Part shown: positions 1-36,954 of the stretch, piece by piece
How the letters are laid out: each line of letters begins with the position of its first letter
How positions within the stretch are numbered: the stretch's first letter is position 1
NCBI GenBank assembly: GCA_021299035.1
Contig: JAJTGD010000018.1
Coordinates: 1-36,954, forward strand
Direction: 5' to 3'
DNA from: Oxalobacteraceae bacterium
GTDB lineage: Bacteria > Pseudomonadota > Gammaproteobacteria > Burkholderiales > Burkholderiaceae_D
DNA: 36,954 nucleotides
Notes under the pieces: generated by a model
Told to the model about the DNA's origin: nothing
The model's database searches: none
What the model saw: only the letters and a program-made list of their open reading frames with translations
Translations under genes and position numbers: made by a program

Positions 1-199
<199 letters not shown>

Positions 200-217
200 G
201 TTTCGTCAGCATCACTG

Positions 218-244
218 AAAAAGGGAGCCTCGGCTCCCTTTTTT
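218..244 (+). terminator. Rho-independent terminator after pepA
   Basis: A G+C-rich stem, GGGAGCC (223-229) with GGCTCCC (232-238), has a very tight loop. It is flanked by an A-run on the left and six T on the right, so it could also work in the opposite direction. Confidence 0.9.
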
Positions 245-381
245 GTTGGCCATCGTCCACACCTGATTATTGCCGCATAGGAATTTAGAGTACAGAGTGA
301 ACTATATTCGGCTGCCTTCAACCCATTTTGTTCGATGAACATACATTTCCATCGTTTATCAATCAACTTTTTGGGAGAAGC

Positions 382-1254
382 ATGATGGCAGATCGCACGC
401 CGACATCTCATCGAAGCTACGCCAGAACACCCGACACACCAGGCGATGACCTCAGCTCCAACAGCTTGAGCGAATCCCACATCGAGAAGGCCACCAGAGT
501 TCGAATCAAGCAGATTCAAAAATCGGCGGAGCGACAGCGTCCAGGAATGAACGACGTAAGGAGTACGCAAGCACAACTAAACATCATGCGTGACTGGAGC
601 ATCAAGCAGCTGGAGAAATACCAACAGAGCCACCCATCTCATGCGACCCCTTTGACATCAACGTCACCGGTATTATTTTCATACCCAGACCTGTTAAAGG
701 TGAAGCAGTTTGTAATTAAGCAGCTAGAACAATCAGGGCATGACAAATGCGTGCAATTGATTCTGGCGGAGTCGAGGCATAGAAGTCCCCTGATTGATCA
801 ATGCCTTGATCTGGCGCCGATTAGTATAAGCCTCGGAGATTACAATTCACTTCTTGAAACGCTGGAAAATCTCAACTCAATTCCATGGATTGAGAACCAT
901 TCAGAATATAAAAAATTTTCCGAATTAATCACATCTCTCCCCAATCGCATAATAAATCAGAGCGAAAATATTTATAGAACCTTGGTACAAGCTCTCACAG
1001 AATATTTACGTAAACAAGATGGAACCCAACCTCTCGCCATAGGGTCGCAAAAAAACATTAGTCTGACGCAACATACACTTGAAGGCTTTCTCAGGAAGAC
1101 ACGAATCGCCTTAGGAATTGAGCACGGGAAATTAGATAAAAAAGAGGTTTTTGAAGTCGTGGTTTTTACCAAGGAGCTTTATCGGTATATTCCTGAAGAT
1201 AAAGGTCTATTGATTACCTGCTTGACTCGAATTCTCAGGAATCATCTCCAGTGA
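382..1254 (+). CDS. Hypothetical protein, A+T-rich gene
   Basis: Not recognised. The frame is open from a TTG at 328, but the ATG at 382 (or 385) follows GGGAGAAG at a good distance, so translation probably starts there and gives about 290 residues. No signal peptide or membrane segment is visible. The first 60 or so residues are polar and Ser/Thr/Arg-rich, probably disordered. The rest looks helical, with two related stretches, SIKQLEKYQQS (about residue 73) and VIKQLEQSGHD (about 113), that may be a short helical repeat. The gene is clearly more A+T-rich than its neighbours and is bracketed by two terminators, so it is an independent unit and possibly acquired. Function unknown. Confidence 0.6.
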   Translation: MMADRTPTSHRSYARTPDTPGDDLSSNSLSESHIEKATRVRIKQIQKSAERQRPGMNDVRSTQAQLNIMRDWSIKQLEKYQQSHPSHATPLTSTSPVLFSYPDLLKVKQFVIKQLEQSGHDKCVQLILAESRHRSPLIDQCLDLAPISISLGDYNSLLETLENLNSIPWIENHSEYKKFSELITSLPNRIINQSENIYRTLVQALTEYLRKQDGTQPLAIGSQKNISLTQHTLEGFLRKTRIALGIEHGKLDKKEVFEVVVFTKELYRYIPEDKGLLITCLTRILRNHLQ

Positions 1255-1288
1255 GATATCGAATTGATTCGATCATCAGTCATCTAAT

Positions 1289-1311
1289 AGCGGGATTTCT
1301 CCCGCTTTTTT
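1289..1311 (+). terminator. Rho-independent terminator
   Basis: AGCGGGA (1289-1295) pairs with TCCCGCT (1300-1306) around a 4-nt loop and is followed by a T-run. It ends the transcript of the hypothetical gene at 382-1254. Confidence 0.85.
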
Positions 1312-1384
1312 GTTTTTACAGAAATCCATCGGGATAGCACGTGTTTAGATACAATGGCGTTTTCAAGCCAACAAAATCTGTTGA

Positions 1385-2152
1385 ATGAAACTCGCCACCT
1401 GGAACGTCAACTCGCTGAAAGTCCGTCTGCCACAAGTACTTGAGTGGCTGTCGACCTCGCCGGTTGATGTGCTCTGCCTGCAGGAGACCAAGCTCACCGA
1501 CGATAAATTTCCCGTTGCGGAGATTAATGCAGCGGGCTATCAAGTCGCTTTCACTGGTCAAAAAACCTATAACGGTGTCGCCATACTTTCGCGGCATCCG
1601 ATACAAAACGTCGTTAAAAATAATCCCCTGTTCGACGATGAGCAGCAGCGGGTCATTAGCGCAACCATCGAGGGCATGCGTATTGTTTGTGCTTATATCC
1701 CCAACGGTCAGGCGGTCGGCTCGGATAAGTACGAGTACAAACTACGTTGGCTGGATGCACTGGCGCGCTGGCTGAGTGATGAATTGAAAGCGAATCCCTC
1801 ACTCGCCCTGCTTGGTGACTACAACATTGCTCCTGGCGATGCTGATGTCTATGACCCGGTGGAGTGGGCTGGACAAGTGCTGTGCTCCGACCCCGAGCGC
1901 GCGGCGTTCGAGCGTTTGGTAGCCCTGGGTTTGCAAGATGCGTTCCGGATGTTCCCACAAGCCGAGAAGCTCTACAGCTGGTGGGATTATCGGCAGATGG
2001 CCTTCAGACGTAATAGAGGCTTGCGCATCGACCACATTCTGCTATCGGCACCACTCGCTGCACGCTGCACCGCCTGCGAGATCGACAAGCTGCCACGTAA
2101 ATGGGAACAGCCGTCCGACCATACGCCGGTCGTCGCGACACTGACGGCCTGA
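1385..2152 (+). CDS. xthA: Exodeoxyribonuclease III
   Basis: This is a DNA repair enzyme of the exonuclease III/AP endonuclease family. It cuts 5' to abasic sites and degrades 3' ends in base excision repair in the cytoplasm. The 255-residue protein starts with WNVNS (Asn7) and has LQETK with the metal-binding Glu34. Further family motifs are CAYIPNGQ with its Tyr, GDYNIAP with the catalytic Asp/Asn, DHILL, and the C-terminal SDHTPV with the catalytic His. Length and spacing are normal for the family, so it should be active. The start is the first ATG, and no strong Shine-Dalgarno is visible before it. It runs convergent to prpE with only 10 bp between the stop codons and is functionally unrelated to it. 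Confidence 0.93.
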   Translation: MKLATWNVNSLKVRLPQVLEWLSTSPVDVLCLQETKLTDDKFPVAEINAAGYQVAFTGQKTYNGVAILSRHPIQNVVKNNPLFDDEQQRVISATIEGMRIVCAYIPNGQAVGSDKYEYKLRWLDALARWLSDELKANPSLALLGDYNIAPGDADVYDPVEWAGQVLCSDPERAAFERLVALGLQDAFRMFPQAEKLYSWWDYRQMAFRRNRGLRIDHILLSAPLAARCTACEIDKLPRKWEQPSDHTPVVATLTA

Positions 2153-2162
2153 GGCGTCTTGC

Positions 2163-4070
2163 CTACGTCTTGATTGAGGCGATTGCCTCGCGAATCTGTG
2201 TGAGCGAGGCTGGATCTTCGATCGTGGTTAAATCACCCGCATCACGGCCCTCACAAATCGCCTGAATCGATCGGCGCAGCAATTTGCCCGATCGTGTCTT
2301 GGGTAGCAGGTTCACACAAAAAACATGCGCCGGGCGCGCGACTGCGCCGAGCTGGTGATCAACAATCGCAAACACTTCTTTCTCGAACTGTTTTTTCGCT
2401 TCCAGTGTCACCACCTTATCGGAATGCTTGGGTATGACGAAAGCAAATGCGACCTGACCCTTGACCTTATCCTCGACACCAACCACGGCTACCTCGGATA
2501 CATTGTCATGGCTTGAGATACTCTCTTCAATCTCACGCGTGCCCAGGCGATGACCTGCGACATTGATCACATCATCGGTACGGCCCAGAATAAAGTAGTA
2601 GCCATCGTCATCACGAATGCCCCAGTCGAAGGTGGAATACACCTGCTCGGTACTGAAATTCGACCAATAGGAATTTAGGAAGCGCTGATCATCACGCCAC
2701 ACGGTCTGCAAACATCCTGGTGGCAAGGGCCCTTCAATCACGACCACGCCTTTTTCATTGGCGCCGCACAAATCACCATTGGCTTCGTTCAAAATTTTGA
2801 CGCGGTAACCGGCCATCGGCACTCCAGGGCTACCGAGCCGGGTTGGTCTGTCGTCCACGCCTTTTGCCACCGATAAAATCGGCCAGCCGGTTTCCGTCTG
2901 CCAGTAGTTGTCGATGATAGGCACACCTAGCGCATCAGCCACCCAAGCAGAGGTATTTTCATCCAATGGCTCGCCTGCAAGGTATAGCGCTTTCAGCGAG
3001 GATAAGTCATGTTTCTTCATTAACTCCGGCGGCTGCTTTTTCAGCACGCGCACAGCGGTAGGCGCAGAGAACATACGGGTTACTTTGTATTTCTCAACGA
3101 TCTGCCACCAGATCGCAGCATCTGGGCGCAGCGGCGTTCCTTCGTACATGATCGTTGCCATCCCTGCGATCAGCGGGCCGTAGACGATGTACGAGTGCCC
3201 TACGACCCAACCAATATCCGAGGTAGAGAAATATGTTTCACCGGGCTGACCACAAAAGATGGTCTCCATCGACATCGCGAGCGCCACGGCGTAGCCACCA
3301 ACATCGCGCTGTACTCCCTTAGGCTTACCGGTGGTACCCGAGGTATACAGGACGTAGGAAATATCATCTGACTTCAGCCAAGTGACCGGAACCTGAGCAT
3401 CGATATGCAATTCACGCTGGGCGGCATAATCAATATCACGCCCGACGACCCTGTTCATCTCGGCCAGATGCCGATTAACCAGCAACACATGCTGCGGTTT
3501 ATGACTGGCGAGTTCGACCGCCTCATCCAGCAAGGGCTTGTAGGGAATGGCTTTGCCACCGCGCGAACCAGCATCGGCCGACACAATCAGCTTGGGCTGT
3601 GCATCATTGATTCGCGTCGCGAGGCTATTTGCAGCAAATCCGCCGAATACGACCGAATGAATCGCACCAATGCGAGCGCAGGCCAACATTGCGAATGTCG
3701 CTTCAGCAATCATCGGCATGTAGATCAGCACACGGTCGCCTTTCGCGACACCAAGCGACTGCATGATCGCCGCCATGCGCTCTATTTCACGCAGTAGCTG
3801 CTGATAGGTCCATACTTTTTCTACGGGTGAACCGTCGGCAGTTTCGGTGGTGATGGCAATGAGTGCGGGCTGATCACCCTGCGTCTTGGCCCAGCGGTCA
3901 ACAGCGTTGTGGCAAAGATTCGTTTCGCCACCGACAAACCATTTGGCAAATGGCGGGCGCGAGTAGTCGCATACCTGCTCGAATGGTTTATGCCAATCGA
4001 TGCGCTTGGCCTGCTCGGTCCAGAACGCATCAGGATCATTGATTGACTTTTGGTAGAACGCGCCGCCCAT
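2163..4070 (-). CDS. prpE: Propionyl-CoA synthetase (AMP-forming)
   Basis: It activates propionate to propionyl-CoA with ATP and CoA, feeding the methylcitrate cycle encoded upstream. It is an ANL-superfamily acyl-CoA synthetase of about 635 residues. Visible motifs are the P-loop-like YTSGTTGKPKGV, the adenylate motif NYWQTETGWP, and the C-terminal PKTRSGKLLRR with the catalytic lysine that is the target of acetylation control in this family. The ATG at 4070 is preferred over a GTG six codons upstream because AAGGGGAGACAAG sits directly before it. It is the last gene of prpB-prpC-acnD-prpF-prpE, 65 bp after prpF. The alternative is a plain acetyl-CoA synthetase, but the operon context and overall sequence favour propionate. 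Confidence 0.88.
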   Translation of the reverse strand: MGGAFYQKSINDPDAFWTEQAKRIDWHKPFEQVCDYSRPPFAKWFVGGETNLCHNAVDRWAKTQGDQPALIAITTETADGSPVEKVWTYQQLLREIERMAAIMQSLGVAKGDRVLIYMPMIAEATFAMLACARIGAIHSVVFGGFAANSLATRINDAQPKLIVSADAGSRGGKAIPYKPLLDEAVELASHKPQHVLLVNRHLAEMNRVVGRDIDYAAQRELHIDAQVPVTWLKSDDISYVLYTSGTTGKPKGVQRDVGGYAVALAMSMETIFCGQPGETYFSTSDIGWVVGHSYIVYGPLIAGMATIMYEGTPLRPDAAIWWQIVEKYKVTRMFSAPTAVRVLKKQPPELMKKHDLSSLKALYLAGEPLDENTSAWVADALGVPIIDNYWQTETGWPILSVAKGVDDRPTRLGSPGVPMAGYRVKILNEANGDLCGANEKGVVVIEGPLPPGCLQTVWRDDQRFLNSYWSNFSTEQVYSTFDWGIRDDDGYYFILGRTDDVINVAGHRLGTREIEESISSHDNVSEVAVVGVEDKVKGQVAFAFVIPKHSDKVVTLEAKKQFEKEVFAIVDHQLGAVARPAHVFCVNLLPKTRSGKLLRRSIQAICEGRDAGDLTTIEDPASLTQIREAIASIKT

Positions 4071-4135
4071 CTTGTCTCCCCTTCTCACTCGCGCCGATGC
4101 TCAGTAGCCATCGAATACGTCGAGCCTACATTTCA

Positions 4136-5329
4136 TCATACCGCAGGCGGCACACGCACCCAGCCTTCCATCAGCACCCGCGCGCTACGACTCATGATCG
4201 CCTTTTTCACACACCACTCACCGTCTTGCTGCATCGCTTCTGCACCGACGCGCAGCGTGCCGGAGGGATGACCAAAACGTACTGCAGTGCGCTCACCCCC
4301 GCCCGCCGCCAGATTCACCAGCGTGCCGGGGATCGCAGCAGCAGTACCGATCGCGACGGCGGCGGTACCCATCATCGCGTGATGCAGCTTGCCCATCGAC
4401 AGCGCTCGCACCAGTAAATCAACATCGCCGGTTTTGACGACTTTGCCGCTGGACGACACATATTCTTTAGGTGCGGCGACGAACGCTACCTTCGGCGTAT
4501 GCTGTCGCTTGGCAGCCTCGCTGATATCCTTGATGAGCCCCATGCGCACAGCACCGTGGGCGCGAATCGTCTCAAACATCGCAAGTGCTTTGGGATCGCT
4601 ATTGATCGCTTCCTGTAACTCGGTACCAGTGTAACCAATCGCCTCCGCATTCACGAAGATCGTTGGAATACCTGCATTGATCATGGTCGCCTTCAAGGTA
4701 CCAACACCCGGCACCTCCAGATCATCGACCAACGCCCCAGTCGGGAACATGGCGCCACCCGCACCCTCTTCTTCGGCGGCCGGATCCATAAACTCGAGCT
4801 GCACTTCAGCCGCAGGAAATGTCACGCCATCGAGTTCAACGTCGCCAGTCTCTTGCACCGCACCGTTAGTCATGGGCACATGCGCGATGATGGTCTTTTG
4901 AATATTCGCCTGCCAGATGCGAATGGTGGCGATACCGTCATTAGGCAAACGCGATGGATCGATCAAACCATTGCTGATCGCAAATGGCCCTACCGCCGCC
5001 GACAGATTGCCGCAGTTACCGCTCCAATCGACGAAGGCCTGATCAATCGATACCTGACCGAACAGATAATCCACATCATGCTCGGGCTGAGTACTTGTCG
5101 AAACGATGACCGTCTTGCTGGTGCTGGAGGTAGCGCCGCCCATACCGTCGATTTGTTTACCGTACGGGTCGGGGCTACCAATCACACGTAGCAGTAGCGC
5201 ATCGCGTGCTGCACCAGGCTCCTGCGCTGCTTCGGGGAGATCTTGCAAACGGAAGAACACACCCTTGCTGGTACCACCGCGCATATAAGTGGCCGGGACT
5301 TTGATTTGCGGTTTAAAGTTCATGGTCAT
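4136..5329 (-). CDS. prpF: 2-methylaconitate cis-trans isomerase PrpF
   Basis: PrpF isomerises the trans-2-methylaconitate made by AcnD into the cis form used by aconitase, and so belongs with the AcnD version of the methylcitrate cycle. The 397-residue protein has the diaminopimelate-epimerase-like family start YMRGGTSKGVFF. It has GGATSSTSK with Lys72 and WSGNCGNLSAAVGPFA with Cys106. These fit the active-site Lys73/Cys107 described for PrpF of Shewanella (family knowledge; the position comparison is mine). The ATG at 5329 is used; a second ATG lies two codons on. It is separated from acnD by 188 bp that hold two inverted hairpins, which may lower its expression relative to acnD. Confidence 0.9.
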   Translation of the reverse strand: MTMNFKPQIKVPATYMRGGTSKGVFFRLQDLPEAAQEPGAARDALLLRVIGSPDPYGKQIDGMGGATSSTSKTVIVSTSTQPEHDVDYLFGQVSIDQAFVDWSGNCGNLSAAVGPFAISNGLIDPSRLPNDGIATIRIWQANIQKTIIAHVPMTNGAVQETGDVELDGVTFPAAEVQLEFMDPAAEEEGAGGAMFPTGALVDDLEVPGVGTLKATMINAGIPTIFVNAEAIGYTGTELQEAINSDPKALAMFETIRAHGAVRMGLIKDISEAAKRQHTPKVAFVAAPKEYVSSSGKVVKTGDVDLLVRALSMGKLHHAMMGTAAVAIGTAAAIPGTLVNLAAGGGERTAVRFGHPSGTLRVGAEAMQQDGEWCVKKAIMSRSARVLMEGWVRVPPAV

Positions 5330-5360
5330 TCAACTGGTTTCTAAGGTTTGCTGAAACATC

Positions 5361-5389
5361 TTGGACCCCGGCCTGCGCCGGGGTGACGG
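5361..5389. repeat. REP-like palindrome, copy 1
   Basis: ACCCCGGC-CTGC-GCCGGGGT is a perfect hairpin flanked by TTGG on the left and GACGG on the right. It is the inverted partner of the element at 5464-5490. As RNA it would form a very stable stem after acnD. Confidence 0.75.
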
Positions 5390-5463
5390 TTCAAAAGCAA
5401 CTGATCTGAATACGGTCGACCACCATGGATCTAGACATTAGCCGAAGTGATCAGCCTTAATAT

Positions 5464-5490
5464 CGTCATCCCGGCGCAGGCCGGGATCCA
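5464..5490. repeat. REP-like palindrome, copy 2 (inverted)
   Basis: This reads as the reverse complement of copy 1 except for two bases. In this copy the hairpin is ATCCCGGC-CTGC-GCCGGGAT. The two differences are on opposite arms and keep the pairing. It lies 28 bp after the acnD stop and may stabilise the acnD 3' end or attenuate read-through into prpF. Confidence 0.75.
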
Positions 5491-5517
5491 GTGACTTTTC
5501 TCAGACTTTCAGTAGCC

Positions 5518-8115
5518 TTACGCTGCTTTCTGAGAGGACTCAAGAAAATCCTGCGCAAAGCGCTGCAGCACGCCACCCGCCTCGTAGATCGACACTTCCT
5601 CATCACTGTCGAGGCGACAGGTCACTGGAACTTCAACACGCTCCCCACTCGTGCGGTGAATAATCAGCGTCAAATCAGTACGCGGCTTGCGGGCACCGAT
5701 CACGTCATAGGTCTCAGTGCCATCCAACGCGAGCGTCTTGCGATTAACGCCGGCTTTGAACTCCAGCGGTAATACACCCATACCGATCAGGTTGGTGCGA
5801 TGAATACGCTCGAAGCCCTCGGCAACAATCGCTTCCACTCCCGCCAAACGCACACCTTTCGCTGCCCAATCGCGTGATGAGCCCTGACCGTAGTCAGCAC
5901 CCGCGATAATGATTAATGGCTGCTTGCGATTCATGTAGGTTTCAATGGCTTCCCACATACGCATCACCTTGCCCTCGGGCTCGACGCGTGCGAGTGAACC
6001 TTTCTTTTGCTGACCGTCGACGATCACCATTTCATTGACCAGCGTAGGGTTCGCGAAAGTAGCCCGCTGCGCGGTCAGGTGATCACCACGATGAGTAGCA
6101 TAGGAATTGAAGTCTTCTTCCGGCAAACCCATTTTGTGCAGATACTCACCTGCAGCAGAATCCATCAGAATCGCATTCGATGGCGACAGGTGATCAGTCG
6201 TGATGTTATCCGGCAGTAGCGCGAGTGGCCGCATACCTTTCAGCGTACGCTCACCCGCCAGCGCACCTTCCCAATACGGTGGGCGGCGAATATAGGTTGA
6301 TTGCGGGCGCCAGTCATACAGCGGTGTGACCTGCGTACCGCTATCGGTGCGAATCGCAAACATCGGCTCATATACTTTACGGAAATGCTCAGGCTTGACC
6401 GAGGCTTTCATGATCGCATCGATCTCTTCATCGCTCGGCCAGATATCCTTCAATCGGATTTCCTTACCGTTCGCAACCGTCAGTACATCTTTCTCGATAT
6501 CAAAGCGTATCGTGCCAGCGATCGCATACGCCACCACCAATGGTGGCGAGGCGAGGAAGGCTTGCTTGGCATACGGGTGGATGCGTCCATCAAAGTTACG
6601 ATTACCCGATAACACGGCAGTCGCGTACAGATCACGGTCGATGATCTCTTGCTGAATTTTTGGATCAAGCGCGCCCGACATGCCGTTACACGAGGTGCAG
6701 GCATACGCAACAACGCCGAAGCCGAGCTTCTCAAGCTCCGGCAACAAGCCCGCGTCCTCCAGATACATCGTGACCGCCTTAGAACCCGGCGCCAATGAGG
6801 TTTTGACCCAAGCCTTGCGCAACAAGCCGAACTTGTTGGCGTTGCGCGCCAACAGGCCCGCAGCGATTACGTTGCGTGGGTTTGAGGTGTTGGTGCAACT
6901 GGTAATCGCGGCGATGATCACTGCACCATCCGGCATCTGCCCCGGCACATCGTCCCATTGACCGGCAATACCTTTAGCAGCAAGATCAGTGGTCGCCACT
7001 CGCGCATGCGGATTCGATGGACCCGCCATGTTGCGAACAACGCTCGAGAGGTCGAACTTCAGCACACGCTCGTACTCTGCATGAGCGAGGCTATCGGACC
7101 ATAGTCCTGCTACCTTGGCATAGGTCTCGACCAACTTCACTTGATCATCGCTACGACCAGTCAGCTTCAAATATTGAATGGTCTGCTCATCGATGCTGAA
7201 CATCGCTGCGGTCGCACCATATTCTGGTGCCATATTAGAGATGGTCGCGCGGTCACCCAAGGTCAGCGCACGCGCCCCTTCACCATAAAACTCCAGATAA
7301 GCGCCCACAACCTTTGATTTACGCAGGAACTCGGTCAGTGCTAACACGACGTCGGTCGCGGTGATACCAGCCTGCGGTTTGCCAGCAAGCTCAACACCGA
7401 CGATATCCGGCAGACGCATCCACGACGCGCGGCCGAGCATGACATTTTCCGCCTCCAATCCACCTACACCAATGGCGATCACCCCAAGTGCATCGACGTG
7501 GGGGGTGTGGCTGTCGGTGCCAACGCAGGTATCCGGATAAGCCACGCCGTGATCGTTATGAATCACCGGCGACATACGCTCCAGATTAATCTGGTGCATG
7601 ATGCCGTTACCCGGCGGGATCACATCGACGTTTTTGAATGCATGCTTGGTCCAGTCGATGAAATGAAAACGGTCTTCATTACGACGATCTTCAATCGCAC
7701 GATTTTTTTCGAAAGCCTGTGGATCGTAACCACCGCATTCCACCGCGAGCGAGTGATCAACAATGAGTTGCACCGGCACGACCGGGTTGACTTTGGCCGG
7801 ATCACCACCCTGATCCGCAATCGCATCACGCAAACCTGCCAGATCCACCAGCGCGGTCTGACCGAGAATGTCATGACACACCACGCGTGCCGGAAACCAC
7901 GGAAAGTCAAGATCACGCTTACGCTCGATCAGCTGCTTGAGCGACGCCGTCAATGTCAATGGATCGCAGCGACGCACCAGATTTTCGGCGAGCACGCGCG
8001 AGGTGTACGGCAGTTTGTCCCAGGCACCAGGCTGGATTGCATCAACGGCTTCACGCGCGTCGAAATAGTCGAGGCTGGTACCGGGTAGGGATTTGCGGTG
8101 GGTGGCGTTCATCAT
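5518..8115 (-). CDS. acnD: 2-methylcitrate dehydratase, Fe-S type (AcnD)
   Basis: AcnD dehydrates 2-methylcitrate to 2-methylaconitate and replaces PrpD in many beta- and gammaproteobacteria. It is an aconitase-family protein of about 865 residues. The 4Fe-4S ligands are visible as Cys407 in AITSCTNTSN and Cys473/Cys476 in CTSCNG. GTDSHTPHVD and the C-terminal swivel-domain motif YGQGSSRDWAAKG are also present. The start is taken as the ATG at 8115 (or 8112), 10-13 bp after the prpC stop. A TTG further upstream would overlap prpC. A housekeeping aconitase is the alternative, but the position between prpC and prpF makes AcnD far more likely. Confidence 0.92.
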   Translation of the reverse strand: MMNATHRKSLPGTSLDYFDAREAVDAIQPGAWDKLPYTSRVLAENLVRRCDPLTLTASLKQLIERKRDLDFPWFPARVVCHDILGQTALVDLAGLRDAIADQGGDPAKVNPVVPVQLIVDHSLAVECGGYDPQAFEKNRAIEDRRNEDRFHFIDWTKHAFKNVDVIPPGNGIMHQINLERMSPVIHNDHGVAYPDTCVGTDSHTPHVDALGVIAIGVGGLEAENVMLGRASWMRLPDIVGVELAGKPQAGITATDVVLALTEFLRKSKVVGAYLEFYGEGARALTLGDRATISNMAPEYGATAAMFSIDEQTIQYLKLTGRSDDQVKLVETYAKVAGLWSDSLAHAEYERVLKFDLSSVVRNMAGPSNPHARVATTDLAAKGIAGQWDDVPGQMPDGAVIIAAITSCTNTSNPRNVIAAGLLARNANKFGLLRKAWVKTSLAPGSKAVTMYLEDAGLLPELEKLGFGVVAYACTSCNGMSGALDPKIQQEIIDRDLYATAVLSGNRNFDGRIHPYAKQAFLASPPLVVAYAIAGTIRFDIEKDVLTVANGKEIRLKDIWPSDEEIDAIMKASVKPEHFRKVYEPMFAIRTDSGTQVTPLYDWRPQSTYIRRPPYWEGALAGERTLKGMRPLALLPDNITTDHLSPSNAILMDSAAGEYLHKMGLPEEDFNSYATHRGDHLTAQRATFANPTLVNEMVIVDGQQKKGSLARVEPEGKVMRMWEAIETYMNRKQPLIIIAGADYGQGSSRDWAAKGVRLAGVEAIVAEGFERIHRTNLIGMGVLPLEFKAGVNRKTLALDGTETYDVIGARKPRTDLTLIIHRTSGERVEVPVTCRLDSDEEVSIYEAGGVLQRFAQDFLESSQKAA

Positions 8116-8125
8116 CTGCAATCTA

Positions 8126-9280
8126 TTATTTACGCTTAGCGATCGGAACAAACTTCAAATCTTCCGGCCCAACATAATTCGCGCTCGGCCGAATGATCTT
8201 GTTATCAATCCGCTGTTCGATGATGTGCGCTGCCCAACCCGAGGTGCGTGAGATCACGAACAGCGGTGTGAACATCGCGGTCGGCACACCCATCATGTGG
8301 TACGACACTGCCGAGAACCAGTCGAGGTTGGGAAACATCTTCTTGATATCCCACATCACACTCTCAAGTCGCTCGGCAATATCAAACATCTTGGTTGAGC
8401 CCGCATTCTTCGACAGCGTGCGCGCCACTTCCTTGATCACTTTATTCCGCGGATCAGAGATGGTGTACACCGGGTGACCAAAGCCAATGATCACTTCTTT
8501 ATTCTCAACACGACGACGGATATCTGCCTCTGCTTCATCCGGGTTGTCATAGCGCTTCTGAATATCGAACGCCACTTCATTGGCACCGCCATGTTTTGGG
8601 CCACGCAAAGCACCAATCGCGCCGGTGATTGCAGAGAACATATCCGAACCTGTACCGGCAATAACTCGGCCCGCAAAGGTCGAAGCGTTGAACTCATGCT
8701 CGGCGTACAGAATCAACGAGGTATGCATTGCACGCACCCACAATTCGGACGGTGCTTCACCATGCAACAGGTGCAAGAAGTGACCGCCGATAGAGTCGTC
8801 GTCGGTCTCTGTTTCAATCCGTCTGCCGTTGTGGCTGTAGTGGTACCAATACAGCAGGATCGAACCGAGCGAAGCCATCAGGCGATCTGCAATATCGCGG
8901 GCACCCGGCGTGTTGTGATCATCTTTCTCTGGCAAGACGCAACCCAGTGCAGAAACACCAGTCCGCATCACATCCATGGGATGCGACGAGGCTGGCAACC
9001 ACTCAAGGCTCGCCTTCACATTCGCTGGCAAACCGCGCAGCGCTTTCAATTTCTGCTTGTAAGCCTTCAATTCTGCAGACGTCGGCAATTTGCCGTGCAC
9101 CAGCAGATGCGCGATTTCTTCGAATTCGCTGCTCTCCGCCAGATCAAGAATGTCATATCCACGGTAGTGCAGGTCATTACCGGTGCGACCTACCGTACAA
9201 AGCGCTGTATTACCTGCAGTAACACCCGATAGCGCGACAGATTTTTTTGGCTTGAAGCCGGCTGCTTGTTGCTCGCTCAT
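8126..9280 (-). CDS. prpC: 2-methylcitrate synthase
   Basis: It condenses propionyl-CoA with oxaloacetate to 2-methylcitrate, the first committed step of the cycle. The protein is 384 residues, the length of the short citrate-synthase family rather than the longer housekeeping GltA. The catalytic triad is present: His230 in [11 protein letters not shown], His269 in GFGHPVY and Asp320 in [10 protein letters not shown] strong ribosome-binding site, AAGGGAGAG, precedes the ATG. It lies 35 bp after prpB and just before acnD, so it is clearly part of the same operon. Confidence 0.94.
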
Positions 9281-9315
9281 GTGATCTCTCCCTTATTAAC
9301 TGTGACTTCTACTTT

Positions 9316-10206
9316 TTACTTTGACTTCTGCTGCGCGAAAAGCGCATCCAGCTTTTGCTCGAAAGCGTGATAATCAATCCTGTCGTACAACTCCATGCGC
9401 GTCTGCATCAGATCGACTACATTTTTTTGCGTACCGTCGCGGCGCACTGCTTGGTAAACGGCTTCGGCCGCTTTATTCATGGCGCGGAAAGCTGACAGCG
9501 GGTACAGCACGATACCTGCATCCGCATCACGTAATTCGTCAACTGTAAACAAAGGTGTCGCACCAAATTCCGTGATGTTCGCCAGAATGGGTACCTTCAC
9601 CGCCGCTGCGAATTTTTTGTACATGGCGAGTTCAGTAATCGCCTCAGGGAAAATCATGTCAGCCCCGGCCTCGACGCAGGCCACTGCACGCTCGATAGCG
9701 GCGTCCAACCCCTCCACCGCCAGCGCATCGGTACGCGCCATGATTACAAACTGATCATCCGTACGCGCATCGACTGCTGCCTTGATGCGATCCACCATCT
9801 CTTGCTTGGTGACGATTTCCTTGTTCGGCCGATGGCCACAACGCTTGGCGCCGACCTGGTCTTCAATATGCATTGCCGCGGCACCAAACTTGATCATCGA
9901 CTTCACCGTCCGCGCAACATTGAAGGCAGACGAGCCGAAGCCGGTATCCACATCTACCAACAAGGGTAAATCGCAGACATCAGTAATTCTTCGTACATCG
10001 GTCAGTACATCATCGAGACTTGAAATACCCAAATCCGGCAAACCGAGTGAGCCCGCTGCAACGCCACCACCGGAGAGATAGATCGCGCGGAAACCAGCGC
10101 GCTTGGCGAGCAGCGCATGGTTGGCATTGATAGCGCCGATGACTTGCAGCGGCGACTCTTCCTTGAGTGCCTGTCGGAAGCGCGCGCCGGGGGATGAAAT
10201 GCTCAT
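9316..10206 (-). CDS. prpB: 2-methylisocitrate lyase
   Basis: It splits 2-methylisocitrate into pyruvate and succinate, the last step of the methylcitrate cycle. It is a member of the PEP mutase/isocitrate lyase superfamily, 296 residues long, as expected. Metal-binding VDVDTGFG (Asp85, Asp87) and the catalytic-loop signature KRCGHR with Cys123 are visible. AGGA lies 8 nt before the ATG. It is the first gene of the operon, about 48 bp downstream of a consensus sigma-54 promoter, and divergent from prpR. Confidence 0.95.
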
Positions 10207-10253
10207 GGGGTGTCCTGTGCGAAGGTTTCAATTGAAATGTGCAGCACCACTTT

Positions 10254-10269
10254 TGCAATCGCTGTGCCA
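10254..10269 (-). promoter_or_regulatory. Sigma-54 promoter of the prp operon
   Basis: On the minus strand it reads TGGCAC-AGCGA-TTGCA, an exact -24/-12 element with the required 5-bp spacing between TGGCAC and TTGC. It would start transcription about 35 nt before the prpB start codon. It matches the presence of a sigma-54-dependent PrpR encoded divergently. Confidence 0.88.
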
Positions 10270-10319
10270 CTCGCCCCTGTCGCAAGCCGCACATTGCCCC
10301 CGAAGAAATCCTTGCGCCA

Positions 10320-10332
10320 AATCAGCAGCTTG
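10320..10332 (+). promoter_or_regulatory. Candidate IHF site between promoter and PrpR sites
   Basis: AATCAGCAGCTTG fits the IHF consensus WATCARNNNNTTR at every defined position. It lies between the sigma-54 promoter and the TGAAACA cluster, where a bend would let PrpR reach the polymerase. The consensus is short, so this is a prediction. Confidence 0.55.
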
Positions 10333-10375
10333 CGTGCACACCCACGCTTATTACTAAAAGCTTAAGCATAGGCAG

Positions 10376-10434
10376 ATGTTTCATTTTGTGTTTCAATGAC
10401 AAAATCTTCTGAAACATGAAACATCTCTGAAACA
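10376..10434. promoter_or_regulatory. Candidate PrpR operator cluster (five TGAAACA half-sites)
   Basis: TGTTTCA occurs at 10377 and 10389, and its reverse complement TGAAACA at 10410, 10417 and 10428. The last copy runs into the prpR start codon. The inverted arrangement, about 110-180 bp from the sigma-54 promoter, suits an enhancer for PrpR. The copy on the prpR start also suggests autoregulation (inference). Confidence 0.65.
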
Positions 10435-12065
10435 TGGCACGCCCTAGCCCGCCCAGCCGAGATCGTGGCAACGCCCCGGTGTTCTGGGCAGTCGCCAGCT
10501 CGCAACTATTCGACATGTTTCGCGATCTCACGCCGGAGTTCGACGACCGCGCCGATATCGAATTGATCCAACTCGGCTTTGATGAAGCGGTCGCGCATAT
10601 TCGAGCGCGGCTGCAGACTGAGCGTTGTGACGCTGTGATCTCCGCAGGGTCGAACGGCACATACCTCAAGAGCCGGCTGTCGATACCGGTGGTACTCGCC
10701 AAGGCCAGCGGCTTCGATGTGATGCAAGCCCTGGCACGGGCGCGCAAGATCACCACAGAAATCGGCATGATCAGCTACCAAGAGGCACCGCCCGAGCTCC
10801 TCGAGTTTCAGCGCACCTTCGGTTTGCCGGTAATGCAGCGCAGCTACGTCACCGTGGAGGACGCCCGCGCGCAGATCAGCGAGATGAAGTCAGCCGGTAT
10901 CAAGGCCGTAGTCGGTGCCGGCCTCATCACCGATCTCGCGCAAGAAGCTGGGCTCACCGGGATCTTTGTGTACTCGGCGGGCTCGATGCGTCAGGCCTTC
11001 GAAGACGCCTTCGATATCGCGCGCGCCACACGCTTTGATGCGCCACGTGGTCGAGCCTATGCAGTGTCAGACAACCCCAAAGCCAAGTATGCGCTGTCAG
11101 CGTTGCGGGGAGATTCCGCCAGTATGCAAGCACTGCGAAGCACCATCACGGTCTACGCAAAATCGCCCGCGCCTGTACTGATCGAAGGCGAAACCGGCAC
11201 TGGCAAAGAACTAGTCGCGCAAGCGATTCACCGCGAAAGTGTGCGTGGTATTGGTGGTGATCGTCCATTCGTCGCCGTGAACTGCGGCGCGATTGCGGAA
11301 TCCTTATTAGAGTCCGAGCTATTCGGCTATGAAGAGGGCGCGTTCACCGGCTCGCGCCGTGGTGGTCATGCTGGCCTGTTCGAGGCTGCGCATCGTGGCA
11401 CGCTGTTTCTGGATGAGATCGGCGAGATGCCGCTGCCGCTGCAAACTCGCCTGCTGCGGGTGCTGGAAGAAAAAGAAGTGGTTCGTGTGGGCGGTACGCG
11501 TCCGATTGCGATTGACGTGCGCATCATCAGCGCCACCCACTGCCGTTTGGATAGTTTGGTTGCAGAAGGGCGATTTCGCGCTGACTTGTATTACCGCCTG
11601 AGCGTGCTGCGAATGACGCTACCTGCGCTGCGTGAACGCCCCGATGATCTTGTCACGCTCGCAGAATGGTTTCTGAAAAACGCGCTTGCAGAAATCAGTG
11701 CACAGGTGAGTGCCAATCTGCACGCAGAATTGCTGGCCTGCGCCAATACGCTTCAAGCCTGGCACTGGCCAGGCAATGTGCGTGAGCTTCGAAACCTGAT
11801 GCAACGTGTTGCGCTGTTTCTGGCGGTCGAGCCCTTGCAGGCACTGACCCCCGCTTTTCTGGTCAAGATTGCGCCCGAGTTGTCGCCCAAACCATCTACC
11901 CAAGCGACTACCGGAACAGCGGCCAGCTCTATGACCGATCTTGATCTGGCGGCTCCGTCCGAAACTGTCGAGCAAGTACTCGCTCGCTTTGATGGTAACC
12001 GGGCGGCAGCGGCGGATCATCTTGGCATCAGCCGGACCACACTCTGGCGGCGACTTAAAACTTAA
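10434..12065 (+). CDS. prpR: Propionate catabolism activator PrpR (sigma-54 dependent)
   Basis: This is a transcription activator of prpBC-acnD-prpF-prpE, thought to respond to 2-methylcitrate. The 543 residues comprise the PrpR sensor domain (about 10-195), an AAA+ ATPase (about 215-450) and a C-terminal Fis-type HTH (about 500-543, ending [12 protein letters not shown]). Walker A is GETGTGKE, the sigma-54 contact loop is [10 protein letters not shown] and Walker B is LFLDEIGE. It aligns along its length with what I know of the enterobacterial PrpR, including the first residues, which supports the ATG at 10434. No good Shine-Dalgarno precedes it. Instead, the start codon overlaps a TGAAACA half-site, suggesting weak and self-limited expression. 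Confidence 0.93.
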
Positions 12066-12168
12066 GTTTGCGGGCAGTCATGCAAATCAGCGACAGAGGC
12101 CTAAAGAAATGCATCACGCTGCCGATTCTTAGTACCTAAAATTTTGTATTCTTCTTCCAGCCAAGCAT

Positions 12169-12384
12169 ATGAATCACACTCAACCCAAAGATAGCAATAC
12201 CACGACGGCGAAGGTCGGTAAACGACCCGGTGAGCATGTTTGGACCCATGGCGGGGACGTGCAATCTGTCTGGAAAAAATATGGCTGGACCCCACCCAGC
12301 AAGCAGGGGGCGGATACCCCGTCACGCCACCGGCTACGCGACCAACTCGCCGCGAACAATGCCTTACGAGTACTGCGTGGCTGA
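12169..12384 (+). CDS. Small hypothetical protein (71 aa)
   Basis: A short polar protein with a compact conserved-looking core, VWTHGGDVQSVWKKYGWTPP, followed by a basic C-terminus. I do not know its function. No signal peptide or membrane segment is seen and there is no clear Shine-Dalgarno. It lies alone between prpR and the convergent PPK2 gene. The amino-acid composition looks more like a real protein than the overlapping minus-strand frame, which would also cut into the PPK2 gene. Confidence 0.45.
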   Translation: MNHTQPKDSNTTTAKVGKRPGEHVWTHGGDVQSVWKKYGWTPPSKQGADTPSRHRLRDQLAANNALRVLRG

Positions 12385-12420
12385 ATATGCTCAGCTCGGA
12401 TGAACTTGGTCTGGATGCAC

Positions 12421-13242
12421 TCAGTCCAACCGTACGCTCTTGAGATCAAAACTGGCTGCGGGCGGCTTCAACTTCAGCCCGTCCAGCGTCTCGACCAAGA
12501 GCGTCATCAAAAAATAGTCGCGGTATAACTTCGAATCGGCCGGGATCACGTGCCACGGCGCATAATCGGTGCTAGTCGCCGCGATCGTATCCTCGTAAGC
12601 CTCGATATAGTTCTTCCATAATCGCCGGTCCTCAAAATCGGAAGCTTTCAACTTCCAGTGCTTGTCGGGATCGTCCATGCGCGCTTGTAGCCGCTCCCTC
12701 TGCTCCTGCTTTGAGATGTGCAAGTAGCATTTGATGAGGGTGATGCCCTCATCGCTCAACATACGCTCAAAATCTCGGATGTGTTCATACCGACGCTGGC
12801 AGACTGCCTTGCTGATCCATCCTCTCACCCGCGTCACCAACACGTCTTCATAGTGGCTGCGGTTGAAGACCACCAGCTCGCCACGGCGTGGCGCTTTAGC
12901 GTGTACCCGCCAGAGATAATCATGGCGCTGCTCATCCTCGCTCGGTGCGCTAAATGGCTCGGCACGTACACCCAGCGGGCTAACATTCGAAAAAACATGG
13001 CGAATGGCGCCGTCCTTCCCCGAGGTATCCATCCCCTGCAGCACGAGCAGCACACCATGCTCGGTGGACGAATGTAACCGTAGCTGGAGCTTGTTCAACC
13101 GCCCACTCAGTTCGCTGATCTCGGATCTCACCGCATCGAGTTCGGATTTCTTGGGCTCAGTCAGGGGTGCAGTCGGCACGTCCGCCAGCGAGAATGGCTT
13201 CTCCGCATCGATACGGCGTACAGTAAATGTTGTTTTCTTCAT
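12421..13242 (-). CDS. ppk2: PPK2-family polyphosphate kinase
   Basis: It transfers phosphate between polyphosphate and nucleotides, usually making ADP/ATP or GTP from polyphosphate. The single-domain protein is about 273 residues, with Walker A GMDTSGKDGAI (about 70-80), the PPK2 signature FNRSHYEDVLVTRV and a downstream DDPDKHWK lid motif. The subclass (ADP- or AMP-phosphorylating) cannot be assigned safely by eye. The ATG at 13242 is chosen because GGGGAGACAAG precedes it; the frame extends 14 codons further upstream without a good signal. A TATAAT hexamer lies on the minus strand at 13316-13311. Together with ppk at 24977-27070 the window encodes both polyphosphate kinase families. Confidence 0.85.
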   Translation of the reverse strand: MKKTTFTVRRIDAEKPFSLADVPTAPLTEPKKSELDAVRSEISELSGRLNKLQLRLHSSTEHGVLLVLQGMDTSGKDGAIRHVFSNVSPLGVRAEPFSAPSEDEQRHDYLWRVHAKAPRRGELVVFNRSHYEDVLVTRVRGWISKAVCQRRYEHIRDFERMLSDEGITLIKCYLHISKQEQRERLQARMDDPDKHWKLKASDFEDRRLWKNYIEAYEDTIAATSTDYAPWHVIPADSKLYRDYFLMTLLVETLDGLKLKPPAASFDLKSVRLD

Positions 13243-13411
13243 GCTTGTCTCCCCATCCGCCTCGATTGGCATTCTGCCGCACAAGACACAGCGCTGTAGA
13301 ACAGGGGTTTATTATATTTGTTCAACAAGCCAAAAAATCTTAGGTGTTATGCCGGTCTTGGTGAATAAAGCTTTTTATGGCAATGGATTAGGTTTTCTGG
13401 CGTTTGCAGCA

Positions 13412-14143
13412 CTAGCGTAGTCCTGCTTCTGGTCGACAGACAGCGTGAGTGTATAAACCCTCCGGGCTATCGCCGGATATAACTACCCCGAACTTATTGG
13501 CAGAGGTTTGAAACACCAGTACACCAAAGTCATCCATTTTTCGAGCATCGGCTGCCCGCTGCGCGATGTGCCAAACGCTCGAGAGATCGCTGGTTTCACC
13601 CACGCTATGCATTCCAAATTGCGACCGGCTCTCTGGCTTCAGCCTAACCAGGTGAACATGTAATTGATTCTGAGATCTGCGTAGGCGCGGATTAACGACT
13701 AGGGCAATATCCTCCGCTGACATTCTTGATATCGCGATACGCCATGAGAATAGCCAGATCGAATCAGGCTTATTCGGATCTTCAACGCCGGTAACTATCG
13801 CCTTCGGTAGTACTAGACCGTGTACAAAGTCATCCGGGCATCCGCACATCTTGATATCCCGCATCGCCACATAATCCTTGTCTTCCGCCCAAATCTCAAC
13901 GGTGGCTCTACAAGTAGGCTCTGCTAGACAACCAACACTTTTTTGAGGAAGCCGACACTGGCTACAATAACTGGGAGAACTAGCGTCAACACAGCGTTGC
14001 ACGATATGAAGCAAAGTATCACTGGGTGCAGCCGCATTTACAGAAATGCTGGTCGTCTGTGCTATCAACAGCAGCACTAAGCTAAGAAAGCGCAATCGCG
14101 ACCTCGTGAAGTAATAATTATCAATCGAATGTTTTGGAGGCAT
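13412..14143 (-). CDS. cdh: Exported CDP-diacylglycerol pyrophosphatase-like protein
   Basis: The Cdh family hydrolyses CDP-diacylglycerol to phosphatidate and CMP. The protein has an N-terminal export signal (basic TRSRLRF, hydrophobic core, cleavage near SVNA-AAP). The mature part has several cysteines, then the family patterns DKDYVAMRDIKMCGCP, HGLVLPKAIVTGVEDP and RRSQNQLHVHLVRLKP; the last is the HxH of this HIT-like fold. Length (about 243) fits the family. The ATG at 14143 is used; a TTG nine codons earlier is possible, and neither has a clear Shine-Dalgarno. Neighbouring lipid and phosphate genes agree with a phospholipid role. The assignment rests on motifs alone, and a cysteine-rich insert makes it divergent. 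Confidence 0.62.
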   Translation of the reverse strand: MPPKHSIDNYYFTRSRLRFLSLVLLLIAQTTSISVNAAAPSDTLLHIVQRCVDASSPSYCSQCRLPQKSVGCLAEPTCRATVEIWAEDKDYVAMRDIKMCGCPDDFVHGLVLPKAIVTGVEDPNKPDSIWLFSWRIAISRMSAEDIALVVNPRLRRSQNQLHVHLVRLKPESRSQFGMHSVGETSDLSSVWHIAQRAADARKMDDFGVLVFQTSANKFGVVISGDSPEGLYTHAVCRPEAGLR

Positions 14144-14238
14144 GGCTAGGTAGGCATGCCCGTTGACCAAGACGCCTCATCAAGGTCAATCAAGCAATTG
14201 GATCTAGCTGCTAATGCAGGAAACCTGTTCTCTCTGCT

Positions 14239-14475
14239 TTACTTGGCGGTGGCGTCGATTGCCCCGCTGGACCTCAACCTCGACTTGTATTCAGCGTGCC
14301 CACGCTCACACGCAATAAACGCCAGGGATGAGACAGACAAGCCCGCAAAGTCGGATACATCGAAGGCTCGAGCAAATTCAAAAGCCTCGTCCACCACGAA
14401 GTAGCCGAGACTTCGCATTCGCGTCAATTCGTTGATAACAGCTGCTGGTGAGGTAAAAGTGTTAACCGTATCCAT
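14239..14475 (-). CDS. Small hypothetical protein (78 aa)
   Basis: Not recognised. The sequence looks protein-like: a start MDTVNTFTSPAAVINELTRM, then an acidic/aromatic stretch with VVDEAFEFARAFDVSDFAG and a basic end. It contains two segments that could be amphipathic helices, no signal peptide, and one Cys. It lies upstream of, and in the same direction as, the CDP-DAG pyrophosphatase-like gene. No clear ribosome-binding site is seen, and an overlapping plus-strand frame exists, so it is tentative. Confidence 0.35.
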   Translation of the reverse strand: MDTVNTFTSPAAVINELTRMRSLGYFVVDEAFEFARAFDVSDFAGLSVSSLAFIACERGHAEYKSRLRSSGAIDATAK

Positions 14476-14944
14476 AGCAATACCGGGGAAAGTGGGACCG
14501 AGCGAAAAATACCGCTCCTGAATTTCAACTTCGTGACACCGATCCCGTTACCCCGGTCTGCCAATCCACCACCCGTCGGCGAATGCAGAGCCTCGCGACC
14601 AGCCTGCTGGCTGGCTCAGGATCAGCCCGCCTCGGCAGGTTCCACTAACTGGAACACTCCCGCCAAATACAAATTATCTAATTCAGGAAAGTAGCCAATA
14701 GGCGTGGCCTATACGCAGCCCGGTAATAGCGCCTGATATGCGACCAGCTAAATGACAGGGTTCGGCCCGTCGAAACGCACCTCATCGGATATCGACCGAC
14801 CACGCTTGCTAATCGATGGAGGAAATTGAGAGCCGAAAAAGTCGTGGGGCCTAGGCAAACCTACCGCCAGAATCGCTGCTTGGAAGCACGGATCATTACT
14901 GACAAAAGAAACCACATGGTATGGACATCTTAATTTACATACTA
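14476..14944. other. Long non-coding stretch with short hairpins
   Basis: No convincing gene is seen. Several short inverted repeats are present: CCAGCC/GGCTGG at 14599-14614, GTTCCA/TGGAAC at 14639-14655, and GAGCG/CGCTC near 14503-14520. None has a T-run. The region could be a long leader of the gene at 14982, remnants of lost sequence, or an RNA. I see no match to a known RNA family. Confidence 0.4.
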
Positions 14945-14959
14945 TATAAACCGTTTATA
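14945..14959. promoter_or_regulatory. Palindrome in the promoter of the first H1-like gene
   Basis: TATAAAC-C-GTTTATA is a perfect 7+7 inverted repeat 22 bp before the start codon at 14982. It overlaps a possible -10 (TATACG at 14956-14961; TTTACA lies 17 bp upstream as -35). The position fits a repressor operator, possibly autoregulatory (inference). Confidence 0.4.
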
Positions 14960-14981
14960 CGGAAAAACAGGGGATGTATCG

Positions 14982-15416
14982 ATGGACCTTATGACGCTCT
15001 GGCTTGATGGATCAATCGCGGATAGCGACAGCCGCGCTAGCTCGGCTTATCAAAAGCTCTCAAAATTGCCGAGCAAGAAAAAAGGTGGCTCTGGAGCCAC
15101 GGCAAAGAAAAGTGCCAAGGCTGGAAAAAAGGCAGATGCGAAGGCGGGCTCGAAAGCTGGGACTGAGAAGAAGAAGCTCGATGTCAAGCACGCCGCGCTT
15201 GTCCGGGACAGCTTCACCATCCCCGGAGATGAGTTGCAGCTTTTGGCTGATGCCAAGAAAAAATGCTTGAAGGCCGGTATTGATATCAAGAAAAGTGAAT
15301 TGATCAGGATCGGGATTTCGCTTGTCTACGGCCTCGGACTATCCCGTCTGAAAAAAGAGAAAAGAGCACTACAACCCATTAAAACTGGCCGACCCAAAAA
15401 GGCCAAGCTCGTATAG
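14982..15416 (+). CDS. Lys/Ala-rich H1-like protein with C-terminal RHH-like domain (paralogue 1)
   Basis: 144 residues. A short N-terminus (1-30) precedes a Lys/Ala/Gly-rich disordered stretch (about 31-66), as in bacterial histone-H1-like proteins. A folded C-terminal domain follows (about 73-125), with a strand-like VRDSFTIP, helix ELQLLADAKKKCLKAG and helix IKKSELIRIGISLV. That order resembles a ribbon-helix-helix DNA-binding fold. The end, KTGRPKKAK, resembles an AT-hook core. The same domain and tail occur in the protein at 18778-19314. AGGGG lies 8 nt before the ATG. It is probably a nucleoid-associated or regulatory DNA-binding protein (inference); its function is not established. Confidence 0.75.
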   Translation: MDLMTLWLDGSIADSDSRASSAYQKLSKLPSKKKGGSGATAKKSAKAGKKADAKAGSKAGTEKKKLDVKHAALVRDSFTIPGDELQLLADAKKKCLKAGIDIKKSELIRIGISLVYGLGLSRLKKEKRALQPIKTGRPKKAKLV

Positions 15417-15469
15417 ATGGGTCGAACTGTTCTGAAACTACATTCAAACAATTCAAGGGGGGGAATCCT

Positions 15470-15868
15470 ATGAATGGCGTACATTTGACCGCTGATCTGG
15501 CTGGATGCAAAACCAATCACAGCCTGATGACTGATGCTGAAAAACTGCGCGAGATTTGCATTGAACTGGTGGCGATCAGTGGATTGACCGCGGTTCATGA
15601 CCTGTTTTACCAGTTTGAACCAGCAGAAAATGAAGACGCTGGCGGAGTCACCGGCACGGTGCTGCTGGCCGAATCTCACCTGGCCATCCATACCTGGCCG
15701 GAGTTATCAGCGGTAACGCTGGATGTGTATGTCTGTAATTTTTCAACAGACAATCGAAGCAAGGCACAACAGCTGCTGGAGGGTGTGATCAGTCTATTTC
15801 AGCCAGCTTCTGCGCTAAGACAGCAAATTAAGCGCGGGAGCATGGGCGTAATAAATAAAGCAGCCTGA
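15470..15868 (+). CDS. speD: S-adenosylmethionine decarboxylase proenzyme
   Basis: It makes decarboxylated AdoMet, the aminopropyl donor for spermidine. The 132-residue protein belongs to the short prokaryotic class that self-cleaves to form a pyruvoyl group. The cleavage motif LAESHLAIHTWPE puts the processing serine at Ser69. His74 and Cys89 (DVYVCN) keep the spacing of Ser63/His68/Cys83 in the Thermotoga enzyme. A very strong GGGGGG precedes the ATG. No speE (spermidine synthase) is adjacent. It lies 53 bp after the first H1-like gene in the same direction and may share its transcript. Polyamines and Lys-rich proteins both compact DNA, so a link is conceivable but unproven. Confidence 0.92.
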   Translation: MNGVHLTADLAGCKTNHSLMTDAEKLREICIELVAISGLTAVHDLFYQFEPAENEDAGGVTGTVLLAESHLAIHTWPELSAVTLDVYVCNFSTDNRSKAQQLLEGVISLFQPASALRQQIKRGSMGVINKAA

Positions 15869-15919
15869 CGTCCTGTGGCCAGCATCACTGCCCGATAGTT
15901 GTTCCTCAAGATGGTCGCG

Positions 15920-15940
15920 GCCCCGCTCTGATAGTGGGGC
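15920..15940 (+). terminator. Hairpin after speD (weak terminator candidate)
   Basis: GCCCCGC (15920-15926) pairs with GTGGGGC (15934-15940), including one G-T pair, around a 7-nt loop. No T-run follows, so it may only protect the mRNA end. Confidence 0.35.
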
Positions 15941-16094
15941 TGCATTGATCTAGTCAATACGTACCTACCTACCGCCCTCCCTTACACCCTGCACAAAGTA
16001 GCAGCGCCCAGTCGCGATTCAGGGTGAACAGCGCACCAACCCATCCGCTCTATCTCGGCAACTCGCCTCTCTTGGCGGGATGGCTGAGCACTTC

Positions 16095-16112
16095 GTTACA
16101 GAAATGTGACAG
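16095..16112 (-). promoter_or_regulatory. Orphan Pho-box-like site, best match in the window
   Basis: The minus strand reads CTGTCACATTTCTGTAAC, agreeing with CTGTCAYAWAWCTGTCAY at 16 of 18 positions, with the two half-sites 11 bp apart. Its orientation points towards speD's 3' end, where no minus-strand gene is evident. It may serve an antisense or small RNA, or act on the genes to the right despite orientation. Confidence 0.5.
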
Positions 16113-16207
16113 AAAAATGAATATTTGATGATGTCTGCCCGGCATTCGATGCTTATATTCATTGTCATTTTGCGGAAACTTTCTTGTTTCAGACTTGCAC
16201 TCATTCC

Positions 16208-16250
16208 AAGAGCGGCCAGCTACGCGCGACAAAAAATTGCCGCTCTTTTA
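16208..16250 (+). terminator. Hairpin with short T-run upstream of the small membrane ORF
   Basis: AAGAGCGGC (16208-16216) pairs with GCCGCTCTT (16239-16247), with a 22-nt loop, followed by TTTATAA. It could be a leader hairpin of the genes at 16276-17164 or the 3' end of a short RNA from the 15869-16275 gap. That gap otherwise holds only the Pho-box-like site at 16095 and the hairpin after speD. Confidence 0.4.
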
Positions 16251-16275
16251 TAAATCCAAGAGAGATGAGAGCGCC

Positions 16276-16374
16276 ATGATTGCTTCCTACCAGTTGATCA
16301 TCAACGTGATCGCCGACTACATTGAGATCGTCATGCTCAGCATCGGTATGATAGTTTTTCTGGCGTCCGAGTAG
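16276..16374 (+). CDS. Putative small membrane protein (32 aa)
   Basis: A 32-codon frame starting MIASYQLIINVIADYIEIVM and ending IVFLASE. Almost the whole chain could form one transmembrane helix, with an acidic Asp/Glu pair near the middle. AGAGATGAGAG precedes the ATG. The stop lies just before the ribosome-binding-like GAGG of the DUF3047 gene, suggesting coupling. No known family is recognised. At this length the frame could be chance, but its hydrophobic character and placement support it. Confidence 0.38.
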   Translation: MIASYQLIINVIADYIEIVMLSIGMIVFLASE

Positions 16375-16387
16375 TCGAGGTCACATC

Positions 16388-17164
16388 ATTACTACCGCAC
16401 GACAAAACGAGATCCTCGGGTTAGGTCTCGGAATACTGTTGTTACTTTTTTCGACCCTCGCTAGAGCGGCGGTATTTGTAAGCAACTTTGATCCCGTAAC
16501 TCCTCCAACACTGTCGATTCCACCCTCCTGGCAAATCATCCGCCTGGAGAACCATGTTCCGGCCACTACCTATCGACAGCGCCATTGGGATGGGGTGAAT
16601 GCTATCGAAGCAAATGCGGATGCAAGCATGGCCCTTCTAGGTCGTCTAGTAGACGTTGATCTGCATGAAACGCCAATGCTTTGCTGGCTTTGGCGGACCG
16701 ATAGTGTCGTTAAATCAGCCAATATGACAAAACGGCAGGGCGACGATTATGCGGCGCGGGTGTATTTAGCATTTTCCCTCCCAAAGGAAACGCTTACGCT
16801 GGCGGATAAAGCTGCGCTCACCATTGTGCGAGGGATTTTTGGCAGTCAGGTCCCCGATGGTGCAATCAACTATGTTTGGGACAACATGCACCCGGTCGGC
16901 ACAAGGATGCCGAATGCTTATACCTCTCGGGCGAAGATGGTGGTTCTCCGAACCGGTAATGTAGATTCAGAAAAGTGGGTAGGCGAGAGAGTGAATGTCC
17001 TTGACGACCTGCAACGGTCCTTTGGAACCACGGGCGGCAAACTGAAATTACTCGCAATCGCCTCGGACTCGGACAACACGAAAGAGAAGGTCCGGGCTGG
17101 GTTTGCAGACATCGCATTTGTCAGAGCGGATGAAGCCTGCCCCACCACGGGGCCTCATAACTAA
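16388..17164 (+). CDS. DUF3047 family exported protein, probable non-AUG start
   Basis: The mature part matches the DUF3047 pattern: a Trp-containing N-terminus, an Asp/Tyr-rich middle with KRQGDDYAARVYLAF, NYVWDNMHPVGT and the end LLAIASDSDNTKEKVRAGFADIAF. The family's function is unknown to me. The frame is closed by TAG at 16352-16354 and holds no ATG or GTG before the domain. The first TTG (16439) falls inside the hydrophobic core. Reading from ATT at 16388, seven bases after GAGG, gives a regular Sec signal, TTARQNEILGLGLG then ILLLFSTLARA, with cleavage ARA-AVF. ATT (or ATC at 16385) is therefore the probable start, giving about 258 residues. A sequencing error is the alternative. Confidence 0.7.
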   Translation: MTTARQNEILGLGLGILLLLFSTLARAAVFVSNFDPVTPPTLSIPPSWQIIRLENHVPATTYRQRHWDGVNAIEANADASMALLGRLVDVDLHETPMLCWLWRTDSVVKSANMTKRQGDDYAARVYLAFSLPKETLTLADKAALTIVRGIFGSQVPDGAINYVWDNMHPVGTRMPNAYTSRAKMVVLRTGNVDSEKWVGERVNVLDDLQRSFGTTGGKLKLLAIASDSDNTKEKVRAGFADIAFVRADEACPTTGPHN

Positions 17165-17253
17165 GACAACACTGTCGCCAGCTTTTGGGGTTAGCTTAGT
17201 CTGAAGATCTTGGTAATAGCGTCTACTACCCCGCTCCCTCGCCCTGAATTACA

Positions 17254-18021
17254 TCAGGCGGTTTGCGCATCCTTCAAATAATGCCGTGCGTACCTGCTAT
17301 CCAATCTGAATAAGGGCAACATCATAAACAAATCTGCCGTATGAAAATCTGGATCCCAAGCAGGCTCGCTACAGATCCAAGCACCGCTCCTTAAATAACC
17401 CTTGATCAGCGGCGGAACTTGCAAGACCTCATGCGTCGGGCCATCATGCAACTCGTACTTCAATTTTGGCGACACACGATATTCTTCAGGACACAAATTT
17501 TCTTTGGCTAGCTTTCTGTAAAGCGCGTTGACTGAGCCACCACCGTCAGCGAGGCTGACGCTTGCACAACCTATCAAGAATTGTGCTCGTTCTCGCTGCA
17601 TACAAGAAGCCAGTCCAGACCACAGCATCATGATGACACCGCCATGTCGGTAGTCGGGATGTATGCATGCACGGCCAGCTTCGATGATAGAGTCTCGAAT
17701 CGGCGAGAGCTTGCCAAGATCAAATTCTTTTTCGGAGTAGAAGGTTTTGGTCTTTTTCAAGCCGTGACGAGTGAGGACCCGGTAGGTCCCCACGACCTCA
17801 CCCGTTCGGGTATCGCGTACGATGAGGTGGTCACAGAATTCATCAAATTCGTCACGTTCTAGCCCATCGGAATTCTGTAGCGCCTGTAAGCCGGTAGCTT
17901 CAACGAAAACTTTATATCGCAATCGCTGTACTTCCCTGATTTGCTCTTGGGTATTCGCTATGCTCAGGTTAAGCTTCGGAAAGTTTGCCTTCCCATCGGA
18001 ACTGACTGTGATCAAGCGCAT
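17254..18021 (-). CDS. olsB: OlsB-type L-ornithine N-alpha-acyltransferase (GNAT)
   Basis: OlsB transfers a 3-hydroxyacyl group from ACP to the alpha-amino group of ornithine, giving lyso-ornithine lipid, the first step to a phosphorus-free membrane lipid. The 255-residue protein shows LRYKVFVEATG (about 34-44), the acidic RDEFDEFCDHLIV, VVGTYRVL, YSEKEFDL and EAGRACIHPDYR of this GNAT subfamily, often annotated as hemolysin-like. AAGGAGG lies at ideal distance from the ATG at 18021, preferred to a GTG two codons upstream. No olsA is adjacent, so the second acylation must be encoded elsewhere or by a generic acyltransferase. A Pho-box-like repeat lies about 55 bp upstream. Another acyl-homoserine-lactone-synthase-like GNAT is less likely. 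Confidence 0.75.
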   Translation of the reverse strand: MRLITVSSDGKANFPKLNLSIANTQEQIREVQRLRYKVFVEATGLQALQNSDGLERDEFDEFCDHLIVRDTRTGEVVGTYRVLTRHGLKKTKTFYSEKEFDLGKLSPIRDSIIEAGRACIHPDYRHGGVIMMLWSGLASCMQRERAQFLIGCASVSLADGGGSVNALYRKLAKENLCPEEYRVSPKLKYELHDGPTHEVLQVPPLIKGYLRSGAWICSEPAWDPDFHTADLFMMLPLFRLDSRYARHYLKDAQTA

Positions 18022-18075
18022 AATCACTCCTCCTTATGATCGGGGTGGAATGTATCAGCGACAATTTTCAATTTC

Positions 18076-18093
18076 GTGACTTATTGATGACAA
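18076..18093 (-). promoter_or_regulatory. Candidate Pho box upstream of olsB
   Basis: The minus strand reads TTGTCATCAATAAGTCAC, with GTCA half-sites 11 bp apart and 14 of 18 positions agreeing with the Pho-box consensus. It is 55 bp before the olsB start and correctly oriented for it. It also sits immediately before the divergent gene at 18098. Confidence 0.55.
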
Positions 18094-18097
18094 CAAT

Positions 18098-18490
18098 ATG
18101 AATCAGCTGTTTACAAAAGATTATTTTGAGCGCGCAGATTTTCTCATCAACAGAAAAATCCGCCACCTATTAAGAACACCGCTCTTTTTAGTGTCAGTCG
18201 CCCTATTCACTGGACCCGCAGGTATCGCGTATGCAGGCCAGCTGCATTACTGCGAATCTGTCGCCGCGAATGCTGAAGCATTTACCGAGGAGCGAAAGAA
18301 GGGGTTTACAAAAAATCAGGTGAAAGAAAATGCTCGACTCATTGCCCAGCAACGTGAGCTTGACCAAGGTACGCTAGCGGCTTGGTATGCCGAGATCGAA
18401 TGGGTGTTCAATAACCCACAAAGACGGTATGGCCCTGTGGCTAGCCGACAGCGTCGCTTGGAGGATTGTCTTGCTAACGGCGGGAAGTAA
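18098..18490 (+). CDS. Small exported hypothetical protein
   Basis: 130 residues, family not recognised. A basic N-terminus (INRKIRHLLR) precedes a hydrophobic stretch ending in IAYA-GQ, consistent with Sec export and cleavage near residue 46. The mature part is about 84 residues and polar, with a Cys near each end (YCESV and EDCLANGG) that could form a disulfide in the periplasm. It has a probable long helix with NARLIAQQRELDQ. There is no strong Shine-Dalgarno before the ATG. It is divergent from olsB across a 76-bp gap containing a Pho-box-like repeat, so it may belong to the same response. Confidence 0.6.
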   Translation: MNQLFTKDYFERADFLINRKIRHLLRTPLFLVSVALFTGPAGIAYAGQLHYCESVAANAEAFTEERKKGFTKNQVKENARLIAQQRELDQGTLAAWYAEIEWVFNNPQRRYGPVASRQRRLEDCLANGGK

Positions 18491-18615
18491 CTTCGTTAAC
18501 AATAATTTTCCTGCGCATTGGTATCAACGACGGGGACATTGCCTGATCCTGCAAGTTGAAAGTTGCGGGCAAGCCTAGAGGACATCGGACCGGACGCCAC
18601 AGATAGGGGACTGGA

Positions 18616-18676
18616 GCGCGGTGATGCATGCCCCATTACGAGTGCGATTGGTATTCTGCCGAGCGAATCACCGCGC
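18616..18676. repeat. Perfect 10-bp inverted repeat with 41-nt spacer
   Basis: GCGCGGTGAT (18616-18625) is matched by ATCACCGCGC (18667-18676). No T-run follows. It lies just before the Pho box at 18691 and may be the 3' structure of the 18098-18490 transcript or an operator. Confidence 0.5.
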
Positions 18677-18690
18677 AGCAAGACATGGAG

Positions 18691-18721
18691 TTGTCATATT
18701 TGTGTCATCAGACTAAATAAT
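18691..18721 (+). promoter_or_regulatory. Candidate Pho-box promoter of the second H1-like gene
   Basis: TTGTCATATTTGTGTCAT (18691-18708) carries two TGTCAT half-sites 11 bp apart and agrees with the consensus at 15 of 18 positions. AATAAT at 18716-18721 can serve as the -10. The start codon is at 18778 in the same direction. Confidence 0.62.
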
Positions 18722-18777
18722 TTATATTATTTTCCCGCCTAAGATCACATGGCTGAATGTCTTGAAGGAGATGCGAG

Positions 18778-19314
18778 ATGATCAACACCGCCACCCCCAC
18801 CGCCGCCGCAGAAGAACCCCAGGTTGCTGACAAACCCGCCACGAAAAAATCACCCGCTGCTAAGAAAAGTGCTGCGAAAAAATCACCCGCTGCTAAGAAA
18901 AGTGCTGCTAAAAAATCATCCGGGGCCAGAAAGAAAGCTGCTGCAAAAAAAACGGTGAGCAGATCTGCCCAAGGCAAGCTCGCGAAAAAGGCCGCGTCCA
19001 AGGCTGCTGCAAAAACTAAGCCGGTAAAGCTGGCGAAGCAGCCCAAGCAAAAGGCCGCGAAGCCAAAAACCACGAAAGCAGACAAACCCAAAAAACCGAA
19101 ACTTGTGCGCGATGGCTTCACCATGCCCGAGCAAGAATATGCCTTACTGGGTCAGATTAAAAAAGCCTGTCAAGCTGGCGGTATCGCTATCAAGAAGAGC
19201 GAGTTGCTACGTATTGGCGTTGCCCAACTAGCTGCGATGAACCTCAAGAAACTGAAGGCAGCACAGGCTGCCCTCACCCCGCTCAAGGCTGGGCGACCCA
19301 AAAAATCCAAGTAA
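18778..19314 (+). CDS. Lys/Ala-rich H1-like protein with C-terminal RHH-like domain (paralogue 2)
   Basis: 178 residues. Residues about 22-106 form a Lys/Ala/Pro-rich tail with an 11-residue repeat, KKSPAAKKSAA, encoded by near-identical 33-bp units from 18844. The C-terminal domain (about 108-160) has LVRDGFTMP, helix EYALLGQIKKACQAGG and IKKSELLRIGV, as in paralogue 1 (14982-15416). The end is KAGRPKKSK, AT-hook-like. AAGGAG lies 7 nt before the ATG. The Pho-box-like promoter upstream suggests induction in phosphate starvation. It is probably a DNA-compacting or regulatory protein (inference). A long reverse-strand frame here is a low-complexity artefact. Confidence 0.78.
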   Translation: MINTATPTAAAEEPQVADKPATKKSPAAKKSAAKKSPAAKKSAAKKSSGARKKAAAKKTVSRSAQGKLAKKAASKAAAKTKPVKLAKQPKQKAAKPKTTKADKPKKPKLVRDGFTMPEQEYALLGQIKKACQAGGIAIKKSELLRIGVAQLAAMNLKKLKAAQAALTPLKAGRPKKSK

Positions 19315-19332
19315 GCGGCGGCGCTCGCTGTG

Positions 19333-19369
19333 ACCGTTGCCGGTCTATGCGCCCTTTACCGGCAACGGT
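19333..19369. terminator. Strong hairpin after the second H1-like gene
   Basis: ACCGTTGCCGGT (19333-19344) pairs perfectly with ACCGGCAACGGT (19358-19369) around a 13-nt loop. It lies 19 bp after the stop codon. The T-run of a classical intrinsic terminator is missing. Confidence 0.5.
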
Positions 19370-19421
19370 GAGTGGCTTGCCCGAATCCGAGGACTGAGCT
19401 GTGCGATTGGCCGCTACCACG

Positions 19422-19439
19422 CTGTAATGCAAGCTTCAC
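19422..19439 (+). promoter_or_regulatory. Weak Pho-box-like sequence upstream of phoX
   Basis: CTGTAATGCAAGCTTCAC has 12 of 18 consensus positions, with the outer parts of the two half-sites preserved at 11-bp spacing. It lies about 85 bp before the phoX ATG. Chance cannot be excluded. Confidence 0.3.
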
Positions 19440-19476
19440 AAAACAATGGTGAAATAGTGCAATACCAATCAGATGA

Positions 19477-19510
19477 GCGGTCTTCTTGCAGGATGGGCCA
19501 AGAAGACCGC
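19477..19510. repeat. Perfect 12-bp hairpin in the phoX leader
   Basis: GCGGTCTTCTTG (19477-19488) pairs with CAAGAAGACCGC (19499-19510) around a 10-nt loop. It ends 14 nt before the phoX ATG, where a Shine-Dalgarno would be expected and none is visible. It may control translation. Confidence 0.6.
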
Positions 19511-19524
19511 CCACGCTCACCACT

Positions 19525-21675
19525 ATGCAAGATCACAAAGACAGCCTAGCAGTAGACTTTCAGGCCGTTCTTCAGCAAAGGCTTTCACGCCGGGGATTGC
19601 TGAAGGGTTCATTGGCAGCCGCGAGTACCAGTTATCTCGGCGTAGGCGGTCTCGCCGCTTCAAGCTCGAGCGATGCGCAGGCCGCTGGGCCGCGACTGCG
19701 TTTGAATTTCAACACGGTAGCCAAAGGTCTCGATGACTTAGTTCGGCTACCAGCGGGTTACTCGTACAAGATGTTACTCGCTACGGGCGACCCGATTGCA
19801 GCGGGGATTCCTGCCTATACCAACACTGGCGCAGACGAGGCGAGCAGTTTCGCTCGCCGCGCCGGTGACCATAACGACGGCATGCATTTCTTTGGTATGA
19901 ATACCAAAGGCCGGTGGGATGCAAAGTCGTCGGATCGCGCTCTACTGTGCGTGAACCATGAGGCTATTACCAGTGCCTTTTTGCATCCGAATGGGCAAAC
20001 CATTGTCGATGGCAAGCGCACGGTGGATAGCGAAGTGCTTAAGGAAATGTTGGCGCACGGCGTGAGCGTTATTGAAGTTCGCCGCAAAGCGGGTACCTAT
20101 GAAGTGCAAACGGATTCACCGCGTAATCGCCGCATCACCACCATGACCGAGATGGAAATTAGTGGACCTGCTGCCGGTAGCCCGCTGATGATCACGCGTT
20201 ACTCGCCCACTGGCAAGCGCACGCGCGGCACACTCGGTAACTGTGCCAACGGCCATACCCCTTGGGGAACCTATCTCACTTGTGAAGAAAACTGGGCTGG
20301 CTATTTCCGACGCCCTGCAGCGGATGACGCGAAACGTAGCGGGCAGCAACTCACCGCATTGAAGCGCTATAACCTTGCAGGCAACGGGCGTGAGCTATGG
20401 GCGACCGCCGGCCCTGATGGGAACGATCAACGCTTTAGCCGCTGGGATGCCTCGGTGATGGGTTCTTCTACCGATGGCAGTGACGATTTCCGGAATGCGC
20501 CGAACACCTTCGGTTGGGTAGTCGAGATTGATCCGTTCAATCCAGACGTCGCACCCAAAAAACGTACGGCACTTGGTCGCTTCGCGCATGAGGGTGCCTG
20601 GCCGGGCCCGGTGCGCCCTGGTCACCCTTTGGTGTGGTACATGGGCTGTGATGCGCGGGGTGAGTACATTTATAAATTTGTTTCTGCCAAAGCTTGGGAT
20701 CCCGCAGACGCTGGCAAAGGTATCTCGGCCGGTGACAAATACCTTGATGACGGTCGTCTGTATGCCGCACGCTTTAATGCCGACGGTGGCGGTGATTGGC
20801 TTGAGCTGAGTCTGGGGCAAAACACTATCGACAGCAAAAACGCTACCTATCCCTTTGCGAATCAAGCAGACGTCTTGATTCATGCTCGACTCGCCGCCGA
20901 CGCGGCAGGGGCCACCAAAATGGATAGGCCCGAGTGGGGTGCAGTGAACCCGCGAAATGGCGAGGTTTACATGACCCTTACCTACAACCCGTCGCGCGAC
21001 TTCAACAAACTAGATGCCGCTAATCCTCGCTTCTACACTGACTCCAAAGCCGGCAAGCAAGGGCGAGGTAACGTCAACGGCCACATCATCCGCTGGGCAG
21101 AGCACGATAGCCAGCAAGGTGCCACACGGTTCAACTGGGACGTGTTCTTGTTCGCGGCACGCGAGAGCGCTGACCGTGACAACGTCAACCTCTCCGGTCT
21201 GGATGCCAGCAATGATTTTTCTTCACCGGATGGGCTCTGGTTCTCCCAAAGCGGCTTGCTGTGGATAGAGACGGATGACAGCGCCTATACCGATACCAGT
21301 AACTGCATGCTGCTAGCCGCAATACCTGGGGCGGTGGGCGATGGCAGTCAACGCGAGATCATCAGCCGCGACGGTGATCAGCAAAAAAGTATTCGCACCC
21401 CCGTCGGCGCTGAAGCCTCGCCGGATACACTGCGTCGATTCCTTGTAGGCCCGGTCGATTGCGAGATCACAGGCTTGGCCGAGTCACCTGATGGTAAGGC
21501 CTTATTCGTCAATATCCAGCACCCTGGTGAGACCACTAATGGCAAGGGTTTTGATATCGCCAAGCCGAATACCTATCTCAGCCATTGGCCGGACGGTGGC
21601 AATGCGCGACCACGCTCCGCCACTATCGTGATCACGCGTGACGATGGCGGGCCGATTGGAGCCGATCTGGTCTGA
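19525..21675 (+). CDS. phoX: PhoX-family alkaline phosphatase, TAT-exported
   Basis: PhoX phosphatases (DUF839 family) use calcium and iron and release phosphate from organic esters outside the cytoplasm. The 716-residue protein has a twin-arginine signal, SRRGLLKGSLAAA (Arg22-Arg23), followed by a Ser/Ala region and AQAAGP as likely cleavage area. Family features include ARRAGDHNDGMHFF, LCVNHEAIT, NGHTPWGTYLTCEENWAG with the conserved Cys, and LSGLDASNDFSSPDGLWF near the C-terminus. The ATG at 19525 is chosen; the frame extends back to a TTG at 19486, but that stretch forms a strong hairpin. A weak Pho-box-like repeat lies upstream. It is followed by the plcP operon in the same direction. 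Confidence 0.88.
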   Translation: MQDHKDSLAVDFQAVLQQRLSRRGLLKGSLAAASTSYLGVGGLAASSSSDAQAAGPRLRLNFNTVAKGLDDLVRLPAGYSYKMLLATGDPIAAGIPAYTNTGADEASSFARRAGDHNDGMHFFGMNTKGRWDAKSSDRALLCVNHEAITSAFLHPNGQTIVDGKRTVDSEVLKEMLAHGVSVIEVRRKAGTYEVQTDSPRNRRITTMTEMEISGPAAGSPLMITRYSPTGKRTRGTLGNCANGHTPWGTYLTCEENWAGYFRRPAADDAKRSGQQLTALKRYNLAGNGRELWATAGPDGNDQRFSRWDASVMGSSTDGSDDFRNAPNTFGWVVEIDPFNPDVAPKKRTALGRFAHEGAWPGPVRPGHPLVWYMGCDARGEYIYKFVSAKAWDPADAGKGISAGDKYLDDGRLYAARFNADGGGDWLELSLGQNTIDSKNATYPFANQADVLIHARLAADAAGATKMDRPEWGAVNPRNGEVYMTLTYNPSRDFNKLDAANPRFYTDSKAGKQGRGNVNGHIIRWAEHDSQQGATRFNWDVFLFAARESADRDNVNLSGLDASNDFSSPDGLWFSQSGLLWIETDDSAYTDTSNCMLLAAIPGAVGDGSQREIISRDGDQQKSIRTPVGAEASPDTLRRFLVGPVDCEITGLAESPDGKALFVNIQHPGETTNGKGFDIAKPNTYLSHWPDGGNARPRSATIVITRDDGGPIGADLV

Positions 21676-21695
21676 TGCGATTCTTGTCGATTGCA

Positions 21696-21724
21696 ATGTC
21701 ATACAACCGACATATTGCTGTCAT
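21696..21724 (+). promoter_or_regulatory. Candidate triple Pho box of the plcP-agt operon
   Basis: TGTCAT at 21697, CGACAT at 21708 and TGTCAT at 21719 form three half-sites with an exact 11-bp period. Each overlapping pair agrees with the 18-bp consensus at 14 positions. It lies 55-80 bp before the plcP start and is correctly oriented. Confidence 0.65.
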
Positions 21725-21778
21725 GGTAATGAAGTAATTCTCCATTAATGTGTGCTCACCGTGTATCGGAGAGCATGA

Positions 21779-22660
21779 ATGAATCAGCGACAAGCTTTCA
21801 CAGAATTAAAACAAAAAAAGAAGCTACCGAAGCACCCGCTTTACAAACCGGTTCCACTCCGATTCCGAACCATCTTCATTTCTGACATTCACCTTGGCAC
21901 GAGTGGCTGCCAAGCCAAGCGCCTACTGGAATTCCTCAAAGCCACTGAATCCGACAAGCTTTATTTGGTTGGCGATATCGTCGACGGCTGGCAACTTAAA
22001 CGTCGCTGGTACTGGCACCAGACCCACAATGACGTCGTTCAAGTGGTTCTGAAAAAGGCGAGAAAAGGAACTAAAGTCATCTTCGTGCCGGGCAACCACG
22101 ATGAGTCAGTTCGGCAGTTCATCGGGCTAGACTTTGGTGGCATCAAGATTCGTGATGAATTAGTCCATAAGACCGCCGATGGCCGCAAGCTGCTGGTGTT
22201 ACATGGTGATCGCTTCGATGGCGTGATCGCCTGCGCAAAGTGGCTGGCCTACGTGGGCGATTCGCTGTACACCATGATTCTGAAATTTAACCAGTACTAC
22301 AACAATTGGCGGGCGCGTGTCGGTCTGCCGTACTGGTCCTTATCGCAATACCTCAAGCTGAAAGTGAAAAACGCGGTCAGCTACATCACCTCCTTTGAGG
22401 AGGCTCTGGCGGCTGAGGCGCGTAAGAAAGGTTTGGATGGCGTGATCTGCGGCCATATTCACAAGCCGGAGATTCGGGACATTGACGGCATCTTGTATTG
22501 CAATGATGGCGATTGGGTCGAGAGTTTGTCAGCGCTGGTAGAAGAGCCCAGCGGCGAATTACGACTGGTTGATTGGCATGAAATCATGCTGCGCTGGGAG
22601 CAAGCGCAACTCAAGAAAGAGGAAGAACACGAGGATGAGCTATGCATGCAACCCGCGTGA
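21779..22660 (+). CDS. plcP: PlcP-type phospholipase C (metallophosphatase fold)
   Basis: In rhizobia and marine bacteria PlcP removes phosphate head groups from phospholipids during phosphate starvation, giving diacylglycerol for new lipids. The 293-residue calcineurin-like protein shows FISDIHLGTSGCQAKRLLEF (Asp36, His38), VGDIVDG (Asp66), VPGNHDE, LHGDRFDG and ICGHIHKPE, so all metal-binding blocks are present. A basic, possibly membrane-associating N-terminus (KQKKKLPKHP) precedes the domain. CGGAGAG lies 5 nt before the ATG. Database annotation would often say UDP-2,3-diacylglucosamine diphosphatase (LpxH-like). The longer size, the GTSGCQA motif and the overlapping glycosyltransferase gene favour PlcP. 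The reading frame overlaps the next gene by 19 bp. Confidence 0.78.
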   Translation: MNQRQAFTELKQKKKLPKHPLYKPVPLRFRTIFISDIHLGTSGCQAKRLLEFLKATESDKLYLVGDIVDGWQLKRRWYWHQTHNDVVQVVLKKARKGTKVIFVPGNHDESVRQFIGLDFGGIKIRDELVHKTADGRKLLVLHGDRFDGVIACAKWLAYVGDSLYTMILKFNQYYNNWRARVGLPYWSLSQYLKLKVKNAVSYITSFEEALAAEARKKGLDGVICGHIHKPEIRDIDGILYCNDGDWVESLSALVEEPSGELRLVDWHEIMLRWEQAQLKKEEEHEDELCMQPA

Positions 22661-23946
22661 CCGACTATTCCATACCTGTGAGTGGATTGAGCGGCGGGCT
22701 TGGTGCCGAGTTGAATAGTGGATTGAGTAGCGGGTTAAATGGTGGGCTGGATAGTGGCCTAAGCAGCGGCCTTGAGTTTGTACCGTCCTTTTCGATCGAT
22801 AGCCCCAGCGCGGAAGATAGTCGCAAACGTATCCTCATGCTGTCGGTATCCGCAGGGAACGGTCACGTGCGCGCCGCCGAAGCCTTGGTCGCGCATGCGC
22901 GTGCTGACTTCCCTGCCATCTCGGTTCGCCATCAGGATGTGCTGCAGTTGGTACCGCGGTGGTTCAGCAAGATTTATCGCGATGTATATATGGCGTTGGC
23001 GCATCGACTCCCCGATGCCTGGGGTTGGCTGTACCGGGCAACGGATGCAGCAGCGCCGGGAAGTTTGGGTATACGCGCGCGCAAGGCAATACAAACACTG
23101 TGTGCATCACGCCTGCTTGATGAAATCCGGCGCTACCAGCCGGACATGATTATCTGCACCCACTTTCTGCCTGCAGAGATTTTGGCGGATGCGCGCTTGA
23201 AGCAACAAGTCACTTGCCCGATCTGGGTACAAGTCACCGACTTCGACCTTCACCCAATCTGGGTACAGCCGGGTATCAGTGGCTACTTTGTCGCGAATGA
23301 CGAACTGGCCTACCGACTGTATGCACAGGGCGTCCCCAGCTCGCGCGTTGTTGTAACGGGTATCCCGTTGATGCCGGGCTTCGCCATGCCGCCCGATCGC
23401 AGCTCGGTATCCCGACAACTTGGATTTGATCCGCAAAAAACCACCCTACTGATAATGAACGGTGGCGCTGGCGCTGGACTGCAACAATCGCTAGTGCAAT
23501 CCTTACTGAAGCAGCATCCGGATTTACAGTTGATTGTACTGACGGGTCGTAACAACGCACTGCGCGAATCACTGCAATCAATCGAAGCGTTTTTTCCCAC
23601 CCGCCTACGTGCCTTGGGTTTCATTGATGATGTGTATCGGCTAATGGCCTGCGCTGATCTGGCGATCACCAAGCCCGGCGGGCTATCGACCTCCGAGTGT
23701 CTCGCGATGGGGTTGCCGATGCTACTGGTGAATCCCATCCCAGGTCAGGAAGAGCGCAATGCAGCATGGTTGATTCAAGAGGGTGCTGCGCTACGCGCCG
23801 ATGATCCTGCTACCCTGCAATTTCGTTTGCAACGATTACTCAACGATCGACACAAGCTTGAAGCCATGCGCTCCCGTGCGCGATCACTCGCCAAGCCATT
23901 TGCGGCACGTGAAGTCCTGCAGCTAGCACGTACAGTGACTCGGTGA
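22642..23946 (+). CDS. agt: Agt/MGDG-synthase-type diacylglycerol glycosyltransferase
   Basis: This family adds sugar (glucose or glucuronate in Agrobacterium Agt) to diacylglycerol, making glycolipids that replace phospholipids. The 434 residues carry an MGDG-synthase N-terminal domain (RILMLSVSAGNGHVRAAEAL at about 63-82) and a GT28 C-terminal domain with ITKPGGLSTSECLAMGLP and NPIPGQEERNA (about 345-378). Residues about 14-45 are an unusual Gly-Leu-rich repeat (SGL-xx-GL) not expected for the family. The ATG at 22642 follows GAGGATGAGCT and overlaps the plcP 3' end, implying translational coupling. PlcP would supply its diacylglycerol substrate. The sugar donor cannot be told from sequence by eye. 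Confidence 0.8.
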   Translation: MHATRVTDYSIPVSGLSGGLGAELNSGLSSGLNGGLDSGLSSGLEFVPSFSIDSPSAEDSRKRILMLSVSAGNGHVRAAEALVAHARADFPAISVRHQDVLQLVPRWFSKIYRDVYMALAHRLPDAWGWLYRATDAAAPGSLGIRARKAIQTLCASRLLDEIRRYQPDMIICTHFLPAEILADARLKQQVTCPIWVQVTDFDLHPIWVQPGISGYFVANDELAYRLYAQGVPSSRVVVTGIPLMPGFAMPPDRSSVSRQLGFDPQKTTLLIMNGGAGAGLQQSLVQSLLKQHPDLQLIVLTGRNNALRESLQSIEAFFPTRLRALGFIDDVYRLMACADLAITKPGGLSTSECLAMGLPMLLVNPIPGQEERNAAWLIQEGAALRADDPATLQFRLQRLLNDRHKLEAMRSRARSLAKPFAAREVLQLARTVTR

Positions 23947-23948
23947 CG

Positions 23949-24416
23949 ATGGCGAACTTCTCGATGCCGGACTATATGGTCACGCTGGGCTTTGTGGTGT
24001 TACTTGGATTTTTTTTCGCGAAGCTCGAGATCGCGATTGAGGGCGATGCCGGCTGGGCTGCCAACCTACCGACCTGGCGCATCGAGAAGCATTGGTTACT
24101 CGATCTATTCTGGGGTGGTCGCGAGATGACGGGCTACCATGCCTGGGCATTTTCACTGATCGCGCTGTTCTTTCACTTCCCGCTGATTTTTTCTGGCGAC
24201 TTTAGCTGGGCTGCAGAGCAACGTGCACTCGCTTCCATCATGCTGTTCTGGGTCAGTGAGGATTTTCTCTGGTTTGTATTGAACCCGGCATTCGGCTTGC
24301 GCCGGTTCGAAAAAACTCACGCCGGCTGGCACCGTCACTGGTGGATGGGTGCGCCGATTGAGTACTGGATTTTTACACCGCTGGGCTTGTGGTGGATGTA
24401 TTCGTCATACCAATGA
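23949..24416 (+). CDS. Unknown four-helix membrane protein in the plcP-agt operon
   Basis: About 155 residues with four hydrophobic segments (about 8-30, 63-83, 95-118 and 137-153). Between the last two lies the striking loop FEKTHAGWHRHWWMGAPIEY, rich in His, Trp and Arg, which suggests a catalytic or head-group-binding site at the membrane face. I do not recognise a characterised family. The start is the ATG 2 bp after the agt stop; a GTG two codons earlier overlaps that stop. The tight spacing makes it the third gene of the plcP-agt unit. A role in the same lipid remodelling, such as modifying, flipping or helping to make the glycolipid, is inference only. Confidence 0.72.
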   Translation: MANFSMPDYMVTLGFVVLLGFFFAKLEIAIEGDAGWAANLPTWRIEKHWLLDLFWGGREMTGYHAWAFSLIALFFHFPLIFSGDFSWAAEQRALASIMLFWVSEDFLWFVLNPAFGLRRFEKTHAGWHRHWWMGAPIEYWIFTPLGLWWMYSSYQ

Positions 24417-24518
24417 ATACGCTTTTAACTAGAGCGAAGCGCATGACGATAATTCACCGCACAGTCGGTAAAAGATAAAACGCGCGGAATATTACTCGCC
24501 TAGGGATTAAGAAACTCG

Positions 24519-24977
24519 TCAATCGCTGAAGAATTCCGGCGCCAATACCGCTTTCAAATAAATCGCATTGCCTTCGTCGCGATCGCGTTGCGCGATCCAC
24601 CAGGCATTGGACTTTTTGATCGTCCAGTCTTGCTCAACCCCGGTCAAGACCAAAGACGCGACACGACCAAGCCATGGTTGATGCCCTACCACCAGCACTT
24701 GGCCGCGCGCATTCGGCCAGCCGGCTGCGTGCAATACTTCGTAGGCAGTAGCATCTGGGCCGATTTCAGAGACGATCTTGTACTTACGACCCAGCGCCTC
24801 GACCGTTTGCAGCGTGCGCGCAGTAGGGCTGCTCAGTATTTTGCAGCTAGCGGGCAATACCCGATCCAACCAGGCACCCATACGCTGCGCCTGCTTGCGA
24901 CCTTGCGCGGTGAGTTCGCGCGTATGGTCAGGACTACCCACCTCCGCCTGCGCATGACGCCACAGAATCAGATCCAT
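24519..24977 (-). CDS. sixA: Phosphohistidine phosphatase SixA
   Basis: SixA removes phosphate from phosphohistidine on proteins such as HPt domains or PTS components in the cytoplasm. The protein is 152 residues of the histidine-phosphatase (RHG) superfamily. The catalytic motif ILWRHAQAE (Arg7, His8) starts the chain, SSPTARTLQT carries the second Arg, and LVVGHQPWLG the second His. The ATG at 24977 shares one base with the ppk stop codon (TGATG) and is preceded by GGGGGAG. A GTG one codon earlier is the alternative. Stop/start overlap with ppk marks one transcript. Pairing of sixA with ppk is common in proteobacteria. Confidence 0.88.
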   Translation of the reverse strand: MDLILWRHAQAEVGSPDHTRELTAQGRKQAQRMGAWLDRVLPASCKILSSPTARTLQTVEALGRKYKIVSEIGPDATAYEVLHAAGWPNARGQVLVVGHQPWLGRVASLVLTGVEQDWTIKKSNAWWIAQRDRDEGNAIYLKAVLAPEFFSD

Positions 24978-27070
24978 CACTCCCCCAGTGTCTCCATCAG
25001 ATGATCTTGGGCACTGAATAGCGGCTGTCGGGCGCTTGGTTTACGGCGATGATAGTGTCCGTCAGCGTCGAGTTCCCAGGCTTTATGGTTATCTTTCAAG
25101 TAGGGCTTTAAACCCTCGTCGATTACGCGCTGCTTCAGCTCAGGGTCCAGCACCGGGAAGGCCACCTCAACCCGTCGAAACAAATTACGGTTCATCCAGT
25201 CAGCGCTCGCGAGATAGACATCCGCTTTACCACCGTTGTGGAAGTAAAAAATGCGACTGTGCTCGAGGAAACGACCAACGATGGAACGGACTCGAATATT
25301 TTCCGATAGCCCCGGAACACCGGGTCGCAATACGCACGCACCGCGAACGATTAAATCAATTTTCACACCAGCCTGCGAGGCTTCGTATAACGCCATGATG
25401 ATTGATTCATCTTGTAGCGCATTCATCTTGGCAATGATACGGCCGTCACCGCCCTCGGTTGCGATCTGTGCCTCATGATGGATCGCCTTAAGCAACTCCT
25501 TGCTCAACTCGAAAGGGGCGACCCATAAATGAGCCAATTTTCTGGGGCGTGTCAGGCTGGTTAGATTAATAAAGACCTCATTCACCTCGCGGGCCAACGA
25601 CTGATTCGCCGTCAATAAACCAAAGTCCGTATAAAACTTGGTGGTCGTGGGGTGATAATTTCCCGTACCAAGGTGGGCGTACATTTTCAACTTACCGGAT
25701 TCGCGGCGAATCACCAACGCCATTTTGGCGTGCGTCTTCATACCCACCACACCGTAGACCACTTGGGCACCAACCCGCTCCAGCTTGTCAGCCCAATTGA
25801 TGTTGGCCTCTTCATCAAAGCGCGCCATCAGTTCCACCACTACAGTTACTTCCTTGCCGTTTTGAGCAGCGGCGATCAGAGACTCCATCAGCTCGGAGTT
25901 CATCCCGGTTCGGTAAATTGTCTGCTTGATCGCGACGACCGAGGGATCGACTGCGGCCGACCGCAGAAACTCGATGACAGGCTCGAATGATTGATAAGGG
26001 TGATGCAATAACCAGTCTCGCTGGCTAATGAGTGCAAAGATATCCTCATGCGCCACCGGCATCGACAGATCCGCGGCAAAGGGCTTGAAGCGAAAAGCCG
26101 GCTCAGATGCGTAATCAATCAGCTCATTCAGCCTCACCATATTCACCGGGCCGTCGACTGGGTACAAAAACTCCGGTGAAATGTCGAATTGCTCGAGAAG
26201 AAAATTGGACAGGTTTTCCGGGCAATTTTGAGCGACTTCGAGACGCACTGCAAATCCGAATTGGCGCGTTTGCAATTCGCCCTTTAACGCTTGGCGTAGG
26301 TTTTTTACCTCTACCTCATCGACCCATAGATCGCTGTCGCGGGTGACGCGGAACTGTGAATACCCAAGGACTTGGCGACCCGGGAAAAGATCCGCGATAT
26401 GGGCATGGATTACTGACGACAACAAACAGTAGGCAACCCCATTACCATTTAAACCATCAGGCAGGCGAATAATCCTCGGCAAAACCCGAGGTGCCTTCAT
26501 GACCGCGATCGTGGTGCCTTTACCGAATGCATCCTTACCTGCCAGTTCGACGATAAAGTTAAGACTCTTGTTCACGACTTGCGGGAACGGATGCGCGGGG
26601 TCGAGCACGATCGGCGTGAGCAAGGGACGAACCTCGCGCTCGAAATAGTCTTTCACCCACAAACGCTGCGCATCGTTACGATCCAGATGACGCATTAGAT
26701 GAATACCCTGATCGGCGAGCGCCGGAAGTATGTGGTCGTTGAGTGCTTGGTACTGCTCCTCAACCAGCGCATGTGCAGCCACACTGACTTGGTCAAAGCC
26801 ACGCATCCAGATGCCGTGCCCAGCCGCACCCTCTTCTCGGTCACGCGCCAGCAAACTGGCAACGCGCACTTCAAAAAATTCATCGAGGTTGCTACTGACA
26901 ATGCAAAGAAACTTGAGTCGCTCAAGCAACGGGATATCGGGGTCTTGCGCCTGCGCCAAAACACGGCGGTTAAACGCCAGCATCGACAGCTCCCGGTTGA
27001 GGAAGCTGGCAGGCGGCGACGCATTCGCAGGATTTTTTGTGCTCACAGGGGCTTTGGCGGTGATTTTCAT
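24977..27070 (-). CDS. ppk: Polyphosphate kinase 1
   Basis: PPK1 reversibly makes long-chain polyphosphate from ATP at the inner membrane. The 697-residue length is typical. The N domain starts with FLNRELSMLAFNRRVL (about 23-38) and has NLDEFFEVR. The catalytic region has MKTHAKMALV with the phospho-accepting His447 and YAHLGTGNYHPTTTKFYTDF with His466. These are 19 residues apart, as with His435/His454 of E. coli. The third block near the end has FYFHNGGKADVYLASADW and RRVEVAFPV. Translation starts at the ATG at 27070. A Pho-box-like repeat lies 22 bp upstream, implying a very short leader. It is divergent from pstS. Confidence 0.95.
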   Translation of the reverse strand: MKITAKAPVSTKNPANASPPASFLNRELSMLAFNRRVLAQAQDPDIPLLERLKFLCIVSSNLDEFFEVRVASLLARDREEGAAGHGIWMRGFDQVSVAAHALVEEQYQALNDHILPALADQGIHLMRHLDRNDAQRLWVKDYFEREVRPLLTPIVLDPAHPFPQVVNKSLNFIVELAGKDAFGKGTTIAVMKAPRVLPRIIRLPDGLNGNGVAYCLLSSVIHAHIADLFPGRQVLGYSQFRVTRDSDLWVDEVEVKNLRQALKGELQTRQFGFAVRLEVAQNCPENLSNFLLEQFDISPEFLYPVDGPVNMVRLNELIDYASEPAFRFKPFAADLSMPVAHEDIFALISQRDWLLHHPYQSFEPVIEFLRSAAVDPSVVAIKQTIYRTGMNSELMESLIAAAQNGKEVTVVVELMARFDEEANINWADKLERVGAQVVYGVVGMKTHAKMALVIRRESGKLKMYAHLGTGNYHPTTTKFYTDFGLLTANQSLAREVNEVFINLTSLTRPRKLAHLWVAPFELSKELLKAIHHEAQIATEGGDGRIIAKMNALQDESIIMALYEASQAGVKIDLIVRGACVLRPGVPGLSENIRVRSIVGRFLEHSRIFYFHNGGKADVYLASADWMNRNLFRRVEVAFPVLDPELKQRVIDEGLKPYLKDNHKAWELDADGHYHRRKPSARQPLFSAQDHLMETLGE

Positions 27071-27091
27071 GACTGAGCCTAATGTAGCTTC

Positions 27092-27109
27092 ATGACAAAC
27101 CCGTGACAG
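27092..27109 (-). promoter_or_regulatory. Candidate Pho box of ppk-sixA
   Basis: The minus strand reads CTGTCACGGGTTTGTCAT, with TGTCA half-sites exactly 11 bp apart, agreeing with the consensus at 14 of 18 positions. It is oriented towards ppk, beginning 22 bp before its ATG. Confidence 0.6.
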
Positions 27110-27140
27110 CGTTATAAAGGAAGTAATTATTCGCTTGAAA

Positions 27141-27170
27141 CTGTCATAAGTGTCATATGGATGAAATATT
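27141..27170 (+). promoter_or_regulatory. TGTCAT-rich candidate PhoB region of pstS
   Basis: TGTCAT occurs at 27142 and 27151 (9 bp apart, not the usual 11). A partial third half-site, TGAAAT, lies at 27162, 11 bp after the second. AATATT at 27165 may be the -10. It is oriented towards pstS, about 60-90 bp before its ATG. Confidence 0.5.
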
Positions 27171-27230
27171 CATTCCGTAAAGTTCTCCCAGTCTTTTGTT
27201 GACTGTCTAACAATCCCCCAAGGAGTATCC

Positions 27231-28277
27231 ATGCGAACCAAGCAATTGATTAAGGGCGTCGCCGTCGCTGCAGTAGGCGCTCTGATGACCCTCTCAGTCC
27301 AGGCAGCTGAATTTACCGGTGCTGGCGCGACCTTCCCTTTCCCGATCTACTCCAAGTGGGCCGAGGCCTACAAGGCATCGACCGGCATCGGCTTGAACTA
27401 TCAGTCGATCGGTTCGGGCGGTGGCATGCGCCAGATCAAGGCGAAGACCGTCGACTTTGGTGCTTCCGACCAGCCTATGAAGGTTGAAGAGCTTGAAAAA
27501 GAAGGCATCGTGCAATTCCCCGCCATTATCGGTGGCGTTGTGCCGGTGTTCAACCTGGATGGTATTCAGGCGGGCCAATTAAAGTTTACGCCTGAACTCA
27601 TCAGCGCTATCCACCTCGGCAAGATCAGCAAATGGAATGACAAGGCCATCGCTGCGGTCAACCCAGATGTGAAACTGCCGGATCTGGCGATCACCGTGGT
27701 TCACCGCGCTGACGGTTCGGGCACGACCTTCCTTTGGACCGACTACCTGTCCAAAGCCAATGCCGAGTTCAAAGACAAAGTCGGTACCGGTAATGCGGTC
27801 AAGTGGCCCACCGGTGTGGGCGGCAAGGGTAATGAAGGTGTAGCTGCCAACGTACAGCGCGTCAAAGGTGCTTTCGGCTACGTTGAATACGCCTACGCTA
27901 AGCGTAACAAAATCCCTTACGGCCAAATGAAGAACCGTGATGGCGAGTTCGTAATGCCGGACGATGAGACCTTTAAGGCAGCTGCTGCCAGCGCTGACTG
28001 GGCGAACACCCCCGGCATGGGCGTGCTGCTGACGAACCAACCTGGTAAGCAGAGCTGGCCAGCGACTGGTGCTTCGTTCATCCTGATGCACAAGACTCAG
28101 GCTGATGCGCTCACCGGCCGTGCAGTATTGAAGTTTTTCGACTGGGCGTACAAGAACGGTGGCCAAATGGCAACCGAGCTTGAGTACGTGCCTATCCCTG
28201 CGCCTGTCGTGAAGCAAATCCAAGACCTTTGGAAAGCATCGTTCAAGGATAGCGCCGGCGCGCCGATATGGAAGTAA
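27231..28277 (+). CDS. pstS: Phosphate-binding periplasmic protein PstS
   Basis: This is the solute-binding protein of the high-affinity phosphate ABC transporter. The 348-residue precursor has a Sec signal (MRTKQLIKG, hydrophobic core, SVQA-AEF). The mature protein starts with the family signature FTGAGATFPFPIYSKWAEAY. Other ligand-loop motifs are SIGSGGGMRQI, VDFGASDQPM and RADGSGTTFLWTDYL, whose Ser/Arg/Thr residues bind phosphate. AAGGAG precedes the ATG. It stands alone with its own terminator, away from the pst genes whose pstB begins the right edge, so a second pstS may exist with that operon. It is divergent from ppk, sharing a TGTCAT-rich region. Confidence 0.95.
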   Translation: MRTKQLIKGVAVAAVGALMTLSVQAAEFTGAGATFPFPIYSKWAEAYKASTGIGLNYQSIGSGGGMRQIKAKTVDFGASDQPMKVEELEKEGIVQFPAIIGGVVPVFNLDGIQAGQLKFTPELISAIHLGKISKWNDKAIAAVNPDVKLPDLAITVVHRADGSGTTFLWTDYLSKANAEFKDKVGTGNAVKWPTGVGGKGNEGVAANVQRVKGAFGYVEYAYAKRNKIPYGQMKNRDGEFVMPDDETFKAAAASADWANTPGMGVLLTNQPGKQSWPATGASFILMHKTQADALTGRAVLKFFDWAYKNGGQMATELEYVPIPAPVVKQIQDLWKASFKDSAGAPIWK

Positions 28278-28298
28278 GCAGTAATCTCCAAGTTGTTT

Positions 28299-28325
28299 TA
28301 GCCCGCTTCGGCGGGCTATTTTTTT
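28299..28325 (+). terminator. Rho-independent terminator after pstS
   Basis: TAGCCCGC (28299-28306), a TTCG tetraloop, and GCGGGCTA (28311-28318) are followed by seven T. A textbook intrinsic terminator, 21 bp after the pstS stop. Confidence 0.93.
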
Positions 28326-28391
28326 GCCTTCCGCCCAGCGGCTTGAATCCCAGATCGCTATAGCACCGCGCCTGTATACAATCGCAAGCTT

Positions 28392-29090
28392 ATGTGGAAA
28401 TCGATCCTCCCTCTTTTGCTCTACTTTGCTGTCAATGGGGCCTGGGCAGCGCGTCCGTTCGTCACCGATGACGCCAGGCTAACGACGGGAGGCAGCTGCC
28501 AGCTAGAGAGCTGGGTCAGGGCCTACCGCACCAGCCATGAGGTGTGGGCACTACCCGCTTGCAACCCGACCGGTAATCTTGAGATTACCGTTGGCGGTGG
28601 TTCGGCAAAAATGAATAACGTCGCCGGCTGGACCGGTGATTATGTGTTTCAGGCCAAGACACTATTCAAGACGCTGGAACCAAATGGCTGGGGCATCGGA
28701 GCCGCAGTCGGCACCGTACGACACCCCGAGGTAAACCCCGGCCCCAATCTGCTCGGCAATCGCTATGCGTATGTTCCGCTGTCGCTATCCTTCGCCGACG
28801 ACTTGCTGGTCGTGCACGTCAATACGGGCTGGCTACATGACAAGGCGACCAACAAAGATTTAATGACCTGGGGTTTGGGTACCGAGCTGAATCTCGACAA
28901 GCACTGGACGCTGATCGCGGAGAGTTTTGGTAACAATGCCGACTCTGCATACTGGCAAGCGGGTACGCGCTACAGCCTGATTCCGGGTTTGCTTCAACTA
29001 GACGTCACCGCTGGCCAGCATGCGGGCGGCACCATGGATCATCGATGGCTATCGTTTGGTGTGCGGTATACGCCAGCAAAGATGTTTTGA
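28392..29090 (+). CDS. Exported hypothetical protein, probably outer-membrane beta-barrel
   Basis: 232 residues with a Sec signal (MWKSILPLLLYFAVNGAWA, cleavage AWA-ARP). The mature N-terminus RPFVTDDARLTTGGSCQLES is a motif I associate with uncharacterised outer-membrane proteins of this kind. The rest alternates polar and hydrophobic residues in short strands rich in Gly, Trp and Tyr and ends in an aromatic residue (RYTPAKMF), as outer-membrane barrels do. There are two Cys, near residues 38 and 57. It is followed convergently by arsJ. Whether it belongs with pstS or with the arsenic genes is unclear; the terminator after pstS separates it from pstS. Confidence 0.65.
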   Translation: MWKSILPLLLYFAVNGAWAARPFVTDDARLTTGGSCQLESWVRAYRTSHEVWALPACNPTGNLEITVGGGSAKMNNVAGWTGDYVFQAKTLFKTLEPNGWGIGAAVGTVRHPEVNPGPNLLGNRYAYVPLSLSFADDLLVVHVNTGWLHDKATNKDLMTWGLGTELNLDKHWTLIAESFGNNADSAYWQAGTRYSLIPGLLQLDVTAGQHAGGTMDHRWLSFGVRYTPAKMF

Positions 29091-29147
29091 TTGAATCAAG
29101 CGACGCGACTTGAGTGGTTCGTTATCGATCGCCTCGTTCACAAAGCC

Positions 29148-30404
29148 TCAAGTCACCGGCGTATCCGACCCCGTATGTGGCATCGGTAATGCGTGCGTCA
29201 TCGGTAGCGCGGTTGTAATTATCCAGCACGCCAGCAACATCGCTGCAGAACCGAACAAGGCATAAGACACACCACCCCACTGATACAGAAGACCTGAAAG
29301 CAAGGTTCCGAGAAAGCGACCAGTTGCATTGGCCGCATAGTAGAACCCAACATCTTCTGCTGCCTTTTCAGACCCCGCATAAGCCAGAATCAGGTAAGAG
29401 TGAACCGACGAGTTCACCGCGAAAGCGAAACCGAACAAAGTAAGGCCACCAACGACAATCCATTCAATCGGCTCTTGGCCAGAAACTACCGCACCTGCTA
29501 GTACCAGAGGTACGAACGCCAGTAACAATGACCAATGGCGTGCGGCAGGTACCTCATTTGATAAGCCGTCACTGCTACGACTGATCACTTTTGGTGCTAA
29601 GGCCTGTACGACACCATAGCCAATGGTCCAGAACGCCATGAACGTACCCACCATCGTGAAATTCCAACCCTGGCTATACAAGAAGACAGGTACACCCACC
29701 ACAAACCATACATCGCGCGCACCGAATAAAAAGATTCGGGCAGCGGCCAATAAGTTGATCGCTCTTTGCTTACCGAATAATTCGCGGATACTGGACGAGG
29801 CTTTTGACTTGCCCATCATGGGCGGCAAGCTGAAAAAAACCAAGATCAATACGATGCTCAACAGGCCCGCCATCAACCAAAGGGCATGTGAGAAACCGAA
29901 ATTGTCGAGGAGTAATCCACCGGCGAAGAAGCCAATACCTTTCATCGCATTCTTGCTACCGGTGAACCATGCAACCCAGCGGAATAACTGCCCGGATGCC
30001 TCGCCGGCAGTTAACTTGATTGCAGACTTCGAGGCAGTTTTTGTCAGGTCCTTGGCGACACCACAAACCCCCTGAGCTGCGACCACCCATGCTACGGATA
30101 GTGCGGCACTCCATTCTGGAGAGAGTGCCGCGAGCAATAAAAATCCTGCAATTTGGGTGCTTAATCCCACCATCAACATACGCGCAATGCCGAAACGGGT
30201 CGCCAGCCAGCCACCAATCAGATTTGCAACCACCCCGGCCGCTTCATACAGCAGGAAAAGAAAAGCCAGCGTAAAGGGTGAATACCCTAGGCGGAAAAAG
30301 TGCATGAGCACCAACATCCGCAAAGCACCATCAGTGAGCGTGAAACTCCAGTAGGCTGAAGTAACAATCAGGTATTGGCGCAAACCAGCGCTCGGCGCAC
30401 TCAT
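29148..30404 (-). CDS. arsJ: Organoarsenical efflux MFS transporter ArsJ
   Basis: ArsJ exports 1-arseno-3-phosphoglycerate, the unstable product formed when GAPDH uses arsenate instead of phosphate, which gives arsenate resistance. The 418-residue protein has about 12 hydrophobic segments. Its start, QYLIVTSAYWSFTLTDGALR, is typical of ArsJ, and GVCGVAKDLTKTASKSAIK lies in the middle loop. The start is 3 bp after the stop of the dedicated GAPDH gene, so both are made from one message. Other MFS families are possible from topology alone, but the GAPDH partner and the divergent ars genes make ArsJ secure. Confidence 0.9.
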   Translation of the reverse strand: MSAPSAGLRQYLIVTSAYWSFTLTDGALRMLVLMHFFRLGYSPFTLAFLFLLYEAAGVVANLIGGWLATRFGIARMLMVGLSTQIAGFLLLAALSPEWSAALSVAWVVAAQGVCGVAKDLTKTASKSAIKLTAGEASGQLFRWVAWFTGSKNAMKGIGFFAGGLLLDNFGFSHALWLMAGLLSIVLILVFFSLPPMMGKSKASSSIRELFGKQRAINLLAAARIFLFGARDVWFVVGVPVFLYSQGWNFTMVGTFMAFWTIGYGVVQALAPKVISRSSDGLSNEVPAARHWSLLLAFVPLVLAGAVVSGQEPIEWIVVGGLTLFGFAFAVNSSVHSYLILAYAGSEKAAEDVGFYYAANATGRFLGTLLSGLLYQWGGVSYALFGSAAMLLACWIITTALPMTHALPMPHTGSDTPVT

Positions 30405-30407
30405 CGA

Positions 30408-31454
30408 CTACAACCCCTGCGCGTTGACATAACAAGCCAAATCGACCATGCGACAGGAATAACCCATTTCATTGTCGTACCAGGCATAGACCTTCAACAG
30501 GGTGCCGTCGGTCACCATAGTAGAAGGCGCATCGACAATCGCACTACGGGTATCGCGAGCATAGTCTGCGCTCACCAGTGGTTTTGTCTCATAGCCAAGA
30601 ATTCCCGCCAGTGGCCCGCTGGCAGCAGCAGCGAAAAGCGCATTGACCTCGTCGACCGTGGTCGTACGCGCAAGCTCGAACACACAATCCGTCAACGAAG
30701 CATTCAACACCGGCGCCCGCACCGCATGCCCGTTCAGCTTGCCTTTCAGTTCCGGGTAGATCAAGGCAATCGCGGTAGCGCTACCGGTAGTCGTCGGCTG
30801 CAAGCTCAACATGGCGCTGCGTGCACGACGTAAATCCCGGTGCGGGGCATCAACGACGACGTTGGTATTGGTTGGATCATGAATAGTGGTGATCTGGCCG
30901 TGCCGGATACCGATAGACTCGTGTACTACCTTGACGACGGGGGCGAGACAATTTGTCGTACATGACGCGGCGGTAATGATCGGGTACTTCGCAGGGTCGT
31001 ACAAATGATGATTGACGCCGAACACCAGGTTCAGTACGGATTCAAACTTGACCGGGGCTGCCACAATCACGCGCTTGGCGCCTCGATCGAGGTGTCCCTG
31101 CAAGGTCTCGGGCGTGAGGAACTTGCCGGTGCACTCAAGGACTAGATCAACGCCCAGATCGCCCCAGGGGATTTCTTCTGCTTTTGGGTGGCTCGAGAAA
31201 CCAAGCGTTTTGTCGCCGATCCGGATATGCGACTCGTCGAGCGCTTCAATGCCGGCGCGCCAGCGGCCCTGAATCGAGTCAAATTCCAAGAGATGCGCGG
31301 TTGCCGCTGCCCCGCCCTTAATCTCGTTGAGGTGAACCACCTCAAGCCGGTTTTCAGCATACGGGTCGTCATGCTGTCGGTCTGCTGCGCCCATGGCAGC
31401 ACGTAAGGCAAGGCGCCCGATTCGTCCCATTCCGTTGATACCGACTTTCACCAT
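30408..31454 (-). CDS. ArsJ-associated glyceraldehyde-3-phosphate dehydrogenase
   Basis: It oxidises glyceraldehyde 3-phosphate. With arsenate as co-substrate it gives 1-arseno-3-phosphoglycerate for export by ArsJ. The 348-residue protein has the NAD-binding start [18 protein letters not shown] and the active site [16 protein letters not shown] (Cys165). It also has the C-terminal [15 protein letters not shown], where YSCRM replaces the usual YS.R of housekeeping GAPDH. The ATG at 31454 follows AGGAAG closely; the next codon GTG has better spacing and could be the true start. It is divergent from arsC across a 180-bp A+T-rich control region. The dedicated second GAPDH of ars islands is a known pattern. 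Confidence 0.9.
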
Positions 31455-31535
31455 CTTCCTCGCTTTCCGCACTTTTAACCACAAAAGACCCATTAATCCC
31501 GGCAAATAGGAACAAGGAGAATGATATCATAATGG

Positions 31536-31564
31536 TTGAATAAATATTGAAATAATGAAATAAT
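31536..31564 (+). promoter_or_regulatory. Promoter/operator region of the divergent ars genes
   Basis: TTGAAT (31536-31541), 17 bp, then AATAAT (31559-31564) make a good sigma-70 promoter for arsC. On the other strand TATGAT (31531-31526) can serve the GAPDH-arsJ operon. Repeats TTGAA at 31536 and 31547 and GAAATAAT at 31549 and 31557 overlap the promoter and are likely ArsR targets (inference). Confidence 0.5.
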
Positions 31565-31633
31565 GGGGCGCTTGGTTGCTCAAGACCGGTACGGCATGCG
31601 CCAAGAATGCGTCCAAATTCAATAGGGGGTGAA

Positions 31634-32167
31634 ATGGACTCGAAAGTCATGAATATCTTGTTTTTATGCACCGGAAACTCTTCGCGCAGCATCTTTGCCG
31701 AATCCATCATCAACAAACTCGGCGGTGGGCGTTTTCGCGGCTTCAGTGCTGGCAGCCATCCGCGGGGTGAAGTCCACCCGATCGCGGTTCAGCTACTGGA
31801 AAAATCGCGCTTCCCCACCAACGGCCTGGAAAGCAAAAGCTGGGATGTATTTGCTCAAGCAGATGCGCCGCACATGCACTTCGTGATTACCGTCTGCGAT
31901 CAAGCTGCAGGGGAGGTCTGTCCGATGTGGCCAGGGCAACCAATGACTGCGCACTGGGGATTTGAAGATCCGGTTGCCGTTGAAGGCTCCGAGGAAGTCC
32001 GCATCCGCGCTTTTCAAAGAGCTATGTACCAAATCTCTAACCGGATCGCGATTCTCCTCAGCCTACCAATGGAAAAGCTGGACAAAATCGCCCTGCAAGA
32101 GCGTGTACGCGAAATTGGCTCTACCAGACCATCGGATGACGCAAGCATCATCGAGAGCCAATCATGA
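31634..32167 (+). CDS. arsC: Arsenate reductase ArsC (low-molecular-weight phosphatase fold)
   Basis: It reduces arsenate to arsenite for export by Acr3. The phosphate-binding loop CTGNSSRS (C-x5-R) starts the fold. VCDQAAGEVCPMWPG provides the further cysteines expected for the thiol relay, and TAHWGFEDPVAVEGS carries the catalytic Asp-Pro. The ATG at 31634 follows AGGGGGTGAA and gives 177 residues; an upstream ATG (31607) lacks such a site and ATG 31649 is also possible. The last codons overlap arsR by 4 bp. A protein tyrosine phosphatase is the alternative by fold, but the ars context decides. Confidence 0.88.
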   Translation: MDSKVMNILFLCTGNSSRSIFAESIINKLGGGRFRGFSAGSHPRGEVHPIAVQLLEKSRFPTNGLESKSWDVFAQADAPHMHFVITVCDQAAGEVCPMWPGQPMTAHWGFEDPVAVEGSEEVRIRAFQRAMYQISNRIAILLSLPMEKLDKIALQERVREIGSTRPSDDASIIESQS

Positions 32168-32517
32168 GCATGGACATAAAAACGGCTGTTCGTTCGCTGT
32201 CTGCGCTGGCACAAGAGTCGCGACTGGCAATTTTCCGCACGCTGGTACAGGCAGGTCCCACTGGTCGCACTGCGGGCCAACTTGCTCAGGAGTTGGGTAT
32301 CTCGCCATCAGCCCTGACCTTCCATATGAAAGAGCTGGTTCACGCTGATCTGGCGAGCTCACGTCAAGAAGGCCGGTTCGTGATTCACTCTGCAAAGATA
32401 CAAGCCATGAATACGCTGCTTGAGTTTCTCACTGAGAACTGCTGTGGCGGAAACCCCTGCTCACCTATAACCACCGCGACCTGTGATCCCGGGCAAACAG
32501 CAGGCTATGCGTCTTAA
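32164..32517 (+). CDS. arsR: Arsenic-responsive repressor ArsR
   Basis: A dimeric winged-helix repressor released by arsenite. The 117-residue SmtB/ArsR protein has the HTH AGQLAQELGISPSALTFHMK (about 37-56) and a wing near RQEGRFVIHS. The usual ELCVC-type site in the recognition helix is absent. Instead a C-terminal ENCCGGNPC (Cys93, Cys94, Cys99) resembles the arsenite site of Acidithiobacillus ArsR. It overlaps arsC by 4 bp (ATGA), so arsR is the second rather than the first gene of its operon and is made in step with ArsC. Confidence 0.92.
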   Translation: MSMDIKTAVRSLSALAQESRLAIFRTLVQAGPTGRTAGQLAQELGISPSALTFHMKELVHADLASSRQEGRFVIHSAKIQAMNTLLEFLTENCCGGNPCSPITTATCDPGQTAGYAS

Positions 32518-32550
32518 ATTGCAACACCCCCTTCTGCGCGTCACTACCCG

Positions 32551-33585
32551 ATGAGTTTCTTCGAACGTACTCTGAGCCTGTGGGTTTTTGGCTGTATCGT
32601 CGTCGGTATCGCACTGGGACAATTCTTCCCAGCCGCGTTCCAGGCGATCGGTGCGCTTGAGATCGCACGCGTCAACCTTCCGGTCGGTGCGCTGATTTGG
32701 GTAATGATCATTCCAATGCTGGTGAAAGTAGACTTCAGTGCGCTGCATGAGGTCCGCCAGCATGTGCGTGGCATTGGTGTCACACTGTTTGTAAATTGGT
32801 TGGTCAAGCCTTTCTCGATGGCGCTGTTGGGCTGGATCTTCATTCGGCACCTATTCGCACCCCTTCTACCTACCGAGCAAATCGATAGCTATATCGCTGG
32901 TTTGATTTTATTGGCTGCGGCACCGTGTACCGCGATGGTGTTCGTCTGGAGTCGTCTGACCGATGGTGATCCCCTGTTCACGCTTTCGCAGGTAGCACTG
33001 AATGACAGCATTATGGTGTTTGCCTTCGCACCCATCGTTGCGCTGTTGCTGGGCATGTCATCGATTGTGGTGCCGTGGGAGACCTTACTGACCTCGGTGG
33101 TGTTGTACATCGTGATACCCGTTACCCTTGCGCAGCTATGGCGTCGTAGCTTGCTCGCGCGTGGGCAGGAAGTATTCGATGCCACTATGCAGCGTATAGG
33201 AACCTGGTCGATCGTTGCGCTGCTAGCGACGCTGGTTTTGCTGTTCGGATTTCAAGGTGAGGCGATTCTTCGACAACCGCTGGTGATCGCACTACTGGCT
33301 GTGCCGATTCTGATTCAGGTATTTTTTAACGCTGGACTGGCGTACTGGCTGAACCGCAAGCTCGGCGAATCCCACGCCGTGGCTTGTCCCTCTGCCCTGA
33401 TTGGCGCGTCGAATTTTTTCGAGCTGGCGGTAGCCGCTGCCATCAGCCTGTTTGGCTTTGACTCGGGTGCGGCTTTGGCGACCGTGGTTGGGGTACTGAT
33501 CGAGGTACCCGTGATGCTAGTGGTAGTAAAAATTGTGAACAACAGTCGCGCCTGGTATGAGAAGGCGCCTGCTGAAAAGGCGTGA
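32551..33585 (+). CDS. acr3: Arsenite efflux transporter Acr3
   Basis: An inner-membrane arsenite/proton exchanger of the BART superfamily. The 344-residue protein has about 10 hydrophobic segments. LLAAAPCTAMVFVWSRLTDG holds the essential Cys126, and the C-terminal half has IGASNFFELAVAAAISLFG with the family Glu. It starts FFERTLSLWVFGCIVVGIAL, as Acr3 proteins do. It lies 33 bp after arsR and is the last gene of arsC-arsR-acr3, convergent with phoR with only a 4-bp gap between stops. Confidence 0.93.
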   Translation: MSFFERTLSLWVFGCIVVGIALGQFFPAAFQAIGALEIARVNLPVGALIWVMIIPMLVKVDFSALHEVRQHVRGIGVTLFVNWLVKPFSMALLGWIFIRHLFAPLLPTEQIDSYIAGLILLAAAPCTAMVFVWSRLTDGDPLFTLSQVALNDSIMVFAFAPIVALLLGMSSIVVPWETLLTSVVLYIVIPVTLAQLWRRSLLARGQEVFDATMQRIGTWSIVALLATLVLLFGFQGEAILRQPLVIALLAVPILIQVFFNAGLAYWLNRKLGESHAVACPSALIGASNFFELAVAAAISLFGFDSGAALATVVGVLIEVPVMLVVVKIVNNSRAWYEKAPAEKA

Positions 33586-33589
33586 TCGC

Positions 33590-34891
33590 TCAGCCCTCGT
33601 GCAGCACCATCGCGCTGCGTGGGAATTGAATCGTAAAGCGACTGCCTTTACCCGCCTCGGAGTGGATCTGTAGCTGTGCATCATGCCGCATCAGTACATG
33701 CTTGACGATTGCGAGGCCCAATCCGGTTCCCTTGGTCTCGCGTGATCGGCTCTTGTCCACTCGGTAGAAGCGTTCTGTCAGACGCGAAATGTGCTCCTGA
33801 CTAATACCGATGCCAGTGTCTGAAACGATGCAACGCGGGCCTTCATCACCGTTGGACCACTGGATTTCGACTTCCCCACCATCTGGCGTATAGCGCACCG
33901 CATTCGACACCAGATTACCAATCGCACTGCGCAACTCTTCGGTATTGCCGCGCAAGTCGGGGCCATTCACCACCAAACTGATCTGATGCCGACCGGCGGA
34001 CAGTGCGTTTGCCTCAGCTTCAATTTTCTCGAGTAACTCGCGAATATTGATTTCTTCCTCGCGCAGCGGGTAATCCATCGATTCAAGGCGGGTCAATACC
34101 AACATATCCTCGACTAAATGCTGCATGCGCTGACCTTGCTCGACCATCAGCTTCATGTGTCGCGTGCGCGTCGGCGTATCCAGCTCGGGTTGGTTCGCTG
34201 CGATTTCCAGAAAACCATTTATGACCGTCAGAGGCGTTCTCAGCTCATGCGAGGCGTTGGCGATGAAATCTCGACGCATCTGATCAAGCCGCTCAAAGTC
34301 CGTCACGTCATGCGATACCAAAATATGTCGTCGATTCTCGAACGGAATCAGGCGCACAACCAGCTTGCGGTCATCTACGGCGAGCGTGAGTGGCTCTTCA
34401 TAACGACCGAGGATGATGTAATCAATGAACTCCGGGCTGCGGATAAGGTTGGTGACACGCATACCTTTATCGGTCGCCAGCGATAAGCCAAGGTGCTGCT
34501 CGGCCACCGGGTTGCACCATTCAAGGAATAGTACGTCGTCCATGATGACCACACCGTCTGGCAACTGGCTCATGGCTTGCCTGAAGCGTGACAACCACTC
34601 TGCTAATTCAGCGCGGTTTTTCTGATCCTCACGCCGCATTCGGTACAGCTTGGCAAAAATTTCCGTCCACGCGCCGCCACCATCATCGAGCCTGACCCGC
34701 TCAGGGTCTTCCAGCCAAGCCGACAAGCGGTACATGTAGAACAGTTGCTGCAAGAGCAGGAGGGCAAGCACCAACAACGCCATCAGCAAACCCACCAGCG
34801 CGCCCCACAGATAACCAGTCGCCAAGCCGGCAACACTGACCAACGCGAAGCGCAGAGCCACGGGGATCCAGAACAGGTTTCGATGCGTCAT
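33590..34891 (-). CDS. phoR: Phosphate-regulon sensor kinase PhoR
   Basis: This is the histidine kinase of the PhoR-PhoB system, controlled by PstSCAB-PhoU. In the 433 residues there are two close N-terminal membrane helices (about 9-50). A charged linker and a PAS domain (about 105-200, starting QAMSQLPDGVVIMDD) follow. Next is the HisKA motif FIANASHELRTPLTVINGFL with His215. The ATPase domain has the N box NLVSNAVRYTPDG, G1 VSDTGIGIS and G2 KGTGLGLAIVKHVL. It lacks a large periplasmic domain, as usual for PhoR. It lies downstream of phoB in the same direction, after a 175-bp gap in which I see no gene. Confidence 0.95.
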   Translation of the reverse strand: MTHRNLFWIPVALRFALVSVAGLATGYLWGALVGLLMALLVLALLLLQQLFYMYRLSAWLEDPERVRLDDGGGAWTEIFAKLYRMRREDQKNRAELAEWLSRFRQAMSQLPDGVVIMDDVLFLEWCNPVAEQHLGLSLATDKGMRVTNLIRSPEFIDYIILGRYEEPLTLAVDDRKLVVRLIPFENRRHILVSHDVTDFERLDQMRRDFIANASHELRTPLTVINGFLEIAANQPELDTPTRTRHMKLMVEQGQRMQHLVEDMLVLTRLESMDYPLREEEINIRELLEKIEAEANALSAGRHQISLVVNGPDLRGNTEELRSAIGNLVSNAVRYTPDGGEVEIQWSNGDEGPRCIVSDTGIGISQEHISRLTERFYRVDKSRSRETKGTGLGLAIVKHVLMRHDAQLQIHSEAGKGSRFTIQFPRSAMVLHEG

Positions 34892-35066
34892 CTCGGGGGA
34901 ACACTCAATACCGGCCTATGCCGAGCAGTTGGTTGAGCTGCCGCTGCCGGTGGACATACCGCTGAGCAGACACGCGGCAAAGTCTCGGGCAGATCGGCGG
35001 AAGCAAGGTCTTGTCAGTGCTTGCGGCACGGCCAGATCCCGACTGGCGCGATTGTACTGGAGACCG

Positions 35067-35756
35067 CTACTTCTCCGACAGCATATAACCAACGCTGCGG
35101 ACGGTTTTGATCAGGCCGTCGGCGGGCGCCAAGGCCTTGCGTAGGCGGAGGATGTGGACATCCACGGTACGCTCCTCGAGCACCACATGGTCTCCCCATA
35201 CCTTGTCGAGTAACTGGCCACGGGTAAACACGCGCTCGGGGTGGGCGATCAGGAAGCGTAATAGCTTGAACTCGGCGTGGCCCATCTCAATTGCCTGGCC
35301 ATCGACGCTGACACGACAACTCACCGGATCTACGGTCAGCGGGCCAGCACGCATTTCAAGCTCGGAGTGCTCCGGGGTTTTACGCCGGATCAGCGCCTTG
35401 ATACGGGCATTTAGTTCCCGCGGCGAGAATGGTTTGGTGATGTAATCATCAGCACCCTGCTCCAGCCCCTGCACCTTGTCTTCTTCCATGCTTTTGGCAG
35501 TCAGCATGATGACAGGCAGGTTAGCGAAGTTGCGGTCTGCACGAATGCGTGCCAACAGACGGATACCGGATTGATCCGGCAGCATCCAATCCAGCAGCAT
35601 GAGCTGGGGACGCTTCTGCTGCAGGTAAGCCCAGGCACTGGCGGTGTCGTTGACCGCGTCTACCGCCCACCCGGCACTCTTGAGGGTAAAGGTGATCAGT
35701 TCGACGATGGGCAGCTCGTCTTCAACAACCAGAATGGTAGGTTCAACCGCTGCCAT
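35067..35756 (-). CDS. phoB: Phosphate-regulon response regulator PhoB
   Basis: An OmpR-type regulator that binds Pho boxes when phosphorylated. The 229 residues contain a receiver domain (about 6-120) with acidic VEDELP, phospho-accepting Asp56 in MLLDWMLPDQSG, and Thr/Lys in IMLTAKS. The C-terminal winged helix (about 130-229) contains FKLLRFLIAHPERVFTRGQL and VDVHILRLRKAL. GGGAAGCG precedes the ATG. It is 15 bp after phoU in the same operon. The candidate Pho boxes in this window would be its targets. Confidence 0.95.
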   Translation of the reverse strand: MAAVEPTILVVEDELPIVELITFTLKSAGWAVDAVNDTASAWAYLQQKRPQLMLLDWMLPDQSGIRLLARIRADRNFANLPVIMLTAKSMEEDKVQGLEQGADDYITKPFSPRELNARIKALIRRKTPEHSELEMRAGPLTVDPVSCRVSVDGQAIEMGHAEFKLLRFLIAHPERVFTRGQLLDKVWGDHVVLEERTVDVHILRLRKALAPADGLIKTVRSVGYMLSEK

Positions 35757-35771
35757 GAATCGCTTCCCGCC

Positions 35772-36470
35772 TCAGGCGGCGCCTTGCTGCACGGCGTAAT
35801 CCGTATGGCGAATATCCTTACCCTCGACGATATACACCACATACTCGGCAATATTTTTTGCATGATCGCCAATGCGCTCAATCGCCTTGGCAACCCATAG
35901 CGTATCGAGCGATGCCGAGATAGTTCGTGGATCTTCCATCATGAAGGTGATGACGTTCCGCATGACTAATCGAAATTCATTATCGACTTTTTCATCATCG
36001 ATGATCAGGCGAGTAGCCAGCTTTTGATCCAGTCGGGCGAACGCATCGAGTGATTCATGCAACAGTTTACCCGCATGGTCGGCCATCACGCGTATCGTAT
36101 CTTCATGGGCGATGGGCACCAATCCGCGCTGATGCATTTGTGCGGCAGCACGTGCGATCTTGGTTGCTTCATCGCCGATACGCTCAAGATCCGTAATCAC
36201 CTTGATGGTCGCCATAACCGTACGAAGATCATTGGCAGCAGGCTGACGCTTTACGATCAAATGGCTGCAGGCATCATCCAGCGCGACCTCCATCTGATTC
36301 ACCTCGATGTCAGCAGCTTTAATGCGCTCGGCTTCTCTGGCATCGAGCAAGCGGAAGCAAGCCAGCGCGTCGAAAAATTGTTTTTCGACCAAACCGCCCA
36401 TTTGCAAAACGCGCGAGCGGATCGCTTCGAGATCTTGCTCGTACTGGCGCGACGAATGTTCATTCGGCAT
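35772..36470 (-). CDS. phoU: Phosphate signalling protein PhoU
   Basis: PhoU links PstSCAB transport to PhoR and keeps the regulon off when phosphate is plentiful. The 232-residue length is typical. Two related three-helix PhoU repeats are visible, the first around QMGGLVEKQFFDALACF and DLERIGDEATKIARAA, the second with TLWVAKAIERIGDHAKNIAE. Each carries the metal-binding E/D-x-x-x-D pattern of the family. AGGAG precedes the ATG. It lies 13 bp after pstB and before phoB. Confidence 0.95.
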   Translation of the reverse strand: MPNEHSSRQYEQDLEAIRSRVLQMGGLVEKQFFDALACFRLLDAREAERIKAADIEVNQMEVALDDACSHLIVKRQPAANDLRTVMATIKVITDLERIGDEATKIARAAAQMHQRGLVPIAHEDTIRVMADHAGKLLHESLDAFARLDQKLATRLIIDDEKVDNEFRLVMRNVITFMMEDPRTISASLDTLWVAKAIERIGDHAKNIAEYVVYIVEGKDIRHTDYAVQQGAA

Positions 36471-36483
36471 GGTGGTCTCCTGA

Positions 36484-36954
36484 TCAGCCGAAGCGGCCGG
36501 TAATATAGTCCTGCGTTTCTTTCTTGGTAGGGTTCAAGAAGATTTTATCGGTTTCACCAAACTCGACCAACTCGCCCAAATACATATACGCCGTGAAGTC
36601 CGAGCAACGGGCTGCTTGCTGCATATTGTGGGTGACGATCGTGATGGTGTAATCCTCTTTCAGCTCGCTGATCAGCTCTTCGATTTTGACGGTTGAGATC
36701 GGATCAAGTGCCGAGGTTGGCTCATCCAGCAACAATACATCGGGTTTGACCGCGACGCCGCGGGCAATACACAAACGCTGCTGCTGGCCACCGGAGAGCG
36801 AGAGCCCGCTCTTGCCCAGTTTGTCTTTCACCTCATTCCACAGTGCCGCCTTGTTCAGCGCCCACTCAACGCGCTCATCCATCTCGCCTTTTGAGAGGTT
36901 TTCATAGAGCCGAACGCCAAAGGCGATATTTTCATAAATCGACATCGGAAATGG
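36484..36954 (-). CDS. pstB: Phosphate ABC transporter ATPase PstB, C-terminal part
   Basis: The gene runs off the right edge; about 156 C-terminal codons are present. The sequence enters at [18 protein letters not shown], typical of PstB just after the Q loop. It continues with the ABC signature [14 protein letters not shown], Walker [13 protein letters not shown] and the H loop [16 protein letters not shown]. The ending is the usual PstB C-terminus, [13 protein letters not shown]. It energises phosphate import through PstC/PstA. The Walker A and the upstream pst genes lie outside the window. Confidence 0.95.

Follow-up and report, generated by a model that had tools for sequence, protein, structure and literature searches.

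A probable phosphate-economy island in an Oxalobacteraceae-type bacterium and two associated protein families without names

Genes of the locus

The window analysed here, a 36,954-nucleotide stretch from an Oxalobacteraceae bacterium (contig JAJTGD010000018.1), carries a betaproteobacterial grouping of phosphate-shortage genes, in which family searches recognize functions in phosphate scavenging, phosphate storage and the swap of lipids to phosphate-free types (Table 1). A preliminary description had proposed such an island, and the same searches find olsB, phoX, a plcP-like gene, a lipid glycosyltransferase gene, ppk1-sixA and pstS where it had placed them, with phoR, phoB, phoU and pst lying 5.3 to 8.7 kb past position 28277 (6-9 kb had been given). 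The island is thus real and mostly as first drawn; some labels and members required correction, and a DUF3047 gene, a SAM decarboxylase gene and an arsenic cassette had been overlooked. Also passed over were orf157 and two genes for histone-H1-like proteins, A and B. No structured RNA or tRNA was found in the window.

Table 1. Genes and Pho-box-like repeats of the window, with the evidence for each call.
Feature	Position	Strand	Evidence or remark
CDH-like (CDP-DAG-pyrophosphatase-like) gene	13412-14170	-	Pfam CDH 36.6 bits (cut-off 25); weak, partial
H1-like protein A, paralogue of B	14982-15416	+	46% identity to B over shared part
SAM decarboxylase	15470-15868		downstream of H1-like protein A
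DUF3047	16439-17164		
OlsB-like N-acyltransferase (first step of ornithine lipid synthesis)	17254-18027	-	Acetyltransf_5 119 bits
Pho-box-like repeat upstream of olsB	18076-18093	-	TTGTCATCAATAAGTCAC, p=0.008
Pho-box-like repeat upstream of H1-like gene B	18691-18708	+	TTGTCATATTTGTGTCAT, p=0.002
H1-like protein B (Lys/Ala-rich N-terminal tail, 76-aa C-terminal domain)	18778-19314	+	composition
PhoX phosphatase	19525-21675	+	Pfam PhoX 468 bits
Pho-box-like repeat, three copies, upstream of plcP	21696-21724	+	p=0.006
PlcP-like metallophosphoesterase	21779-22660	+	Metallophos 52.6 bits
GT28 diacylglycerol glycosyltransferase, MGDG-synthase/UgtP type	22642-23946	+	MGDG_synth 94 bits, Glyco_tran_28_C 37.9 bits
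orf157, four-helix membrane protein	23943-24416	+	overlaps GT28 stop by 4 bases
SixA-like histidine phosphatase	24519-24980	-	TIGR00249 64.8 bits, below cut-off 74.5
PPK1, polyphosphate kinase 1	24977-27070	-	TIGR03705 924 bits, over cut-off
Pho-box-like repeat upstream of ppk1	27092-27109	-	CTGTCACGGGTTTGTCAT, p=0.002
Pho-box-like repeats upstream of pstS	27141-27167	+	best 11-bp-period site p=0.038
PstS phosphate-binding protein	27231-28277	+	NF008171 430 bits, over cut-off
Arsenic cassette	29148-33585		
phoR-phoB-phoU-cut pstB block	33590-36954	-	family searches
PhoR	33590-34891	-	family search
PhoB	35067-35756	-	291.4 bits, under cut-off 296.2
PhoU	35772-36470	-	family search
PstB, cut	36484-36954	-	family search

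Two genes were rejected as members of the island. The CDP-DAG-pyrophosphatase-like gene, which the preliminary description had counted in, is present as a weak, partial match; it has no box, and L096, the only relative retrieved that covers this place (L136 is the same contig), lacks it. PPK2 likewise has no box, though it is kept in L096.

The enzyme assignments given here are putative, resting as they do on family matches. For the OlsB-like protein the best NCBIfam models are both OlsB, at 155 and 149 bits (cut-offs 350 and 320), and for one of two PF01553 acyltransferases in the genome the highest-scoring NCBIfam models are those of OlsA, again below cut-off. An OlsB with a Pho box has been predicted in 21 of 43 Burkholderia sensu lato genomes (PMC7814305, in excerpt). 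The present arrangement resembles the OlsBA pathway in that a Pho box precedes olsB and an OlsA-like gene lies elsewhere, and differs from it in that olsB stands beside glycolipid genes, phoX, ppk1 and pstS. For PhoX, we read the ATG at 19525, rather than the TTG at 19486, as the probable start.

Pho-box-like repeats and gene order

Direct TGTCA repeats with an 11-bp period had been noted ahead of several transcription units. Across the window, CTGTCATNNNNCTGTCAT with up to 3 mismatches gave 9 matches against a shuffle mean of 3.14 (at least 9 in 1 of 100 shuffles), and TGTCAYNNNNNTGTCA with up to 1 mismatch gave 4 against a mean of 1.19 (at least 4 in 4 of 100). When each of 25 upstream regions in the window was scored for its best same-strand site, with 500 shuffles per region, those of H1-like gene B, ppk1, plcP, olsB and pstS stood out, and the remaining 20 returned p >= 0.100, with no box called. 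The repeats are clear at the first four and weaker at pstS, where the 11-bp rule holds only in part, because two full TGTCAT copies lie 9 bp apart, followed by a weaker TGAAAT 11 bp on. By the same scoring, no upstream box passes at the window's phoX (a worn site, p=0.214), phoB, phoR or phoU, nor does H1-like gene A have one. Autoregulation by PhoB was rejected on the ground that phoB and phoR of the window are without an upstream box; among relatives' phoB regions 4 of 11 pass, in a set that takes in distant PhoB-like regulators.

Examination of relatives' upstream regions revealed boxes recurring ahead of ppk1 (16/21), pstS (13/16), olsB (13/18) and phoX (7/10), with none at sixA (0/23) or in the 42 GT28 regions scored. 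At plcP only 5 of 26 regions carry one, perhaps because olsB and plcP often form a single unit. Gene order is kept within the genus: in 15 same-genus loci, all picked for carrying orf157 and several on cut contigs, plcP-GT28, GT28-orf157 and sixA-ppk1 each lie within 800 bases in every case, as do ppk1-pstS in 12, olsB-plcP in 11 and phoX-olsB in 10. The idea that these genes form one programme gains support from conserved linkage and recurring Pho boxes. The identification of the glycosyltransferase as the GT4 enzyme Agt is not supported.

Taken together, these observations make it probable that this part of an Oxalobacteraceae-type genome serves as an island for phosphate economy. Under low phosphate, PhoR would activate PhoB, which would act at the repeats upstream of olsB, of H1-like gene B (with phoX behind it), of plcP-GT28-orf157, of ppk1-sixA and of pstS; the sites are called from sequence and recurrence, and from them we infer PhoB binding and induction. 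PstS and PhoX would then serve phosphate acquisition and uptake, and PPK1 would convert phosphate into a polyphosphate store. Comparison with relatives indicates that two protein families without names, orf157 and the H1-like proteins, are likely further parts of this low-phosphate response.

A GT28 enzyme and its putative membrane partner

The window metallophosphoesterase scores 50 bits as LpxH, as compared with 294 bits, over cut-off, for a separate copy on another contig (C55); because the genome has this separate LpxH, the window enzyme is free to be PlcP, and it appears, as PlcP should, to be a calcineurin-like phosphoesterase not acting as LpxH. The glycosyltransferase behind it had been labelled agt, a label that its Pfam scores overturn: MGDG_synth is matched over positions 1-168 of 169, and both this N-terminal domain and the C-terminal GT28 domain pass their Pfam cut-offs. 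The GT4-type Glycos_transf_1 model likewise exceeds its cut-off over the C-terminal half (32.9 bits, cut-off 26.4), with a lower score than either. UgtP/YpfP and the plant-type MGDG synthases share both Pfam domains with the window protein, and among NCBIfam models diglucosyl diacylglycerol synthase scores highest (233.7 bits); unlike UgtP/YpfP, the protein falls below the equivalog cut-off of 500 and is paired with orf157 and, in the genus, with plcP. Plants likewise use GT28 MGDG synthases under phosphate shortage.

In PlcP-Agt lipid renovation (Pseudomonas aeruginosa PA3219-PA3218 and PA0842; Phaeobacter, Sinorhizobium), the genes for a metallophosphoesterase and a diacylglycerol glycosyltransferase likewise lie side by side and are preceded by a Pho box, and Pho boxes with low-phosphate induction are described there (PMC8528852, in excerpt). 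The Agt of Agrobacterium and relatives is a GT4 enzyme (PMC8231724, in excerpt), and in the excerpts of both sources PlcP-linked replacement has so far been worked out with GT4 enzymes. Here an enzyme of the GT28/MGDG-synthase type takes that place, coupled to an extra membrane protein, orf157, as yet without a name. Among the titles and abstract openings listed by literature searches that covered few subscription papers, we found no account of GT28 with PlcP, and an excerpt of PMC6445935 says nothing on PlcP or Agt.

The link between orf157 and GT28 is close. GT28 lies directly upstream in 78 of 80 named loci, with a median overlap of 4 bases in 74, and orf157 occurs in 47 of 145 genomes (our own included), all of them among the 52 with GT28; in one (G049) the two genes are both present ~344 kb apart. 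GT28 without orf157 was seen in 5 of the 145 relatives and in 6 of 350 genomes of the class, 4 times as a partial match, and a class-wide search returned orf157 from its own genome only (1/350). Both genes are absent from 2 of 20 same-genus drafts. The family is distributed over many Burkholderiales and Rhodanobacter/Dyella/Luteibacter. An apparent GT28-orf157 fusion, a 563-aa frame in L168, was rejected, as the two frames differ. Four plasmid records carry orf157, as 'hypothetical' in three and unannotated in one. The window protein has no match in Pfam, NCBIfam or, by sequence, the PDB; a Pfam search with 20 members touched two families, by one member each, at E 0.11-0.13, and Foldseek gave no fold match (best E 4.2).

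These associations suggest that orf157 is a partner in the glycolipid pathway. PlcP would turn phospholipids into diacylglycerol, and the GT28 enzyme would place a hexose on it. The same lipid may be the site of action of orf157 together with GT28, either as the membrane subunit of that enzyme or as an enzyme in its own right by which the glycolipid is modified or moved. Alongside this route, ornithine lipid would be made by OlsB and the OlsA-like enzyme, whose gene lies elsewhere in the genome. That orf157 is a passive membrane anchor which catalyses nothing itself and only tethers a peripheral GT28 enzyme would fit the gene overlap and the co-occurrence. Against this, 53 sequences agree completely at 40 of the 155 positions; 15 of these invariant residues are polar (including E27, E31, R44, H48, R58, H64, H76, E104, D105 and H128), and 36 of the 40 fall within two stretches that cover 82 positions and are predicted, under a four-helix topology, to lie on one membrane side. 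We hold the anchor reading to be unlikely, because a mere anchor would hardly need invariant polar residues.

Among 25 loci from outside the genus, GT28 and orf157 keep together in 24, and plcP and GT28 in only 6. Because plcP seldom adjoins the pair there and none of the scored GT28 regions has a box, GT28-orf157 need not serve phosphate starvation everywhere. A stronger form of this argument would restrict the Pho regulon to pstS, ppk1, olsB and phoX, leaving GT28-orf157 a glycolipid pair, constitutive or under some other control, that has become a neighbour of plcP in this genus. Consistent with this, in the 66 named loci resolved orf157 is followed 10 times by a HAD-cluster gene and 8 times by a dual-specificity-phosphatase-cluster gene (neighbour ORF calling missed orf157 in the other 14 of 80). 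In the genus, however, the pair follows plcP in all 15 loci chosen for orf157, behind a three-copy box in the window, and in four Luteibacter loci (L186, L192, L198, L208) it stands directly behind phoB-phoR-ppk1, with a Ppx-cluster gene 3' of orf157 in three (L198 not resolved). We consider the restricted regulon improbable, and retain GT28-orf157 as a probable part of the island under putative PhoB control.

Histone-H1-like proteins beside exopolyphosphatase

Of 30 loci with homologues of H1-like protein B, 15 (from 12 genera) have the exopolyphosphatase Ppx within 800 bases and 14 have OlsB, an association from which we read a putative polyphosphate-nucleoid protein. Its lysine-rich tail would bind polyphosphate and DNA, and the protein would arrange granules on the nucleoid in the manner of AlgP in Pseudomonas. 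The upstream Pho box, 68-69 bp before the gene and at the same place in the window, G016, G005 and G001, is found in these 4 of 30 loci only, and was rejected as a general feature. The H1-like proteins may instead be general nucleoid or PHB-granule proteins whose proximity to Ppx and OlsB reflects neighbourhood ancestry only. A histone-like HC2 protein, which may or may not be of this family, makes up 17% of PHB-granule protein in Herbaspirillum (PMC3783465, in excerpt), and in 7 of the 30 loci (including L092, on a short contig) Ppx, OlsB and PhoX are all missing from the 800-base range; on the other side, the gene adjoins ppx in 12 genera whose further neighbours differ, and the window's clade carries the Pho box. 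We hold this alternative to be rather unlikely.

In a bolder reading, which we hold to be less likely than not, orf157 would represent a new family of small membrane enzymes whose substrates are diacylglycerol glycolipids and which are obligate partners of GT28 in Burkholderiales as well as Rhodanobacter/Dyella/Luteibacter, while H1-like proteins linked to Ppx would be a new family of polyphosphate-nucleoid organisers. If both held, the island would couple lipid substitution with polyphosphate architecture under PhoB. A family with an H1-like tail adjoining exopolyphosphatase would offer a way to test directly the placement of polyphosphate granules in betaproteobacteria, for which AlgP is a known Pseudomonas example; among the titles and abstract openings listed by literature searches that covered few subscription papers, no account of an H1-like/Ppx link was found.

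AlgP of Pseudomonas aeruginosa is strongly basic, Lys/Ala-rich and histone-H1-like, and is tied to polyphosphate (PMC9239181, in excerpt). The H1-like protein shares its basicity, Lys/Ala richness and H1 likeness, and differs in that its tail is N-terminal, with AAKKS-type in place of KPAA repeats, its other domain is short, conserved and C-terminal, and its tie to polyphosphate is known by gene neighbourhood only. Protein B has a net charge of +40 (K+R-D-E) and a tail of 27% K, 28% A and 8% P, with no KPAA-repeat C-terminal tail of the AlgP/PhaF type, no Pfam match at E<=1 and no NCBIfam match. The monomer model of its domain (pLDDT 84) is predicted to have three helices and no strand, and a fold search with it gave 14 weak hits, none significant (best E 2.9), several of which we take to be ribbon-helix-helix (RHH) proteins.

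Conserved order of the low-phosphate island

Family searches confirmed the genes named in the preliminary description and placed a propionate (prp) cluster and PPK2 to the left of the island. The window corresponds to contig C51 in a draft genome of 2.58 Mb (80 contigs, 94.9% complete); no tRNA was found in it, and Rfam gave no match there over the gathering score. A near-identical record from an Oxalobacteraceae metagenome assembly (L135) carries an orf157, the four-helix membrane protein gene behind the glycosyltransferase, 99% identical to that of the window.

Carriers of orf157 number 47 of 145 genomes: the window's own, 18 of 20 same-genus and 28 other-genus; two same-genus drafts (G005, G009) show neither orf157 nor GT28. 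We compared neighbourhoods from 15 of these same-genus and 25 of these other-genus carriers, all picked for orf157, such that the counts are conditional on that gene, and took genes at most 800 bases apart as adjacent. Within the genus, plcP-GT28, GT28-orf157 and sixA-ppk1 adjoin in all 15 loci, orf157-sixA and ppk1-pstS in 12, olsB-plcP in 11 and phoX-olsB in 10. In other genera (n=25) GT28-orf157 is adjacent in 24, as compared with plcP-GT28 in 6, sixA-ppk1 in 4 and olsB-plcP in 3. The proposed linkage thus stands within the genus, where these orf157-selected loci keep their order rather than scattering, and the island is looser outside it.

PhoR-PhoB respond to phosphate shortage sensed via Pst-PhoU, PhoX releases phosphate, polyphosphate is made by PPK1 and broken down by Ppx, OlsBA produces ornithine lipid, and PlcP frees diacylglycerol; these functions would here be induced together.

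An arsenic cassette (ArsJ, ArsJ-associated GAPDH, ArsC, an ArsR-type regulator and ACR3) separates pstS from phoR. arsJ adjoins pstS in 3/15 same-genus loci, and in three relatives' loci (L096, L104, L108) phoR comes next after pstS or pstS-o232. A DUF3047 protein (207.6 bits) is present in 7/15 same-genus loci; 5 of these 7 have its gene on the strand opposite to phoX and upstream of it, 2 of them at a distance of no more than 800 bases.

Window features and putative Pho boxes (p from 500 dinucleotide shuffles per region)
Feature	Coordinates	Strand	Box score	p
H1-like gene A (H1A)	14982-15416	+
H1A then SAM decarboxylase	14982-15868
DUF3047 protein	16439-17164
H1-like gene B (H1B)	18778-19314	+	11.0	0.002
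Inverted repeat, phoX side	19477-19510
olsB			9.5	0.008
plcP			10.0	0.006
GT28	22642-23946	+
SGL/NGL-type repeats	22680-22790
orf157	23943-24416	+
ppk1			11.0	0.002
pstS			9.0	0.038
Arsenic cassette	29148-33585

A GT28 glycosyltransferase paired with orf157

The best families for the window glycosyltransferase are MGDG_synth and the GT28 C-terminal domain; its best NCBIfam, diglucosyl diacylglycerol synthase, scores 234 bits, under the cut-off of 500. The label agt first given to it did not hold: Agt and its relatives are GT4 enzymes (PMC8231724, in excerpt), whereas ours matches GT28-type families, and we therefore do not file it as Agt. The enzyme may do the same job, adding sugar to PlcP-released diacylglycerol; the components are of known kinds, and a GT28 enzyme in Agt's place is a new arrangement. 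Its N-terminus holds a run of SGL/NGL-type repeats, and in one same-genus genome a 675-aa open frame gives a second match to MGDG_synth (G017:C226:641-1147). The PlcP-like protein is distinct from the genome's LpxH; the copy on C55 scores 294 bits versus 50 bits here.

Scanning named genomes with an alignment of 20 orf157 relatives, we kept the best 80 of 389 relatives, with sources including Oxalobacteraceae, Massilia, Noviherbaspirillum (three loci from one strain), Cupriavidus, Ralstonia, Burkholderia, Caballeronia, Azonexus, Rhodanobacter, Dyella and Luteibacter. In 78 of these 80 GT28 is the gene immediately upstream; of the exceptions, L184 is cut at a contig end and L176 has no GT28 there. 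The two genes overlap in 49 of the 74 loci with both ends placeable (median, a 4-base overlap). All 47 orf157 genomes fall within the 52/145 that carry MGDG_synth (Fisher's p 8e-33 counting genomes and 2e-16 counting genera, relatedness ignored), although in one genome, G049, the genes lie apart (C1:180628 and C1:524797). GT28 occurs without orf157 in five genomes (G063, G100, G116, G123 and G132); the G063 match is about 1 kb from a contig start, and orf157 may be cut off. Among 350 genomes of the class, orf157 was found nowhere but in the window's own, and MGDG_synth in 7, own included.

In one annotated record the GT28 gene is labelled 'glycosyltransferase' and orf157 'hypothetical protein', and a dual specificity phosphatase comes next. 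Among the named loci, 66 could be resolved; in 10 of these the gene directly downstream of orf157 belongs to a HAD cluster and in 8 to a dual-specificity-phosphatase cluster, the family having been checked on one member of each cluster. We conjecture that such enzymes could supply diacylglycerol. A Caballeronia plasmid record (L215:4781-7051) shows GT28-orf157-dual specificity phosphatase close to a prp operon; the island in the window also has prp genes nearby, and the resemblance may be coincidental.

The orf157 model (53 sequences; pLDDT 88, pTM 0.82) predicts helices at 6-34, 62-82, 87-111 and 137-153, plus a shorter helix at 49-54; Foldseek gave no match to it (best E 4.2). Stretches 27-66 and 99-140 (82 of 155 residues) hold 36 of the 40 invariant positions, 15 of the 40 being polar, and the predicted topology would place both on one side. 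Mean K/R is 2.3 and 2.6 in the loops on that side and 0.2 in the 83-86 loop; the termini have 1.0 and 1.5, so a cytoplasmic location of the active face is no more than likely. The protein would act on, or together with, glycolipid. This family and the H1-like one, both unnamed, are the part worth pursuing.

Putative Pho boxes

Boxes were scored by weighted agreement with CTGTCATNNNNCTGTCAT, each core letter counting 1 and each flank letter 0.5 (maximum 12), in the 250 bases before each of 25 window starts. Five regions stand out (see table), and the other 20 gave p of at least 0.100, including phoX (0.214; scored from 19524, not 19525, an immaterial offset). The phoX site, CTGTAATGCAAGCTTCAC, sits where the relative G016 has CTGTCATGCAAGCTTCAT, and looks like a worn form of it. 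A 12-bp inverted repeat, GCGGTCTTCTTG...CAAGAAGACCGC, immediately ahead of the phoX start is partly retained in G016 and was not seen in G001 or G005.

In relatives (loci L095-L214) the scan ran from 250 bases ahead of the estimated start to 30 bases past it, at a threshold of 9.5. Duplicate upstream regions and those shorter than 200 bases were dropped, as were matches starting after residue 60 or scoring below 60 bits; these two match filters were not applied to H1-like genes. Boxes recur before ppk1 (16/21), pstS (13/16), olsB (13/18) and phoX (7/10), and occur before phoB (4/11), plcP (5/26), GapA (1/3), DUF3047 (1/7), PhoR (1/7), H1B (1/11) and orf157 (2/90). No region reached threshold for GT28 (0/42), sixA (0/23), H1A (0/11), PhoU (0/5), o232 (0/4), ArsC (0/4), ArsJ (0/3), SAM decarboxylase (0/3) or PPK2 (0/1). 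Since olsB often directly precedes plcP in the genus, its box could serve plcP also. H1B boxes at threshold are limited to the window's genome, G016, G005 and G001. Genome-wide, a loose pattern matched 148 places versus 80 for a reversed control, so single matches elsewhere carry little meaning.

Histone-H1-like proteins beside polyphosphate genes

The C-terminal domain common to H1A and H1B is 46% identical between them, and at E<=0.01 the draft genome yields no match beyond these two. Net charge is +21 for A and +40 for B, whose tail is 27% lysine and 28% alanine. Homologues of B occur in 70/145 genomes, own included. Within 800 bases of the H1-like gene, the 30 loci returned (own included) have Ppx in 15, spanning 12 genera, OlsB in 14 and PhoX in 5, with at least one of these in 23. 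For Ppx, the query was the protein from a relative, identified by Pfam Ppx-GppA (224.6 bits). For comparison, AlgP localises to polyphosphate granules and needs its basic tail for their spacing (PMC9239181, in excerpt). The H1-like protein would, by our reading, join polyphosphate and DNA.

H1A is followed by SAM decarboxylase, a neighbour that raises the possibility of polyamines being linked to polyphosphate or DNA. The H1-like/SAM decarboxylase pair occurs in 3/15 same-genus loci; it lies between orf157 and sixA in L106 and L107, and in L077 and L085 acr3 and SAM decarboxylase flank an H1-like gene.
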